From Halomontanus rarus (GTDB lineage Archaea; Halobacteriota; Halobacteria; Halobacteriales; Natrialbaceae): a DNA stretch of 64,000 nucleotides. Location of the stretch: the NCBI RefSeq assembly GCF_017357405.1, contig NZ_CP071598.1, forward strand, positions 434,001-498,000. Direction: 5' to 3'. Position numbers and translations under genes: made by a program. Below the pieces are notes generated by a model, which saw nothing but the letters and a program-made list of their open reading frames with translations, was not told the DNA's origin and ran no database searches. Below, in pieces: positions 1 to 64,000 of this stretch (positions are counted from its first letter, which is position 1; every line of letters starts with the position of its first letter).

Positions 1-210
1 GACGGGTCCGCATTCCGTGTGTTCGTCTCGCCTGCAGCGGGTCCGCACTTCGTGTAGGCGCACACGTCGACGGCCACCGAGCGCTCTCCGTGCCGACGTG
101 ACTGATTCACGAGGACGGGCCGTTCCCGCCTCGAGACCGGTATCGTCGTGGACTCGGTACCAGTAACATCCGAACGACTAACTACTCTCGACTGCAACCC
201 GGGATCGAGA

Positions 211-2214
211 ATGTCCGATTTCGAGACCGTTATCGCGAACCCGGAGAAGCCCGGCGACAGCTTCGAGGAGGTCGCGAAACGAGCGAGCGAAGCGGGAATG
301 ACGCACGTGCTCATCACGCAAGGAACGCCCCTGGCCAAGTGGCAGGACGACTACCCCGAACGGCCCCGGTCGGTCGACGGGGAGGCGACCGACGCGCCGT
401 CGAAGGCCCGGGCCCAAGAGCAGAAGCAGGAGTGGGACGCGGAGTCCGAGAACGAAACCGTCGAGGACGCGTCCGGCCGGAACGCGCCCGCGAAAGCGTT
501 CGACTACGATCCGTATCCGTCGTGGTACAACCGAAAAGTCGGCCTGCTCAAAGTCCTCCCGCCCGAACGACTCCAGCCCCACGTGTCGGACGACTGGGAG
601 GAGTGGTCCGAGCGGGCGGCCGACGTGCTGGACCGGCGCTGTCGAATCCTCCGCGAACACGGTCTGAAAGCCGCCTACACAACCAACGAACCGCAGGTGT
701 TGCCCGAGACGGTGTTCGATGCACACCCGCGTTGGCGGGGCCCGCGGGTCGACCAGCCCAACCGGGCACGGAAGCCGCACTTCGCACCCTGTATCACCAA
801 CCCCGAAGTCCAGGAACTGTACCGCGAGGCGGTCGAGAACCTCCTCGATCGGTATCCCGAGATCGAGATATTCCAGTTCGTGACAACGGACGCCGGGTCC
901 GGGTTTTGCTGGGCCGAGTCCCTCTACCCGGGCGAGAACGGCAACGCTCGGTGCCGAAACCGTTCGATGGCCGACCGGCTCGAGGATTTCTTCGGAGCCA
1001 TCGACGCGGGCGCCGAGGCCGCCGGCGTGACGATCGAGTACAACATCGACGAGATCCCGCCACAGGAGTGGATGCTCCCGACGTTCGAGAACGACGAGGA
1101 TATCGCGACCGGGCTGGACGCCGGACAGGCGATCAACAACCTCGAGGGGCCAGACGCGAGCTCGTTCAAAACCGGGGCAGGTGTCTCTCACTGGGAGGGA
1201 TCCGTTCTGTACCCGGTCACGGGGATCCCGCAACCGGTCGAGTGCGCCCGGACGCTCCGGTCGGCGCTGAGCGAGTCGGACGGAACCGAGTCGCCGTCGG
1301 CGGGTCGGTCGGACCCCGTACGCAGACTGGAGTTCCACTGTCCGCCGGGTGCCGAGGGCATCCACTTCGACGTGTACGAGCGTATCGTGGACGAAGCGCC
1401 CCGCGACCGCGTCGAGGCGTTTCAGGTTCTGAAGTCTCTGGCGGTCGACCGCGTCGGCGAGGAACACGCGGGTACGCTGCTGTCTCTCTGGTTCGCCATC
1501 GACGAGGCGACGACGGTCGGGGAGACGGTCCCGGACCATCCGCCGTCGATGATCGGCGGCGTACACCAGCGTTGGCTCACGCGCCCGTTCGTCCCGTTCC
1601 CGGAGGAGTTGGACCCCGCCGAGAAACGCTACTATCGAGACTATCTCTTCCAGGCCCGCTCGGAAGCGCAGGCGGAAGACCTGACCGACTGTCAGGGGAT
1701 GCGCCTCTACAAGGGGTGGTCCGCGCGGCTGCTCATGACGTTCGTCTTCGACAGGCTCGATTCGAGAGTCGAGCGGGCCGAGCGGTTGGCCTCCGAACTG
1801 GCGACGGCCCTCGAGGGCTCTCAGTCGGAGTTCTATCGGGAGTTGGAACACCGCCTACAGATACTGTCGTGTGTACACAACAACAGCCGTAACGCGATCA
1901 ACTATCAGGCGGTTCGGGATCTCGTCCGAGGGCGAGACGCCGACCCGGAACGGAATCCCGTGCTCGGCACGCGTTCCAGTTGGGAGCGGGAGTTCATGCT
2001 GGAAACGGCTCGAGACGAACTCGACAACACGGTCAGACTGATCGACCTGCTGGAGGACACCGACGACGATGTGATCCATCGCGCGGACTCCGAGTCGACG
2101 GAGGACATCCGAATTCTCGGGCCGGATCTCGTCGAGGACCTGGAACGAAAAGCCGACATCATGAACGACCACTGGACCGATTACCGGCGGCTGTTCACAC
2201 AACCGAACCCGTAG
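211..2214 (+). CDS. Glycosidase-like TIM-barrel protein of unknown family
   Basis: A 667-residue soluble acidic protein with no signal peptide or membrane segment. I do not recognise a named family with confidence. The middle of the protein (roughly residues 95-330) has the feel of a glycoside-hydrolase TIM barrel: alternating helices and short hydrophobic strands such as EIEIFQFVTTDAG and TIEYNIDEIPPQEW, which end in acidic residues as catalytic strands often do. The C-terminal third is helix-rich and may be an all-alpha domain. The ATG at 211 is preferred over the upstream GTG at 148 because the 21 extra residues look non-coding. Its position before beta-helix, GH2 and UxuA genes suggests a role in polysaccharide or uronic-acid breakdown; this is inference from context. 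Confidence 0.6.
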   Translation: MSDFETVIANPEKPGDSFEEVAKRASEAGMTHVLITQGTPLAKWQDDYPERPRSVDGEATDAPSKARAQEQKQEWDAESENETVEDASGRNAPAKAFDYDPYPSWYNRKVGLLKVLPPERLQPHVSDDWEEWSERAADVLDRRCRILREHGLKAAYTTNEPQVLPETVFDAHPRWRGPRVDQPNRARKPHFAPCITNPEVQELYREAVENLLDRYPEIEIFQFVTTDAGSGFCWAESLYPGENGNARCRNRSMADRLEDFFGAIDAGAEAAGVTIEYNIDEIPPQEWMLPTFENDEDIATGLDAGQAINNLEGPDASSFKTGAGVSHWEGSVLYPVTGIPQPVECARTLRSALSESDGTESPSAGRSDPVRRLEFHCPPGAEGIHFDVYERIVDEAPRDRVEAFQVLKSLAVDRVGEEHAGTLLSLWFAIDEATTVGETVPDHPPSMIGGVHQRWLTRPFVPFPEELDPAEKRYYRDYLFQARSEAQAEDLTDCQGMRLYKGWSARLLMTFVFDRLDSRVERAERLASELATALEGSQSEFYRELEHRLQILSCVHNNSRNAINYQAVRDLVRGRDADPERNPVLGTRSSWEREFMLETARDELDNTVRLIDLLEDTDDDVIHRADSESTEDIRILGPDLVEDLERKADIMNDHWTDYRRLFTQPNP

Positions 2215-2274
2215 CGCTCGGCGCGGGCCAGACGGGTAAAACGGCTTCGCGATCCTCGATTCCTTCCCCCCGCT

Positions 2275-2420
2275 CTACGATAGACCCTCCACGTCGACCG
2301 AATCGATCTCTTTGCCGTAGCGGTACTCGATGTATTCGATCACCGGCAGGATCGAATCCGGATACGACTCGGCGCTCCCACCGTGTTCCCCGATTCACTC
2401 GAGCGTATTCGAATTGACCG
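2275..2420 (-). pseudogene. C-terminal remnant of an unidentified protein
   Basis: Read on the minus strand, this stretch encodes a natural-looking acidic C-terminus (YPDSILPVIEYIEYRYGKE, then a short tail and a stop codon at 2277-2275), but no start or upstream coding sequence is present; the frame is lost above about 2420. The family is not recognised. The rest of the 2215-2620 gap holds only the promoter of the next gene. Confidence 0.35.
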
Positions 2421-2587
2421 CACGGGGAGAGCCCTGGGGACGAACGCACGACGTGACGGTTCCGCGACGACTCGACGTTGGGCTACCGGAGTGTTGTGAA
2501 CGTATCGATGATCACCGCTGTCGTATCGTCATACAGGGACGCATACCGGGATGGATCCGATGGTAATCGTTATTGGTTTGACAAAAA

Positions 2588-2595
2588 TTATAAAT
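2588..2595 (+). promoter_or_regulatory. TATA box of the first beta-helix gene
   Basis: TTATAAAT lies 26-33 bases before the ATG at 2621, the spacing expected for a leaderless haloarchaeal transcript. It argues for 2621 rather than the in-frame GTG at 2600, which would lie upstream of the transcript start. Confidence 0.6.
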
Positions 2596-2620
2596 TATAG
2601 TGAATGATTGGTGCTCACGC

Positions 2621-4324
2621 ATGTCAGAAGAGAGATCATCTGACCGTTCGGAGCAGAGTCGACCAGCGTCGTCGGACCTGACGTTCACACGGCGAACCGC
2701 GATGGCGCTGCTCGGGGCTGGCGGCCTCGCAGGTGTCGCCGCGGGCTCGGCGAGTGCGAGTCACGAGAGCGAAGGCGGCGACGGTGACCAGCCGTGGTAC
2801 GACTGGGAGGCCGACGTCGACGCCCACGACCGCGACCTGGAGAACCTCCACGCCATCGACGTAGACCACATCTTCACGGCGGCTCGCGAAGCCGACCGGA
2901 TCGTCTGGAAGGACGAGGAAGGAGTGTTCCACGCCGACGGCCACAACGGCGAAATCGCCCGCGGGGAAAACGTCGTTCCCGTGATTCAGGCGGCACTCGA
3001 TAGTCTCACCGAAGGGCGCACGCACAAGGAGCGCGTCCTCGTCGCCTCGCCGGCGACCGTCCCGAACATCGAGGAATCGCAGACGATCGAACTGCCGAGT
3101 TACGCGGTGCTCGACGTCCCCGTGAGACTCCACGTCGAGTACGAGAAGTGGGACTCGAGCGACATCCTGCTCCGGGCAAACGATAAAGAACACGTGGAGA
3201 TCCCGCGGCTCACGGTCTCGGGCGCGCCGTGGATGCCGATCCGGTTGAAGAGTTGTTCGAACGTCCGACTCGGCGAGATAAACGTGTTCTTCGCTCGAGA
3301 CGCGGATCCCAACGATGCGATCCGTATCGACGACAGCGGTGACTCGGGTGAGCGGTCGACGGACGTCCAGATCGGGTCTGCGTACATCGAGAACGGGACG
3401 CAACACTCCGTGGAGACCTACGGCGCCGATCGGATCCAGATCCAGCAGGTCATCGCGAAGTATCAGTTCGGCTGTGCGGTCCTGCTCAACGATACGACGG
3501 ATGCGACGATCGACAGCATCATCGGCTACAATCCCGTGGACGAGTCGGTCGGGGCTGCACCCCAGAGCGAGGCGGACAACACGAACGCGGACTCGCGCTA
3601 CGCGACGTTCCGCGTAACGAATCCCACCAACAACGTCTCGGTGGGACAACTCGTGAGCCGGGAAGCGCCACGAGGCCTCCACATCCACGGCGGGACCCAC
3701 GAAATCAGCGTCGGAGACGTGACGATCACCGGCGCTGACACGCCCGGTGCGATGATCACCGATCCGAACAACGTGGTGATCAACGGCGGCGTGATCAAGA
3801 ACTGCACCGGCGAGGGGATTCGAATTCACAGCTACGATCCCTATCCGGGTAACGCCCGCGGTGTCACGGTCAGCGACCTCCGGATCTACGACGATCAGGA
3901 CGAAACGACCCAGGCGTACGCGATCCGGGAAACGGGAGAACACTCGATGAACAATCGGATCGTCGACTGCGACGTGCGAAACGGCGGGACGGAGGGGCTC
4001 ATCGAAGTCACGTCGGAGTCGACGATGGTCGCCGACAACGTCGGCGACGGAGTCGCGTCGGGCACGGTCACGCTCGAATCCGGATCGGACCCCGCGGCCC
4101 GCGTCGAAGGCGTCAGTCGGGCCCGCGACGTCACACTCGAGCTCAGAGCGAAGACGTTCGAAGCGCCGGACGCGTCGTTCGCGTGGGATCACCGCTTCGA
4201 GTACAACGGCGACACCAGCCAGTGGGACCTCGTCGTCGAGTGGGTGACCGACCCCGGCGAGGACCTCACGCTCGACTACATCGTCGATCGCCCGCAGGCC
4301 AACATCGGCCGGTATCCGCTCTAG
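2621..4324 (+). CDS. Tat-exported right-handed parallel beta-helix protein
   Basis: A 567-residue protein with a twin-arginine signal near residue 24 (FTRRTAMALLGAGG, followed by an Ala-rich stretch ending ASA), so it is probably secreted folded. The body has short repeating strands with Asn and Asp turns (NNVSVGQLVS, THEISVGDVTITG, NNVVINGGVIKNC), typical of a pectate-lyase-like beta-helix, a fold used by polysaccharide lyases and GH28 enzymes. No catalytic set can be assigned by eye. The last ~95 residues (from NVGDGVASGTVTLESG to the end) are nearly the same as residues ~500-595 of the minus-strand paralogue at 9853-12264. This protein stops there, while the paralogue continues into a LamG-like domain. 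It probably binds or cleaves an extracellular polysaccharide. Confidence 0.8.
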   Translation: MSEERSSDRSEQSRPASSDLTFTRRTAMALLGAGGLAGVAAGSASASHESEGGDGDQPWYDWEADVDAHDRDLENLHAIDVDHIFTAAREADRIVWKDEEGVFHADGHNGEIARGENVVPVIQAALDSLTEGRTHKERVLVASPATVPNIEESQTIELPSYAVLDVPVRLHVEYEKWDSSDILLRANDKEHVEIPRLTVSGAPWMPIRLKSCSNVRLGEINVFFARDADPNDAIRIDDSGDSGERSTDVQIGSAYIENGTQHSVETYGADRIQIQQVIAKYQFGCAVLLNDTTDATIDSIIGYNPVDESVGAAPQSEADNTNADSRYATFRVTNPTNNVSVGQLVSREAPRGLHIHGGTHEISVGDVTITGADTPGAMITDPNNVVINGGVIKNCTGEGIRIHSYDPYPGNARGVTVSDLRIYDDQDETTQAYAIRETGEHSMNNRIVDCDVRNGGTEGLIEVTSESTMVADNVGDGVASGTVTLESGSDPAARVEGVSRARDVTLELRAKTFEAPDASFAWDHRFEYNGDTSQWDLVVEWVTDPGEDLTLDYIVDRPQANIGRYPL

Positions 4325-4447
4325 ACCGGCGAGACGGCGAGGAGGTGGCGGCAACGTGCCCTTCGGCGAAACGGAGCTCGAACCTCACCTGTTCGTTCTG
4401 AATTCACGGATGGCCCTCGAAAGCGAACCAGTCGACCCTCCAAGCGA

Positions 4448-4460
4448 CATATACAAATAT
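4448..4460 (+). promoter_or_regulatory. AT-rich promoter element of the GH2 gene
   Basis: CATATACAAATAT is the only TATA-like sequence in the gap and lies 40-52 bases before the ATG at 4500. This supports a start at 4500 with a short leader rather than the earlier in-frame codons at 4356 and 4410. Confidence 0.4.
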
Positions 4461-4499
4461 CACGTTACCAATACCAGCATAGATCAGCGAGTTCAGTTC

Positions 4500-7400
4500 A
4501 TGAGAGACTCTTCGCGCACATCCGAAATCGATAGCCGGGAAACGTACAGCATGAACCCCGATTGGCGCGTCCACGTCGGCGATCCCGAGGACGCGTCGAG
4601 ACCCGACTTCGACGACGCCGAGTGGGAGCGGGTCAGTTTACCCCACGCGTGGAACGAAGACGAGGCGTTCCGCGAGGACATCTACGGACTGTCTACCGGG
4701 GTCGCGTGGTACCGGAAGACGTTCACCCTGCCGGCGGGCGCGGCAGACACGAAAACCTTCGTCGAATTCGAGGGCGTTCGACAGGCCGCCGAGGTGTACT
4801 GCAACGGCGAGTTCGTCGGCCGACACGAGAACGGCGTCATGGCGTTCGGGTTCGACCTCAGCGACCTCGTGGAACCCGGCGAAAACGTGCTCGCAGTCCG
4901 GGTCGACAACGACTGGGAGTACGAGGAGGCGTCGACCGGCGAGCCCTACCAGTGGGCCGACCACAACTTCAACGCGAACTACGGCGGCATCACGAAGAAC
5001 GTGAAACTCCACGTGACCGACCGGCTCTACCAGACGCTGCCGCTGTACTCCTGGTTGGGGACGACCGGCGTCTACGTGTACGCCGAGGACATCGACGTTG
5101 ACGCCGGGACGGCGACGATCAACGCGGAATCCGAGGTCCGAAATGAACACGCCGGGGAGCGAACAATCGGATACGAGGTCGAAGTCCGGGACCCGGACGG
5201 GGACACCGTCGCCGAGTTCGACGGAAACGAGCGCTCGGTCCCGCCGGGGGCGACGGTCACGATGGACGCGTCCGCGACGGTGACCGACCTCGAGTTCTGG
5301 AGTTGGGGATACGGCTACCTCTACGACGTCGAGACGCGACTGACCGTCGACGGCGAGGTCGTCGATTCCGTCACGACTCAGACGGGATTTCGGAAGACGA
5401 ACTTCGAGAACGGCCGGATCGAACTCAACGATCGCACCATTCAGCTCAAAGGCTATGCACAGCGCACGACCAACGAGTGGCCCGCGATCGGAACGAGCAT
5501 TCCCGCCTGGCTGAGCGATTTCAGTAACGGGCAGATGGTGGCTGGGAACGCGAACGCCGTCCGGTGGATGCACATCACGCCCTGGAAGCAGGATGTCGAA
5601 TCGTGTGATCGAATGGGACTGATCCAGATCCTCCCGGCGGGAGACGCCGAAAGCGACGTTGAGGGACGCCAGTGGGAGCAGCGCGCCGAACTCATGCGCG
5701 ACGCGATCGTCTACAACCGCAACAATCCGAGCGTTCTCTTCTACGAGGGGGGCAATGAGGAGATCAGCCCCGCACACATGCGCGAACTGCTCGCTCTCCG
5801 CGACCAGTTCGACCCCCACGGTGGCCGCGCGATGGGGAGCCGCGAGATGCTCGACAGCGACGTGGCCGAGTGGGGCGGCGAGATGCTCTACGTGAACAAG
5901 AGCGCGGACAAGCCGCTGTTTGCGACCGAGTACAACCGCGGCGAGGGGCTGCGCCGCTACTGGGACGAACACTCGCCACCGTATCACGAGGACGGCAGCG
6001 GTGAGGGAGAAAGCGCCTGGTACAATCAAAATCAGGACTCGTTCGCCGTCGATGCCGCGGAGCGGTGGTACGAGTACTGGCGCGAGCGCCCGGGAACCGG
6101 GCGGCGAGTCAACGCCGGTGGTATGAGCATCATCTTCAGCGATAGCAACACGCACTATCGCGGGGCGGAAAACTACCGGCGCAGCGGCGAAGTCGACCCG
6201 ATGCGGATTCCCAAGGACGCGTTTCGAGCCCACCGGGCGATCTGGGACGGCTGGGTCGATATCGAAGAAGCCCACGCGACGATCCTCGGCCACTGGAACT
6301 ACGAGCCGGACACGATCAAGGACGTTACAGTCGTCTCGAGCGCCGACTCGGTCGAGCTCTTTCGAAACGGCGACTCGCTCGGCTACGGCGAGCGGTCGGA
6401 CCGGTTCGTCTTCACGTTCGAGGACGTCGAGTGGGAGTCCGGCGAGCTACGGGCCGTGGGCTACGGCGAGGCCGGCGAGCAGGTCTGTGAAGACGTCCGG
6501 AAAACCGCCGGCGAACCGACGGCGATCGAGCTAACGCCGATCACCGCCCCGACCGGCTGGCGCGCGGACGGGCACGACCTGGCCCTGGTCGAGGTCGAAG
6601 TCGTCGACGCCGAGGGCCAGCGCAGTCCGATCGCGTTCGACGAAATCGAGTTCGAATTGGACGGGCCCGCCGAGTGGCGCGGCGGCATCGCCAAGGGCCC
6701 GGAGAACTACGTCCTCTCGACCGAGTTGCCGGTCGAGCTAGGGGTCAACCGCGTGCAGATCCGTTCGACCCGCGAGCCGGGAACCGTGGGGATAACCGCA
6801 CGGAGCGAGGGGCTCGAGTCGGCGAGCGTCGACCTGGAGACCCAACCGATCGAGGAGACTGGAGGCCTGACGTCGCACCTGCCAGGGGACGGACTGCCGG
6901 TCAATCTGGAACGGGGACCGACGCCGGCCGGTCCGGCCTACGAGGACACTCGGCGTCCGCTGTCGGTCGCTACTGCCACCGCCGGGTCGAACCCCGACGA
7001 CGCTGGAAAGGCTATCGACGACAACGAACGGAGTACCTGGAAGAGCGACGAGGATCCCGAGACCGCCTGGATCCGGTTCGATCTGGAAGCGTCCGCCGCG
7101 ATCAGCGAGGTCAAATTGAAAGTCGCCGGTCATCGCACCACCAGTTATCCGATCCGCGTCGCCGTCGATAACCGCGAAGTCTGGAGCGGGGAGGTCGGAC
7201 GCACGCTGGCGTACGATTCGATCACGTTCGATCCGACCGAGGGTCGAACTCTCACGATCGCACTCGAAGGCGTGACCAGCGTCGAAGACGCGTTCGGCCA
7301 AATCGTCGAGATCACCGGCGAACGCCACCATTCCGATCGGGAAGACGCCCAAAATTACCTCGAGTTAATGGAAGTGGAACTCTACGGTCCCGAACCGTAG
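4500..7400 (+). CDS. Glycoside hydrolase family 2 (beta-galactosidase/beta-glucuronidase type)
   Basis: A 966-residue GH2 enzyme. The order is: sugar-binding jelly-roll (about residues 20-170, with AWYRKTFTLP and the typical NGEFVGRHENG), Ig-like domain (about 190-300), TIM barrel (about 310-600), Ig-like domains, and a C-terminal discoidin (F5/8 type C)-like domain at about 815-950 (SNPDDAGKAIDDNERSTWKS). The general acid/base is probably E420 in GGNEE and the nucleophile E477 in FATEYNRG. There is no signal peptide, so it should act in the cytoplasm on imported oligosaccharides. The next gene is a mannonate dehydratase, which makes a beta-glucuronidase-like specificity attractive, but galactosidase is equally possible from the sequence. 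Confidence 0.85.
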   Translation: MRDSSRTSEIDSRETYSMNPDWRVHVGDPEDASRPDFDDAEWERVSLPHAWNEDEAFREDIYGLSTGVAWYRKTFTLPAGAADTKTFVEFEGVRQAAEVYCNGEFVGRHENGVMAFGFDLSDLVEPGENVLAVRVDNDWEYEEASTGEPYQWADHNFNANYGGITKNVKLHVTDRLYQTLPLYSWLGTTGVYVYAEDIDVDAGTATINAESEVRNEHAGERTIGYEVEVRDPDGDTVAEFDGNERSVPPGATVTMDASATVTDLEFWSWGYGYLYDVETRLTVDGEVVDSVTTQTGFRKTNFENGRIELNDRTIQLKGYAQRTTNEWPAIGTSIPAWLSDFSNGQMVAGNANAVRWMHITPWKQDVESCDRMGLIQILPAGDAESDVEGRQWEQRAELMRDAIVYNRNNPSVLFYEGGNEEISPAHMRELLALRDQFDPHGGRAMGSREMLDSDVAEWGGEMLYVNKSADKPLFATEYNRGEGLRRYWDEHSPPYHEDGSGEGESAWYNQNQDSFAVDAAERWYEYWRERPGTGRRVNAGGMSIIFSDSNTHYRGAENYRRSGEVDPMRIPKDAFRAHRAIWDGWVDIEEAHATILGHWNYEPDTIKDVTVVSSADSVELFRNGDSLGYGERSDRFVFTFEDVEWESGELRAVGYGEAGEQVCEDVRKTAGEPTAIELTPITAPTGWRADGHDLALVEVEVVDAEGQRSPIAFDEIEFELDGPAEWRGGIAKGPENYVLSTELPVELGVNRVQIRSTREPGTVGITARSEGLESASVDLETQPIEETGGLTSHLPGDGLPVNLERGPTPAGPAYEDTRRPLSVATATAGSNPDDAGKAIDDNERSTWKSDEDPETAWIRFDLEASAAISEVKLKVAGHRTTSYPIRVAVDNREVWSGEVGRTLAYDSITFDPTEGRTLTIALEGVTSVEDAFGQIVEITGERHHSDREDAQNYLELMEVELYGPEP

Positions 7401-7626
7401 GCGGGTCTCGCGGAAACCCGTACAGACGCCCGGGTGATGAGCGGTGAGATCGACCCGTCCTCGTGCTGTTCCCGCATTCGATCGGCTGAGGGTGCGGAAA
7501 CGACCGTCCTTCGGATTCCAAGTGTAACGCGCTCCTCGAACGAGAAAATGGCCGACGACAGACGACTACGCGGGGCCTGACTCGAAACGACGGATTCGGC
7601 GTGAGAGACCGACTCCACAACAACTA

Positions 7627-7634
7627 CTATTTAG
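7627..7634 (+). promoter_or_regulatory. TATA box of the uxuA-like gene
   Basis: CTATTTAG lies 24-31 bases before the ATG at 7658, supporting that start and a leaderless transcript over the in-frame codon at 7601. Confidence 0.5.
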
Positions 7635-7657
7635 TGTTAGCAAGCTACTGTCCAGAC

Positions 7658-8749
7658 ATGGCTGACAGTACCCGTGAAATCGAAACTGGGTCTGAAACCG
7701 AGTCGAGATCATCCGACCGCGCCGACGTTCGCGTCGGCGTCCGCACGCGCTCGCTCGCTCAATCGCGTCTCCAGTACATCCGCCAACTCGGCGCGACCGA
7801 CATCTTCGTCGACCACGCCGACGTCGAGGAGGAACCAGACGAGTTCAACGACCGCATCGGAACCGACACCCTCGAGGTCGGCCGCGACGCCATCCCGACC
7901 GTCGCGGAACTCGCCGCCGCCAAAGAACGCGTCGAGGACGCCGGACTCACGCTTCGGGGCATCCAGTCGCTGCCCTACTCGCTGTACGGCGACATCATGT
8001 TCGACCGCGAGGGCAAAGAAGAGGCCTTAGAGCAGATCGCGACGCTCGTGCGCAACCTCGGCGAGGCGGACATCCCCATCCTGGGCTACCAGTGGAACCC
8101 CCGCGGGGTCGTCCCGATGCGAACCACGCCGGTCGAGATCCGCGGCGACGCCGTCGGCACCGCATTCGACTACGACGAACTCGAGGATCCGGACGCACTG
8201 GCGCCCGGGCTCGACCGGGAGTACACCGAGGAGGAGTTCTGGGAGAACTATCGGGAGTTCGTCGAGACGATCTTGCCGGTCGCCGAGGAGGCCGACGTCA
8301 CGCTCGCCTTGCACCCGGTCGACCCGCCGGTGTTCGAGTCGCTGGGCGGGATTCCCCGCCTCTGCTGTAACGTGGCGAACTTCGAGAAGGCGATGAGTCT
8401 CGTCGAGAGCGACCACCACGGCCTGAAGTTCTGTCTGGGGTGTTTCTCGCAGATGGGTGAGGACGTTCACGAGGTACTTCGGCGCTTCGCCGAGCGCGAC
8501 CAGCTGATCTTCATTCACTTCCGGGACGTCGTCGGCACGGTGCCGAAGTTCCACGAGACGTTCGTCGACGAGGGCAACTTCGACACCGTCGAGGTCGTCC
8601 GGACGCTCTACGACGTCGGCTACGACGGCGTCGTGATCCCAGATCACGTCCCGAAGATGGTCGGCGACGACGACTGGCGCCACCGCGCCCGCGGGTTCAC
8701 GGTCGGCTACCTCCGCGGCGTCATCGACACCGTCGACTCCGAACGGTAG
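7658..8749 (+). CDS. uxuA: Mannonate dehydratase
   Basis: A 363-residue TIM-barrel protein of the UxuA family (D-mannonate to 2-keto-3-deoxygluconate plus water, in hexuronate catabolism). Family hallmarks visible are LALHPVDPP, the Cys-Gly-containing FCLGCFSQMGEDV, IFIHFRDVVGT followed by FHETFVDEGNFD, and GVVIPDHVPKM near the C-terminus; the His, Cys, Asp and His residues in these motifs are the metal site of the family. The first ~30 residues are a low-complexity Ser/Thr/Glu extension. The pathway needs a fructuronate reductase and a KDG kinase, which are not obvious here; the Gfo/Idh or zinc dehydrogenases in the window could do the reduction. Confidence 0.85.
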   Translation: MADSTREIETGSETESRSSDRADVRVGVRTRSLAQSRLQYIRQLGATDIFVDHADVEEEPDEFNDRIGTDTLEVGRDAIPTVAELAAAKERVEDAGLTLRGIQSLPYSLYGDIMFDREGKEEALEQIATLVRNLGEADIPILGYQWNPRGVVPMRTTPVEIRGDAVGTAFDYDELEDPDALAPGLDREYTEEEFWENYREFVETILPVAEEADVTLALHPVDPPVFESLGGIPRLCCNVANFEKAMSLVESDHHGLKFCLGCFSQMGEDVHEVLRRFAERDQLIFIHFRDVVGTVPKFHETFVDEGNFDTVEVVRTLYDVGYDGVVIPDHVPKMVGDDDWRHRARGFTVGYLRGVIDTVDSER

Positions 8750-9417
8750 GATCGGAGCGCCGAATTGCCGTCACATCGGGATCAGAAACGCACGGATCGA
8801 CAGCCGGCGATGCACGACCGAACTCAGCTATCGGTGGAGAGTGTGGATGGATTCCGAGACTACTCTCCCCTGTGACGAGGTATTCAGTACGGAGTGTGAC
8901 CGATCGGAGAGCGGATCCAGTCACAATCGTTGGTCGCTTCTTCTCGAGTTGAGGGCGTCAGCAATATCCACAGCGGTCGATCGTTGCACTGCGGCTCGGA
9001 GCAACGTGTTGTGTATTTTGCGTTTATGCACATCCTCGTAGTCATTTTGACGGCGCACGATTTCAGTTTCGAACGAGAGATCGGTTGCACCGTCGATCGT
9101 GTCCCACGTCTCCGAGAGGCAGTGGATCGAACGCTGTGTCACATTTTTGGAGTCAGGAACGCTAGCGTCGTCCGTGAATCGGACTCTACGTCGTGGCGAC
9201 GATCGGGTGAGAGTTCGAACGACGGGCCCGTGAAGGTCGTGGCAGAATCCGATACCTCGAGAAGCGTGGCATCGACAGTCGGTAGATCCGATAGGCTACA
9301 GACAATGTCGAACACGTTCTGATACCTCTCTGTGTGCTACATTGGGCGGGCAGAGCGATAGTACGACCACCGGAAACGTCCATTCCAACAATATTGTCGA
9401 ATGGGGTGCTGAGTATT
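8750..9417 (-). other. Intergenic stretch with a possible decayed minus-strand gene
   Basis: No intact gene is seen. On the minus strand the frames at about 9320-9145 (LSDLPTVDATLLEVSDS) and 9142-8921 (ETEIVRRQNDYEDVHKRK) both look protein-like and could be joined by a single frameshift near 9143, giving a degraded protein of unknown family downstream of the paired palindromes at 9418-9471. This reading is tentative. Confidence 0.3.
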
Positions 9418-9439
9418 CTCACAACCGTATGATTGTAAT
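9418..9439. promoter_or_regulatory. Palindromic operator-like site, copy 1
   Basis: Left half CTCACAACCGT and right half ATGATTGTAAT. It matches the shared pattern ATTACAACC-N4-GGTTGTAAT with changes at the first two bases of the left arm and one base in the right arm. Copy 2 follows at a centre-to-centre distance of 32 bases, about three helical turns, as for cooperative binding of two dimers. Confidence 0.6.
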
Positions 9440-9449
9440 AGGCCGTTCC

Positions 9450-9471
9450 ATTACAATCATATGATCGTAAT
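9450..9471. promoter_or_regulatory. Palindromic operator-like site, copy 2
   Basis: Halves ATTACAATCAT and ATGATCGTAAT form an inverted repeat with one mismatch. An AT-rich TATA-like tract (ATACAATATATAAG) lies at 9527-9540, so the pair of sites could control a promoter reading leftwards into the decayed minus-strand frame. Confidence 0.65.
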
Positions 9472-9852
9472 TTATCGATTGGGAAAGAGCGTTCGTATGC
9501 TGCAGGCAAGTTTGTTCATCCCAGATAATACAATATATAAGATGTGTTAGAGTAGCGTCTGTTAACATTGTTGGATTCTCTGTCGGCGAAGTACGACTGA
9601 GCGTGAGTTATAAGCGTCGATCCGATCCTCGGAGCGTCGGCCGGGAACTCACGGTTGCTGACAGCGAAACCGGGTAACGCGTTCTACCGATTACGACACG
9701 AGCCGGGGGACGACCTCAGACGACCGCGATCCGGCCCGCCGAACGAAAATAAAGGCTACTATCGGGTTCCAGACGAGCGTGTTGACATCGTCGAACGACG
9801 CGAAATCGATGGCAGTCTCGGTCGGGGAATCGAGTGTCGGGTCCGAACGCGA
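9472..9852. other. Intergenic stretch downstream of the LamG beta-helix gene
   Basis: It contains the AT-rich tract at about 9524-9540 and a possible downstream AT-rich end region near 9745-9760. I see no gene on either strand. Confidence 0.4.
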
Positions 9853-12264
9853 TCAGCCGAGAGTGACGGCATCGTGCTTGTCGGCCAGGTACTGGTTGAC
9901 CTGCTCGACTTCGTCCTCGGACAGTTCTCGCTCGAACAGGAGCACTTCCGCCACGTTGGCGTCGATGAAGTCCGTGCCTCGTCGGCGGGCACCGAGCGTC
10001 AGTTCGTTGGGATAAGCGTCGGTGATGGTGTTCTCGTCCTCGATCTCCGGTGCTTTTTGACCGTCGTGGTAGACGTTCATCGACGAGTCCTGAGCGAACA
10101 CGTGAGGTTCGGTGTCCGGGTCGGCGAAGGCCACGTTGCCGTCGCCGACGCGCCAGGCGAGGACGTTCTGGCCGTCCCAGTTCCCGTAGTTCGCGATGCG
10201 CAGTCGGTTCGGCTGTGCCGCCCCGATGAGGTAGGTTTCTTTGTCCATGCTCCCGGTCCACTGACCGACAATGAACAGCGTGAGGTCACCGACGGTGACC
10301 ATCTTCTCGTTGAGGATCATGTACGTTTCGTCGGCGCGGCTGAACTGGACCGCCGGACTACCTCCCATGGCGTCGGTGGAGTAGACGGGACGGCTCTCCT
10401 CCGTACCCTGATAGCCGTAGTTCCCCACGTCCGATCGGTCCGGCCACGCTTCGATGCCACTCCCGTCGTCGAGGTGGGAGAGGACGTTAGCGTCGAGGTG
10501 CATTACCATGCCGTCGGTCACTGGGGCGTCGGTGTCGGGAACGTCCGGTGTATCGATGGTGTCGTCGTAATCCCGATCCTCCTCGAGCGGGAACCGACCG
10601 ATGTTCGCCTGCGGGCGGTCGACGATGTAGTCGACGGTGAGATTTTCGCCGGGATCGGTCCGCCACTCGAAGACGAGGTCCCACTGGCTGCCGGTCCACT
10701 CGAAGTAGTGATCGTAGCCGAACGCCGACGAGGGTGCGTCGAACGTCTTCGAGCGGAGCTCGAGCGTAACGCCGGAGTGAGAGCTGACGTCCTCGACCCG
10801 CGCCGCCGGGTCCGATCCGGATTCGAGCGTGACCGTGCCCGAGGCGACGCCGTCGCCGACGTTCCCCTGAACCACTGTCGTCGGTGAGGCGGTATCGATG
10901 AGCGCTTCGGTACCGCCGTCGCGGACGTCGTTGTTGACGAACCGGTTGTTCTGTGCGGTCCCGCCTTCGTTGATCGCAGCCGTCTGTTCTCGTTCCTCTT
11001 CGGGCCGGTCGTCGTAGATCCGCATATTCGCGATGGTGACCCCGTCGGCGCGTCGCTCCGGTACCGCCACCGGACTGTTCGTATTGTACAGGTCGATCGC
11101 TTTGCCGGTGCAGTTCTTGATCACGCCGCCGTTCAGTACCGTATTCGGCGGCCCACTGAGGACGGCTCCGCGGTTTCTCGCGCCGTCGATGTACACGTTG
11201 CTTATCGTGATCTCTCCGGATCCGCTGTGGATGTGCAGGCCTCGCCCGGCGCTGTGACTGACGATATCGCTGATCGCGACCCGGCCCTGCTGATACGTAG
11301 ACCGGAACGTCGCGTATCGGTTGTGGGCTGGAATGTCGGGACTATACTCGATGATGCTATTGATGGTCGCATCGGACGATTCGTTCAGCAATACGACGCA
11401 GCCGTTGATGTTCTTGCCGAGTATCTGGTTGACCTGTAACCGATCGACGCCACGCGTCTCGAACGCGTGATAGTCCACTCCCTCCGCGTAGATCCGATCG
11501 ACCTGGATATCGCTCGAGCGATTTTCGGGTTCGTCCGCGTCGCCGCCGGCGTCGATCCGGATGCCGATCCCGGTATCGTCCAGTTCGATATCGATGTTAC
11601 CGAGGTACACGTTCGAGACGGTGTTCATCATCACGACGTATCGTGGACTGCCCCGGACCGTGAGGTTCGGTATCTCCACGTGGTGAGCGTCTTGTGCGCG
11701 AACCGGGATCGCCCACGGCTCTCCACCCTCGTTCTCGACCGTGATCGACGCTGGAACGTCCAGAATGGTGTAACTCGGGAGCTCGACACCCGGCCCGTCC
11801 CGGAGGTCGTCGTTCCCATCCCGTTGATCGGCGGTGATGGTCGCGGGGGAGACGACGGCTACTTTCTCCTTCCAGTCTCGATCGTTCGTGAGGCTGTCGA
11901 CGGCAGCCTGTGTCACCCCGATGAAGTCCTCACCGCTCGCGATGTGCTCGTCCGTACTATCGGCGTGGTAGACCCCATCCTCGTCCTTCCAGACGACGAC
12001 GTCCGCATCTCTGGCTGCAGTGTGAACGTGCTCGACGTCGATCGAGTGCAGGTTGAACAGGTCGTGGTTTTTCGCGTCGACGTGCTGGTTCCACGGGCGA
12101 ACCTCGTCGGTGTCCGGACCGTCGTGGGAAGCCGCTGCCGATCCGGCCATCATCGCGCCGACTCCGCCGGCACCTAACAAACTCAGCGCCGTTCGTCGGG
12201 TGAGTGACGTTCCGTCGTCTCCTTGAAGTTGCTCCGCTGTCTCTGGTGGGTCATGATTCACCAT
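9853..12264 (-). CDS. Tat-exported beta-helix protein with C-terminal LamG-like domain
   Basis: An 803-residue paralogue of the protein at 2621-4324. The Tat signal is at about residues 20-45 (SLTRRTALSLLGAGG, ending AAAS). Residues about 60-500 are beta-helix repeats (ITISNVYIDGA, NTVLNGGVIKNC). Residues about 500-595 are the C-terminal module shared with the paralogue (NVGDGVASGTVTLESG to DYIVDRPQANIGRFPL). Residues about 615-803 form a concanavalin/LamG-type jelly roll (MVMHLDANVLSHLDDGSG, SPAVQFSRADETY, ANVAEVLLFERELSEDEV), a common carbohydrate-binding module. A TATA box sits at 12288-12296. It is probably a secreted polysaccharide-binding or -cleaving protein. Confidence 0.8.
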   Translation of the reverse strand: MVNHDPPETAEQLQGDDGTSLTRRTALSLLGAGGVGAMMAGSAAASHDGPDTDEVRPWNQHVDAKNHDLFNLHSIDVEHVHTAARDADVVVWKDEDGVYHADSTDEHIASGEDFIGVTQAAVDSLTNDRDWKEKVAVVSPATITADQRDGNDDLRDGPGVELPSYTILDVPASITVENEGGEPWAIPVRAQDAHHVEIPNLTVRGSPRYVVMMNTVSNVYLGNIDIELDDTGIGIRIDAGGDADEPENRSSDIQVDRIYAEGVDYHAFETRGVDRLQVNQILGKNINGCVVLLNESSDATINSIIEYSPDIPAHNRYATFRSTYQQGRVAISDIVSHSAGRGLHIHSGSGEITISNVYIDGARNRGAVLSGPPNTVLNGGVIKNCTGKAIDLYNTNSPVAVPERRADGVTIANMRIYDDRPEEEREQTAAINEGGTAQNNRFVNNDVRDGGTEALIDTASPTTVVQGNVGDGVASGTVTLESGSDPAARVEDVSSHSGVTLELRSKTFDAPSSAFGYDHYFEWTGSQWDLVFEWRTDPGENLTVDYIVDRPQANIGRFPLEEDRDYDDTIDTPDVPDTDAPVTDGMVMHLDANVLSHLDDGSGIEAWPDRSDVGNYGYQGTEESRPVYSTDAMGGSPAVQFSRADETYMILNEKMVTVGDLTLFIVGQWTGSMDKETYLIGAAQPNRLRIANYGNWDGQNVLAWRVGDGNVAFADPDTEPHVFAQDSSMNVYHDGQKAPEIEDENTITDAYPNELTLGARRRGTDFIDANVAEVLLFERELSEDEVEQVNQYLADKHDAVTLG

Positions 12265-12287
12265 ACCACGACTGTCTGCCGGAACTA

Positions 12288-12296
12288 CTTATAATT
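12288..12296 (-). promoter_or_regulatory. TATA box of the LamG beta-helix gene
   Basis: On the minus strand an AATTATAAG-type box lies 24-32 bases before the start at 12264. The rest of the 12265-12648 gap shows no gene; another AT-rich element at 12617-12624 serves the plus-strand isomerase. Confidence 0.55.
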
Positions 12297-12648
12297 ATTC
12301 GTTACGGTCATTCCGCTGGCCGCTTCCCCCAGTCGCTCAACTATTCGGAACCGATCGACCGTGTCCAGCCGAGCAGTGTAACGAGTGTAGGTTTCAGCCG
12401 TCCGGAACGTGTCCGTCCACGCCGGTCGAAAAACGCGTGTCGAAACCACGTCGTCGGAACCCGTTCGGTGTCCTACCGCGCGCGGCCGCCGTCGTCGTAA
12501 GGCCGCTGGCGACAGAGGGTCGTCTGCGTACAGAATTGCCTCACGATCTCGGGCCTCGTCCCGGTATCTGGAAACCGGTTATATTCATAAAACAGATGAT
12601 GCACAGGAATCAGAAGGTTAATTTGGTTCCTCGTCGTCGATGCTTCGT

Positions 12649-13491
12649 ATGTCAGCGCACAACTTCGTCGTCAGCGGCTTCGCCGACGAGATTGGGCCCG
12701 GCCTCGAGACACAACTCGACGTGCTCGGGGCCCTCGGTATCGATCACCTGGACCTCCGCGGGGTGGAAGATACGAACGTGCTCGATCTCTCCGACAAGCA
12801 GATCGAACGCGTCGCCGGAGCGCTCGAGGAGCGCGGGATCGGCGTCACCTCGATCGGCTCGCCGATCGGCAAGATCGACGTTACCGGCGATTTCGAACCC
12901 CACTTCGAGCGGTTCGAGACGGCACTCGAGATGGCGAAGACGTTCGACACGGAGTACATCCGACTGTTCTCCTACTACATTCCGGACGACGACGACCCAG
13001 ACGACTACCGGGAGGAAGTACTTCGACGCATGCGAGCGAAAGTCGATCGAGCCGAGGAGGCCGGCGTCACGCTCCTACACGAAAACGAGAAGGATATCTA
13101 CGGCGACACGCCCGAGCGGTGCCGGGATCTGCTGACGACGATCGACTCGCCGAACTTTCGGGCGACATTCGATCCCGCGAACTTCCTCGAGGTCGGCATC
13201 ACGGCCTATCCCGATGCGCTCTTGGATGTTATCGAGTACGTCGAACAACTGCACATCAAAGACGCGACGTTGGGTGAACGCGGCGAGATCGTTCCCGCTG
13301 GCGAGGGTGACGGTCGGATTCCCGAGATGCTCGCGGCGCTCAAAGCACGCAGCTTCGAGGGCACCGTCTCGCTCGAGCCGCGCCTCGTCGTCGCAGGCCC
13401 GAGAAGCGGCTACAGCGGCCCCGTCGGGTACGAGGTTGCTGCTGAGGCGCTGTTCTCGTGTCTGGAGAGCGTACACGCGACCTATGAGTAA
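12649..13491 (+). CDS. Sugar phosphate isomerase/epimerase (xylose-isomerase-like TIM barrel)
   Basis: A 280-residue member of the AP-endonuclease-2/xylose-isomerase-like superfamily. Visible features are the N-terminal strand FVVSGFADEIGPG, VTLLHENEKDIYGD (metal-binding Glu), ATFDPANFLEVG (metal-binding Asp), QLHIKDA (His), and a final Glu in TVSLEPRL. This Glu/Asp/His/Glu set is the metal site of the family. The ATG at 12649 is preferred over 12640 because GTTAATTT at 12617-12624 is a TATA-like box 25-32 bases before it. It stands alone between the beta-helix gene and the pseudogene zone. Its substrate is unknown; a keto/aldo-sugar or 2-keto-inositol type is likely. Confidence 0.8.
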   Translation: MSAHNFVVSGFADEIGPGLETQLDVLGALGIDHLDLRGVEDTNVLDLSDKQIERVAGALEERGIGVTSIGSPIGKIDVTGDFEPHFERFETALEMAKTFDTEYIRLFSYYIPDDDDPDDYREEVLRRMRAKVDRAEEAGVTLLHENEKDIYGDTPERCRDLLTTIDSPNFRATFDPANFLEVGITAYPDALLDVIEYVEQLHIKDATLGERGEIVPAGEGDGRIPEMLAALKARSFEGTVSLEPRLVVAGPRSGYSGPVGYEVAAEALFSCLESVHATYE

Positions 13492-13660
13492 TACCCGTCT
13501 GATGTGGACTCGAGCACACGTCTCTGCACTGTAATTGGTAACTTGGTTGTTTTCTGTTCTGCTGTGTGAAACGGTATCATCGTTGACTCGAGTATCCTGC
13601 TCTCCAGTGAACAGATACTCACGAGACTATTTGTGAGCTCGGCGATGCTATCGAAGCCAC

Positions 13661-13711
13661 TGAAACAATTTACACTGATCGCACGGCTATCGCGCGATTG
13701 GGTGTGCATTG
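13661..13711 (+). repeat. Dispersed hairpin repeat, copy A
   Basis: It shares about 50 bases with 34421-34473: TGAAAC-N-ATTTACAC, then TGATCGCAC and a GCGAT arm, ending GGTGTGCATTG. Copy A has lost part of the stem. It is probably a MITE-like or insertion-sequence end relic. Confidence 0.5.
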
Positions 13712-13853
13712 CCGTCTCTGGTCCGGTTTCTACGGGCGGAGCAGGCCGAGTGACTCGAGGCCTGACTCCGAGGCGGTTCACGAGATGAGTGCGATTCTCA
13801 GCCGTGTTATCCTTGATTTTCTCGAGAAGACGATCAGCTGTCACAGCAGACGA

Positions 13854-14400
13854 TCAGTCGCGTTCGATAACGTAATCGGTGAAGTAGACGTTGTCCGCGT
13901 TGGGATGATCTTCGTAGATTTCTCCGACGAAGGCACTATCCGTGATCTCTTTTATTTGGAACGGACCGTTCCCAACTATCGTCGAGCTCCGGGGACCACT
14001 CTTGGAAGTCCGAGACCAGTTGCGTTGCTTCGTCGCTCTCCAGGTCGACGTCCACGAGGTCGTCCCGCCACTCCTCGAAGGAGGGATATCCGACGTCTTC
14101 CGTGATGATTACCTAACTATCACCGAACTCGTTCGCAATTACAGAGCCAAGAGTGAAGTCATCGTACAAATGGTACCGGATAGCGTAATCGTCGACGGCC
14201 TCGTAGTCCGAAATATAAGTGCTCGCCGACGAATCCGGGGACACAATGTCTGAAATTGCAAAATTAATGTCGTGGTCGACCAGCAAGTCGCTGGCGGTGA
14301 CCGCATCACTGTCGTGCCACGTTAACTTGTCACTGAGTTTGACGAATATCGATCCGTCGGATTCGTCATAGTCCCAGACCGACTCATCGGCTGCCTCGGC
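13854..14400 (-). pseudogene. Fragment of a family-5 ABC solute-binding protein
   Basis: Read on the minus strand, the stretch matches the intact binding protein at 18580-20466 piece by piece: INFAISDIVSPDSSASTYI, YEAVDDYAIRYHLYDDFTL, then after a frameshift near 14112 SFEEWRDDL and DFQEWSPELDD, and after another near 13985 PNADNVYFTDYVIERD with a stop at 13854. Both ends of the gene are missing. It is a decayed paralogue from a duplicated transporter. Confidence 0.75.
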
Positions 14401-14740
14401 TTCTGCAATCGGCGTTTCTTGGTCTGCTGAGGTTCGGAGTCCGCCAATCGTCACGGAGTCGGTGTCAACGAATAAAAGCGCGGGTGCGCCAGTCGTTTGG
14501 ATCGTAACGCTCCGGAGTGTCAGGTCCGCAATAGACGTCAGACGAAGCCGTTTCGCCAGTCGTAATTGTCGGTCACGGCGGGCGGCATATCGGTTGCGTT
14601 GACCGAGGGCGTTGCATCAATCTCGACGTTCCAAAAGGTGACATTCTCGAAACGCTGCTCCAGGCACCCGGCGAGAAATTCCGCGCTCCCCACGTTTCGG
14701 ACGGTGATATTCGAGAAGTGGACGTTCCATACCATCGACG
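14400..14740 (-). pseudogene. Fragment of a GH28-like (polygalacturonase-type) beta-helix protein
   Basis: On the minus strand 14735-14538 reads VHFSNITVRNVGSAEF and FENVTFWNVEIDATPS, then a stop. After a frame change it continues with DLTLRSVTIQTTGAPALLF and DSVTIGGLRTS at about 14510-14410. These Asn-rich strand repeats are typical of the C-terminal coils of GH28 pectinases. The second piece runs in frame into the solute-binding-protein fragment at about 14400, so a deletion or recombination fused two unrelated genes. Confidence 0.55.
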
Positions 14741-14854
14741 TCCCTTCATCGACAGGGACCAGTTTGATCCACCAATAGTTTTATTATTCTCCTTACTATA
14801 TCACACAGTGCCCCGGTAACGATTATCAGCAAGGCATCAACCCAATCTGGGGCT

Positions 14855-14905
14855 CTGAACGTCTCAGTTCAGATAGGTAGAACCGGATTCACCTCCGGTT
14901 TTCCT
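14855..14905. terminator. Two small hairpins with a following T-rich tract
   Basis: CTGAAC/GTTCAG (14855-14872) and ACCGGA/TCCGGT (14882-14899), the latter followed by TTTCCTT. They may be a terminator or the end of a lost insertion sequence. No gene is seen between about 14740 and 15020. Confidence 0.3.
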
Positions 14906-15019
14906 TATTACTCACACATCCCCATGAACGAACAGTACCATCGATAGGAAACCTCTGTTAGTCACAACCGGCGTCTTATCGCGAGCTGACTCGGGCGGCG
15001 AACATATTGAGAAGACTGG

Positions 15020-15290
15020 CGTCCGGGTCCGTGATCGAATATATCTTTCAGACGGGCGTCATGGCCGCCATTCTAACCGTGTGGGGCAGTGCATTCGAGT
15101 GCACTCGTCATCAACGGTGTGTTGATGTACACCTTCATTCAGTGGTCTCTGCGTGGCTCCCGGGGATGAGCGGTGGCCGATAACGGTCAAGAAACGACTG
15201 AACCGAAGGTAACCACCGGGGAAGCCGAACGAAACGAGTTGCTCAAAAGCACGAAAAGACCCTCTGAACGGAGTGTGTCAGTCTCACCAT
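15020..15290 (+). pseudogene. Possible remnants of ABC permease genes
   Basis: Frames such as SVIEYIFQTGVMAAILTVWG, and, after a frameshift, ALVINGVLMYTFIQWSLRG end at a stop near 15170. A GTG at 15172 then opens VADNGQETTEPKVTTGEAE. The pattern of a hydrophobic C-terminus overlapping a hydrophilic N-terminus resembles a dppB/dppC junction. The evidence is weak, and the frame breaks within 120 bases. Confidence 0.35.
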
Positions 15291-15409
15291 CTCGTATGAG
15301 ACGATCGTAAACCGAGAACCGCGACCCGAAAACAGGGAGCCCCACCGTCGGTCCGACTTCAAGGTGATGCTCGAATACGTGTCCTCGTCTGTATTGACGC
15401 CCGCATGTG

Positions 15410-15575
15410 CGTGCTCGTCGGACGTGTGGACCGACCTGCGCGACGAACGCGTCGATCGGATTCCCAGGCATCATCCACGTCAAGAAAAATGCCAGCGTCA
15501 TCACCGACCAAACGGTGAACACGGCCCAGCCGAACCGTCGTATTTTCCAGTTCGTCTGTGCCACATTCCAAACTA
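15410..15575 (-). pseudogene. N-terminal fragment of a dipeptide-type ABC permease
   Basis: On the minus strand the stretch encodes IRRFGWAVFTVWSVMTLAF then FLTWMMPGNPIDAFVAQ, the first membrane helix and the PGNP motif that open DppB-type permeases. The frame then degenerates into Arg-rich nonsense. It is a relic of the importer that once accompanied a solute-binding protein here. Confidence 0.6.
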
Positions 15576-15679
15576 CCTCTACGACCTGTTCGTTCCTCAA
15601 ACTGCGCGAACTAGACGGTGCCAACAAAGCCATTTATTCAAATGTAGTAAATATCATGAATAGTGAATGTGTAGTCAGC

Positions 15680-15970
15680 TAGCGTTGGACAAGGTAGATT
15701 TTGTGCAATGCGTCGAATGTCCTCTGATTTGATGGAGTTAGATTGCAGATCCGGTCGATAAGGTCGTCAGCAGTCTGGATGTTTTCGAGTTCAGTTTGTA
15801 CAGCTGCGTGTGTGGCGTAGATGAGGCGTGTGGAGGCGGTGACGTACCCGATGGCTCTGATGTTGATGCATTTGCTTCTGCTCGGTCAGTGATTCGACTG
15901 CCGGACGGGAGGAAAATTCGTCCGCCGTGGCCTACGACCCGTATTTGACCGCTATCAGCAGTTTCAACTA
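15680..15970 (-). pseudogene. Remnant of an unidentified haloarchaeal protein
   Basis: On the minus strand ADSGQIRVVGHGGRIFLPSG is followed, after a frameshift near 15870, by IGYVTASTRLIYATHAAVQ and LIDRICNLTPSNQRTFDAL with a stop near 15680. The residues look like real coding sequence but the family is not recognised. Confidence 0.4.
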
Positions 15971-16066
15971 GTGTATCGCGAGTTTCGTCCAGCTCAGTCG
16001 GACACGGTCTGTCCGGAGATGCCGGAAAACGTTAAGTGGTCTCGGTCTAATCCTCACGTATTCCCT

Positions 16067-16831
16067 ATGTCGACCGAGAATACATATCTCGTCAAGGCGG
16101 CCGCGACGAGCTTTCGAATCATCGAAACACTCCACGAACTCGACGGTGCGGGGGTTGCCGAACTCGCAGACCACCTCAACATGCCCAAGAGTACGGTTCA
16201 CGACCACCTTCGGACGCTCACGAAAATCGAGTACCTCGTCCAGCGCGACGGAGAATATCACGTCGGCGTTCGCTTCCTGGAACTCGGCGGCTACGTTCGA
16301 AACGAACTCAAACTCCACCGCGTGGCAGCTCCAGAAATCAAAAAATTAGCCGAGGACACGGGCGAACACTCGAATCTGGTCGTCGAGGAACACGGAATGG
16401 GAATCTTCCTCAATAAGGTCAAGGGAAAAGACGCCGTGCAACTCGATACGCACGTCGGGATGCGGGTCCACCTTCACACGACTGCGACGGGAAAAGCCAT
16501 CCTCGCGTTCCTCCCGGAGGAGCGAATCGACGAGATAATCGAACACCACGGTTTACCTGCCGTAACGAAGAACACGATTACCGACAGGGAGACGCTCAAG
16601 GAGGAACTGGCGGAGATCCGCGACCGGGGATACGCCATCGACGACGAGGAACGCGTCGAGGGAATGCGCTGTGTCGCCGCCCCGCTTCGCGATTCGACGG
16701 GACACCCGATCGGTGGGCTAAGCGTCTCCGGTCCGATGAGTCGATTCAACGACGACGTGTTCGTCGAAGAGATTCCTAATAAAGTCCTCAGCACCGCGAA
16801 CGTGATCGAAGTCAATATGACGTACGCCTGA
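16067..16831 (+). CDS. IclR-family transcriptional regulator
   Basis: A 254-residue IclR protein. A winged helix-turn-helix spans about residues 8-70 (GAGVAELADHLNMPKSTV, HDHLRTLTKIEYL) and an effector-binding GAF-like domain spans about 80-250 (GKAILAFLPEERIDEII, DDEERVEGMRCVAAPLRD, GGLSVSGPMSRF). IclR proteins act as dimers or tetramers and respond to small carboxylic or sugar-acid ligands. ATG 16067 is chosen because the in-frame codon at 15971 adds a non-conserved tail. It is one of three IclR genes in the window and sits inside the pseudogene zone, so its original target genes may be the broken ones around it. Confidence 0.88.
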   Translation: MSTENTYLVKAAATSFRIIETLHELDGAGVAELADHLNMPKSTVHDHLRTLTKIEYLVQRDGEYHVGVRFLELGGYVRNELKLHRVAAPEIKKLAEDTGEHSNLVVEEHGMGIFLNKVKGKDAVQLDTHVGMRVHLHTTATGKAILAFLPEERIDEIIEHHGLPAVTKNTITDRETLKEELAEIRDRGYAIDDEERVEGMRCVAAPLRDSTGHPIGGLSVSGPMSRFNDDVFVEEIPNKVLSTANVIEVNMTYA

Positions 16832-16861
16832 ACAATACTCCGATTCGGTACTCTTTAGTTT

Positions 16862-17560
16862 AGCACCTTGTCAGCTGGCGTTCGTCCATTGAGCGATTAA
16901 TGTGGTCTCTGATGGGTGTAATAATATACGAATTGTTCAATCCATTTACGTGCACTCGCCGGACTGCCCACCCACGAATTATGGAAACGGTCCACTCGTA
17001 TCTTGAGAGTGTGAAACCACTTCTCGATACGGTTTCGGTCGGTATAGTCAACCCGACCGTTCAGTCCTAATCGAGCAAGGGAAGTCCTATATCTAAACTG
17101 ATCGACGAGAAATACCGTCTCGGAGAGATCGTGTTTTTCGTGGAGTCCATGCAAGAACGCAGCCGCCGGATCAGTGCCGTGGCGTCCGAACAATTGGACG
17201 TCGAAAAGTAACTTTGTGTCGAGGTCTGTTGCAGCGTACACCTAAGATCACTCACTGTTGATTTTGACAGCGGTCTCGTCAACCGCGACCCGCGACGGCG
17301 AAGCCGTCGGCGGTCAGGAACGCTATCAGCCAGCCGAGGTACCCAGTTCCAAACTGCTCCATGAGAGCGTTCAACACCTAATTCGACGAGATTCGACGAG
17401 AATCGTTGTTGTCTCTCGAAGCGAACATCCAAGTGCGTGGAGTCGGATGGCGAACCCCCTGACTCAATCGCCGTCCGTTCGTTCTCCCAAGCTTCTTCTA
17501 AATCCACGTCGTAGCACTGGCTAAGCAGGTCTGCAAGCATTAGTCCAAATTAGCTCAACA
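16862..17560 (-). pseudogene. Decayed IS6-family transposase
   Basis: Minus-strand pieces in different frames match haloarchaeal IS6-type DDE transposases: MLADLLSQCYDVDLEEAWEN (start near 17540), LGVERSHGAVWNWVPRLADS, DLDTKLLFDVQLFGRHG, then DYTDRNRIEKWFHTLKIRVD and FVYYYTHQRPH followed by an in-frame stop where the family continues. Several frameshifts separate the pieces. I could not confirm terminal inverted repeats. Confidence 0.8.
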
Positions 17561-17577
17561 ACCCGCTCATTCCTCAA

Positions 17578-17712
17578 ACTGTCGTCGGGCAGTTCCAAGA
17601 CTCAAGCGAGGGGGACGCCGTCGCGGCGATCGAAGCGGCCGTCGCAGCGCAGGACACGTGGGCCGACACTCCTAGTCCCGAGCGCGGCACCGTTCTGAAA
17701 CGAGTCGGCGAC
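17578..17712 (+). pseudogene. Fragment of an aldehyde dehydrogenase
   Basis: The frame reads GDAVAAIEAAVAAQDTWADT then PSPERGTVLKRVGDALE, the typical early segment of an ALDH-superfamily enzyme. The frame runs without a break into unrelated GH115-like sequence, so this is the 5' part of a fusion created by deletion. Confidence 0.6.
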
Positions 17713-18092
17713 GCGCTCGAGTACGAGTTCGAGGTACACACAACGGGAACGGTGACCGTCGAAGCGCAGTTGCTCCCGACCCACGCCCCCGAGCACTCGC
17801 TTGGGCTCCGGTACGCCGTCGCGATCGACGGGAACGAACCGACGGTCGTCGACTACGACGGAACGGCGGTGAACACGATCCGGCGTGGCAGGAGAACGTG
17901 CTGCGAGGGAGCGCGATCGAGACGACGACCCACGAGATCGATCGTCCTGGTCGGCACACGCTCTCGGTCTACGCGGTCGATTCGGGCGTCGTCCTCGATC
18001 GGCTCGTGATCCGGACCAAGGATGCGGGCGATCGCTCGGCGCGGCAATCTTACCTCGGTCCGCGGGAGACGATGGACCGGCGACTCGGGTGA
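17713..18092 (+). pseudogene. C-terminal fragment of a GH115 alpha-glucuronidase-like protein
   Basis: The sequence reads VTVEAQLLPTHAPEHSLGLR and YAVAIDGNEPTVVDYDG, then after a frameshift near 17885 NVLRGSAIETTTHEIDRPGR and HTLSVYAVDSGVVLDRLVI, with a terminal SYLGPRE motif and stop at 18092. This is the beta-sandwich C-terminal domain of GH115 xylan alpha-glucuronidases as I know the family. It shows that xylan or glucuronate side-chain degradation was once encoded here. Confidence 0.65.
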
Positions 18093-18135
18093 GTTTCGGG
18101 CGAAACTGAAACCCGCTCCCGCTCGAACGACGGCC

Positions 18136-18550
18136 CTACTCAAATCGAAGTTCGCCGAAGAACTCCAGCGAGTGATAGTCCGACTCCGGCTTCTCGATCG
18201 GGTGCCACGGGGCTTTCTGCGACTCGGACTGGACGCCGCTGCGATAGAAGTTCCCGCGCCACTCGGTCCCCTCGGTCGGCTCGAGCTCGAGGCCGGTCAG
18301 CTCCGAGAGGACGTCGAAGGGAATGGCCGCGGCGAGCCACCACTCCTTGTCGTCGGGTGGGATTCCTTGGTCGGACCGGGGGCGGACGTCTCCACGTCGA
18401 TCCGATCAGCCACCGCTGGCGAGACGAGGCCGCGGCCGATCCCCCGTTCCTCCTAGTCGCGTTCCTACCACGTGAGTTTGAACTGCCCGCAGCAGTTTGG
18501 CTCGAAGTTGAAGTACATCGAGTCGTCCTTGATAGCCTGGTGAAATCGTG
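18136..18550 (-). pseudogene. Decayed CBM9-like carbohydrate-binding protein
   Basis: On the minus strand: DDSMYFNFEPNCCGQFKLTW, then two in-frame TAG stops close together near 18460-18450, a frameshift near 18365, and KEWWLAAAIPFDVLSELTG, GTEWRGNFYRSGVQSESQ, PESDYHSLEFFGELRFE with the stop at 18136. The pattern is that of family-9-like carbohydrate-binding domains. The protein is clearly inactivated. Confidence 0.6.
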
Positions 18551-18579
18551 TCGTCGAATCGGAGTGTGTTTTGGGAGTG

Positions 18580-20466
18580 TTACTCCTGACGCGGGATCAG
18601 TTCGGCGTCGGGAATCTTCACCAGATTGAACTCGGCGACGCGGTTGTCGAGCAGTTCGTCGGGAGCGTCGACGTGCCACTCGTTGGCGTTGATCGCGCCG
18701 TAGTCGCCGGCGATGACGCAGCCGTACATCGGCAGCACCTGATTGTACCACCAGGTCAGCCGCTGGAGGTGCTCGTTGTCGCCGGTGAGGTGGAGCTGTT
18801 CGATCTCGTCCATGACGTTGAGCTCCATGGTGTCGCTGGCGTCGGGGTTGCCGATCTCTGCGGGAATTTTCCAATTTCTGTCGGGATAATCAGCGTGGTT
18901 TAGCTGGAGGAACCAGCCCCAGATACCGGTCGTCCACGTCAGGCCCATGATGGAGAACACCGGATGGTTGTCGAAGATGATGTCGTGATCGCCGTTGAAC
19001 CGACCCTCACCGTAGGTCGCCTCGTCGACCGCGTCGAGAGTCACGTCGAATCCGAACTCGTCCAGCTGGTGTCGGACGGAGTCGAGCGCGTCGACCTGAA
19101 CGCTGGTGCTCGACTGCGCCAGCAACACGAGTTCGGCCTGTTCACCCTCCTCGTCGTACCACGCTCCGTCGTCCAGTTCGAAGCCGGCCTCCTGCATGAG
19201 TTCCTCGGCTTGCTCTTGGTTCTGGTCGTAATTGTCGAAGCCGTCGATGTCGATCAGTCCCTCGTCAACCGCGGTCTGGTTGAGGAACGTCGGCGGCAGT
19301 TCGTACAGTTCGTACTCTTCCGGTACCGACGCCCAGATCTGCTCGCGGTCGAGCGCGTAGGCGATCGCGTGACGGACGCGGCGATCCGACGTGACCGGTT
19401 GGTTCGTGGGATCTTCGGCTGGCGATCCTTCCATATCGTAGTTGCCGAAGTTGAACAGAACCGACCAGAGGTGGTCGAAGTCCCGGTTGATCTCGTAGTG
19501 GTCCGGGAGTTGCTGCATGACGTCCGGCGACTCGGGCAGGTTGAGTGAGATCCCGTCGACGGACTCCTCAGAGAGCGCCAGTACCTGGTCTTCGTGGTGC
19601 TCGATGGCGTACTCGGTGAAGTAGATGTTGTCGGCGTTGGGGTGGTTGTCGTACACTTCGGTGACGAAGGTGGTGTCCGTCACTTCCGTCAATTCGAACG
19701 GACCGTTCCCGACCACTTCGTCGAGTTCCGGCGACCACTCTTGAAAGTCCGAGACGACCTGCGTGTCCTCGTCGCTCACGGCATCCTGGAGGTCGTCGCG
19801 CCACTCCCCGAAGGAGGGGTCTCCCACGTCCTCCTTGATCATCAGGGGAGCGTCGGAGAGTTCGTTGACGAGCACCGATTCCAAGGTGTAGTCGTCGTGG
19901 AGGTCGAACCGCATGGTGTAGTCGTCGACGGCCTCGTAGTCAGCGATGTAGCTACTCGCGTCCGAGTCCGGGGACGTGATATCGGAGATCGCGAATCTGA
20001 TGTCTAGGTCCGTCTTCCAGTCGTTGACGGTGAGCGGATCGCCGTTGTGCCACTCCCACTCGTCGCTCAGTTCGATCAGAATTGACTGGTCTTCTTTCTC
20101 CCAGTTGTTCGCGATCACGCCCTGGAACGTATCGTGGCTCTGGTAGTGGACGAGCACCGGGTCATAAATTAGCCCCGGCGGGTCGAAGTTCGCCATCGTC
20201 CCACTGGGGTCGTAGGGATTCCACGTCGCGTTGTTCATCCCGTAGGTCCCACGATGAAGCGCCATGGTAAACCGTTCGTCGACGCGTTCCTCGACCGGGT
20301 CACCGGCACCCGCTCCGGGGTCATCGTTGCCGTTTCCACTCTCGTTTCCGTTCCCGGAGTCGCCTCCGATACACCCTGCGAGTGCACCCGCGCCGCCGAC
20401 GAGCCCACTCTTGAGGGCCATTCGTCGACTAAGCCACTCGGTCTGGCCTCTGCTATTAGCTGGCAT
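18580..20466 (-). CDS. ABC transporter solute-binding lipoprotein, family 5
   Basis: A 628-residue extracellular binding protein of the oligopeptide/dipeptide type, a class that in haloarchaea often binds oligosaccharides. The N-terminus has a twin-arginine motif (SRRMALKSG) and lipobox LAGC followed by a Gly/Asn/Asp linker. The mature domain has the family landmarks NGDPLTVNDW, YEAVDDYTMRFDLHDDYTL, VGNGPFELTEV and RRVRHAIAYALDREQIW. No permease or ATPase gene is adjacent; only permease relics lie at 15.0-15.6 kb. It either works with a distant importer such as that at 42-46 kb, or is an orphan left by rearrangement. It is divergent from the IclR gene at 20698. Confidence 0.85.
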   Translation of the reverse strand: MPANSRGQTEWLSRRMALKSGLVGGAGALAGCIGGDSGNGNESGNGNDDPGAGAGDPVEERVDERFTMALHRGTYGMNNATWNPYDPSGTMANFDPPGLIYDPVLVHYQSHDTFQGVIANNWEKEDQSILIELSDEWEWHNGDPLTVNDWKTDLDIRFAISDITSPDSDASSYIADYEAVDDYTMRFDLHDDYTLESVLVNELSDAPLMIKEDVGDPSFGEWRDDLQDAVSDEDTQVVSDFQEWSPELDEVVGNGPFELTEVTDTTFVTEVYDNHPNADNIYFTEYAIEHHEDQVLALSEESVDGISLNLPESPDVMQQLPDHYEINRDFDHLWSVLFNFGNYDMEGSPAEDPTNQPVTSDRRVRHAIAYALDREQIWASVPEEYELYELPPTFLNQTAVDEGLIDIDGFDNYDQNQEQAEELMQEAGFELDDGAWYDEEGEQAELVLLAQSSTSVQVDALDSVRHQLDEFGFDVTLDAVDEATYGEGRFNGDHDIIFDNHPVFSIMGLTWTTGIWGWFLQLNHADYPDRNWKIPAEIGNPDASDTMELNVMDEIEQLHLTGDNEHLQRLTWWYNQVLPMYGCVIAGDYGAINANEWHVDAPDELLDNRVAEFNLVKIPDAELIPRQE

Positions 20467-20649
20467 CCAATAGACATGGATGTTCGTTTAGTAAATACTT
20501 TTCGACGGTCGCAGCGGTTCGTGTTCAACCAGAGGAAAAGGGAAGAATGTGTATTCTCGAGATCGAAGAGTTCGATGAGAAAGCGAGGTGTGTCCGATAC
20601 CGAATACGTGCTTACTAGGTCGTGTCTCGCGACCGTTGGTCGTGTTTTT

Positions 20650-20666
20650 GTTCGCACTTTGCGAAC
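20650..20666. promoter_or_regulatory. Inverted repeat next to the TATA box of an iclR gene
   Basis: GTTCGCA-CTT-TGCGAAC is a perfect 7-base inverted repeat directly upstream of the TATA-like CCTATATTG at 20668-20676. The placement suits an operator for autoregulation, or for joint control of the divergent binding-protein gene. Confidence 0.5.
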
Positions 20667-20667
20667 G

Positions 20668-20676
20668 CCTATATTG
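20668..20676 (+). promoter_or_regulatory. TATA box of the second iclR gene
   Basis: CCTATATTG lies 22-30 bases before ATG 20698, supporting that start over the much earlier in-frame codon at 20254, which would overlap the divergent gene. Confidence 0.55.
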
Positions 20677-20697
20677 CTGGAACTACTCGAGCCGAGT

Positions 20698-21465
20698 ATG
20701 AAGATCGACGACTTCCCCGAGGAAGGGGCACGAAGCGTCACGACGGTCGAGACCAACTTTCGGCTGCTAGAAGCGTTGCGGAAGTCGGAGGGCGCAGGAG
20801 TAACCGAACTCGCGGACGAACTCTCGCTAACGAAGTCGACCGTCCACAAACACCTGACGACGCTCCGCAAATTGGGATACATCGTCAAGGAGGGAACGAC
20901 CTACCGACTCGGAATCAGTCTCCTCGGGCTCGGGACCGCCGCGCGTTCCCAGCTCCCGTTCTACGAGACCGCCAAAGAACCGCTGGAGAAACTCTCGGAT
21001 ACGACCGACGAGGTTGCGACGCTAGTCGTCCCAGAGCACGGGTACGGCGTGTACGCTTTCAGGGAGGGGCCGGTCGACGACAGGAAAACACACCGACAGG
21101 CCGGAGCTCGGATTCCGCTCCACAGGACAGCGGGCGGAAAGGCGATCCTCGCCTATACGCCCACGGAAATCCGTGATCGGATCTTCCGCCATCGGGATGT
21201 CAAATTCGACAGCGAGGAACGGGATACGCTGGCACGGGAACTTCAAAATATTCGCGATACGCGAACAGCGTACGACCGAGGCGAGTATATCGACGATTGG
21301 TACTGCGTGGCGGTGCCGATCACGGACGCGGACCGGAACGCGGTCGGAGCCGTCACTGTTTCCGGGCCTGCAGACCGAATGGAGGGAAAACTCTCAAGGA
21401 ACGATATTCCGAATCTCATCGGTCACACCGCGAACTCCATCCAAAATCGTCTTCGATCCAACTAA
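20698..21465 (+). CDS. IclR-family transcriptional regulator
   Basis: A 255-residue IclR protein. The helix-turn-helix is at about residues 20-75 (GAGVTELADELSLTKSTVHK, LTTLRKLGYIVKEG) and the ligand domain at about 85-250 (GGKAILAYTPTEIRDRIF, DDWYCVAVPITDADRN, GAVTVSGPADRMEG). It is divergent from the solute-binding-protein gene and followed after 135 bases by a sulfatase-fold gene, so it probably controls one or both. A perfect inverted repeat is at its own promoter, and the shared 22-base palindrome lies directly after its stop codon. Confidence 0.88.
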   Translation: MKIDDFPEEGARSVTTVETNFRLLEALRKSEGAGVTELADELSLTKSTVHKHLTTLRKLGYIVKEGTTYRLGISLLGLGTAARSQLPFYETAKEPLEKLSDTTDEVATLVVPEHGYGVYAFREGPVDDRKTHRQAGARIPLHRTAGGKAILAYTPTEIRDRIFRHRDVKFDSEERDTLARELQNIRDTRTAYDRGEYIDDWYCVAVPITDADRNAVGAVTVSGPADRMEGKLSRNDIPNLIGHTANSIQNRLRSN

Positions 21466-21466
21466 G

Positions 21467-21488
21467 ATTACAACCGTATGGTTGTAAT
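21467..21488. promoter_or_regulatory. Palindromic operator-like site, copy 3 (best match)
   Basis: ATTACAACC, a GTAT spacer, then GGTTGTAAT: perfect 9-base arms. It begins one base after the stop codon of the IclR gene and lies 112 bases before the sulfatase-like gene, whose promoter it probably controls. Confidence 0.75.
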
Positions 21489-21600
21489 CCAATACGAAAC
21501 CGACTATCATAGTTGTACTATTGGATGGACTGATATCGCCCGTTCGTTTCGAATATGCGAACACCGAAGATTGAAATAGCGGTCCGCAAATAAAACGCGT

Positions 21601-23001
21601 ATGTCCACACACGAACCGTCCCCGAACGTTCTCTTGGTGTTAACGCGCCAGCAGCGGTGGGATACTGTAGGCGCATACGGGAACCCGATGGGACTGACGC
21701 CGACGCTCGACGAACTCGCCGCACAGGGGACGCTGTTGAAACAGGCGATAACGCCACAACCGACGTGTAGCGCTGGTAAGGTGAGTATGCTAACGGGCAA
21801 GTATGCGACGGAGGTCGGCGTCTGGCGCGGTTCGCAACCGGTCTTCGATGAGCGCACCCTCGGGCACTACTTCAGCGAAGCCGGATACGACGTCGGATTC
21901 GTCGGCGGGTGGCACCTCGCGGGGACCTTCGACGAACCAGTCCCGCCGGAGAAGCGTGGCGGGTTCGAAGACTTCTGGATCGGCGCGGACTCCGCGGAGT
22001 TCACTACCCGGCCGAACGAGGGAACTCTCTACGACGAGGACGGTACACCGGTCGAATTCGACGGGTACCGGGCCGACGCGTTTACCGATTTTGCGGAGAC
22101 CGCGATCGAGTCACTCGAGGACCCGTTCTGCCTCGTCGTCTCGTATCTCGAACCGCACCACCAGAACGATATGCAGACGTTCGTCGCACCGGACGGATAC
22201 GCGGAGCGACACACCTTGAATCCGTATATCCCCGACGACCTGCAGGGCCGCCCCGGCGATTGGTACGAGGAACTCCCGGACTACTACGGGATGTGTAAGC
22301 GACTCGACGAGTGCGTTTCCCGCCTCCTCAGGACGCTCGAAGACGAGGGGTCCCGCGACGACACGATCGTCGCGTACACGTCGGACCACGGCTGTCACTT
22401 CCGGACGCGACCGGGAGAATACAAACGAACGTGCCACGAATCGGCAGTCCGAGTACCGGCGATCCTCTCCGGGCCGGGGTTCGATACCCGGCGAACGATC
22501 GATCAGGTTCGGTCATTAGTGGACCTCGGTCCGACGCTCCTCGACGCGGCGGGTGTTGCGATTCCCACAGAGATGGACGGCGAAAGTTTTCTTCCGCTCG
22601 CACGGGGCGAGGCCCCCGAACGAGAGGGAGAAGCGTTCATCCAGATCAGCGAAGCCGAGATCGGGCGCGCGGTCCGGACCGACCGGTGGAAATACGCGAT
22701 CTCTGCGCCCTCCGAGAACGGGTGGCGAGCCGGCAGCGGCGATCCGGACAGCAACGTCTACATGGAGCGGTATCTCTACGACCTTCACCGAGACCCCGCC
22801 GAGTCGGTCAACCTCATCGGCCGACACGACTACCAAGACGTCGCGGATTCGTTGCGAGAACGGCTCCGAACGTACCTCCAGGACGTAGAGGGGGCGGATC
22901 CGGAAATCAGAACCTTCGACGTCCCCGGTTACCACGATTTAGCGATGCGAGCAAATCCAGTTCGCTTCGGATACCGCAACCAATCCAGCGGGTTCGAGTG
23001 A
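21601..23001 (+). CDS. Sulfatase-fold protein with atypical active-site residues
   Basis: A 466-residue alkaline-phosphatase/sulfatase superfamily member. The overall fold markers are present: NVLLVLTRQQRWDTVG at the N-terminus, LTGKYATEVG, YTSDHGCHF (metal Asp and His) and YKRTCHESAVRVP. Two key positions look unusual. The first metal-ligand position, normally Asp in TDQQRWD, is Arg16. The formylglycine motif, normally C-x-P-S-R or C-x-A-G-R, reads C56-S-A-G-K60. It may be an altered or inactive sulfatase, or a related phosphohydrolase. No signal peptide is seen. It follows an IclR gene and a palindromic site. Confidence 0.75.
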   Translation: MSTHEPSPNVLLVLTRQQRWDTVGAYGNPMGLTPTLDELAAQGTLLKQAITPQPTCSAGKVSMLTGKYATEVGVWRGSQPVFDERTLGHYFSEAGYDVGFVGGWHLAGTFDEPVPPEKRGGFEDFWIGADSAEFTTRPNEGTLYDEDGTPVEFDGYRADAFTDFAETAIESLEDPFCLVVSYLEPHHQNDMQTFVAPDGYAERHTLNPYIPDDLQGRPGDWYEELPDYYGMCKRLDECVSRLLRTLEDEGSRDDTIVAYTSDHGCHFRTRPGEYKRTCHESAVRVPAILSGPGFDTRRTIDQVRSLVDLGPTLLDAAGVAIPTEMDGESFLPLARGEAPEREGEAFIQISEAEIGRAVRTDRWKYAISAPSENGWRAGSGDPDSNVYMERYLYDLHRDPAESVNLIGRHDYQDVADSLRERLRTYLQDVEGADPEIRTFDVPGYHDLAMRANPVRFGYRNQSSGFE

Positions 23002-23239
23002 ATGGCGTGTTGAAGCGGATATCCCGGAAAATACTCACCGAACCTTCGTTCTCGGCTGTCGTAGTCCCAAATGACGTCTGATGCCGTCGGTCATATCCAG
23101 ATTTCGTTAGAGTGTAGAAATAGGCGGATTTCGCTTTTCTCTCGGGAAGGCCATAGTATAGTCCAGCACCCCCTACAGAAACTAGATTTATATGACCTAT
23201 CGTCCGTTAATGTATTATAGTAGTGTGAAATACATTCAA

Positions 23240-23660
23240 GATGGCTGTTGACGATCGTCTACCCCTCATTCACAAGTTGTGGAACCAGTCGACACACATC
23301 TCAAGGGCGTGAAGCCACCCTCGAGGCGGTTCCGTTCAACGTAGTCAATCTGCCCGCTCGAATTCGGTCAACAGAGTGCAGTTTGATATCCGTAGTCATC
23401 GACGAAAGATGTGGGTCAGAGAGAGCGTACTTCCAGGCCAATCGCTGCACGAACGTGGCAGCTAGATCGATATCTCCTGTCCGAGGATAGTACCGTCGAG
23501 AGTCAGTTCCGACCCGAGTAGTATTTCGATATAGTCCCAAGACCAATTCACGTTTAGAATGGCAGTTGTCTTATCTATAGAGACCCCGTGTCGGCTTCGC
23601 CGTCGGTAGAACTCTTCGAATGTGGATTGGTCACATATCGAGGGTGAGACAGTCACCGCC
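23240..23660 (-). pseudogene. Decayed IS6-family transposase
   Basis: Minus-strand frames give TTAILNVNWSWDYIEILLGS, DIDLAATFVQRLAWKY, and in a shifted frame DYVERNRLEGGF. These line up in order with IS6-type transposase segments but with many substitutions, frameshifts and stops. It is an old relic marking the border between the sugar island and the 23.7-30 kb block. The remaining bases at 23002-23240 show no gene. Confidence 0.55.
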
Positions 23661-23743
23661 GACACTATCGAGACGGCCGCTCGAGACAGTGCCGGTCCAC
23701 GTGTCACGAATACTTATCCGATCAGACGTTCTTTCTGAGAAAG

Positions 23744-24145
23744 ATGGCTGAAAAGGGAGTTCCACCCGAGGTCGAGACGCTATTGACAACCGGTCGGGAG
23801 ATGGCACACGTCGCGACCAGTCACGACGACCGGCCCCACGTCGCCCCGATCTGGTACTACTACGAGGACGAAACGATCGAATTCGTCACCGGCGGACGCA
23901 AGTTGGAGAACATTCGTCGAAACCCGCAGGTGTCGCTGTCCATCGAGAAATCGGAGGACGGCCACGGTCAGTGGCACGTCGTTCTCTTCGGCACCGCGGA
24001 AGTTATCACCGACGAAGACGAACTCTGGGCCGGACGAACGCGGCTGTTCCAACGGTATCGTGATCGCGACCCCACGCTCGAGGAAGACGGCGAACCGCCC
24101 GAAGCGCTCGTTCGCGTCGACATCGCGTCGACGGTCTACGGGTGA
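23744..24145 (+). CDS. Pyridoxamine 5'-phosphate oxidase-fold (split-barrel flavin-binding) protein
   Basis: A 133-residue protein with the FMN-binding split-barrel layout: AHVATSHDDRPHVAPIWYYY, ETIEFVTGGRKLENIRRNPQ, VSLSIEKSED, VVLFGTAEVITDEDE. Such small proteins bind FMN or F420 and reduce or protect against small molecules; the substrate is not predictable. TACTTATCC at 23711-23719 is a TATA-like box 25-33 bases before the start. It converges with the aminotransferase gene and is not part of the sugar operons. Confidence 0.8.
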   Translation: MAEKGVPPEVETLLTTGREMAHVATSHDDRPHVAPIWYYYEDETIEFVTGGRKLENIRRNPQVSLSIEKSEDGHGQWHVVLFGTAEVITDEDELWAGRTRLFQRYRDRDPTLEEDGEPPEALVRVDIASTVYG

Positions 24146-24215
24146 TCGGCGGCCGCTCGGGCTGACGGACGGATCCTCACCTCGAGTCACTCTCCGAATT
24201 GAATCGAGTCCGACG

Positions 24216-25589
24216 TTACCGGGACGCCGCTTCGATCGCGTCGATCAAGATGCCGATCCCCGTCTCGGCCTGTTCTTCGGTCATGACGAGAGGCGGGAGC
24301 AGCCGAACGACGTTGTCGTCCCGTCCGCCGGCCCAGACGAGCACACCGTTCTCGTAGCACGTCGTCCGGACCTCCGCGAGGAGGTCGGGGGCCGGTTCGC
24401 CGTCTTTGTCGACGAGTTCGACGCCGATGAAGAGGCCCTTGCCGCGGACGTCTCCGACGTGCGGGTTGGCCGCCTCGAGTTCGCGAAGACGGTCTTTGAT
24501 CTGAGCACCGAGTTTCGTCGCGTGCTCGAGGAGGTCGTGGTGGCGAACGTATTCGATCGATCGCACCGACGCGCGCATTGCGGGATTGAATCCGCGGAAC
24601 GTTCCGGTGTGACCGCCCGGACCCCACGTATCGAGTTCTTCCGAGTACATCGTCCCGGAGAGCGGCAGCCCGCTGCCGAGCGCCTTGGCCATCGGCATGA
24701 TATCCGGCGTCACGTCGTAGTGGTTCGACCCCCACCACTCGCCCGTCCGACCCATGCCGGTCTGGACTTCGTCGACGATCAGCGGGACGTCGTAGTCGTC
24801 ACAGAGGTCGCGAAGTCCCTGCAGGAACCCGTTCGGCGGGACGACGGTTCCCCCTTCGCCCTGGATCGGTTCGACCCAGATCCCCGCCGGGTTCGACATC
24901 CCACCGTACCGGTCGCCGAGGAGTTCTTTGACCTCCTCCAGCGCGAGTTCGACGATCTCGTCGTCGGACCCCTCTTCGCGGAACGGGTAGGGGTAGCGTG
25001 CGTGTTGCACCTCCGGAAGCAAGGGCGTGTACGGTTTCTTGTACTTCGTATCGGCGGTCAGGCTGAACGCGCCCGAAGTTTCACCGTGGAACGATCCCCG
25101 AAAGGCGATCAGCCCGTTGTTGCCGGTGTTGTACTTCGCGAGTTTGATCGTCGCCTCGATCGCGTCGCTTCCAGTCGGTCCGCCGAAGTTGACGCGATTG
25201 TTCCCCTTCAATCCGGGTGGGGCGATCTCGTCGAGCGTCTCGATCAACTCCAGGCGTGGCTCCGTCGGGAAGTCGAGCGAGTGCGGGAGGGTCTCGAGTT
25301 GCTCGGTGGCCGCTTCGGTCACGTAGGGATTCGCGTGGCCGACGTTCAGCACGCCGATCCCGGCGAAGAAGTCGAGGTAGAGGTTTCCGTCGACGTCTTT
25401 CAACGTTGCTCCACGCCCCTCTTCGAACGCGATCGGAATATCTGTCGGGTAGAGTGCAGCGTTGCTCTCGATGGCCTGTTGTTTGCGGACCAGCTGCCGT
25501 GACTTCGGTCCCGGTGGCGAATCGACGGCCGGTGCCTCGTCGAAATGAAGATCTTCGATCGGCGGTGAATGCATGGGAACGAGTTCCAC
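24216..25589 (-). CDS. Class III aminotransferase (4-aminobutyrate/acetylornithine type)
   Basis: A 457-residue PLP-dependent fold-type I enzyme. Visible motifs are YLDFFAGIGVLNVGH, GSDAIEATIKLAKYNTG (PLP phosphate), AFRGSFHGET, VEPIQGEGG, LIVDEVQTGMGRTG (Asp contacting the PLP ring nitrogen) and MAKALGSGLPLSG, in which the Lys near residue 299 forms the Schiff base. The subfamily with an aspartate aminotransferase-like N-terminus is usually labelled GABA or diaminobutyrate aminotransferase; the true substrate is not clear. A second in-frame ATG lies five codons in (25574). No operon partner is evident. Confidence 0.85.
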   Translation of the reverse strand: MELVPMHSPPIEDLHFDEAPAVDSPPGPKSRQLVRKQQAIESNAALYPTDIPIAFEEGRGATLKDVDGNLYLDFFAGIGVLNVGHANPYVTEAATEQLETLPHSLDFPTEPRLELIETLDEIAPPGLKGNNRVNFGGPTGSDAIEATIKLAKYNTGNNGLIAFRGSFHGETSGAFSLTADTKYKKPYTPLLPEVQHARYPYPFREEGSDDEIVELALEEVKELLGDRYGGMSNPAGIWVEPIQGEGGTVVPPNGFLQGLRDLCDDYDVPLIVDEVQTGMGRTGEWWGSNHYDVTPDIMPMAKALGSGLPLSGTMYSEELDTWGPGGHTGTFRGFNPAMRASVRSIEYVRHHDLLEHATKLGAQIKDRLRELEAANPHVGDVRGKGLFIGVELVDKDGEPAPDLLAEVRTTCYENGVLVWAGGRDDNVVRLLPPLVMTEEQAETGIGILIDAIEAASR

Positions 25590-25865
25590 GCGGGACGGCC
25601 TATGAGTTCGTAAAGCGGAAAATGGGGCTGGGATTGGGTCAATCCCTGATTTCGCAACTACTCTGTAGGGCGGGATACTCTCGCTGATTAAAGATAGGGT
25701 TCAAACCCGGAATCCAGGCCACAATCATCGAGATCGCTCCGTTCGGTATCATTCCGCACCAACTGAATGATTTCACAGAGTCCGTTTCATTCCCAAAAGA
25801 GGGAGCCCGTTCAATTCGCGTCCGTCCTGTGAGGGAGAACAGTGTGACGCGCTCTGTCCGTGATT

Positions 25866-25900
25866 AGATTATACAAAGGCTAGGTTTAGACTAGTCAAAC
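25866..25900 (+). promoter_or_regulatory. Promoter and operator-like palindrome of the multicopper oxidase operon
   Basis: A TATA-like AGATTATAC (25866-25874) is followed by GTTT-A-GACTAGTC-AAAC (25884-25900), in which GACTAGTC is a perfect palindrome with flanking GTTT/AAAC. The repeat falls where transcription should start, as a repressor site would. A metal-responsive (DtxR-like) repressor is plausible given the genes downstream. The remainder of the 25590-25965 gap holds no gene. Confidence 0.45.
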
Positions 25901-25965
25901 TTAAGAGAGAGTGGGTGCAATCATTTAGCAATGACCGAATCACGATTGGTTGTCTGGAGGGGCGA

Positions 25966-27222
25966 ATGCCCGCTGTAGATTACGGGAGAGCAGAAGAGAT
26001 AACGCGAACGCTCGAACGACGACTGGTCGAGCGACTCCAGTCAAATGTAACCGCCACGCGGCGCTCCGTACTCGGCGGTATCGGTGTCGCTGGCAGTGCC
26101 GCGTTTGGCGTCAGTCGAAGCGGAGCGAGCAGCGGAGGGCACGACGATCACGATGGGCACGGCGGACACGGAGTCGTCGGCGAATTCGAGGACGCCGACT
26201 TCGACCCGCACGAATACCTCACAGCGTTCAATACCGGGCGAGATGGCCAGGAGAACGTTCGACAAGACGTCTACGAGGAGGACGGACGAACTGTACGAGA
26301 GTTCGAACTTGCGGCCGTCGACGTCCCGATTACCATTGCTCCCGGGATTGAGTTCGACGCGTGGGCGTTCAACGGGCAGGTCCCAGGGCCGACGCTTCGA
26401 GTAGTGGAAGGCGATCTCATCCGGGTGAAGTTCAGCAATGGAAGTCGCCACGCCCATACGATCCACCCGCATCTTCGAAACCTCGATCCGACGATGGACG
26501 GTGTGCCCCAGAACGGCCCTGGTGCACTCGCACCGGGCGAATCGTTCACCTACGAATGGATCGCCCAGCCGGCGGGGATGCATTTCTACCACTGCCACGC
26601 AATGCCACTCAAGGAACACATCCACCGTGGCCTCTACGGGACGATCATCGTCGATCCAGACCCTGACCGCGTTCGTGAGAATCCACGCGATTACGTGAAC
26701 TACCACGGGCCGATTACCGATGAGTACCGAGACGAACTCGTCGAAGTCGCACGCTCTCGAAATCACGAGTACGCTGAGAACGACGACGTCAACGAGATGG
26801 TGATGATGATGAACGGGTTCGACACGAACTTCGACGGCGACAACGAGGTCTACGCCGCCAACACGCAGGCGTTCGCCTACGGCGTTGGAAGTACCGACGG
26901 GAACGGCAACTGGGAAGCCGGCGAAACCAAGCGCCCGATTCAGATCGACCGAAACCAGCTCCAGCGAGTATACCTCTCGAACGTCATCGAGTTTGATCCC
27001 ATCAACTCGTTCCACACGCATTCGCAGTTCTTCGACTACTATGACCACGGCACGACGCTCCAACCGACGCTCAAGAACGTGGACACGATCATGCAGTGTC
27101 AGGCCCAGCGGGGAATCCTCGAAATCGACTACTCCGATCACGAGCCGGGGCTGTACATGTTCCACGCCCACCAGTCCGAGTTCGCTGAACTCGGCTGGAT
27201 GAGCTTCTTCGAGGTGGTGTAA
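25966..27222 (+). CDS. Multicopper oxidase, Tat-exported
   Basis: A 418-residue cupredoxin-type oxidase. A Tat-like signal at about residues 30-60 (TRRSVLGGIGVAGSAAFGV) is followed by a His-rich linker (GGHDDHDGHGGHG). Copper-ligand motifs are HAHTIHPH, HFYHCHAMPLKEHIHRG (Cys-His pair), NSFHTHSQFF and MFHAHQSEF. The two-domain length recalls nitrite-reductase-like or ferroxidase-like oxidases; a ferroxidase or cuprous oxidase role on the outer face of the membrane fits the ZIP transporter that follows at once. ATG 25966 is preferred because GGAGG sits 6 bases before it. Confidence 0.85.
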   Translation: MPAVDYGRAEEITRTLERRLVERLQSNVTATRRSVLGGIGVAGSAAFGVSRSGASSGGHDDHDGHGGHGVVGEFEDADFDPHEYLTAFNTGRDGQENVRQDVYEEDGRTVREFELAAVDVPITIAPGIEFDAWAFNGQVPGPTLRVVEGDLIRVKFSNGSRHAHTIHPHLRNLDPTMDGVPQNGPGALAPGESFTYEWIAQPAGMHFYHCHAMPLKEHIHRGLYGTIIVDPDPDRVRENPRDYVNYHGPITDEYRDELVEVARSRNHEYAENDDVNEMVMMMNGFDTNFDGDNEVYAANTQAFAYGVGSTDGNGNWEAGETKRPIQIDRNQLQRVYLSNVIEFDPINSFHTHSQFFDYYDHGTTLQPTLKNVDTIMQCQAQRGILEIDYSDHEPGLYMFHAHQSEFAELGWMSFFEVV

Positions 27223-28473
27223 ATGACCGACAAAATTTCGTCCGAATCGACCGACGGTGGGGTGGCGACCGACGAACGATCAGTGCGACCCTTCGGACTT
27301 CCGTCTTGGGTCGTCGCCGTGTTGCCGCTCGTCTTACTGGCCCTCGTTATCGGCGCGTTCGTACTCACCTCCCCCCTTGCAGGTGTTCAGGGTGGTGAGC
27401 CGCTTCCGGATCTGACGATTACGCACACGACGCTGCCGAGCGAGGACACCATCGTTCTACACGTGACCAACAACGGACCTGACGCAGTTACGATCTCGCA
27501 GGTTCTCATCAACGACGCGTATTGGAACTTCGAGGTCGAGGGCGCTGGCGGTGATCAGACACTCGCCCCGATGGAGAGCGCTCAGGTCGTCGTGCCGTAC
27601 CACTGGCAGCCCGGCTGGGACATTCACACCGCGCTCGTCGTCTCCGACGGGACGACGTTCGGCCACACGATCGTCGCACCGAGTGAAACGCCGGGGCTCA
27701 CCACCGACGTCCTCTGGTCGCTCGCGCTCATTGGGGTGTTCGTTGGCGTCATCCCGGTTGCGCTCGGGATGCTATGGTTCCCGTTCATTCGGGCTATGAG
27801 CAATCGCTGGCTACACGCCGTGCTCACGTTCGCCACGGGAGTACTTGCGTTCCTCGCGATCGATGCGGGGTTCGAAGCGTTCGAACTCGTCGAGGAGATC
27901 CCCGGGGCGTACGAGGGGACCGCCCTCGTCGTCCTCGGCATCCTCGGGACGTTTCTGCTCGTCCAGTCGGTCAGCGCCTGGCGCGAAGGGCGCGCAGCCA
28001 CAGGCGACGCACGCGCCAGTAGTGGGCTGTGGGTCGCGTACCTCGTCGCACTCGGCATCGGGCTTCACAACCTCGCCGAAGGGCTAGCAATCGGCAGCTC
28101 GTTCGCTCTCGGCCGCGTTTCGCTCGGCGCATTCCTCGTGATCGGCTTCATGTTACACAACGTGACCGAGGGGCCAGCGGTCGTCGCACCCGTTGCCCGT
28201 GATACGCGTCCTGCCTGGTACCACTTCGCCGCTCTCGGACTAATCGCGGGTGCGCCAGTCATCCTTGGCGGCTGGATCGGCGGCCTCGCCTACTCGCCCA
28301 CGCTCGGAGCGTTTTTCCTCGCCATCGGTGTCGGCGCGATCCTGCAGGTCAATTGGGAGATTGCAGGAATGATCCGCACGCAAGGTGGACGCGTTGGAAG
28401 TGCGACGAACTTGCTGGCGTTCCTCGTCGGCCTCGGTGTGATGTACGTCACCGACCTGTTCGTCGTACTCTAA
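27223..28473 (+). CDS. ZIP-family metal transporter with N-terminal extracytoplasmic domain
   Basis: A 416-residue membrane protein whose ATG directly follows the stop of the oxidase gene, so the two are cotranslated. After one N-terminal helix (about residues 28-48) comes a beta-rich domain of about 120 residues (PDLTITHTTLPSEDTIVLHV), then about seven membrane helices. The ZIP metal motifs are HNLAEGLAIG and HNVTEGPAVV. The oxidase could convert Fe(II) or Cu(I) next to the transporter, and the extra domain may dock or receive the metal. Substrate metal is inferred, not seen. Confidence 0.85.
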   Translation: MTDKISSESTDGGVATDERSVRPFGLPSWVVAVLPLVLLALVIGAFVLTSPLAGVQGGEPLPDLTITHTTLPSEDTIVLHVTNNGPDAVTISQVLINDAYWNFEVEGAGGDQTLAPMESAQVVVPYHWQPGWDIHTALVVSDGTTFGHTIVAPSETPGLTTDVLWSLALIGVFVGVIPVALGMLWFPFIRAMSNRWLHAVLTFATGVLAFLAIDAGFEAFELVEEIPGAYEGTALVVLGILGTFLLVQSVSAWREGRAATGDARASSGLWVAYLVALGIGLHNLAEGLAIGSSFALGRVSLGAFLVIGFMLHNVTEGPAVVAPVARDTRPAWYHFAALGLIAGAPVILGGWIGGLAYSPTLGAFFLAIGVGAILQVNWEIAGMIRTQGGRVGSATNLLAFLVGLGVMYVTDLFVVL

Positions 28474-28743
28474 TGCGCACGCTCTGACTTTCGTGGTCAA
28501 CTGGTACGTGCGAAAGCCACTCTCTCACCGGGATAGTCGCTCTACTATGCAGCGACATCGGTTGGGCGTCGTTCGTCGATGGCGGCTGAGAGCGATCCTT
28601 CAAATTGCCACTTCGCTCGTTCGAAGGCATCCTCAGCCGGCCCGTCCCACCGGGGAAAGCGTAGTTATCGGGTAGTAATTTTGGAAATTAGAGAGTCTGC
28701 TAAAATCTTATTAGTCGGGTGTTTATCATAATGGAACTACTCA
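28474..28743. other. Intergenic stretch, no gene seen
   Basis: It holds GC-rich sequence in its first two-thirds and an AT-rich end between the ZIP gene and the convergent small membrane-protein gene. No convincing coding frame is visible. Confidence 0.3.
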
Positions 28744-29058
28744 TTACAGTTGCACACCAAACATGGCCAATATACCCCCTAGGAGGAAGTACACGAAGCA
28801 AACCCCGAAGAATACCATCACTGCCGTGGTTACGACCGACTTGAGAACTGAAGCCCAAGAACCGGTAGAATCTCTACCCGTCCCGTTCACTCGAGTTCCA
28901 CTATCTATGTACCCCATCGACTCGAGTGCTGAAGTCCCAGAATCCGGATAATCTCCGTCCGTACTTTCCGTTCTACCATCCCCATCCATATCTACCATTC
29001 CACCGCCGTTCATACCTGCCATTCCGCCACCATCTATTCCGCCGCCATCTCCGTCCAT
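28744..29058 (-). CDS. Small Gly/Asp/Met-rich protein with a C-terminal membrane helix
   Basis: 104 residues if started at 29058. The first ~30 residues repeat GGGM/GDG units (DGGGMAGMNGGGMVDMDG); the last ~30 form one membrane helix (VVTTAVMVFFGVCFVYFLLG). An AT-rich box ends only about 3 bases before ATG 29058, so the true start could be an internal Met such as 29022. Not recognised. Codon use is unlike the GC-rich neighbours in its lower GC content. Confidence 0.45.
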   Translation of the reverse strand: MDGDGGGIDGGGMAGMNGGGMVDMDGDGRTESTDGDYPDSGTSALESMGYIDSGTRVNGTGRDSTGSWASVLKSVVTTAVMVFFGVCFVYFLLGGILAMFGVQL

Positions 29059-29089
29059 AGTTTATTATAGTAATTCTACACTAATAGGA

Positions 29090-29420
29090 TTTTTCCAACG
29101 TTTCATCTACGATTTTCGAATTCACCCTATAGACGCTCTGAAGTCTACCGAACTGGCGGCTTGGAAGCGGACAAAACGAGAACGTGAACTCGAATAGAAG
29201 CGTGCTGAAGAAGTTGTTGACAACGAAGAACTCGAGGATCTTGAAGACCAGGAGATCGTGACTAATCTCGAAGCGTATGAAGAGGTCCCGACCAGTGGTG
29301 TCTACATCACGATCAAGGAAACGAAGCGGGGTTACCGCTACTATTACTGTCAATGGCGAGACGGTGAGAAATGGTGTAACGAATACAATGCGCCAGTGAC
29401 TCCAAAGCGGGATACATGAT
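29090..29420 (+). pseudogene. Broken gene for a small basic/acidic protein
   Basis: The frame reads DALKSTELAAWKRTKREREL, a TAG stop, then VVDNEELEDLEDQEIVTNLE, TSGVYITIKETKRGYRYYYC and a C-terminal tail ending RDT. The residues after the stop continue a clear coding pattern. It may be a virus- or plasmid-type small protein; the family is unknown. The bases from about 29420 to 29730 show nothing supportable. Confidence 0.4.
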
Positions 29421-29732
29421 CAGAGAAATAAGAGCAGGAAACGAGAGTTCGATCTGTTGTCAAAGGCAGAATTTGTAGCGATAGCTGAAAGGCAGTTATA
29501 AGAAGTTCGTGGAACCAATGGAGAAACTCAGCTAGTTGGAGCCCTTCTCCTCTCGATTGTGATCTCTCCGCCTGGTGTTCGTTTTCGCCCTGACTGCAGC
29601 GTTCCACATTCCGGTCCTCTCTCCCCATCGCAGTTCCTGTCAGGGAAACATCTCAAATAGAGTAACGTGTTTCAGCTGACAAAGTGTAATAAATACAATA
29701 GTTTTGTCTCTGCTGTCCGTGTACTACCGACA

Positions 29733-29872
29733 ATGTCGAAAAGTCGGCTTCCGTGGATCGACGACCATCCGGTTGCAGCGTTCTTCGTGGGTGCATACGC
29801 CTACACGTGGATTATCTCAGCACCAGCATTGTTTATGGAACCGAGCTGGACCGCAGCGATTCTCATCTACGT
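29733..29872 (+). pseudogene. N-terminal fragment of a CPBP-family intramembrane protease
   Basis: MSKSRLPWIDDHPVAAFFVG followed by AYAYTWIISAPALFMEPSW is the usual beginning of CPBP (CAAX protease-like) membrane proteins in haloarchaea. After about 45 residues it breaks off and the sequence becomes a bactofilin-like gene in another frame, so a deletion joined two genes. Confidence 0.55.
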
Positions 29873-30546
29873 TGATCGGTGGCGAGTTTCGAGTCCAGGG
29901 AACAGTCGACGGTGACGTGACGCAACTCTCCGGATCACTCGTCGTCGAAGACGGCGCAACGATCGGCGGAGAACTCCAGCACATCGGTGGGAGCGAGGAA
30001 CTGTCCGCCGAAGCAGCCATTATGGAGCGGACCACTGTCGCGTTCGAATCCGCCGAACCCGGACCGGTCGCCGCGTACACGCCGATCGTGTTGACGACGC
30101 TGATACTAGCGCTCGTAGGGGCGTTGCTCTCCCGAAAACGTGAACCACTGCTCGACAATGCCGGGGCAGCCGCGCGAGATCATCCCCTGATCAGCCTCAC
30201 CGTGGGAGCACTCCTCTCCGTAACGTTCCTCTCCGTGTTCGTATTCATGGCGTTCACCCTCATTCTCCTCCCCGTGAGCATACTCGGCCTTCTACTCGGT
30301 TTGTTGACGATTGCTTACGGAATCATCGCACTGGGATATCTCGCTGGTCAACACCTACACACTCCACGAGTCGGACTGGCGACCGGTCTCGGAGTCGTTG
30401 GTATCGTGGCGTTGGTACAGGTGATCGGAGTGATTCCGATCCTCGGGGACCTGATCGCGGGCGGGCTTCTCCTAACCGGACTAGGTGCCGTCGTACTGAC
30501 GTACTTCGGACTGCAAGAGTTCGAACCGGTATCGCTTCCGGAGTGA
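29870..30546 (+). pseudogene. 5'-truncated bactofilin-like (polymer-forming cytoskeletal) membrane protein
   Basis: From GGEFRVQGTVDGDVTQLSG to the stop, about 225 residues: a short beta-helical bactofilin-type segment (SLVVEDGATIGGELQHIGG) followed by four or five membrane helices (AYTPIVLTTLILALVGALLS; FMAFTLILLPVSILGLLLG). The first part of the bactofilin domain is missing and replaced by the CPBP fragment in a different frame. Translation from an internal start is possible, but the protein would be incomplete. Confidence 0.5.
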
Positions 30547-30583
30547 CACTGCGATCGACAGGCGAGAGAGACGAATCGTCTCC

Positions 30584-30780
30584 TCACAGTTCGATCGTGA
30601 CCGTTCCTGTATCGTCCATTTTGAAACGAATCATCTCATCCTCCTGCGTGATTTCGAAAGTAGCTGCGAACGGATCATCGGTGACGATATCCGTCACATT
30701 TTGAGCGATCCGTGCCCACAAACGCTCGTCTCAGTTCTAATAGTCGACCAGATTGACCTCGATCGTGTGGAGCGTGAAGC
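30584..30780 (-). pseudogene. Remnant of a small haloarchaeal hypothetical protein
   Basis: Minus strand: EVNLVDY, two in-frame stops, then DERLWARIAQNVTDIVTDDP and FAATFEITQEDEMIRFKMDD with a final stop at 30584. It resembles short haloarchaeal proteins of unknown function; it is broken by two stops. Confidence 0.4.
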
Positions 30781-30809
30781 AACACTGCGACTGTCGATGA
30801 AGCACAGTA

Positions 30810-31350
30810 TTCGGCTTCATCTTGCTTAATTCTGCTTTCGGATACTGTTCGGTTTCTCGAGGTATCTGCTGTTGAACGGCGCGACTAACAATCCACAACT
30901 GGGTTCACAAAGCCGAGCGACACCCCGATACTGGCCACAGCTCGGCGCACGTCGTGATTGACGAGATCGCGATCCGATTCAACGACGAGTAATATTGGCT
31001 GTATGATACTGTCGATCCCGAAACGAACAAATCACTACACACAAAGCTCGAACCGACAGAACCAACGTTGTTGCAAGTTCGTTCTTCCGGGGGGCTGTTA
31101 GAGAAATAGGACGTCAAGGACGCGATGTTTCTCGCCAAAAGTGACAAAAATGAATTGCTCCTGTAGCAACACGGACTCGGTCTAGATGCGAAAAACGCGG
31201 AAATTGAAGCAGTGTTAAAAACATATCTTAGACGATAGAACGGTGTACCTCTTCGTTTTCAAACTGCTTCAGTAACGCACACGCGGAAACGGCCAACGAG
31301 TGGCTGAGGTCGTTTGCCTTCGCACGGAACCTGCTTATCTGAACACGATG
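30810..31350 (+). pseudogene. Decayed IS6-like DDE transposase
   Basis: The plus-strand frame VHKAERHPDTGHSSAHVVID, EIAIRFNDE-stop-YWLYDTVDPETN, LHTKLEPTEPTLLQV, LDAKNAEIEAVLK and, in a shifted frame, FSNCFSNAHAETANEWL-like sequence follows the order of a haloarchaeal IS6-like transposase. At least four stops and one frameshift are present. It lies between the broken genes and the tetronate operon. Confidence 0.65.
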
Positions 31351-31388
31351 CGAGGCGCGTTCTTCGGCCGTCTCCGTGTGGAATCCGA

Positions 31389-32057
31389 TTAGTCGTCGCT
31401 GACCCAGCGGACGGCGTTCGCGAGGATGCGGCGGATATTCGGGTCGTGATAGATGCGGAACTCCTCGTGACCCGGTCGAAGGTAGAAGCCGCGACCGGCC
31501 CCGAACGAGAACGTGACTCCGGAGCGGAACTCCCCGCCCTCGGAGAAGGTGCTGTGAAGGACCACATCCTCCGGTTCGGGGATGTCGTAGGGTTCGCCGA
31601 ACATCTCCACGTTCGGGAGCGCGAAGTCCGAGACGCCTGCGGCGATCGGATGTCCGGGGCTGCGCACTTCGAGGCGTTCGGATTCGCCATCCACCGTTCG
31701 AACGTCACCCAGATCGCCCGAGGTACCCAGCAACCGCTTGAACGGGAGCGCGTAGTGGCCGGAGTGGAGGCCGATAAAGCCGACTCCATTCTCCCGGACC
31801 GCCCGTTCGACGCGGTCGACGGTTTCGTCCGTTACGTCGTCGTGGCGGAGGTGACCCCACCAGGCGATTGCGTCGGCCCACTCGAGCGCGTCCTCGGTGA
31901 TGCCCTGCTCGGGGTCGTCGATCGACACCGCGCGAGCGACGAGGTCGTCGTTTTCGTTTACGTGTTCTGCGATCGTTGCGTTGACGTCGTTCGGGTAGAC
32001 GTCCTCTGGAGCGGTCCCTTCGGACCAGACGAGGACGTGCGTCGTATCTACTGTCAT
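31389..32057 (-). CDS. ThuA-like domain protein
   Basis: A 222-residue protein of the ThuA (trehalose-utilisation, class I glutamine-amidotransferase-like fold) family: VLVWSEGTAPEDVYPNDV, DAIAWWGHLRHDDVTDE, VGFIGLHSGHYALPFKRLL, SPGHPIAAGVSDF, RPGHEEFRIYHDPNIRRIL. The biochemical role is uncertain; some relatives act in sugar oxidation pathways with Gfo/Idh dehydrogenases. ATG 32057 is preferred to 32081 because CTATTTAG at 32090-32097 is a TATA-like box just upstream. It follows the kinase and aldolase genes on the same strand, about 110 bases away. Confidence 0.8.
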   Translation of the reverse strand: MTVDTTHVLVWSEGTAPEDVYPNDVNATIAEHVNENDDLVARAVSIDDPEQGITEDALEWADAIAWWGHLRHDDVTDETVDRVERAVRENGVGFIGLHSGHYALPFKRLLGTSGDLGDVRTVDGESERLEVRSPGHPIAAGVSDFALPNVEMFGEPYDIPEPEDVVLHSTFSEGGEFRSGVTFSFGAGRGFYLRPGHEEFRIYHDPNIRRILANAVRWVSDD

Positions 32058-32166
32058 CTCGATCCCGTGTCGAATCGACAACGGGGGAGCTATTTAGAGA
32101 TGCGTGTTGCGGTGAAATCGTCGCACTCTCCGATGGCCTCGAGGTCGAGGCCCGCCCGTCGTTCGA

Positions 32167-33570
32167 TCACCACTCGTTGGCACCCTCCATCGCGCGGACG
32201 AAGTAGTCACGAGCGCCGAGTTGTCCGCCCTTCAGGGCGATCTCGAGACCGTCGATGGACTCGGTGCGTGCTCGGGTCCGACACAGCGGACTACCGGGAT
32301 CGAGCGGGAACCGGGACTCGAGCGCGTAGATGTCGAGCTGGGACGCGACGGCACCGCAGGTGTCCCCGCCGGCGACGCAGACCCGGTCGAGGTCAGCCTC
32401 CGTCACCAACTCGCCGAGTAACTCGCCCTGTCGGGTGCCGATGTATCGACCGACGTTCGAGGGCGCCTCCGGTCGGTCGCTGGCGTACTCGGTCGTCTCG
32501 TCGATCGCGTCGTCGTCGGGACCCCGCGCCGTGTAGAGGACCGCACTGTCCCCCCGCCGGAACGCCTCGAGCGCCTCGTTTCGCACCCGCCGATACTCCT
32601 CGTTGACCTCATCGGGATCGACGAGCGCCCTCGTGTCGACGCGGATACCGACGAACCCGTGCTCGATCGCGGCGTCGATCTGACTCGACGTCAGCGGCGA
32701 CGCGCTGCCGGACATCACGAGGAGCCGGTCGACCGGTGGCAGGGGCTCGAAATCGGGCGTTGCGGCGAGGACGTCCTCCCGCTCCCAGTGGTCCGCGAGC
32801 GCGTACTCGAGACCCGACGATCCGACCGCGAACGCCGGGCTTTCGATCTCGACATCGATCCCCTCCGCGTACGCGTCCCAGAGCGCGCCGCCCACCGTTC
32901 GAAGGTCGTCGTCGTCGAGCGCGTCGAAGAAGACTATCTCCGCGTCGTCGCGCGCGGATTCCAGCTGTTCGCTCGCCGTCTCGCGGCCGTCCCGAAGCGC
33001 GAGAACGTCGACGAGCGCCATCGATCTGTCGGTCTGCTCTCCCAGGTGTCGGCGCAGGTCGCTCTCGTCCATCGGCGTCACCGGGTGCTCGCTCATCGTC
33101 GGATGTCGATCAAGTCGGTAAACGCCGTCTTCGTCGCGTGCGAACATGTTTCCGAAGACGACGTACCGGCCGAGGGGTGGGGCCGCGGGAACGAGGGGGA
33201 TCGAGTCGGTCTCGAATGCGTCGGCGGCGATGTCGACGACGTGACCGATGCTCCCGACGTCCGGTGACGAATCGAACGTCGAGCAGATCTTGTAGTGGAC
33301 CAGCGGCACGTCGAGGTCGGCCAACTCGCGAAAGACCGGAGTTAACTCGTCGGTCATCTCGGGCGGCGTCATCGACCGACTGGTTCCCGCGACGCCGAAC
33401 GCCTGCACGTCGGCGAACTCACCGTCGCCCTCGAGCGCGGCGGGATCGGGCGGTTCGAGGAACAGGACGGTGTCGATTCCGGCCCTGCTGAGGGCGTCCA
33501 TCGCGTCCGTGGAGCCGGTGAAGTCGTCGCCGTAGAACGCCAGCAACTGATCGCTCGTCGGTTCGGTCAT
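32167..33570 (-). CDS. Four-carbon acid sugar kinase family protein (DUF1537/OtnK type)
   Basis: A 467-residue kinase of the family that phosphorylates tetronates (3-oxo-tetronate, D-threonate, D-erythronate). The N-terminal domain starts with LAFYGDDFTGSTDAMDAL (the family GDDxTG motif) and VHYKICSTFDSSPDVGSIG. The C-terminal nucleotide-binding domain holds LVMSGSASPLTSSQIDAA, RVCVAGGDTCGAVASQL and EIALKGGQLGARDYF. It lies 120 bases downstream of the class II aldolase on the same strand. Known tetronate pathways couple exactly this kinase with a class II aldolase and a dehydrogenase, giving dihydroxyacetone phosphate. The exact substrate is inferred. Confidence 0.85.
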   Translation of the reverse strand: MTEPTSDQLLAFYGDDFTGSTDAMDALSRAGIDTVLFLEPPDPAALEGDGEFADVQAFGVAGTSRSMTPPEMTDELTPVFRELADLDVPLVHYKICSTFDSSPDVGSIGHVVDIAADAFETDSIPLVPAAPPLGRYVVFGNMFARDEDGVYRLDRHPTMSEHPVTPMDESDLRRHLGEQTDRSMALVDVLALRDGRETASEQLESARDDAEIVFFDALDDDDLRTVGGALWDAYAEGIDVEIESPAFAVGSSGLEYALADHWEREDVLAATPDFEPLPPVDRLLVMSGSASPLTSSQIDAAIEHGFVGIRVDTRALVDPDEVNEEYRRVRNEALEAFRRGDSAVLYTARGPDDDAIDETTEYASDRPEAPSNVGRYIGTRQGELLGELVTEADLDRVCVAGGDTCGAVASQLDIYALESRFPLDPGSPLCRTRARTESIDGLEIALKGGQLGARDYFVRAMEGANEW

Positions 33571-33690
33571 CGTCGGTGGGTGGCCGCCGTGTGGTCGGTC
33601 AGATGGGAGCGGTGGACGGTTCGACCGGCGCGGACGCGTCGTCGCGACCGGATACCTCGCGACGACCGCCCTGCCGCGGCCCTCGTCGAA

Positions 33691-34335
33691 TTACTGCTGG
33701 CCATACTCCTCCGTGAACATCGTTCGGAGGTCGTCCACTTCCTCGTCGGGGAGGATCTCCGGTTCGCCGACGGCGAGGGCCTGATGGTGGATCCGGGCGC
33801 AGTACTCGACCATCGACGCGACCTCGAGGGCGTCCTCGCCCGTCTCGCCGACCGCGATGACGCCGTGGTTCTGCAGCAGGACGGCGTCGTGGTCGTCGCC
33901 CATGGCCTCCGCGGCGAGTTCGCCGAGTTCCTCCGTGCCCGGCGGCGCGTAGCCGGCGACCGGGATCTCCCGTCCGACGTACGCGATGAGGTAGTGGGAC
34001 GCGGGGATCGACCGACCGAGGCTCGCGAACGTACTCGCGTACGGGGAGTGCGTGTGGACGATGGCGCCGACGTCGGGCCGGTCGCGATAGATTGTCGTGT
34101 GCATCGGCGTCTCGTTCGACGGTTTCAGGTCGCCCTCGAGTCGTTGGCCATCCGTGTCGACGATCGGTACCGTATCCGGAGTGACGTCCTCGTACGGCAC
34201 TCCGGACGGACTGATCGCGATCAGCTTTCCCGTTCGGACGCTCACGTTTCCGCCGGTTCCCCGGGTCAATTCCTGCGACAGCATTTCCCTGCCGAGCTCG
34301 CCGACCTGCTCGCGTTCTTCTTGCAACTCGCTCAT
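33691..34335 (-). CDS. Class II aldolase/adducin family protein
   Basis: A 214-residue zinc-dependent aldolase of the fuculose-phosphate/OtnC type: RGTGGNVSVRTGKLIAISPS, ETPMHTTIYRDRPDVGAIVH, THSPYAST, LLQNHGVIAVGE. The zinc ligands are the His pair in VHTHSPY and the later His of NHG. In tetronate pathways it would decarboxylate or cleave the 4-phosphorylated 3-oxo acid. A TATA-like AGTATAAAT at 34367-34375 lies upstream. The hairpin repeat copy B sits in its upstream region. First gene of an aldolase-kinase-ThuA operon. Confidence 0.85.
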   Translation of the reverse strand: MSELQEEREQVGELGREMLSQELTRGTGGNVSVRTGKLIAISPSGVPYEDVTPDTVPIVDTDGQRLEGDLKPSNETPMHTTIYRDRPDVGAIVHTHSPYASTFASLGRSIPASHYLIAYVGREIPVAGYAPPGTEELGELAAEAMGDDHDAVLLQNHGVIAVGETGEDALEVASMVEYCARIHHQALAVGEPEILPDEEVDDLRTMFTEEYGQQ

Positions 34336-34420
34336 AGTAGCGTCTCCTACGTATAGGCGGTCGGATAGTATAAATTCCGGCGGTCCGGTGAGGGATCCTG
34401 GTCCGCTCTATAGTAACAGC

Positions 34421-34473
34421 TGAAACTATTTACACACTGATCGCACAGCAGTCGGGCGATCAGGTGTGCATTG
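34421..34473 (+). repeat. Dispersed hairpin repeat, copy B
   Basis: TGATCGC (34438-34444) pairs with GCGATCA (34456-34462), extended by ACAC/GTGT with one bulged base. The flanks TGAAAC-N-ATTTACAC and GTGTGCATTG are shared with copy A at 13661. It lies between the iclR stop and the aldolase promoter and could also act as a transcription terminator for iclR. Confidence 0.5.
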
Positions 34474-34522
34474 ACTTGCAGTGGCTACGATAGCTGGAAT
34501 CGAAGGGACGGATACGTCGCGT

Positions 34523-35299
34523 TCAGAAGTTCTCGTCGTACTCGACGTTGAGTTCGATCACGTTGGCGGCGCTCTGCACTCTGTCGGGAATCGTCTCTTC
34601 GTACCGCTCGCCGCGCATCCGGCTGAGCGGTCCCGTGAGACTGAGCGAGCCGATCGGATACCCATTCTTGTCGCGGACGGGGGCCGCGACGCTGCGCAGT
34701 CCGCGAATCCACTCCTCGTCCTCGACCGCGTACCCGCGCCGTCGAGTCTCCTCGAGTTCATCGAGGAGGACGTCGCGATCGACGATCGTTTCTTCGGACC
34801 TACGTCTCAATCCGTGCTGGTCGAGAATCTCGTCGCGTTCGTCGTCCGGGAGGTATGCCAGAATCGCCTTTCCGAGGCCCGTCTGGTGGAGGTGAACGCG
34901 TTTTCCGACGTGGAGGTTCGTGTTGACGGCTCGGTCGCCACCCGTCTGATAGACGAAAACGCCGAGACCGTGTTCCTCGACCATGACGTGAGCGAGGTCG
35001 CCCGTCTCCTCGGCGAGTCGATCGGCTTCGTTTCTGGCGGCCTGAACGAGCTCGACGCGTTCCCAGACGAACTGACCGAAATCCAAAAATCGAAGTCCGA
35101 TGCGATACGTTCCGTTCTCGTGGACGACGAACTCGCACTCTTTCAACGTTTGCAGATGGTTGTGTACCGTACTCTTTGGAATGTCTAAGTGATCGGCCAG
35201 TTCCGTTACTCCGGCGCCATCCCGTCGCTTGAGCGCTTCGACAATCCTAAGCGTCGTAAGGGATGCTTGAACCATGCTCGGATTGTCCGTCGTGTTCAT
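34523..35299 (-). CDS. IclR-family transcriptional regulator of the tetronate-like operon
   Basis: A 258-residue IclR protein. DNA-binding domain at about residues 10-72 (GAGVTELADHLDIPKSTVHN, LQTLKECEFVVHENG) and effector domain at about 85-255 (GKAILAYLPDDERDEILDQ, DEEWIRGLRSVAAPVRDK, GSLSLTGPLSRMRGE). It lies upstream of the aldolase-kinase-ThuA genes on the same strand, 187 bases before the aldolase, and most likely controls them in response to a sugar acid. A CCTGT-AAT-ACAGG inverted repeat is found about 180 bases upstream of its start. Confidence 0.88.
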   Translation of the reverse strand: MNTTDNPSMVQASLTTLRIVEALKRRDGAGVTELADHLDIPKSTVHNHLQTLKECEFVVHENGTYRIGLRFLDFGQFVWERVELVQAARNEADRLAEETGDLAHVMVEEHGLGVFVYQTGGDRAVNTNLHVGKRVHLHQTGLGKAILAYLPDDERDEILDQHGLRRRSEETIVDRDVLLDELEETRRRGYAVEDEEWIRGLRSVAAPVRDKNGYPIGSLSLTGPLSRMRGERYEETIPDRVQSAANVIELNVEYDENF

Positions 35300-35478
35300 A
35301 GTTGGATTACGAACTACTGTACAAAGAATTCACTTGTTTTCATCTACGTGGGGTGTGATTGGGATAACGTCAACGTTCGAGTTTTATTTTGACAAAATCG
35401 AGATTTTACCCTCGAATATCGTCTGAGTGGTGTGTTAACTTTTCGTGTGGCTATCGTGGGGACGCATTTGTTTATATT

Positions 35479-35491
35479 CCTGTAATACAGG
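35479..35491. promoter_or_regulatory. Short inverted repeat upstream of iclR
   Basis: CCTGT-AAT-ACAGG is a perfect 5-base inverted repeat in an AT-rich region between the iclR gene and the remnant at 35621. It is short enough to be chance. Confidence 0.25.
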
Positions 35492-35620
35492 AGTTGCGGC
35501 CAGTATCCCAGTACAATTTTCCTAATACAACGCGACACGAGTACTCGATCGAATGTGAAATTGTCCCATCAAAACCGGTTACATCGGCGTATTTGTGAAT
35601 GCGGCGAGTACGACGTCGTG

Positions 35621-35806
35621 ATGCAGACCGCGATCGATCTCTTCACCGTGAGATGCCTCGAGAAACCGCTTCCGATGATACTCGAGCGCGTCGCCGAGGC
35701 CGCCTACCGGGCCGACGAGACCAAGCGGGTCGTCGACGTCGACGAGTTGCTCGAGGGGGCGAGCGCTCGCTCGACGAGAACGGCCGTCGAGACCGTCAGA
35801 GACTGA
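35621..35806 (+). pseudogene. Fusion remnant of a sugar isomerase N-terminus and an oxidoreductase-like C-terminus
   Basis: MQTAIDLFTVRCLEKPLPMI matches the opening of sugar-phosphate isomerases (compare MKTAIQLFTIQDRNMPLPQL at 58513). After about 28 residues it becomes AAYRADETKRVVDVDELLEG, like the tail of a Gfo/Idh dehydrogenase. The central ~250 residues are missing, pointing to an internal deletion across two neighbouring genes. Confidence 0.5.
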
Positions 35807-35828
35807 TCGGGTCGCTCTTTCTGACCGC

Positions 35829-36845
35829 TTAAAGGTCTATATCGACGCGTTCACCGGTCCACGCGGCTTCGTAGGCCGCTTCGGTCAGCGCTGTCGCGTA
35901 CAGTCCGTCGTAGACGGTCGCCGGCGGTTCGGTACCCTCGCGAATCGACTCGATGAACGCCTCGGTTTTCGGCTGCACGGAGCCCGGCGAGACGTTCGGA
36001 TCGGTAATGGTCCCCTCGCGATCGATTTCGCGATACCGTCGGGGGTTCCACTCGCGACCGTCAATACAGGTCGCGCCGTCTTCGCCCCAGATACGGATGT
36101 GTTCGTCGACGCGAGGCGCGTCGCCGGAGACGGCGATCGACGCGACCGCGCCCTCCTCGAACTGGACGGTCAGGGTCGCCTGCGTGTCGACGCGTTCGGC
36201 CTCGTCGTGGAAGATCATGTCCGCCGAGACGGACGTCGGCGTGAGGCCGGTCATCCAGAGTACGGAGTCGACGAGGTGGCTTCCGGTATCGTAGAGCTGC
36301 CCGCCGCCGCTCAGGTCCGGATCGGCCTTCCAGGATCCTTCTACCGCGTTGATCCAGTCCTGTGTGACCTCCGCTGTGATGAAATCCGGTGACTCCCGCC
36401 CGTCCTCGTGCCAGTACTCTCGCGCCTCGATGAACGCCGACGCGAGGTGTCGCTGGTAGCCGAGCATAACCGTTCGATCGCTCTGCTCGGTACGTTCGAC
36501 GATCTCGTAGGCGTCCTCGAGGTTCGTACACAACGGTTTCTCACAGAGCACGTGGAGCCCGTTGTCGAGTCCGGTCAGGAGTTGCTCGGCGTGGAGACCG
36601 TGAGGCGTCGTAACCGCGATCGCGTCTATCTCCTCGTTTGCAATCATCTCCTCGTAATCGGTGTACTGAGACTCCTCCGGAACACCGAACTCCGCTGCAG
36701 CAGTTCGAAGGTTCTCGTCGTCGATATCCGTAATAGCGGTGAGTTCGCCGCTCTCGGACCGGCCGAGCTCTCTACCTGTAACCTTTCCTAGGAATCCCAT
36801 GCCGATAACGCCGACTCGTAGTGTGGGCTCGTCTGTATCAGCCAT
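35829..36845 (-). CDS. Gfo/Idh/MocA family NAD(P)-dependent oxidoreductase
   Basis: A 338-residue sugar dehydrogenase. Rossmann domain at about residues 1-125 (RVGVIGMGFLGKVTGREL; HVLCEKPLCTNLEDAYEI, with the EKP catalytic Lys) and C-terminal alpha/beta domain (GGGQLYDTGSHLVDSVLWM; TGSHLVD carries the conserved His). Acts on an aldose, inositol or sugar acid; the neighbouring tetronate-type kinase and aldolase make a sugar-acid oxidation possible. A TATA-like element at 36873-36881 lies 28-36 bases upstream. Confidence 0.85.
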   Translation of the reverse strand: MADTDEPTLRVGVIGMGFLGKVTGRELGRSESGELTAITDIDDENLRTAAAEFGVPEESQYTDYEEMIANEEIDAIAVTTPHGLHAEQLLTGLDNGLHVLCEKPLCTNLEDAYEIVERTEQSDRTVMLGYQRHLASAFIEAREYWHEDGRESPDFITAEVTQDWINAVEGSWKADPDLSGGGQLYDTGSHLVDSVLWMTGLTPTSVSADMIFHDEAERVDTQATLTVQFEEGAVASIAVSGDAPRVDEHIRIWGEDGATCIDGREWNPRRYREIDREGTITDPNVSPGSVQPKTEAFIESIREGTEPPATVYDGLYATALTEAAYEAAWTGERVDIDL

Positions 36846-37296
36846 TGCCAGTAACTGTTAGATAGTGCCCCCGATAAAAATTTCTGTTCGATGGCGCGTT
36901 CAGCGAAACGGGCGAACCGACCCCGCAGCCACTTCGTCGTTCGAAGAGAGCACCATTCAGGGAAACAGGTCGGTCTTCCAATTGCCGATGACTGCGATAC
37001 CGGTGCCACGGATCCGTTCAGTCGTCTGAACGGGACGAATCACTCCGTTCGAGTCATCGCTTCGGGAGATTATCCAGTCCGGCCGTCGATATCTCGTTCC
37101 TACTGACCGAAATCGTCCACCAGTACTATCGTGTCCACTCATCTCGGAACGGCCGTTAGATCGTATCACTCATCTCTGGAGCGCTGTAACAAACAAAACC
37201 GCACGACTTCTTTTGTTCACTCTAACGGAACGAAGGAGACACATTCTCGAATTAGTATCGTTGATTAAATCGTATATAGGCGCAACAATGATTGGG

Positions 37297-37318
37297 ATTA
37301 CAACCGTATGCTTGTAAT
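37297..37318. promoter_or_regulatory. Palindromic operator-like site, copy 4
   Basis: ATTACAACCGT and ATGCTTGTAAT differ from the best copy by one base. It starts about 17 bases after a TATA-like GTATATAGG, so a bound repressor would cover the expected transcription start of a rightward promoter. Confidence 0.7.
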
Positions 37319-37790
37319 CAATATCCGTCTCTAGCAGGCTGACCCACCGATGGATTGTCGGTCACTGTCAGAATTCTCACGGGAATCAGCAGACGTCTTC
37401 TACGTGATCCCCGTATCGCCATCGCGTCACTCGATTTTGATACTCCTGTTCGGGTGGGATGAACGCCGATCTGAGAGATAGAGACCTATTTCCGGAAGAA
37501 ATCGGCAGGGAGACACTCTATACCGCGCTCTTTTGCGTTCACTCTCCTCGGAGAATCGTTCACTTGTGCCGGACAGACATTGACTCTTGGTATCCATTAG
37601 CTAATGACTGCTGAGGTCTTACGGAAGGAGGTATCGCAGGCCGCCGCAGCCCTCCTCGTACTTATTCATCGGGTCCTTCAGCCTTCTAATTTAGGCCGTC
37701 AGATATAGCCGATAACCGCCACATCGAGTAGTGACGGATACGAGCGTCTCACCGAACGGAAACCGTTCCGGGAGCGGGGTCGCGGAAGGC

Positions 37791-37801
37791 AAATTATTTT
37801 A
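37791..37801 (+). promoter_or_regulatory. TATA-like promoter of the GH3 gene
   Basis: AAATTATTTTA lies 25-35 bases before ATG 37826, consistent with a leaderless transcript. Confidence 0.5.
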
Positions 37802-37825
37802 CCCCTGTTGTCCGTGGGATAGGTC

Positions 37826-40186
37826 ATGACAGCTGATCGTTCGAGAGCAGTGTACCAAGATGAATCGATGTCTGTCGAGAGGCGGGTCGAAGACCTCCTT
37901 GAACGAATGACTCTCGAGGAGAAAGTCGCACAGTTGACGTCGATATCACCGATCCCGGTCGCCGGATTCCCCGGAAGTGACGACGCACTCATCGACGAAG
38001 ACGGTACCGTCGACCGTGAGAACGCTCGCGAACTCTTTGCGGACGGTGTCGGACACATCACTCGTATCGGAGGCGGTACCGGGTTCGAACCCGAGCGCGC
38101 TGCCGCTGTAACCGACGAGCTTCAGGAGTTGCTCGTCAACGAGACGCGTCTCGGAATCCCAGCGATCGCTCACGAAGAGTGCTTAGCCGGTTACATGGGA
38201 CCAGGCGGGACCGTGTATCCCCAATCTATCGGACTGGCGAGCACGTGGGAACCGGATCTCATCGAGGAGATGTCCGAGCGGATTCGCGAACAGCTTCTGG
38301 CTATCGGGACGGCACACGCGCTCTCGCCCGTGCTCGACATTGCTCGAGACCCGCGCTGGGGACGTACCGAAGAGACGTTCGGTGAGGACCCACAGCTGGT
38401 CGCAGAAATGGCAAGTGCGTACGTCCGTGGACTCCAGGGCGAGAGTCCGGAAGCGGGCGTTTCGGCAACGGTCAAGCACTTTGCCGGGCACGGTGCCGGT
38501 GAGGGTGGTAAAAATCGGCCGACTGTCCACCTGGGTGAACGGGAACTTCGCGAGGTCCACCTCTTCCCGTTCGAGGTCGCCGTTCGGGAGGCAAACGTCG
38601 AGTCGGTGATGAACGCCTACCACGATATCGACGGTGTTCCGTGCGCGGCGGACGCTAGCTTACTTACCGGCGTGTTGCGCGAGGAGTGGGGTTTCGATGG
38701 CACAGTGGTTTCCGATTACTTCAGCGTCGTCCACCTTATCGAGGAGCACAACGTCGCCAGCACGGAACTGGAGGCGGCCGTCCAAGCGCTCGAAGCCGGT
38801 ATCGACGTCGAACTCCCTGCTATCGACTGCTACCATCGGCTCGTCGATGCCGTTGAGTCCGGTGCTGTCTCGAAAGCGTCCGTCGACGATGCTGTCCGAC
38901 GCGTTCTCAGACAGAAGTTCCGGAAGGGTCTGTTCGAAACCTATAGTGCCGACCCGGCAGACGCTCGAGCGGCATTCGGTCCCGGTACAAACCGTGAGTA
39001 CGCACGGAAACTCGCCCGCCAATCACTGACACTCCTCAAAAACGAGGGAACTCTCCCGCTCGGGGATCCCGATTCAGTCGCCGTTGTCGGTCCGAAAGCC
39101 GATGCGCCCGTGGGCCAGCTCGGTGATTACACCTATCCTGCTCACTATCCTGACGAGGAGTCGAACCGCGAGATCGTAACGCCCCGCGAAGCGTTCGAAT
39201 CACGGCTTGGGAAAACTGCCGTCACGTACAGTGAAGGGTGTACCACGACCGGGCCCGGGACCGATGGGTTCGAAGCGGCCGTCGCCGCTGCCGAACACAG
39301 CGAGGTGGTCGTTGCGTTCGTCGGGGCACGTTCGGCCCTGTCGCTATCTGACGATGTTGCGGCCCGTCGCGAGCGATCCGATCTTCCGACCAGTGGCGAG
39401 GGCGCTGACGTAACCGATCTTTCACTCCCGGGCGTACAGACCGATTTGCTTCGGGAAGTGCACGCAACAGGAACTCCGCTGATAGTCGTCGTCGTCAGCG
39501 GGAAACCGCACACGATCACGTGGGCTGACGAGCACGCCTCCGCGATCGTTCAGGCGTGGCTTCCGGGTGAAGAAGGAGGTCACGGTATCGCTGACGTACT
39601 CTTCGGTGACCACAATCCGAGTGGTCGACTCCCGCTCTCGATTCCGAAGACCGTCGGTCAACTCCCAGTATACTACAGTCGGCGACCCAACAGTCGCGAG
39701 GAACGTCACGTCTACACCGACAGTGATCCGCTCTATCCCTTCGGTTACGGCCTTTCGTACGCGGAATTCGACTATCACAATCTCGAACTCTCCGATGACG
39801 AGGTCGACCCAACGGAGACGATTACTGTTTCGGTCACCGTCGAGAACACGAGCGAACGCGCCGGCCACGAGGTCGTCCAGCTGTACGTCCACGAGCGCGA
39901 ACCGTCGCTCGTTCGACCGGTCCAGGAACTCAACGGGTTCCATCGCATCTATCTCGAACCCGACGAGACCGCTCGTCTCTCGTTCGAACTGTCACCGACG
40001 CAGCTAGCATCCTACGACCGGAAGATGGATTTCGTCGTCGAACCCGGGTCGTTCGAGGTCCGAATGGGTCGCTCGGCCGCTGACATCGAGGCGACCGAGA
40101 CGTTCGACGTCACGGGGACATCACAGAGGGTCTCTCCGAACGACCGGGTATACTCACCGGATATAACCGTCGAGGAGGAAATCTGA
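37826..40186 (+). CDS. Glycoside hydrolase family 3 (beta-glucosidase/beta-xylosidase)
   Basis: A 786-residue GH3 enzyme. N-terminal TIM barrel at about residues 20-370 with ALSPVLDIARDPRWGRTEET, VKHFAGHG and the nucleophile Asp297 in GTVVSDYFSV; alpha/beta sandwich at about 400-620 (SLTLLKNEGTLPLGD; QAWLPGEEGGHGIADVLFG); C-terminal fibronectin type III-like domain at about 680-760 (ERAGHEVVQLYVHEREPS). No signal peptide, so it should hydrolyse imported oligosaccharides. It is followed after 82 bases by a solute-binding protein and importer genes on the same strand, which makes uptake and hydrolysis of one substrate likely. Confidence 0.9.
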   Translation: MTADRSRAVYQDESMSVERRVEDLLERMTLEEKVAQLTSISPIPVAGFPGSDDALIDEDGTVDRENARELFADGVGHITRIGGGTGFEPERAAAVTDELQELLVNETRLGIPAIAHEECLAGYMGPGGTVYPQSIGLASTWEPDLIEEMSERIREQLLAIGTAHALSPVLDIARDPRWGRTEETFGEDPQLVAEMASAYVRGLQGESPEAGVSATVKHFAGHGAGEGGKNRPTVHLGERELREVHLFPFEVAVREANVESVMNAYHDIDGVPCAADASLLTGVLREEWGFDGTVVSDYFSVVHLIEEHNVASTELEAAVQALEAGIDVELPAIDCYHRLVDAVESGAVSKASVDDAVRRVLRQKFRKGLFETYSADPADARAAFGPGTNREYARKLARQSLTLLKNEGTLPLGDPDSVAVVGPKADAPVGQLGDYTYPAHYPDEESNREIVTPREAFESRLGKTAVTYSEGCTTTGPGTDGFEAAVAAAEHSEVVVAFVGARSALSLSDDVAARRERSDLPTSGEGADVTDLSLPGVQTDLLREVHATGTPLIVVVVSGKPHTITWADEHASAIVQAWLPGEEGGHGIADVLFGDHNPSGRLPLSIPKTVGQLPVYYSRRPNSREERHVYTDSDPLYPFGYGLSYAEFDYHNLELSDDEVDPTETITVSVTVENTSERAGHEVVQLYVHEREPSLVRPVQELNGFHRIYLEPDETARLSFELSPTQLASYDRKMDFVVEPGSFEVRMGRSAADIEATETFDVTGTSQRVSPNDRVYSPDITVEEEI

Positions 40187-40236
40187 TCACCAATACAGGT
40201 ACTCACACCTCACTTGGAGAGGTCCTTCACCCTAAT

Positions 40237-40246
40237 CATTATAAGG
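40237..40246 (+). promoter_or_regulatory. TATA box of the importer operon
   Basis: CATTATAAGG lies 23-32 bases before ATG 40269, so the binding-protein gene has its own promoter, separate from GH3. Confidence 0.55.
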
Positions 40247-40268
40247 AATGGGTTCAATATAGAAACAG

Positions 40269-42101
40269 ATGGCATCAGATAAGCCTGCTAACCGCCCAGA
40301 GAGTGTACAGTCTCCCCGGCGTCAGTTTTTGCAAGTCGCTGGACTGACCGGCGTCGCTGCAATGGCTGGTTGTATCGGTAATGACGGTAGTGGCGGTAAT
40401 GGGGATGGAAACGGCGGTGGTAATGGCGACACGGGAGACGACGGCAACGGTTCGGGGGAGGAAGAACCGGTCGACTCGGCGTTCACCGTTAGCATCAACA
40501 CCGTTCCGACCGACATCCAGTACAACGTGTACAATGCAACGGGCGAAGCGTCGGCCGAGGTCGAAGCCGTGGTCTTCGACCCGCTTGTGAAAAACGACAG
40601 AGTCAACGACGAGTGGATCCCGGTGATCGTCGACGACTGGGAGATCGACGGCGATACGCTGGATCTGGAACTAAGCGAGGAACACACGTGGCATAACGGC
40701 GATCCCGTCACGGCAGACGACCTCGCAACGCAGTTCAGGATCGACCTGGAGCTCGGTCAACCGACGGCCGACTTTCTCTCCTCCGTAGAGGTCACCGGTG
40801 ATCATAGCTTACGAGCGACCCTAGAAAGCGACACGATCAACACCGACCTTCTCTTCCTGACCGTTCTGGACCGACGATTGACGGTCAAGGCGGACATGTA
40901 CGGGGAGTATCTCGAGGCGATACAAGACGCGGAAGGTGACGAAGAACGCGAGTCGGCTCAAAGCGAACTTCTCGAATGGGCAATCGAGGAACCGGTCGGT
41001 AACGGCCCGTTCAAGTTCGACGATGCCGATTCCAACCGCGTTCTCGCAGTCAAACACGAGGATCACCCCGATGCAGACGGGATCAACTTCCCCGAGTACG
41101 AATTCCGGTTCACGAGCGGGAATCAGGAACGCTGGCAGGGGCTATTGAACGATGTCACCGACGGCGAGGGGCAACTCGGAATCACGGAGGAAGTGCTCGC
41201 ACAGATGCCGGACCACGTCGAACTCATCCGTCCACCGGAAGCCGACGGCGTCTCGCTCGTCTTCCAGCACGAGGATACAGTATTCAGCGATCCTCGCGTA
41301 CGAAAAGCCGTCACATACGTCCTCGAAGGGGAGGTGCTCAGCGGTGACTCGACGTTGAACTACCAGTTTCAGGAACTGGCGATGAACACCGGGATGATGC
41401 CGACCCAAGCGGAGAATTACCTCACCGAGGAACTCCGATCCAGCCTGACGAACTATAACGTCGACCAGGAGGAAGCGGAGTCGAGAGCGACCGAACTCCT
41501 TCAGGAGGCCGGATTCTCGAACGAGGGCGGGACGTGGATGACCCCCGAAGGAGATACGTTCAATCTCCCGCTCAAGACCATCGGCGCCTGGTGGTCGATC
41601 CAAGCGCAATCGATCACCGCCCAGCTTCAGGAGTTCGGGATCGAGGCGGAGTTCGTCAGTCAGGACCTCGGGACGTTCTACGGCGACCTCGGCGACGGAA
41701 ACTACGTCATGGCCATCGACGGGTTCTCGGGACAACACCCCGTACAAACCTTCTCTACGGTGTTCGACTCCTCCGAGAGCGGAATGGGCGTCCCGGAAGA
41801 GATCGAGGTACCGATGCCGGTCGGGGACGCATCCGGCTCCGCTGAGACGGTGAACGTTCGGGACTTGATCGACCAGGTCCGCAACACGCGAGACGAGGAA
41901 GAGGTGCGGGGGCTAGTCGAGGAGCTGTCCTGGATCTATAACCAGAGCCTCCCCCGGGTTCCCCACCTCATCGGGACCGGTATGACGTTCATGACGAACG
42001 ACGACTGGGAGTATCCAGCTGCCGATGAACCGTCGATGCAAATCTTCTACCCTCCCTACTGGTTGCTTCGCACCGGTGAGTTGCAAGCAAAGACGTCGTG
42101 A
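40269..42101 (+). CDS. ABC transporter solute-binding lipoprotein, family 5
   Basis: A 610-residue binding protein. Tat motif R17-R18 in SPRRQFLQVAGLTG and lipobox AMAGC with Cys35, followed by a Gly/Asn/Asp linker to about residue 75. The mature part has EEHTWHNGDPVTADDLATQF, EPVGNGPFKFDDADSN and FSDPRVRKAVTYVLEGEVL, typical of the oligopeptide/oligosaccharide family. It anchors to the outer membrane face and delivers substrate to the DppBC-type channel encoded next. It is only distantly like the binding protein at 18580. Confidence 0.88.
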   Translation: MASDKPANRPESVQSPRRQFLQVAGLTGVAAMAGCIGNDGSGGNGDGNGGGNGDTGDDGNGSGEEEPVDSAFTVSINTVPTDIQYNVYNATGEASAEVEAVVFDPLVKNDRVNDEWIPVIVDDWEIDGDTLDLELSEEHTWHNGDPVTADDLATQFRIDLELGQPTADFLSSVEVTGDHSLRATLESDTINTDLLFLTVLDRRLTVKADMYGEYLEAIQDAEGDEERESAQSELLEWAIEEPVGNGPFKFDDADSNRVLAVKHEDHPDADGINFPEYEFRFTSGNQERWQGLLNDVTDGEGQLGITEEVLAQMPDHVELIRPPEADGVSLVFQHEDTVFSDPRVRKAVTYVLEGEVLSGDSTLNYQFQELAMNTGMMPTQAENYLTEELRSSLTNYNVDQEEAESRATELLQEAGFSNEGGTWMTPEGDTFNLPLKTIGAWWSIQAQSITAQLQEFGIEAEFVSQDLGTFYGDLGDGNYVMAIDGFSGQHPVQTFSTVFDSSESGMGVPEEIEVPMPVGDASGSAETVNVRDLIDQVRNTRDEEEVRGLVEELSWIYNQSLPRVPHLIGTGMTFMTNDDWEYPAADEPSMQIFYPPYWLLRTGELQAKTS

Positions 42102-42397
42102 TACCGAACGGAGACGATACTTCGTCGTATCAGATTTCCCCGTACAGTCGGTGAACGGCAACTCTGAGGCACGATATATCGACCGCTTTTCTGCAAGTGC
42201 TGCGAGGTTCGATATCGGTCTCGTTTAATACCCGATCACGACCTCTATCATGCCGGTATCGGAGTTATCGTTCCCGAAAAGTTTATTCACCTAGTCGCCG
42301 AACTGTGGTATAGACAGTCACGCACGATTATGATAGGGTCAATTCCAACTTTACTAAATGAACGGCCAGATGTATCAATTGCGGAGGGGTTAGTTCC
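42102..42397. other. Intergenic stretch between binding-protein and permease genes
   Basis: No coding sequence is seen. A GGAGG Shine-Dalgarno-like element at 42383-42387 precedes the permease start, unusual among the mostly leaderless genes here and suggesting that the permease is translated from a longer mRNA. Confidence 0.4.
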
Positions 42398-43405
42398 ATG
42401 AATTATTTCATCAAACGGATCGGGCAGTCGGTGTTCACGATTTTCGCCGTTGTGTCCATCTCGTTCGGTCTGATACGATTACTTCCCGGCGGTCCCGCAG
42501 CACAATTACGTGCCCAATTAATTCAGGACTCGGCCGGTGCGGCAGACATGGAACGTGTCAACAGACTCGTCGAATTACACACTAATATACAGCCGTCTAA
42601 GCCCGTCTGGGAACAATACGTTGACTACATGGTGGCCGTGTTTCAGGGTGACCTCGGCGAATCGCTCTGGCACAACGAACCGGTAAGCGCGATCCTCGGC
42701 GAAGCGTTGCCTTGGACCGTATTCCTGATGGGGACCTCCCTGTTCATTTCCTTCGTAATCGGGATCGCTCTCGGAGCCGTCATGGCGTACTACGAGGGAA
42801 GTAACTTCGACGTTAGCGCCACGTCGGGGATCATCCTCTTGAACTCGATCCCCTACTACATCGCCGCTGTCGTGCTACTGTACTTCCTCGGGTACCAGAT
42901 GCAGGTTTTCCCCACCGGTGGCCATTACGGATCTGGCGTCGAGCCTTCGCTATCCATCGGTTTCTTCAGGAGTGTCCTCTATCACTCCGTCCTCCCGATC
43001 TCGTCGATGGTCATCACCTCGTTCGGAGGGACGGCCATCGCGATGCGAGGGAACGCCATCAGCGTTCTCGGGAACGACTACCTTCGCGTCGCTCGACTCC
43101 GGGGCCTTCGCGACCGTCGGATCACGATGGAGTACGTCGCGCGAAACGCGCTCCTGCCGATGTACACCGGCCTGATGATGTCCATCGGGATGGTGTTCGG
43201 CGGTTCGGTTATTCTGGAGGAAATATTCACCTATCCCGGCGTCGGCTACTACATGTTCCAAGCGATCGGATCCCGCGACTATCCAGTGCTCATGGGATCG
43301 TTGATCCTGATTACGACAGCCATCGTGATCGGCATCCTGATCGCAGATCTGACGTACGGAAAAATCGATCCGCGAGTAAGAGGTGAAGACCGTGAAGTCT
43401 ACTGA
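42398..43405 (+). CDS. ABC importer permease, DppB type
   Basis: A 335-residue membrane protein with about six helices. It opens with the typical YFIKRIGQSVFTIFAVVSIS and IRLLPGGPA, and carries the EAA-like loop RVARLRGLRDRRITMEYVAR, which contacts the ATPase, followed by GGSVILEEIFTYPGVG. It forms the channel together with the DppC-type partner, whose gene overlaps its end by about 23 bases. Confidence 0.9.
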   Translation: MNYFIKRIGQSVFTIFAVVSISFGLIRLLPGGPAAQLRAQLIQDSAGAADMERVNRLVELHTNIQPSKPVWEQYVDYMVAVFQGDLGESLWHNEPVSAILGEALPWTVFLMGTSLFISFVIGIALGAVMAYYEGSNFDVSATSGIILLNSIPYYIAAVVLLYFLGYQMQVFPTGGHYGSGVEPSLSIGFFRSVLYHSVLPISSMVITSFGGTAIAMRGNAISVLGNDYLRVARLRGLRDRRITMEYVARNALLPMYTGLMMSIGMVFGGSVILEEIFTYPGVGYYMFQAIGSRDYPVLMGSLILITTAIVIGILIADLTYGKIDPRVRGEDREVY

Positions 43406-44435
43406 CACTAAAACCGACGGCGGTACCGACATCGATCACGATCTGTTCGACTCGGGGAGCGACGTAGAGCTCGCACGCTCGGAACAACTCTCGAACGCTT
43501 TCACCGAGTACGTGTACGCACCCGTCATGATTCTGTGGGATGACTGGCGGGCTCGCATCGGGTCCCTCATCATTCTCGGCTACCTATTGATGGGAACAAT
43601 CGGGGTCATACTCGTCGAGCCCGCAACATTACACGAGGGTCCCCGTCTGGAGGGCGTATTCGAGGGGACCGAGTTCCTTCTCGGGACAGACATTCTCGGT
43701 CGGGATCTCTTCGCGATGATCGTGCATGCGACGCCGGCGATGTTGCAGATGATCATCGCCGGCGGCGTGTTCACGACGGTCGTCGCGACCATCATCGGAA
43801 CTGTTTCGGGATACAAAGGTGGCGTCCTCGATCGGGTCCTCATGACCGTCTCGGACATCGCACTGACCATTCCGGGACTCCCCCTCGTGATCGTTATCGT
43901 CGTCATCTTCCCCCCGCAACATCCCGTCACCGTCGGAATACTGCTCTCGATCAATGCCTGGGCAGGCCTCGCCAGGGCGCTCCGATCAGAAGTGCTCGCA
44001 GTGCGTGAAGAAAGTTACGTCGAGGCCTCTCGAACGATGAACGTCCCGACGAGAGTGATCCTCACGAAGGATATCATTCCGAATCTCATGCCGTACATCA
44101 TGGTGAATTTCGTCGGTGCCGCCCGCGGTGTCATCTTCGGGTCCGTCGGGCTATACTTCCTGGGTATTCTTCCGTTCACAACCCTCAACTGGGGAGTTAT
44201 CCTAAATATGGCCTACACACAGGGCGGCTCGCTCTATACCCTCGAGACGATCCACTGGTTCCTCGCACCGATGATTACCATCATCCTACTCTCGTACGGA
44301 TTGATCCTGTTCGCACAGGGTATGGATCGCGTATTCAACCCGAGAATTCGGGCGAGACACGTTCAGGACGATGCCGGAACCGAAGACACCGAAGACGACG
44401 GTCAGATACAGACGACCGTAACCGAACAGATATAA
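43383..44435 (+). CDS. ABC importer permease, DppC type
   Basis: A 350-residue membrane protein with a hydrophilic N-terminus of about 50 residues and about six helices. Landmarks are LLGTDILGRDLFAMIVHATP and the coupling loop ALRSEVLAVREESYVEASRT. Start codons are GTG (43383 or 43392), both overlapping the end of the DppB-type gene, so translation is probably coupled. The C-terminal tail is rich in Asp and Glu. Confidence 0.9.
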   Translation: MKTVKSTDTKTDGGTDIDHDLFDSGSDVELARSEQLSNAFTEYVYAPVMILWDDWRARIGSLIILGYLLMGTIGVILVEPATLHEGPRLEGVFEGTEFLLGTDILGRDLFAMIVHATPAMLQMIIAGGVFTTVVATIIGTVSGYKGGVLDRVLMTVSDIALTIPGLPLVIVIVVIFPPQHPVTVGILLSINAWAGLARALRSEVLAVREESYVEASRTMNVPTRVILTKDIIPNLMPYIMVNFVGAARGVIFGSVGLYFLGILPFTTLNWGVILNMAYTQGGSLYTLETIHWFLAPMITIILLSYGLILFAQGMDRVFNPRIRARHVQDDAGTEDTEDDGQIQTTVTEQI

Positions 44436-44442
44436 CTACAGC

Positions 44443-46653
44443 ATGACCGAAAAACACGAGACGAACGTAGCGGCCGATGGTGGCACAGTGCAGGAGAGTA
44501 TGGCGGGTGGCACATCGATCAACGAGGTGGACGACTCGATACTCTCCCTCCGCGACGTGAGTGTAACGTTCGGAATGGAGCGAGGAAAATCGAAAGTTCT
44601 CAACTCGGTATCGCTCGACATCGAACGGCAGGAGATCCTCGGCGTCGTCGGGGAGTCGGGATCTGGAAAGTCGATGTTCGCCTCCGCGCTACTCGACGCC
44701 GTCGTGAAACCGGGTGTCGTGAGCGGTGATATTACGTATCGCCCGGGAGAGGGCAGTGAAACGGATCTGCTCAATCTCAGTGACGAGGAACTACGGCAGC
44801 TGCGCTGGGAGGAGATCTCGATGGTGTTTCAGGGGGCGATGTCCTCGTTCAATCCGACCAAGGACATCCGGGGTCACTTCGAGGAGACGCTCAAGGACCA
44901 CGATTACGACGTCGAATCCGGGATGGCCCACGCCCGCGAGCTGCTGTCCGACCTATACCTCGAACCCGAACGAGTACTGAACTCGTATCCTCACGAATTG
45001 AGCGGTGGGATGTCACAGCGTACGCTCATCGCGCTCTCACTGGTACTCGAACCCGAAGTACTCGTCATGGACGAGCCAACGGCTGCGCTCGACCTCCTGA
45101 TGCAGCGTTCGATTCTGGCCTTGCTCGAGGATCTCCAGACGAAGTACGACCTGACGATCGTGTTCATCACGCACGACTTACCCCTCGTCGCCGGCCTCGC
45201 GGATAGACTCGCCGTGATGTACGCCTTCGAGTTCGTCGAAATCGGTCCGGCAGACGAACTGGTACAACACTCCGCTCACCCGTACACCCGATCGCTGTTA
45301 CGGGCCGTTCCGAACCTCGATTCACCGCTCGACCAGATGCATCCTATCGAAGGAGCCAGTCCGGATCCGGTGAACGTCCCGACTGGGTGTAGCTACCATC
45401 CCCGCTGCTCGCTCGCAACCGACGAGTGCCGCTCGACCGATCCACCGCTAGAAGAGGTCGAAGTCGATCACCGAACTGCCTGTTTCCACTGGCAGGAATC
45501 GCGACAGGAAATTCCGCTGATCGACGACGAGGAAACCGGAGAACACGACAGTGACACACCGATACGAACCGCCGCTCCGACGGATACGGTCGTCGAGATG
45601 CAAGACGTAGATGTTCACTTCGAACAGTCATCCGGATTTTTCGGCTTCCTCGGGGAGTCCGACATCGTCCACGCCGTTGACGACGTCAATCTCGATATTC
45701 ACGAAAACGACGTCGTGGCGTTGGTCGGCGAGTCCGGCTGTGGAAAAACGACACTCGGGAAAGCCGCAATCGGCATCCAGCGGCCGACCAGCGGCGAGGT
45801 TTCGTATCGCGGGCAAGACATCTGGGAGGCGAAGGATTCACCCGATAGCACGGATATCCCCTTCGACGAGATCCGTCAGTCGCTGCAGATCATCCACCAG
45901 GATCCCGGGAGTTCACTCAATCCGAATCGAACTATCGAATCCACCCTGGAAATGGCACTGAAATACGGTCCGCACGACATGAAAAAGACGTCTCGACGCA
46001 ACAGGATCCACGGCATGTTATCCTACGTCGGGATGAATCCCTCGGAGGACTACGCCAGCCGCTACCCCCACCAGCTCTCAGGCGGTGAGAAACAGCGCGT
46101 TGCCCTCGTTCGAGCGCTGATGATGAATCCGGATCTCATCCTCGCCGACGAGTCCGTTTCCGCACTGGACGTCTCACTGCGGATCGAGATGATGGACCTC
46201 ATGCTCGAACTCCAAGAGCAGTTCGACACGTCTTACGTGTTCATCTCGCACAACCTCTCGAACGCCAGGTACTTCGCCGGGCTGGCAGACGGCAAGATCG
46301 GCGTAATGTACCTCGGCGAACTGGTCGAAATCGGACCGGCACAGGCGGTCATCGAGAACCCGAAACATCCGTACACCGAGGTTCTAAAGTGGTCCACCGA
46401 GGATCTCAACGTCGAAGAAGAACTCGAAAATCCACCGATCCGTGGTATCGACATCCCCGATCCGGTCGATCCGCCGTCGGGCTGTCGGTTCCATACCCGG
46501 TGTCCGTACGCACGGGAAGCGTGCGTGACGCAGTCGCCGTCGATATCGGAGGACGAGAACGAGCACGGTGCGGCCTGCTTCCGGGACCGCGGTGAGGACC
46601 ACGAATATTGGGACAGCGACCCGATTCAGGGCGTTGAGGCATCCGACGACTAG
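44443..46653 (+). CDS. ABC importer ATPase with fused DppD- and DppF-type domains
   Basis: A 736-residue protein with two complete nucleotide-binding domains that are usually separate proteins. Domain 1 (about residues 30-350): Walker A GESGSGKSMF, signature LSGGMSQRTL, Walker B VLVMDEPT. Domain 2 (about 380-720): Walker A GESGCGKTTLG, signature LSGGEKQRV, Walker B LILADES. Each ends in the oligopeptide-transporter C-terminal Cys-containing extension (GCSYHPRCSLATDECRS; GCRFHTRCPYAREAC). The start lies 8 bases after the DppC-type stop, completing a binding protein-permease-permease-ATPase operon. Confidence 0.92.
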   Translation: MTEKHETNVAADGGTVQESMAGGTSINEVDDSILSLRDVSVTFGMERGKSKVLNSVSLDIERQEILGVVGESGSGKSMFASALLDAVVKPGVVSGDITYRPGEGSETDLLNLSDEELRQLRWEEISMVFQGAMSSFNPTKDIRGHFEETLKDHDYDVESGMAHARELLSDLYLEPERVLNSYPHELSGGMSQRTLIALSLVLEPEVLVMDEPTAALDLLMQRSILALLEDLQTKYDLTIVFITHDLPLVAGLADRLAVMYAFEFVEIGPADELVQHSAHPYTRSLLRAVPNLDSPLDQMHPIEGASPDPVNVPTGCSYHPRCSLATDECRSTDPPLEEVEVDHRTACFHWQESRQEIPLIDDEETGEHDSDTPIRTAAPTDTVVEMQDVDVHFEQSSGFFGFLGESDIVHAVDDVNLDIHENDVVALVGESGCGKTTLGKAAIGIQRPTSGEVSYRGQDIWEAKDSPDSTDIPFDEIRQSLQIIHQDPGSSLNPNRTIESTLEMALKYGPHDMKKTSRRNRIHGMLSYVGMNPSEDYASRYPHQLSGGEKQRVALVRALMMNPDLILADESVSALDVSLRIEMMDLMLELQEQFDTSYVFISHNLSNARYFAGLADGKIGVMYLGELVEIGPAQAVIENPKHPYTEVLKWSTEDLNVEEELENPPIRGIDIPDPVDPPSGCRFHTRCPYAREACVTQSPSISEDENEHGAACFRDRGEDHEYWDSDPIQGVEASDD

Positions 46654-46769
46654 CGCCAGCGATCGGACCCGACGACGTTCACGGATCTTCGGAGGATAGC
46701 CGTCCCGCTTTCGACCGAATACAATTGCTCAACCGAACACTCTTGGTAGCGGATGCACAGCAGTATACC

Positions 46770-46997
46770 ATGGACTTCCAAGACGAGTTCCTCGATATCG
46801 TCTGTCAGTCGAAGCGGATTTGGCTCCCATTCTTCTACATCGACACGATCTTGCTGGTACTTGCCGGTGTGGGTTACGTCTCCGCCGATCCCGGTAGCGG
46901 TGGGCGTATTATCTCCATCTTCACACTCGTCATGCTCCTCGTCCCGTTCGCCGCCATGATCTCTTTTCTATCCGTTTGCAAGCGCAGGCCAGGGTGA
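46770..46997 (+). CDS. Small two-helix membrane protein of unknown function
   Basis: About 75 residues from ATG 46770, with two hydrophobic segments (FFYIDTILLVLAGVGYV; IFTLVMLLVPFAAMISF). It follows the importer operon by about 115 bases. An in-frame start at 46725 would add 15 residues. The family is not recognised; it could be an importer accessory subunit, but that is speculation. Confidence 0.5.
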   Translation: MDFQDEFLDIVCQSKRIWLPFFYIDTILLVLAGVGYVSADPGSGGRIISIFTLVMLLVPFAAMISFLSVCKRRPG

Positions 46998-47100
46998 GAC
47001 GATCCGGACTCGCCTCTCGAATTCGATTCTGATCGCGGTCTCCCGCGACGAGGCCGTCGATAAGGGTCGGTTTTTTGTACGTATAGTTCGTCCTACGGGT

Positions 47101-48099
47101 ATGGAAGTTGGAACGAGCTACTTCGGTGTGAGAGACGTCCGTCACGTCGTCGACGACCTCGAGCGGTTCGACGACGAAGGGTTGAACGCGGTATTGCACA
47201 CGTTCAGCGAACGTGACAAATACTTCTACGAAGAAACGATGGCGGAGATCGTCGCTGCGAGTAACGACCGCGGGTTCACGACGTACGTCAATCCATGGGG
47301 TGTCGGGAAGGTGTTCGGTGGCGAGGCCTTCTCCGAATTCCTCGCGAAACATCCCGACTCGCGCCAACAGACGGTGACCGGCGAGCGCCAGCACGGTGCC
47401 TGTATCAACGACCCCGAGTTCAGAGCAGCGATGCGTGAGTGGACTGAAGCCGCCGCGGGACTGAACCCGGACGTTCTCTTCTGGGACGAACCACACTGGC
47501 TCATTCCCGACTGGTTTTACGACGGCCAGCCGGACGACGCTTGGGTCTGTCGCTGCTCGCACTGTCGGGAGAAGTACGAAACCCAGCACGGCCGACCGAT
47601 GCCGGCACGTGAGGACGAAACGATTCGTCGATTCCGCGAGGACAGTCTTCTCGAGTTCCTCTCGGAAATGATGGAACTGGCCGCACAGGAGGACGTTCGC
47701 AACGCAGTCTGTCTCGTCCCGGAGACCGACGCAGAACACGGCATCAGGAATTGGGACCGCCTCGCTGCCGACGAACACCTCGATACGCTTTCGACCGATC
47801 CCTACTGGGAGCCCTCTGACGTCGATGACGTCGAAAAGTTCGTCGCCGAAACCACTGCTCACGTCGTGACACTCGCAGAAGAGTACGACCTACAGAGCCA
47901 GATCTGGATACAGGGATTCGGACTCTCCGACGAACCGAAGAGTTACGACAACGTCGAGACGGCGACGCGAACCGCAATCGAAGGCGGCGCCGACAGCGTC
48001 TTCATGTGGGGCTGGGACGGCTGCAGGGCGATTTCCTCCATCGCCTCCGAGAACCCGGATACGGTCTGGCAAACCTATATCGACGCCGCCGGGGAGTAG
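47101..48099 (+). CDS. TIM-barrel glycosidase-like protein with a Cys-rich insertion
   Basis: A 332-residue soluble protein. Strand-like segments ending in acids (LNAVLHTFSERDKYFYEET; NPDVLFWDEPHW; DTLSTDPYW) and a C-terminal GGADSVFMWGWDG suggest a glycoside-hydrolase-type barrel. Residues about 142-150 hold VCRCSHCREKY, a C-x-C-x2-C set that may bind zinc. I do not recognise a described family. It is followed after a short gap by a Nif3-like gene. The role is probably carbohydrate-related, by context only. Confidence 0.65.
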   Translation: MEVGTSYFGVRDVRHVVDDLERFDDEGLNAVLHTFSERDKYFYEETMAEIVAASNDRGFTTYVNPWGVGKVFGGEAFSEFLAKHPDSRQQTVTGERQHGACINDPEFRAAMREWTEAAAGLNPDVLFWDEPHWLIPDWFYDGQPDDAWVCRCSHCREKYETQHGRPMPAREDETIRRFREDSLLEFLSEMMELAAQEDVRNAVCLVPETDAEHGIRNWDRLAADEHLDTLSTDPYWEPSDVDDVEKFVAETTAHVVTLAEEYDLQSQIWIQGFGLSDEPKSYDNVETATRTAIEGGADSVFMWGWDGCRAISSIASENPDTVWQTYIDAAGE

Positions 48100-48315
48100 C
48101 GAGCGTCGTCGGCAGTAGAGCGACGGGGGCACCCGTTCCTCGAGTACGTCGAATCTACGATTCGATAGGGGCGGCCCGTTCGATTCCCTTTCGACGACTC
48201 TTTTTGCGAGCGGATTCGTCAGCGTGCCGTGTCGGCGAGGAGCCGCGGAGGAACGTTGTCGACGAGAGACGGTATAACCAAAACGTACATGTTCGAGAAC
48301 GTGGAATTGTGGACT

Positions 48316-49131
48316 ATGGACGCAGTTGACGTGTACGACCACCTTCGGTCACTCGACGACGGATGGGTCGACTGGGACGACACCGTAGATACGTTCAAAC
48401 AGGGCGATCCGAACGCGGAAGTCGATGGTATCGCGGTCGGCTGGATGAGCTACACGTGGGCGCTGGAGCGGGCGGCAGAACTCGGCTGTAACCTCTTCGT
48501 GACCCACGAGGCGACCTACTACGACCACTTCGTCGAACCGGCGCCGGAGAACTTCCCGGACGCGATCGCCGACCAGATTGAGTCCAAGGTCGCGCTCGTC
48601 GACGACCTCGATATGACGATCCTGCGCTGTCACGACGTCTGGGACGAGTATCCGGGACTAGGCGTGCCGGACACGTGGGGCGAGCAACTCGAGTTCGCCG
48701 AGTCCGGCGAGTCGGCGGCCGTCGAGGACGGCTACTACCGGGTGTACGAGCTCGAACCGAAAACCGCCAGAGACGTCGCCGAGCAGGTCGCTCGAAACAC
48801 TCGATCGAACGGTCAGGAAGCGGTCCAGCTGCTCGGACCGGGCGACGCCGATGTCTCGAGGGTCGTCATCGGGACGGGGGCGATAACCCCGGTCATCGAA
48901 CTCGTCGACCGCTACGACCCGGACCTGCTCGTCTGCAGCGACGACGGACTCTCCTACTGGACCGACGGGGCGCTCGCGACGGACATGGAACTGCCAATCG
49001 TCGCAGTGAACCACGCTACGAGCGAGGTAGCCAGCATTGGACGACTCGCCGAACACCTCGACGAGACGTTCCCGGAGGTTCCGGTCCACCACATCGAACA
49101 GGAGTGTAACTACGAACTGATCGAAGCCTGA
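48316..49131 (+). CDS. Nif3-like dinuclear metal-centre protein
   Basis: A 271-residue member of the Nif3/DUF34 family. The N-terminal half has VDGIAVGWMSYTWALERAAE and LFVTHEATYYDHF (metal His), with LRCHDVWDEYPGLGV; the C-terminal half has VAVNHATSEVASIGRL and VPVHHIEQECNY (metal ligands). These proteins form a toroid with two metals per subunit; their reaction is not known with certainty. ATG 48316 is chosen because GGTATAACC at 48271-48279 is the TATA element, and the in-frame ATG at 48289 would lie at or before the transcript start. Nif3-like genes inside sugar loci are unusual. Confidence 0.75.
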   Translation: MDAVDVYDHLRSLDDGWVDWDDTVDTFKQGDPNAEVDGIAVGWMSYTWALERAAELGCNLFVTHEATYYDHFVEPAPENFPDAIADQIESKVALVDDLDMTILRCHDVWDEYPGLGVPDTWGEQLEFAESGESAAVEDGYYRVYELEPKTARDVAEQVARNTRSNGQEAVQLLGPGDADVSRVVIGTGAITPVIELVDRYDPDLLVCSDDGLSYWTDGALATDMELPIVAVNHATSEVASIGRLAEHLDETFPEVPVHHIEQECNYELIEA

Positions 49132-49390
49132 CAGTCTCGACCTGCACGACGCTGTTCTCCCCGCGTGTCGTGACCCTCTCGAGGCCGGAAGGCGGTCTCC
49201 GTCGAGAAACGGTGGCCGCGGCTGCTGACGACGCCGGGGCGATAGCCGAGAGGGGGATGGTACTCGAAGGAGAACTCGTGGACTTCGACGAACGTGGCGT
49301 CTGACGCTGGTGTCGATCCGACAGACGCGATTCGAATGGACCGGAACCATCGGACGAAACGTTCTTTGTGCATCCGACAGCAGTAGAACC

Positions 49391-51559
49391 ATGGACTCGA
49401 TGTACGAGGTAGTGGTTACCGGAGGGACACCTGCGGGCGTCGCGGCGGCCGTTCACGCGGCTCGCGCCGATCTGGAAACCTGTCTAGTGACGTACAACGA
49501 TTCGCTCGGCGGAATGATGGCCAGCGGCCTGAGCATGACCGACACGTTGCTCCACCCGCGCAAGGGGCGGTCGCCGGTTCTCGACGAATTCTTCGAGCGC
49601 GTCCGCACTCACTATCGGACGACCTACGGCCCCGATTCGGACCAGTACCGGACCTGCAACGGAGGGCTGGTCTTCGAACCGCACGTCGCCGAGGAGACGT
49701 TCGAGGCGCTCGTCGACGCGGAGTCGTCGCTGACCGTCGAACGGGGCTGGCGCCCGGTCTCCGCCGACCGGGCGGGTCGCAGCCTTCGAAGCGTCTCGTT
49801 CGAGTCCTTCGGCGGAGACGGGAGCAGGAGCGGAGACGGGGACGCGGACGAAACCCGAACCCTCGAGGCTGACGCGTTCGTCGACGCCACCTACGAGGGC
49901 GATCTGGCGGCCGTCGCCGGCGCGCCCTACCGCGTCGGTCGAGAATCGCGCGAAGAGTACGGCGAGCGGTTCGCCGGCCGGGTCTTCACCGACGCGGACG
50001 ACGTCTCGACGATTCGGGCGGGGAGCACCGGCGAGGGGGACGACGCGGTGCAGTCGTACAACTATCGGCTGTGTCTGAGCAGCGACCCGGAGAACCGACG
50101 CTACCCGGACGAACCCGACGGCTACGACCGCCGGGAGTACCTCTGGGTGCTCGAGGACCTCGAGGGGATGCGCGAGTACGTAGACGACCGCGGCGTCGAC
50201 GACCCGATGACGGTCGGGCTGGCTGACCGCGAGTCGCCGGAACTCGCCGAGGCGATGGACCGGTGGTACGAGACCGGCGGTCGACGCGCTCGCGTGGACG
50301 ACGAGGATCGGTGGGTGCCGCTGGCCGAAGACGTGTACCGCGGAACGGACCCCGCAGAGGACGGCCTGCTTCCGCTGCCGGCCCAGACGAGACTCCTCGA
50401 CCGATCGCCGGAGGGTCTCGCGGGCGACGTCCACCTCGAGCAGGAGGGCGACGAGTTCGTCTGGGGGAACCTGCCGAACGACAAGCGGGACATGAACGCC
50501 TGCGACCTCGTCGGCGAGTCCCACGCGTACCCCGAGGCCGACTGGGACGAGCGCCGGGAGATCGCGAACCGCCACCGCGAGTACGTCCTCGGATTCCTGT
50601 ACTTCCTGCAGAACGACGACGCGGTTCCGGAGGCGGCGCGGGAACAGGCCCGCCAGTGGGGGCTGGCGAAAGACGAGTTCGTCGACGACGACAACTTCCC
50701 CTTCCAGCTCTACGTCCGCGAGGCCCGACGGATCGAGGGGCGAAAGACGTTCACGGAGGGCGACGCGTTCCTCGCGCCCGGACTGGAACGGGCCCCCGTT
50801 CACGGCGACGCCGTCGGGATCGCCGAATTCCCGCTCGACCCCCACGACGTGCGAGCCGTTCGTCGACAGGGAACCGCCGCCGACGGACGATTCTTCCTGA
50901 CGGAGTCGACCGTTCCCTCCCAGATTCCCTACGGCTCGCTCGTCCCGACGGGACTCGACGACCTGCTCGTCCCCGTCGCGCTCTCGGCCTCCCACGTCGG
51001 GTTCCAGACGATCCGCCTCGAGCCGACGTGGTTCCAGCTCGGCGAGGCGGCGGGCGTCGCGGCCGCTCGTGCGGTTCGGACGGGCATCGCGCCCGGAACG
51101 CTGGATTCGGACGGACTGCTGTGGGAGCTGGCCGAACGCGGGAGCACGCTCTCGTACTTCGCCGACGTCGACGTCTCGGACGACGGCCCCCACGTGGCGC
51201 CGATCCAGTTCCTCGGGACGAAGGGGTTCTTCGACAGCTACGAGGCGCGACCGTCGGAACCGCTCGACGCGACGACGGCCGAGGCGTGGGCCCGGACGAC
51301 CGCGGACCTTCTCGCGGGCGACCTCGACGCGGCCGAACGCGCCCGCGCGCTCCCGGAACCGGAACGGCGTTCGGACGCCGCCGACGTCGACGCCGGGACC
51401 TTCCTGAGCGCGCTCGAGGAGGCCGTCGAGCGAGACGGCGTCCGGACGAACCCGCGGGGGATCGCGGCGGACCTCGAGTTGGCCGAATCCACGCCGCTCA
51501 CTCGGGGAGAGGCGTGTCGGATCGCGTACGGGCTCGTGACCGACCAGTTCGGACGGTAA
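49391..51559 (+). CDS. FAD-dependent oxidoreductase of the large sugar/polysaccharide-locus type
   Basis: A 722-residue protein. The N-terminal dinucleotide-binding motif is VVVTGGTPAGVAAAVHAARA, followed by SLGGMMASGLSMTD; later LEADAFVDATYEGDLAAVAG and QIPYGSLVPTGLDDLLVP close the FAD domain (PF12831-like). The C-terminal ~170 residues form a second, helical domain. Relatives are often labelled xanthan lyase-like or fumarate reductase/succinate dehydrogenase-like and occur in polysaccharide-utilisation loci. The reaction is not known. ATG 49391 is the first codon of the conserved part. Confidence 0.75.
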   Translation: MDSMYEVVVTGGTPAGVAAAVHAARADLETCLVTYNDSLGGMMASGLSMTDTLLHPRKGRSPVLDEFFERVRTHYRTTYGPDSDQYRTCNGGLVFEPHVAEETFEALVDAESSLTVERGWRPVSADRAGRSLRSVSFESFGGDGSRSGDGDADETRTLEADAFVDATYEGDLAAVAGAPYRVGRESREEYGERFAGRVFTDADDVSTIRAGSTGEGDDAVQSYNYRLCLSSDPENRRYPDEPDGYDRREYLWVLEDLEGMREYVDDRGVDDPMTVGLADRESPELAEAMDRWYETGGRRARVDDEDRWVPLAEDVYRGTDPAEDGLLPLPAQTRLLDRSPEGLAGDVHLEQEGDEFVWGNLPNDKRDMNACDLVGESHAYPEADWDERREIANRHREYVLGFLYFLQNDDAVPEAAREQARQWGLAKDEFVDDDNFPFQLYVREARRIEGRKTFTEGDAFLAPGLERAPVHGDAVGIAEFPLDPHDVRAVRRQGTAADGRFFLTESTVPSQIPYGSLVPTGLDDLLVPVALSASHVGFQTIRLEPTWFQLGEAAGVAAARAVRTGIAPGTLDSDGLLWELAERGSTLSYFADVDVSDDGPHVAPIQFLGTKGFFDSYEARPSEPLDATTAEAWARTTADLLAGDLDAAERARALPEPERRSDAADVDAGTFLSALEEAVERDGVRTNPRGIAADLELAESTPLTRGEACRIAYGLVTDQFGR

Positions 51560-51878
51560 TCCGTCGGATCGATCTAGCCGCTGTGGGCTTCCCTCGAGGC
51601 GGAGACGCGTCGGGATCGACGGCTCGTTCGACCGCCCGTCGTCGGGAGTCGACGACCCGATGTGGGTAGAGACGGGACGGAAAGGGGGACGGAACCGGAG
51701 ACAGAGATGGGACGGCACCGAAGACAGATACAGGACGGAGACGGGACAGAGACGGAGACGACGTCGACGTTCAGGCGACGTCCCCGAACCGCTCGTACGC
51801 GCTCTCAATCGCGTCGCGATTGGGCGTCGCCGCATCGAATGCATGGGGCCGATGCGGCTCCTGCAGACTCGAGATCGG
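51560..51878 (-). other. Intergenic stretch with a short C-terminal relic
   Basis: At about 51860-51778 the minus strand reads HAFDAATPNRDAIESAYERF and then a stop: a natural C-terminus without a gene body. A similar relic, VHAGTVDREAIETAYDEF, lies near 61665-61610. Otherwise the gap shows nothing. Confidence 0.35.
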
Positions 51879-53402
51879 TCAGAGGACGTCGCCGTACTGC
51901 CGCTCGATGCGGTCGGCGTGGTGTTCGCGGTCGGTCTCGCGGAGTCGGTCGAGGTACCGCCGGACCTTCCCCGGGCGACGGGTCGCGTGGTACGGTCCGC
52001 CCTCCTCGATGACGGTCCACACGGGATCGCGGAGACCGGTCGGCGCGTCGGGGTTGCCGCCGCGGTCGCCGCGGGCCGACTCCAACATTCGGTCGGCGTG
52101 CCACGCCTCGAGGCGTCGCATCCCCTCGCCGACCGCGTCGGCTCGATCGTCGGAGAGATCCGTCGTCTGGCGGGGATCCGACTCGAGGTCGTACAGTTCG
52201 ACGTCGTCGAAGTCGTGGAGGCCGTCGTGGTAGGTCCGCAGGAGGAGCCAGTCATCCCAGCGGACGCCGCGCTGGCAGGTCAGCGCCCCCTGGCTGAGCA
52301 CAAGGTAATCGCGGCCGGCCGCCTCGCCGTCGGTGAGCGTCGGCGCGAACGATCGTCCGTCCCAGCCGTCAGCCGGTTCGACGCCGACGAGATCGGCCAG
52401 CGTGGGCGCGAGGTCGAGGCTGTAGTGAAACTCCTCGTCGACGCCGCCGGCGACGTCCGGACCGCTCACGATCATCGGGACGCGACCCGTCGGCCGGTCG
52501 GCGGTGTGGTGGTCGCCGTAGATGTTGGCCTCGCCCTGATTCTCGCCGTGGTCCGCGGTCACGATCACGAGGGTCTCCTCGCGCACGCCGTGGGTTTCGA
52601 GGCACTCTATGAGTTTCTCGACGTGGTCGTCCATGTAGCGGATCCCGACGTCGTAGCCGTCGATCCACCGCCGGAAGTCCTCGCGGGACTCGATCCGCGC
52701 CGGCGTCCGCTCGAGGCCCGGGTCCGCGCCCCAGTCGACGCTCTCCTCGGGCGTCTTGCCGACCCCGTGGAGGTCTCGGGCGCTGTGCGGGCCGTATCCC
52801 TTCCAGTGGTCGTCGATCGTTTCTTGGTCGGGCCACTCGGGAGCGGGATCGTCTTCGAACGGGTTGCCGTACTCCCGCGGCGTGTCGTAGGGGGTGTGTG
52901 GGTCCCAGAAGTTGACGTGGAGGTACCAGTCGTCCTCGTCGGCGTGGTCGTCGAGCCAGCCCTCGGCGCGGTCGTACACCTCGTCGGCGCGCTCGAACCC
53001 GCGCCCGCCGGTGTCGCGCCACTCCTCGAAACCGTCGAGGACGTGCCAGGCGCCGTGGCGCGTCGGGAACGAGCTGACGAGTGCGGTGCGGTGGCCCGCG
53101 TCCCTGAGTGCGGCGGGCAACGTCCGATACTGCCCGTCGGTGGAGAACCCGCGATCCTCGCCGGTCGGCCGCGGCTCCGATGCGAGCCCGCCGTGGTTGA
53201 CGACGCCGGTGTGGATGCCGAAGCGACCCGTGAACAGCGCCGTCCTCGACGGCAGACAGGGGAGGTCCGAGGCGTAGTACTCGGTGAACCGGCGGCCGCC
53301 TTCCGCGAGCGCGTCGATGGTCGGCGACGTGTCCCGTTCGTAGCCGTAACAACCCAGGTGGTCGGCGCGAAGCGAGTCGCAGTCGATGTAGAGTATCTTC
53401 AT
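51879..53402 (-). CDS. Sulfatase with intact formylglycine motif
   Basis: A 507-residue type I sulfatase. Metal ligands Asp7 and Asp9 in YIDCDSLRADHLG, the maturation motif C49-L-P-S-R in DLPCLPSRTALFTGR, VTADHGENQGE (metal Asp-His) and HHTADRPTGRVPMI. Cys49 would need conversion to formylglycine by a separate maturase not found here. No signal peptide, so it should act on imported sulfated sugars. Last gene of a minus-strand operon with isomerase (18-base gap) and zinc dehydrogenase upstream, which suggests a desulfation step in the pathway. Confidence 0.9.
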   Translation of the reverse strand: MKILYIDCDSLRADHLGCYGYERDTSPTIDALAEGGRRFTEYYASDLPCLPSRTALFTGRFGIHTGVVNHGGLASEPRPTGEDRGFSTDGQYRTLPAALRDAGHRTALVSSFPTRHGAWHVLDGFEEWRDTGGRGFERADEVYDRAEGWLDDHADEDDWYLHVNFWDPHTPYDTPREYGNPFEDDPAPEWPDQETIDDHWKGYGPHSARDLHGVGKTPEESVDWGADPGLERTPARIESREDFRRWIDGYDVGIRYMDDHVEKLIECLETHGVREETLVIVTADHGENQGEANIYGDHHTADRPTGRVPMIVSGPDVAGGVDEEFHYSLDLAPTLADLVGVEPADGWDGRSFAPTLTDGEAAGRDYLVLSQGALTCQRGVRWDDWLLLRTYHDGLHDFDDVELYDLESDPRQTTDLSDDRADAVGEGMRRLEAWHADRMLESARGDRGGNPDAPTGLRDPVWTVIEEGGPYHATRRPGKVRRYLDRLRETDREHHADRIERQYGDVL

Positions 53403-53420
53403 CTCTGAACGGGATGGTAG

Positions 53421-54317
53421 TTACGCGACATCGTACGTCTCCATCTTCTCGCGGAGGAACGACGCCGATTGGGCGAGGTGCTCGCGGCCGACCTCGGCGT
53501 CGTAGCCGTCCTCGATCGAGATCCAGCCGTCGAAGTCGACCTCGGCCAGCCGCTCGAAGACGGCGTCGTAGTCGATCATGCCCTCGCCGGTGACGCCGTG
53601 CTGGAGGATGTCGGCGTACCCCTGACTGCCGTCGACTTCCTGCTCGCGCAGGTCCTCGATCGTCCCGCCCTCGAGGTAGCGATCGCTGGCGTGCATCGTC
53701 ACGACGCGATGTTTGACCGCGTCGAGGAGTTCGATCGGGTCGTCGCCGGCGATGATCGCGTTCGAGGGGTCGAAGTTGACGCCGAAGTTCGGGTGCTCCT
53801 CGATCCGATCGAGCAGGTCGAGGAACACCGCCATGTCCTGGGCGAACTCCGGAAAGTCCCAGTAGTCGTCCTTGTAGTGGTTCTCGAGGATGAGCGTGAC
53901 GCCCTCGTCCTCGGCGGCGGGCAGCAGTTCGCGGATGCAGTCGGCCACGCGGGACAGCCCCTCGTCGCGGGGGAGGTCGGGACGGCGCTGGCCGGAGAGG
54001 ACGCGACAGTACTCGCCGCCGAGTCGGGCCGTCGCCTCGATGGCCCGGCGCTGTTCGCGGATCTCCTCGCGGCGACCCTCCTCGGTGGGTCGGGTGAAGT
54101 CCGGCGAGTAACACATCATCGGTATCTCGAGGCCGCGCCGTCGGGCTTCCTCGCGGAGGCGGTCGAGTTCGTCAGGGTCGTCCGCCGGCGTGAAGCCCCA
54201 GTAGAACTCGACGCCGTCGACGCCGAGGTCGGCGGCGATCTCGAGCCAGTCGTCGATCGGCATCTCGTCGGCCGTGAGGTCGTCCAGGTAACACTTCGGG
54301 AACGCGGCTAGTGGCAT
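53421..54317 (-). CDS. Sugar phosphate isomerase/epimerase
   Basis: A 298-residue xylose-isomerase-like TIM-barrel protein. The metal-binding residues are in VTLILENHYKDDYWDF (Glu), NFGVNFDPSNAIIAGDD (Asp), VVTMHASDRYLEGG (His) and FDGWISIEDGYDAEVG (Glu). This matches the ketose 3-epimerase/inosose isomerase branch. Residues about 150-165 (HYKDDYWDFPEFAQD) are aromatic-rich and may shape substrate choice. It lies between the zinc dehydrogenase and the sulfatase in one operon. Confidence 0.85.
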   Translation of the reverse strand: MPLAAFPKCYLDDLTADEMPIDDWLEIAADLGVDGVEFYWGFTPADDPDELDRLREEARRRGLEIPMMCYSPDFTRPTEEGRREEIREQRRAIEATARLGGEYCRVLSGQRRPDLPRDEGLSRVADCIRELLPAAEDEGVTLILENHYKDDYWDFPEFAQDMAVFLDLLDRIEEHPNFGVNFDPSNAIIAGDDPIELLDAVKHRVVTMHASDRYLEGGTIEDLREQEVDGSQGYADILQHGVTGEGMIDYDAVFERLAEVDFDGWISIEDGYDAEVGREHLAQSASFLREKMETYDVA

Positions 54318-54426
54318 GGGTTGGTATGGGGGAGAGTGTCGGTTGTGGTCGATCGGTCGTCGCGGATCGATCGCGGTCGCGTTCGTCTCGATCTTCGTTC
54401 TCGTTCGACGGGTGCGCGTTCGATCG

Positions 54427-55473
54427 TCATTCCAGTTGCGACTCCTGTGGCTTCAGCACCGCCTTGATGTACTCGCTCTCGTCCATCTTGCGGAAACAGG
54501 ACTCCCACTCCTCGAGCGGCGCGACGTGACTGACGATCGGCTCGAGGTCGAGCTGGCCGGTCGAGAGCATGGAGATGACGTTCTCCCAGACGGGCCAGTT
54601 GTGCGAGAAGCTCCCCTCGATCGTCGCCGCCTTCTGGACGAGCGGGTCCATGCTGTACTCCATCGGCTCCGGTCCCCAGCCGACCTTCGTGATCGTGCCG
54701 TCGGGTCGGACCGCGTCCATCGCCACCTCCAGCGTCGCGGAGACGCCGGCCGAATCGACGACGGCGTCGACGCCGAGTCCGTCGCCGAGGTCCTCGACGT
54801 ACTCGACGGGATCGTCCGTCGTCGTGACGGCCGCCCCCATCTCCTTGGCGACCTCGAGTCGGCGCTCGTCCTCGGGAAGGCCGCTGACGATCACGCGCCC
54901 GCCGCTCAGGCTTGCCATGGCCGCACAGAGGATGCCGATCGGTCCGGGGCCGATGACGAGGACGTCGTCGCCGGGATTGACGTCGTTGTTGACGCAGACC
55001 GCGTTGTACGCGACGCTGCAGGGCTCGGTCAGCGCGGCGTACTCGAACGCGAGGTCGTCGGGGATGTCGTGCAGACAGCGCTCGGGCGCGGTCACGTAGT
55101 GGGCCATCGCCCCGTCGACACCGTACCCGAATCCCTTCCGGTCGGGGTCGAGATTGTACAGTCCCTGTCGGGACATGGGTGAGTCCTCGTCGATGACGGC
55201 GGCGGTTTCGGAGACGACCCGGTCGCCGACGTCGAACGAGGTGACGTCCTCGCCGAGTTCGGCGACGACCCCGCCGAACTCGTGGCCGAGGGTGCACGGG
55301 TACTCCACCGGCCAGCTGTGAGAGCCGTGCCACTGGTGGATGTCGCTGCCGCAGATTCCGACGGCCCGAACCTCGATCAGCACGTCCTCGGGGCCGGGCT
55401 CGGGGACGGGAACCTCCTCGAGGGAGACCGTCTCGGGCTCGGTGTTGACGAGGGCCGGCATCGAGTCGGTCAT
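54427..55473 (-). CDS. Zinc-dependent medium-chain alcohol/sugar dehydrogenase
   Basis: A 348-residue MDR-family enzyme. Catalytic zinc ligands are Cys in VGICGSDIHQW, the His-Glu of TLGHEFGGVV, and a later acidic residue; the NAD-binding motif is VLVIGPGPIGILCAAMA. The structural four-cysteine zinc loop usual in such dehydrogenases is not evident: residues about 90-120 carry only Asp and Met in its place. Sorbitol-, threonine- or galactitol-type substrates are possible. First gene of the dehydrogenase-isomerase-sulfatase unit. It starts at ATG 55473. Confidence 0.85.
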   Translation of the reverse strand: MTDSMPALVNTEPETVSLEEVPVPEPGPEDVLIEVRAVGICGSDIHQWHGSHSWPVEYPCTLGHEFGGVVAELGEDVTSFDVGDRVVSETAAVIDEDSPMSRQGLYNLDPDRKGFGYGVDGAMAHYVTAPERCLHDIPDDLAFEYAALTEPCSVAYNAVCVNNDVNPGDDVLVIGPGPIGILCAAMASLSGGRVIVSGLPEDERRLEVAKEMGAAVTTTDDPVEYVEDLGDGLGVDAVVDSAGVSATLEVAMDAVRPDGTITKVGWGPEPMEYSMDPLVQKAATIEGSFSHNWPVWENVISMLSTGQLDLEPIVSHVAPLEEWESCFRKMDESEYIKAVLKPQESQLE

Positions 55474-55642
55474 TCGTCGACCCGCTCCGTTTCCCCGCAA
55501 TCGTTCGCGACGCCTCGCGTCGTGCGGTCGTCGTCCGCTCCATCTACAGTCGATACTGGTCGTCGATTCGACGGGTGATTTCGCATCGGTATCACGTTGT
55601 GAAGGGTCGGGTATATATCTTGGTGCACCGGTTCGCCGAGTC

Positions 55643-56428
55643 TCATCGGAGCGCGTCCTCGACTGATGCTCCCTCGTAGACGATTTCCTCGAGCGCGTCG
55701 AGGATCCGCGTCGCGTCCTCGCGCTGCCAGATGTTGCGACCGACGGTGACCCCGCGGCCCCCGGCCTCGACGAACGTCTGGACGTCCCGCAGGAACGCCT
55801 CGTCGCTGACGGTTGCGCCGCCGCTCATGAGCACGGGCATTCGCCCGGCGACGTCGACGGCCCACTCCACGTCCGCGAGCGTTCCGGGGTGTTTGATCTT
55901 GGCCAGGTCGGCGCCCAGTTCCAGGGCGGCCCGCGCGGCGTAGGCGACGGTGTCCGGCGCGTCGTGATCGTTGACCCCCTGTCCGCGCGGGTACGACCAG
56001 AGGACGACGGGGAGATCGGCGTCGCGAGCCGACTCCTGAACGTCGCGGAACTCGGCCATCATGTCCGCCTCCCGGTTGGAGCCGAAGTAAATCGTGTACC
56101 CGAGCGCGTCCGCGCCGAGTTCGGCGGCGTACTCGACCGTCCAGTTCTGGGGCGCGTACCGGTCGCCGGTCACCATGTTCGTCTTTCCGTTGAGCTTCGC
56201 GACGAGGTTCACGTCCTCGGAGTACGACGGGTAGTAGGTCTCGGCGAGCCCCTTCTGGACGCCGAGTCCGGTCACGGCGTCGTGGGTCGCCAGCTCGAAG
56301 ACGGTCGCCGGATCGGCCCGTTCCGGGATCGATTCGAACACGCTCGGCCCGCGCTCTAGGCCGTGGTCCATCGCGATGACGATCGACTTTCCGTCTCGAC
56401 AGAGCAGAGTGTCGGCTACTGATTGCAT
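55643..56428 (-). CDS. Class I aldolase of the FbaB/DhnA/LsrF family
   Basis: A 261-residue Schiff-base aldolase: SIVIAMDHGLERGPS (substrate phosphate), NGKTNMVTGDRYAPQNW, YTIYFGSNREADMMAEF, the Lys in GADLAKIKHPGT (likely Schiff-base Lys), and VLMSGGATVSDEAFL and GVTVGRNIWQ (phosphate site). It cleaves a ketose phosphate into triose-like products. The PfkB-type kinase is divergently transcribed 139 bases away, and the dehydrogenase, isomerase and sulfatase genes follow on the same strand, so the group makes sense as one pathway. A CTTATCA box on the minus strand at about 56459-56465 may be the promoter. Confidence 0.85.
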   Translation of the reverse strand: MQSVADTLLCRDGKSIVIAMDHGLERGPSVFESIPERADPATVFELATHDAVTGLGVQKGLAETYYPSYSEDVNLVAKLNGKTNMVTGDRYAPQNWTVEYAAELGADALGYTIYFGSNREADMMAEFRDVQESARDADLPVVLWSYPRGQGVNDHDAPDTVAYAARAALELGADLAKIKHPGTLADVEWAVDVAGRMPVLMSGGATVSDEAFLRDVQTFVEAGGRGVTVGRNIWQREDATRILDALEEIVYEGASVEDALR

Positions 56429-56566
56429 GAACTCACCCGGGAGTTCGAGCGACTGTCTCTTATCAGTTTGGGATCCGTTCGTGAGCCCCGGCGGGTGGGT
56501 CGTCACACGAAAACGATTATCACGGTCCGCGGTCCACGTCAACGGGAGTACGGAGTACCACGACAC

Positions 56567-57727
56567 ATGACACTCGACCACGAAACGCGGATGCACATCG
56601 AGCGGTGTCGGTCGTCGCTCCCGTCGTCGGCGTCCCGAGCGCCGGTCGTCTTCGGGTTCGACGGCGTCGTCGACCGGGTTCGAACGGTCGTCGCCGAACG
56701 AACCGGACCGGAGCAGTTCGAACGGATGACGAGCCTCGAGGAGTTCGGCTCTCGAATCACCGACTCCGCCGCGCTCGACGCGTCGTGTAGCATCGAGTGG
56801 TTCGAGCGCGGAACCCGACCCGGTGGACACGTCTCGCACCTCGGGCGGGCGTTCGAGCGACTCGGGGCGACGCCCACGCTCGTCGGAACGTTCGGCGAGC
56901 CGCCGGTCGAGGCGTTCCGCGAGGAGTACGATCGCGCCCGGCTCGTCTCGATCGGCGAGCCCTCGACGACCGACGCGATCGAGTTCGACGACGGAAAGGT
57001 GATGCTGAGCGACAGCGGACGGTTATCGACGCTCGACTGGGAGACGCTGTGCGAGGCGGTCGGGTTCGAAGACCTCGTTGAGCACGTCGACGGATCGACG
57101 GCGATGGGGACGGGCTACTGGTCGACGATTCCCCGATTGCCGACGATCTGGCGCGGTCTCGCGGACGATCTCTGGCCGGTACTTTCGGACCCACCGAGGG
57201 CCGTTCTGGTCGACCCCGGCGACGTGCGCAGGCTCGGTGACGACCGGCGAAGCGGGCTGGACGAACTGTCCGCGCTCGACCGCGCCGTCCCCGTTACCGT
57301 GAGCGCGAACCGACCGGAGTGCGACGAACTGGCCGCGATGTGCGGAATCGCCGATCCGCCGACGTCGCTGTCGTCGCTCGCGGGGGAGCTTCGCGAACGC
57401 CTCGGCGTATCGCGGTTCGTCGGCCACTCCGTCTCGACGGCGACCGTCGCCACCGCGGACGGGACCGCGTCGGTTTCGGTTCCGCGCTGTCCGGATCCGG
57501 TCCTGACGACCAGCGCCGGCGATCACTTCAACGCCGGGCTGTTGCTCGCCCACCGCTGCGACGTTCGCGGCGGAGCTGCGCTCGTCGTCGCGAACGCGCT
57601 CGCGGGGTGGTTCGTCCGGACCGGGCGTCCGCCGACGTACGACGAACTGCAAGAGTTCGTCGACGAGTACGACGAACAGTTCGAGGGAGAATCGGGATCG
57701 GAATCGATCGATTCGTTGGACGGGTGA
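56567..57727 (+). CDS. PfkB-like carbohydrate kinase
   Basis: A 386-residue ribokinase-superfamily kinase. N-terminal VVFGFDGVVDRVRTVV resembles the GFDGFVD motif of a less-studied kinase branch; the substrate lid contains GHVSHLGRAFERLGATP; the catalytic motif is TTSAGDHFNAGLLLA, in which Asp is the base and the usual GAGD becomes SAGD. It would phosphorylate a ketose before cleavage by the divergent aldolase. ATG 56567 is favoured because the upstream in-frame region overlaps the divergent promoter. Confidence 0.8.
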   Translation: MTLDHETRMHIERCRSSLPSSASRAPVVFGFDGVVDRVRTVVAERTGPEQFERMTSLEEFGSRITDSAALDASCSIEWFERGTRPGGHVSHLGRAFERLGATPTLVGTFGEPPVEAFREEYDRARLVSIGEPSTTDAIEFDDGKVMLSDSGRLSTLDWETLCEAVGFEDLVEHVDGSTAMGTGYWSTIPRLPTIWRGLADDLWPVLSDPPRAVLVDPGDVRRLGDDRRSGLDELSALDRAVPVTVSANRPECDELAAMCGIADPPTSLSSLAGELRERLGVSRFVGHSVSTATVATADGTASVSVPRCPDPVLTTSAGDHFNAGLLLAHRCDVRGGAALVVANALAGWFVRTGRPPTYDELQEFVDEYDEQFEGESGSESIDSLDG

Positions 57728-57769
57728 GACCGGGTTCGCAGACGACGATACGTGACGGTACCGGATCGA

Positions 57770-58513
57770 TTAGCCACCTGCGCGCTCGACCATGTCCAGA
57801 AGCGTTCGACCACCCACCTCGAGCGAATCGGCCGCTGAATCCGGATGGTCGTGTTCGTAGACCACCCACTCGCAGCCGGCGTTCCGGGCCGCCTGCACGG
57901 ACTCGAACACGTCCACGTCGCCGTCGCCGAGTTCGACGGACGTGTGCGTGTCGTGGTTCATGTCTCTCACGTGCACCATCGGACACCGACCCTCGAGTCG
58001 CTCGAGGATCGCGAGCGGATCGATTCCTTCGGAACTGGCCCAGCCGATATCGAGTTCGTAACCGACGTGCCGGTTCGTCTCCTCGATCAGCCGGTCGAAC
58101 GCCGTCTCCTCGCCGAAATCGGTGAACTCGTTACCGTGATTGTGATAGAGTAACCGGAGTCCGTGGTCCGCGAGTCGCTCGCCGCGGTTGGAGAGGTAGG
58201 TCGCGGTCTCGCGGACGGCCGCCTCGGATTCGAAGTGGCGGTCGTTCAGGTAGGGGATCACGACCGTATCGCAGTCGAGCGTCTCGGACGCGGCGACGAC
58301 GCTCCCGAGTTCCGACTCGAGCGTGTCGGATCTGACGTGCATTCCCGCGATCGATACGTCGCTCGACTCTATCGCCTCCCTTGCGGCTTTCGGATTGTCC
58401 GGAATCGTCGCCAGTTCGATGCCGTCGAACGCCGTCCCGTCGACGGCGTCGATGAGCTGGGGCAGCGGCATGTTACGATCCTGAATCGTAAAGAGTTGAA
58501 TTGCAGTTTTCAT
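57770..58513 (-). CDS. Sugar phosphate isomerase/epimerase
   Basis: A 247-residue xylose-isomerase-like protein: MKTAIQLFTIQDRNMPLPQL at the start, RLLYHNHGNEFTDFGEE (metal region), VGYELDIGWASSEGIDP (Asp), MVHVRDMNHDTHTSVELGD (His) and WVVYEHDHPDSAADSLEVG (Glu). This subgroup is common in inositol and keto-sugar pathways. It converges with the PfkB kinase gene. Palindromic site copy 5 lies 430 bases upstream. A deleted copy of the same type is at 35621. Confidence 0.85.
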   Translation of the reverse strand: MKTAIQLFTIQDRNMPLPQLIDAVDGTAFDGIELATIPDNPKAAREAIESSDVSIAGMHVRSDTLESELGSVVAASETLDCDTVVIPYLNDRHFESEAAVRETATYLSNRGERLADHGLRLLYHNHGNEFTDFGEETAFDRLIEETNRHVGYELDIGWASSEGIDPLAILERLEGRCPMVHVRDMNHDTHTSVELGDGDVDVFESVQAARNAGCEWVVYEHDHPDSAADSLEVGGRTLLDMVERAGG

Positions 58514-59521
58514 GGTGAAAGCAACTTACGCGACGTATACCGGGTTCTCGAAAACGACGCGACGACTCCGCGGACGGCTGCCGTTCTCGGTCGTCTCGTC
58601 GTGTGGCTCCGTCGTGTCGAACTGGTCGGTGACGACACGAACGGATCTCCTGTGCGTCGTCATACACTCGATACCTCTTCGAGTACTCACTTGTGTGTTG
58701 TGGTAGGTTTTCGAAGACGCAAAGTAGCCGGAATCGCCGTTCTCACCAGTCGAACTTGAAGCGATCGTCCTCGAGTTCAGCTTTTAGACGAAATACGCTC
58801 GTTTCTCCGCGCTGCGGCCCGCGAGACCGAACCTCAGCCCGACCGGCCCCCACGACATCTCGTTCATCTCAGCCGAACGTCTTTTCGACGTCCGCTATCG
58901 ATTCCGTTGTATTAATGCGATACCTGTCGTGTAGAACGAAGTATTACGGACGTACGCTTGTAATGTATGCCGCGAGTGTGTCTGAGGGGAGAGCTCTCCT
59001 CGGAGAGACGAATCCGTCTCACGAGCGAGAAATTACGTCACGACTGTTCTATCACCGTCGAGCACGCCGGTCAGTGTCGTACCGTCGGGACGGCGCGTTC
59101 GTGGGACTCGAACGGGCAGCATCCGTATCGAGACAGGTCTTCCACCAAAATCGGACCACGGACGTCAGAGTATCGACCGTTCGGCAGTTCGGTTCAACGG
59201 GATGCGTTCGGCCTGGATGAACGACACTTGCGAATTAGTACCATGGACCGGCGCTGAGCGTCACTCGAAACCGGACAAACACGCGGTAGCTCACGCGACG
59301 GCATCGGATATCGGATCGTCGGTTAGCCACAGTTCGCTCCTACGGAGGCGCAAGACGACTCGGTTTCGGTCGTCTTCCCGGGGACGGTTCCTTCCCTTAC
59401 GGCGCGTTTTGTCGTCGGCGTCTGGAAGACCGGAACGTCGGGCGAGAGACGAAGAATACTCCGTCGAAGCGTCCACGAGATCGATCGTCAACAGCTTCGG
59501 CGGTTCGGGGCCGACCGGCGG
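58514..59521. other. Long intergenic stretch without a gene
   Basis: About 1 kb between the isomerase promoter side and the end of the GH97 gene. It holds a TATA-like GTATTAATG at 58909-58917 and the palindromic site at 58943-58964. No coding pattern stands out on either strand. Confidence 0.4.
58943..58964. promoter_or_regulatory. Palindromic operator-like site, copy 5
   Basis: ATTACGGACGT and ACGCTTGTAAT: the outer six bases of each arm fit the shared pattern with two mismatches in total. It starts about 25 bases after GTATTAATG, again placing it over an expected transcription start. Confidence 0.55.
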
Positions 59522-61318
59522 TTATCGTGGATCGTCACGCGGCGTCACTCGAGCAGCGAAGCCGCCGTGTTGCGGCATGGGCACCGAGACCGTCTCGGAG
59601 CTGTCGACGATCGACTCGAGTCGGCGCAGCTCCTCCCCGGAGTCGTCGTCTGCGAGGAGTTCGAGATCGTACTCGCGGCCGCCCTCGAGGAACGAGAGCG
59701 GCGCGTCGACGGTTCGCGCACCGCCGGCGGTGATCGAACCGAGGAACCACTCCGGGCCCCTTCGGCGCGCGATGGTCGCCTCGCTGGCCGGACGCCCGCC
59801 GACGAACGTCGTCTCCTCCCACACGGCGGGGACGGCCTCGAGGAACGCTTCCGCGAGGGGGCGGGACGCGTACTCGTCGACGCCGTCGGCGAAGTGCTGG
59901 AGTCCGGACTCGTAGACCACGCTCAGCGCGAGTTCGTGGCCGACGGTCGTTTGTCGAGTCTCGGCGGAGAAGGTGACCGGCGTGTAGTCCATCGGGCCGA
60001 GGACGTTCCGCGTGAACGGGAGGATCGCGTTGTGCGACGGCGGGTACGTGTTCGGGACGGGGTGGTAGTTCTCCGCGCCGTTGACGCCCTCGTAGGTGAG
60101 CAGATGGGGCCACCGCCGTCGGAGCCCCTTCGGCGTGATCGAGCCGTGGACGTTCAACATGAGACCGTGCGCCGCGGTCGCCTCGGCGAGGTCGTCGTAG
60201 AACTGCATCATCTCCTGAGTATCGGAGTTCATGTAGTCGACTTTGATCCCGGCGACGCCCCACGACGTCCACTCCGAGAGGCGGGCCTCGCGCTTGGCCG
60301 CCGTGTCCACGTCCGACCACCTCGCCCAGAGGAAGATACCGACGTCGCGCTCCGCCGCGTAGGAGACGAGGTCGGGCATCCACTCGGCCTCCCAGCCGGC
60401 GTCGACGAGGACGTACTCCCAGCCGCGCTCGCTCGCGTAGTCGACGTAGCGCTTCTGGACGTCGTACTCCGAGGGACTCCCGCCGTCGGACCACCACGAC
60501 CACGCGACGCGACCCGGTTCGATCCACGACTCGTCCTCGAGCCGCGACGGATCGGTTCCGTCGGCCTCCTCCGCGAGATCCGCGACGAGATCGGACTCCG
60601 TCACGGTCGCGAGGTCGCCGACGATCGCGACGCGCCACGGTGTCGTGAGCGGGCGTCGGGCGCTGACGTCCTGTTCGGCGGGTTCCATCCGGCGTCTCGG
60701 CGAGTCGGGAAACCGGAGGTCGAACGACGAGGACCCCTCCTCGACCGCGAACCTGGCGGCCGCGTACCGGCCGTCGACTCCCGACTCGGTGAGCGAGACC
60801 CACGCTCCGTCGACCTCGAACAGCGCCGGAAAGCCGTACTGGCCGCTTGCATCGGCGGCCGTCGTCTCCCGCCAGATCCCCTCGTGTTTCTTCTCGAACG
60901 GCATCAGCCACGCCGCCGCGTCGCTCGGCACCCGGAAGGCGCTTCGTTCTCCCGTGACGACGACCGGACCGTCACCCGGCAATCGATAGCGGTAGGCGAC
61001 GCCGTCGGTCGCGATTCGGACGTCCAGTTCGAGCCGTCGGCCGTCCTCCCCGGAGAGCACTACCGCGGTCTCGTTCGCCACGTGCCGGTGCTCGAGGCGC
61101 TTTCCTGCAGGGGTACGGTACGTGGAGTCGATCGCCCGCTCGGCGTATTCGGTGATCGTCAGTCCCTCCGCGTACGACTCCGAGAGCGTCTCGATCCCGA
61201 TCGGAGACGGCTCGAGCAGCGTCGTTTCGCCGTGACAGACCCGCAGCGTCGGCGCCTCGCTTGGACCGTTCTCGGAGAGCTCCGCCGAAATCGTCCGGTT
61301 CGGACCCGTTAGAATCAT
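59522..61318 (-). CDS. Glycoside hydrolase family 97 (alpha-galactosidase/alpha-glucosidase)
   Basis: A 598-residue GH97 enzyme. N-terminal beta-sandwich at about residues 1-250, TIM barrel at about 255-500 (GRVAWSWWSDGGSPSEYDVQ; VLVDAGWEAEWMPDLVSYA; GVAGIKVDYMNSDTQEMM), and C-terminal beta domain (VGGRPASEATIARRRGPEW). The Asp in KVDYM fits the retaining branch with an Asp nucleophile, which in the literature includes alpha-galactosidases; the inverting branch uses Glu instead. No signal peptide is seen. ATG 61318 is preferred to 61456, whose extra Arg-rich tail looks non-coding. Confidence 0.88.
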   Translation of the reverse strand: MILTGPNRTISAELSENGPSEAPTLRVCHGETTLLEPSPIGIETLSESYAEGLTITEYAERAIDSTYRTPAGKRLEHRHVANETAVVLSGEDGRRLELDVRIATDGVAYRYRLPGDGPVVVTGERSAFRVPSDAAAWLMPFEKKHEGIWRETTAADASGQYGFPALFEVDGAWVSLTESGVDGRYAAARFAVEEGSSSFDLRFPDSPRRRMEPAEQDVSARRPLTTPWRVAIVGDLATVTESDLVADLAEEADGTDPSRLEDESWIEPGRVAWSWWSDGGSPSEYDVQKRYVDYASERGWEYVLVDAGWEAEWMPDLVSYAAERDVGIFLWARWSDVDTAAKREARLSEWTSWGVAGIKVDYMNSDTQEMMQFYDDLAEATAAHGLMLNVHGSITPKGLRRRWPHLLTYEGVNGAENYHPVPNTYPPSHNAILPFTRNVLGPMDYTPVTFSAETRQTTVGHELALSVVYESGLQHFADGVDEYASRPLAEAFLEAVPAVWEETTFVGGRPASEATIARRRGPEWFLGSITAGGARTVDAPLSFLEGGREYDLELLADDDSGEELRRLESIVDSSETVSVPMPQHGGFAARVTPRDDPR

Positions 61319-61609
61319 CGGTCCGAGCGGAGCGTATCGTCCGCCGGCCGTCGGGTCGAGACGGAGGCGAAGGTACTGTGGCGGTCGACGGCGACGCCGC
61401 TGGACGGGTGGACCGGAGTCCGTGCGGTACTGTGTAGCATTGCGTACGCGGTCCACTTGATCGACCCGCTACAAAAATGACCCGATCGGAGAGAAGAAGC
61501 GCTCGAGCGGCCGACAGACGTCATTTTGACGAGAGCGATTCGAGCGGTTTCGCGGTCTCACCCGGCGATCCGCCCCGCTCCCGGCTGTCTCGACTCGGGC
61601 GGCGTCGAC

Positions 61610-61665
61610 GAACTCGTCGTACGCGGTTTCGATTGCCTCGCGATCGACCGTTCCCGCATGAACCT
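61610..61665 (-). pseudogene. Short C-terminal relic similar to that at 51.8 kb
   Basis: Minus strand VHAGTVDREAIETAYDEF, with the frame then drifting into a nonconserved tail. It resembles the relic near 51778-51860 (NRDAIESAYERF). Parent gene unknown. Confidence 0.3.
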
Positions 61666-61715
61666 ACACCGTCCGACCGTCACGAGACGGGCTCGTCCCT
61701 CCGGAGCGTCACCAC

Positions 61716-62060
61716 GGTTTCCACGGCGACTTCACGCTCCTCCGCGAGGACCACCCGCGGCTCTTCAGCTACCTCCGAACGGACGAAGACGAGCGACTGC
61801 TGGTGGTTCTCAACTTCTCCGACGACGACGAGGGAACGACGTTCGAACCGCCCACCTCGCTGGAGGGAGAACCGGCCGAGGTGCTCGTCGGCAACTACGA
61901 CCGATCGGTCGGTGGACGCGTCGAGGAAACCGAGGTCGAAGGCGAAGACGAAGATGGAGAGGAAGGAGAGGACGAGGACCGCGCCCCGAACGACACCGAA
62001 GACGAACTCGAGGCGATCGAACTCCGCCCTTACGAGGCCCGCGTCTATCGCCTCGAATGA
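61716..62060 (+). pseudogene. C-terminal fragment of a GH13 alpha-glucosidase
   Basis: HGDFTLLREDHPRLFSYLRT, then ERLLVVLNFSDDDEGTTFEP, an acidic low-complexity insertion (EVEGEDEDGEEGEDED) and the ending LRPYEARVYRLE with stop at 62060. This is the C-terminal beta domain of oligo-1,6-glucosidase-type GH13 enzymes. The catalytic barrel is absent. Confidence 0.65.
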
Positions 62061-62135
62061 CTCCCCGTCGTACCGTCACGCGCACCGGCGTCGAAATCAT
62101 TTTCACGCGACCGACCGAACGCACCGTAGACGAGT

Positions 62136-62798
62136 ATGACAGCGAAGATTTGCTTCTTTCACACGGTGGCCGGTCTGTCCGAGCGATTCGACGAACTCGC
62201 GGCGGAGTACGTTCCCGAGTCGGACCACTTTCACATCGTCGACGAGAGCGTCCTCGACGAACAGATCGAGGTCGGCGAACTGACCCCGTCGATCACCAAC
62301 CGCATCTGCACGCAGCTCTCGCTGGCGGAACGCGCGGGTGCCGATATCGTCCTCGACACCTGCTCGAGCACGTCGCCGGCCGTCGACGTCGCGAGACGGC
62401 TGGTGGATATTCCGATCGTCAAGATCGACGATCCGATGACCGAACGGGCCGTGGAACTCGGCGACGACATCCACGTCCTCGCGACCGCGGCCTCGACCGT
62501 CGAGCCGAGCACGGAACTGATCGCCCGAAAAGCCGAGCAGAGCGATCTGGAGCGGTCGATCGAATCGACGCTGATCGACGACGCCCTCGAGGCGCGGAAA
62601 CGCGGGGATATCGAGCGTCACGACGAACTCGTGACCGAGGCCGCCCTCGAGGCGGGCGAGCGCGCCGACGTGCTCGTCCTCGCACAGGCGTCGATGAGCC
62701 ACCTCGAGCCCGAGCTGACGGAACAGGCCCCCGTGCCGGTCCTGTCGAGTCCGCACCTCGCGATGGAGCGACTCGCCGAAACCGTCGCCGAGCTGTAG
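62136..62798 (+). CDS. Aspartate/glutamate racemase-superfamily protein
   Basis: A 220-residue protein of the Asp/Glu/hydantoin racemase fold. The first catalytic Cys is in ADIVLDTCSSTSPAVDVAR; the second position usually occupied by Cys reads VLVLAQASMSHLEPEL, without a Cys. An enzyme with only one of the two catalytic thiols may not racemise amino acids and could act as a decarboxylase- or isomerase-type relative (as in arylmalonate decarboxylase and some sugar-locus homologues). It stands downstream of a GH13 relic and converges with the PIG-L gene. Confidence 0.75.
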   Translation: MTAKICFFHTVAGLSERFDELAAEYVPESDHFHIVDESVLDEQIEVGELTPSITNRICTQLSLAERAGADIVLDTCSSTSPAVDVARRLVDIPIVKIDDPMTERAVELGDDIHVLATAASTVEPSTELIARKAEQSDLERSIESTLIDDALEARKRGDIERHDELVTEAALEAGERADVLVLAQASMSHLEPELTEQAPVPVLSSPHLAMERLAETVAEL

Positions 62799-63028
62799 GC
62801 CGACGATCGCTCGAGGCGAACCCTCGGTCAGGAGTTCCACGGGACTTCGCAGCGATACTGCGAACGGGAACCATGCGCATCCCGTACATCGGCCGTAACA
62901 CGCCAGTGCGGCGACGTCCCGTGAGACGACTGTCGGCGTCGGCTCGACCGCGGTCACGAGGCCGACCGAGTAGAACGACGGGCGAAACGAGCTGCCGTCG
63001 TTCGACGGAGCACGATCGGGGAGCGCGA

Positions 63029-63859
63029 TCAGAAGAAGAACAACTCGTTCCGCCGCTCGTCGGTCAACGGCGCGCCGTACTCCGAGATCTCGACGGCTTC
63101 GGCGTGGGTGACTTCCGCACCGTGCTCCGCGCCGTATCGCGCCTTCAGTTCCTCGCGGAAGCGATCGGCGACGTTCATTTCGGTGTTCGCCGACAGATGG
63201 CCTAACCCGTCGTCGGCGAGCCACTCGCGCCGCGCGTCGTCGTCCTCGGGTACCGACTCGAGTTCGTCGAACGTGTAGGGGAGCCACTCGTACATCTGCG
63301 ACTCGTGGCAGTGAAGCGCGTCGATCTTGCGCTCCTCGACGTCCGTCACGTCGAGAACGACGTCGGGTTCGAACGGTGCCGGTTTCCGAAAGTGGTCGGC
63401 GACGTAGCCGATCACGGGGTTTTCCTCGAGTGGCGGCGTGTCGCGACAGACGTTCGGAACGATCAGTACGTAGGCGGCGTCCTGTAGCAACTGCGCACAG
63501 TAGCGGTGATCGGGATGATAGTCGTTGGGGCGAGGCCCGAGTACGAGGTCGGGACCGACGGTGCGGATATACCGAATGAATCGTCGACGGTTCTCCTTCG
63601 TCGGCTCGAGCCACCCGTCCTCGATGTCGAACACGTCGTACTCGATTCCCAGCGTCTCGGCGACGTCCTCCGTCTCGCGCTTCCTGCGAGCAGCGAGTTC
63701 CTTCCGCCCCATTTCGTGGTGGCCCGCGCTACCGTCCGTCGCCGAGAGGAAGGTCACGTCGTGGCCCGCCTCGACGTACGTGGCGGCGATTCCGCCCGCT
63801 TTGATCGAACAGTCGTCCGGATGCGGGCCGATAACTAGTAGTTGGAGTGTATCGCTCAT
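63029..63859 (-). CDS. PIG-L/LmbE family N-deacetylase
   Basis: A 276-residue zinc deacetylase fold: VIGPHPDDCSIKAGG (zinc HPDD motif), SAGHHEMGRKELAARR, LVLGPRPNDYHPDHRYCAQL (second zinc His and catalytic region). The family removes N-acetyl groups from amino sugars or related compounds. No signal peptide; it presumably acts on an imported or intracellular sugar derivative. The last 140 bases of the window beyond it show no gene. Confidence 0.85.
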   Translation of the reverse strand: MSDTLQLLVIGPHPDDCSIKAGGIAATYVEAGHDVTFLSATDGSAGHHEMGRKELAARRKRETEDVAETLGIEYDVFDIEDGWLEPTKENRRRFIRYIRTVGPDLVLGPRPNDYHPDHRYCAQLLQDAAYVLIVPNVCRDTPPLEENPVIGYVADHFRKPAPFEPDVVLDVTDVEERKIDALHCHESQMYEWLPYTFDELESVPEDDDARREWLADDGLGHLSANTEMNVADRFREELKARYGAEHGAEVTHAEAVEISEYGAPLTDERRNELFFF

Positions 63860-64000
63860 GCCATTTCATCGGCGTATTCTCCGAAAACGTTTGGGGGTCT
63901 TCGTGGCATCCCTCAAATACGAAGGTTCGAGCGGTATGCGTAGCTTTGCGGCCAGTTTTCAGCGGTTGATTGATCGGCGTTTCTGAAAAGGTTTCCAAAC

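Follow-up and report, generated by a model that had tools for sequence, protein, structure and literature searches.

A mirror-image palindrome of 22 letters, ATTACAAHCRTAYGDTTGTAAT, is probably the family-level operator of haloarchaeal IclR-family transcription factors, as judged from its distribution in genome sequences. Its arms, TTACA and TGTAA, lie ten bases apart around a centre that is usually CRTAYG. Diverged IclR paralogs of one cell, often encoded beside their own sugar-catabolic clusters, would use this single consensus.

The window, that is, the whole stretch of 64,000 nucleotides that we analyzed, holds five copies of the palindrome. A pattern search allowing up to three mismatches to the consensus recovered the copies at 9418 and 9450 (3 mismatches each), 21467 (0) and 37297 (1), and returned 0 matches in 100 shuffles of the window. 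The copy at 58943 has four differences and was recovered by a second whole-genome pattern and by a matrix scan. These five palindromes are real and far exceed a chance origin. The earlier note had described five sites with 0–4 differences, all outside genes and including a tandem pair 32 bases apart centre to centre, together with three IclR proteins in the window. The pattern and matrix scans recovered every site, none of which falls within a codon-scored gene; the tandem spacing was found and is conserved in Halomontanus rarus, and the three IclR proteins were identified by Pfam search. A 175-aa GTG ORF spans 58943, which codon scoring did not call as a gene. The predicted operators and the genes around them are as follows.

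7601..8749, + strand: UxuA mannonate dehydratase, 3' end towards copies 1 and 2
9418..9439: predicted operator copy 1, CTCACAACCGTATGATTGTAAT, first of the tandem pair in the convergent gap between UxuA and LamG; 29.7 bits
9450..9471: predicted operator copy 2, second of the tandem pair, whose centres are 32 bp apart; 37.7 bits
9853..12153, - strand: beta-helix / LamG-like protein (LamG-like in the H. rarus annotation), 3' end towards copies 1 and 2
16067..16831, + strand: IclR-family regulator, near-identical paralog of the IclR at C2:939002
20698..21465, + strand: IclR-family regulator (PF01614, 86 bits; PF09339), best candidate for copy 3
21467..21488: predicted operator copy 3, perfect consensus arms
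21601..23001, + strand: sulfatase, likely target of copy 3
34523..35299, - strand: IclR-family regulator, 2 kb from copy 4
35829..36845, - strand: GFO/IDH/MocA oxidoreductase, divergent from copy 4
37297..37318: predicted operator copy 4, in the divergent gap between GFO/IDH (-) and GH3 (+)
37868..40186, + strand: GH3 glycoside hydrolase, 3' of copy 4; alternative start at 37826
57770..58513, - strand: sugar isomerase-like TIM barrel (AP_endonuc_2), start towards copy 5
58943..58964: predicted operator copy 5, the weakest, 4 differences; 28.1 bits
59522..61318, - strand: GH97 glycoside hydrolase, 3' end towards copy 5

Across the genome, the consensus occurs at 30 places with up to three mismatches, and a reversed-pattern control gave 0. 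The two patterns combined yield at least 41 distinct sites, excluding nine extra places scoring at least 10 bits in the regions examined; a second member of the genus carries 39. The high copy number, and a 1.14 Mb replicon richer in sites than the chromosome (26 versus 15), might suggest a piece of a mobile or structural repeat with no regulatory role. However, the 1.2 kb flanks, compared with the site masked, contain no common unit around it, sharing homologous genes as well as a handful of short stretches whose distances vary; all 41 sites are intergenic in our own gene calls, and the motif is tied to IclR genes across haloarchaea, making a mobile or structural repeat hardly credible. The operator reading of the earlier note thus withstood both of the outcomes it had named as refuting, random occurrence within genes and a mobile unit.

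Adjacency and co-occurrence make it very probable that IclR proteins read the motif, and we infer that they bind it physically. An IclR match stands no more than 1 kb away from 12 of the 41 sites, compared with 1.05 sites expected under uniform placement; with the expectation doubled to account for intergenic placement, p is 6e-4 on C2 and 1e-6 on C1. Starting from the genes, 14 of the 35 IclR genes ranked highest in an E-value list have a site of at least 12 bits within 1 kb (13 of 34 without L129), as do 18 of the 28 IclR genes of ten IclR-poor genomes picked for bearing the motif; 0.2–0.3 genes with a site are expected for either sample. Motif number follows IclR number over 116 haloarchaeal genomes, G000 included (rho 0.60), and more closely in the 28 genomes of its own family (rho 0.82). 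The motif is present in 0 of 18 genomes lacking IclR genes versus 66 of 98 bearing them (p 3e-8). An exact, stricter pattern matched 45 stretches among 84,980 species, 41 of them haloarchaeal and four bacterial, the latter close to the chance expectation of 3.7 at even base composition. Counting against an IclR operator, 29/41 sites are more than 1 kb from any IclR gene, and 8/20 IclR genes lack a site within that distance. Among the 98 IclR-bearing genomes, 32 are motif-free, some of them with 11–17 IclR genes (G073, G095, G098). Also on this side of the balance are the IclR–sulfatase modules in which no site was found and the covariation result, both given below.

Sites that lie mostly remote from start codons, with nine of 38 gaps convergent, and one site adjoining a TrmB gene would fit a non-IclR binder, either another sugar regulator or a DNA-organizing protein, that counts IclR genes as frequent members of its regulon. 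TrmB, the sole other regulator family that we counted, includes haloarchaeal regulators of the same cells with a sugar role by family name. Yet motif number is unrelated to TrmB number in the 116 genomes (rho 0.08), and the motif is missing from all 18 IclR-less genomes, though 15 of these carry TrmB genes. The half-sites also look, by inspection, like bacterial IclR boxes (PMC8222616). We regard a non-IclR binder as improbable.

The likeness to bacterial operators extends to the palindrome itself, a TTxCA-like half-site and tandem sites, including pairs three helical turns apart. The bacterial operators are described as group 1, GKTYCRYW3-4RYGRAMC, and group 2, TGRAACAN1-2TGTTYCA (PMC8222616). 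By inspection of the matrix, the half-site ATTACAA resembles GKTYCRY of group 1 (PMC8222616). However, the half-site C and its partner G stand 13 apart here versus 8–9 in group 1, placing the half-sites 4–5 bp farther apart, and the centre CRTAYG differs. Membership in either group, as described in that source, was rejected on consensus and half-site spacing.

The earlier note had proposed one regulator for all copies, a claim that is not supported: the motif adjoins diverged IclR paralogs, and the ten IclR-poor, motif-bearing genomes share no single orthologous IclR. We built a tree of 47 IclR proteins, 19 from G000 and 28 from these ten genomes, in which site-bearing IclRs are scattered over both sides of the family. 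Sites adjoin IclR genes even in genomes with only two such genes. A single master IclR, with the other IclR genes among its targets, would explain why one consensus is found everywhere and why some sites are remote from any IclR gene. It would also agree with the lack of detectable paralog-specific variation: in 46 non-redundant IclR–site pairs, HTH residues and site bases do not covary beyond chance (5/375 tests at p ≤ 0.01, 3.75 expected). Against a master regulator of all 41 sites, the ten genomes, with 2–4 IclR genes each, share no orthologous group, and a supported split (95/89) separates the three IclRs of G069 (one row is long and unsure) from all IclRs of G020, G045, G058, G079, G088, G096 and G097. 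Moreover, both IclR genes of G020 adjoin a site, and H. rarus lacks copy 3 and the neighboring IclR gene together at that locus. A single master is thus unlikely. Under the many-reader alternative, which we advance tentatively, up to about twenty diverged IclRs per cell in polysaccharide-eating haloarchaea may share one operator consensus, read mostly far from starts and often behind their own genes. In the main reading, the copies other than copy 3 would serve neighboring sugar genes via one or several of 20 IclR proteins, the pairing of paralog with solo site being presumptive.

Copy 3 begins at the second base past the stop codon of an IclR gene, 112 bp ahead of the sulfatase gene. The IclR encoded at 20698-21465 most likely binds it behind its own gene, where the site would serve to activate the sulfatase gene from upstream. 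The IclR–sulfatase gene order recurs in 8/8 named records examined, four of which have a related palindrome between the two genes; no site was found in four of nine modules, those of Haloarculaceae. In two genomes of genus g2, the 3' end of the orthologous IclR gene and the site are kept, whereas the 560 bp that follow are diverged. A conserved small gene between the site and the next gene was considered and rejected, as the orthologous gap is unalignable past the site (one pair, set B); alignment sets A and C were uninformative because the aligner left the sites out of register. Around the IclR gene at 16067..16831, the matrix scan of the window turned up no site scoring at least 8 bits.

Sites are found more often 3' than 5' of an IclR gene, and most are remote from start codons, none of the 41 being closer than 110 bp to a called facing start. 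The nearest facing start is farther from the sites than from random positions, and the nine convergent gaps among 38 are no fewer than at random intergenic positions (21%). Both the convergent gaps and the distance from start codons are odd for an operator. Distances to the facing start are mostly 110–730 bp here, in contrast to bacterial IclR sites, whose positions peak at -22, with very few from -400 to -300, within the -400 to +50 range searched in that source (PMC8222616).

The repressor role that the earlier note had assigned to the predicted operators is unproven. TATA-like stretches are visible before copies 4 and 5, as it had stated, and TATA-like words form modest bumps ~60–80 and 100–120 bp from the site (20-bp bins, ~104–108 sites, many haloarchaea). 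A finer, symmetrized count gave no sharpening; a fixed TATA spacing was rejected, and the TATA detail does not clearly generalize. Besides these stretches, classical repression at the transcription start draws on XacR, the IclR-type regulator of pentose catabolism in Haloferax volcanii (PMC11519228, PMC6995148, PMC6085418, PMC10448506), which also represses its own gene (PMC6995148) and whose xacR promoter reportedly carries a semi-palindrome across its start region (PMC6085418). Against this, XacR, GacR (galactose), RhcR (rhamnose) and MscR (mannitol/sorbitol) have been described as activating catabolic genes (PMC11519228), no site lies less than 110 bp from a called facing start, and TATA spacing is not fixed. 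We consider classical repressor sites possible but doubtful, and infer activation over repression.

XacR resembles the present system as a haloarchaeal IclR adjoining its sugar cluster, with a semi-palindromic operator reported at its own promoter; published descriptions make it a single regulator of a single pathway, whereas the motif here spans many paralogs. GacR, RhcR and MscR, likewise compared by description, share the IclR family, sugar catabolism and activation. A PF00920 search of five genomes with Haloferax handles gave one copy each and did not pinpoint the xac locus. The motif itself was not found in the literature searched, chiefly titles and abstract openings, and may have been published earlier.

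A handful of haloarchaeal IclRs are named in that literature, while haloarchaeal genomes in our sample have up to 25 IclR genes, and a common operator would offer a handle for mapping sugar regulons by sequence. It raises the question of how signals are kept separate among up to twenty paralogs using one DNA word. The start-codon distance, which sets these sites apart from bacterial IclR sites, is relevant to how archaeal activators act remotely. If true, the arrangement would amount to a regulon that overlaps and cross-talks, under enhancer-like or looping control, instead of separate local switches.

As to the sugar-gene regulon of the earlier note, a carbohydrate link is visible, and its statistical weight is modest, with carbohydrate genes flanking 20/38 site gaps versus 6/20 random gaps (one-sided Fisher p 0.085). 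The sugar classes, set after the Pfam results, were glycoside hydrolases, polysaccharide lyases, UxuA, AP_endonuc_2, GFO/IDH and MR_MLE; sulfatase, DHDPS, ABC parts, epimerase, DegT, FAA hydrolase and alcohol dehydrogenases were scored as non-sugar. Carbohydrate-flanked gaps number 7/14 at sites versus 1/8 at random positions on the chromosome, and 13/24 versus 5/12 on replicon C2. Individual loci are partly conserved in H. rarus, where the copy 1 locus is retained (35.4 bits), copy 2 is identical, and a site corresponding to copy 4 lies at equal offset behind a 150-bp stretch that is 71% identical.

The five copies of the 22-bp palindrome described in the window by the earlier note were recovered by both pattern and matrix scans. 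Across the two contigs of the genome (5.17 Mb in total), 30 places match the palindrome with at most three mismatches versus none for a reversed control pattern, and with a second pattern added the total rises to 41 distinct sites: 15 on contig C1 (4.02 Mb) and 26 on contig C2 (1.14 Mb), where the window occupies C2:434001–498000. The pooled consensus is ATTACAAHCRTAYGDTTGTAAT, with the arms TTACA/TGTAA and a central TA nearly invariant. A matrix derived from the sites gives 81 matches of at least 12 bits in 671 kb, sequence mostly fetched around sites, versus 0–2 for five column-permuted matrices. Nine extra places of at least 10 bits emerged on rescanning the fetched regions of this genome and are left out of the 41-site counts. 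With an identical pattern, another genome from this genus contains 39 places versus 43 in the window genome.

All 41 sites are intergenic by codon-based gene calls, in fetched sequence with a 76% coding share, which argues against a random scatter within genes. Comparison of 1.2-kb flanks, with the sites masked, revealed no common surrounding unit of the kind expected for a mobile repeat; what the flanks have in common is homologous genes (mostly IclR genes, plus a few duplicated ones) and some similar 30–130 bp stretches at variable distances from the sites. A short stretch flanking C2:5688 recurs near C1:1799576, C2:523488, and C2:198318 (30–82 bp, 76–87% identical); found at differing distances from sites, it is a separate small repeat outside the palindrome.

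Judged by its genomic distribution, the palindrome is probably an IclR-family operator that numerous haloarchaeal IclR paralogs have in common. Of the 20 IclR_C matches in this genome, 16 are on C2, including a weak one at C2:757797 that is not called as a gene. An IclR match lies within 1 kb of 12 of the 41 sites (one of the 12 adjoins the weak match), and uniform placement predicts about 0.04 on C1 and 1.01 on C2; doubling this expectation for intergenic placement gives p values of 1e-6 and 6e-4, respectively. Two additional IclR genes have a further site no more than 1 kb away (the sites C2:828928 and C2:261663), and with these included, 12 of the 20 IclR matches have a site within 1 kb. 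Among 116 haloarchaeal genomes, including this one, motif number correlates with IclR number (rho 0.60; 0.82 inside its own family of 28 genomes) and shows no correlation with TrmB number (rho 0.08). The motif is present in 66 of 98 IclR-bearing genomes versus none of 18 IclR-less ones; its absence from the other 32, some with 11 to 17 IclR genes, counts against the link. The IclR gene at window 16067–16831 has no site nearby and is nearly identical to that at C2:939002, where a site is located 53 bp 3′ of the gene. The sites at C1:879495 and C1:3918599 adjoin duplicated enolase-superfamily genes (about 94% DNA identity), one locus with an IclR gene and one without.

The proposal that a single regulator, a repressor, acts through these sites is unsupported. 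Beyond this genome, an IclR gene stands no more than 1 kb from the chosen site in 21 of 49 loci fetched around strict sites and in 18 of 41 haloarchaeal stretches from a collection scan, whose loci partly overlap the 49; one of the 18 sites falls inside the longest reading of its IclR frame. Among 35 IclR genes taken from the upper part of an E-value list, 14 have a site of at least 12 bits within 1 kb (13 of 34 without locus L129), as do 18 of 28 in ten genomes picked for having the motif but only 2–4 IclR genes; one gene from genome G020 belongs to both samples. In a tree of 47 IclRs, the site-adjoining members are spread across the family, and the ten IclR-poor genomes share no orthologous group. 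In 73 IclR–site pairs, drawn from this genome and loci L050–L174 and leaving out the IclR loci of the ten IclR-poor genomes, the site is 3′ of the regulator gene in 49 and 5′ in 24, and 29 of the 49 3′-side sites stand within 150 bp of the IclR stop codon. Covariation between HTH columns and site bases was not above chance in 46 non-redundant pairs; the power of this test is limited, but its result fits interchangeable sites. The XacR study reportedly speaks of a palindromic operator in its abstract. PMC11519228 describes four haloarchaeal IclR regulators as activators, PMC6995148 has XacR also repressing its own gene, and PMC6085418 notes that the promoter of xacR contains a semi-palindrome.

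The third window copy (21467–21488) begins at the second base past an IclR stop codon, with a sulfatase gene 112 bp further on. This gene pair is present in all eight named plasmid records examined (the seven best matches of one plasmid search and the best match of another), and in four a palindrome whose arms agree with those of copy 3, but whose centre varies, lies 1–14 bp past the IclR stop codon.

Palindromes behind IclR in the plasmid records (score by the site-derived matrix)
Haloferax alexandrinus: palindrome behind IclR, 33 bits
Natronococcus: palindrome behind IclR, 23 bits
Haloterrigena turkmenica: palindrome behind IclR, 18 bits
Haloterrigena salifodinae: palindrome behind IclR, 16 bits

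The Haloferax cluster goes on with a sugar ABC transporter and galactonate dehydratase. No palindrome of at least 8 bits follows IclR in Halomarina, Halomicrobium, Haloarcula, or Halapricum, all Haloarculaceae. An alternative operator may be in use in such site-less Haloarculaceae modules (L225, L228, L230, L231) and in several IclR-rich genomes of group f3 that lack the motif. In the IclR–sulfatase gap of NZ_CP099392 (L226), the arms are unchanged and the centre is ATGTACAT; judging from this site, the centre CRTAYG seems less important than the arms. By eye, several gaps contain TATA-like stretches between site and sulfatase start, a layout from which we infer a putative upstream-activator geometry.

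The best named plasmid-collection match is a plasmid of Halomontanus rarus (65% of a 22-kb query, at 96.7%), a species of Natrialbaceae, which is probably also the family of the window genome. Here copies 1 and 2, the tandem pair, are retained within a region of 96% identity. A 150-bp stretch with 71% identity to that preceding copy 4 is followed by a site at the same offset; at the copy 3 locus, both the palindrome and its IclR gene are missing. In two genomes of another haloarchaeal genus, the orthologous IclR 3′ end and site are conserved and the next 560 bp are not.

Genes flanking sites include those for GH2, GH3, GH5, GH28, GH29, GH32, GH51, GH67, GH78, and GH97 enzymes, UxuA, sugar isomerases, and GFO/IDH enzymes. 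By a strict sugar list, 20 of 38 site gaps qualify versus 6 of 20 random gaps of at least 200 bp (p = 0.085), and C2 has many such genes regardless of sites (5 of 12 random gaps qualify).

The gaps holding sites are long, with a median of 948 bp versus 423 bp for length-weighted random gaps. A start codon is faced by 29 of the 41 sites, at a median of 366 bp (127 bp for random positions) and a minimum of 112 bp. Using the most upstream possible starts for 46 sites, 13 of them without a facing start, the median remains as high as 338 bp, with a distance of at most 80 bp in 4 of 33 cases. In contrast, the part of PMC8222616 covering bacterial IclR sites places their peak at −22 and finds them very rare at −400 to −300, within a searched range of −400 to +50 only. 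These large distances therefore point to either long control regions, unseen promoters, or looping. Around the C2:752492 site, almost 8 kb (about 630–8620 of fetched locus L040) contain no called gene, with an arabinofuranosidase gene adjoining.
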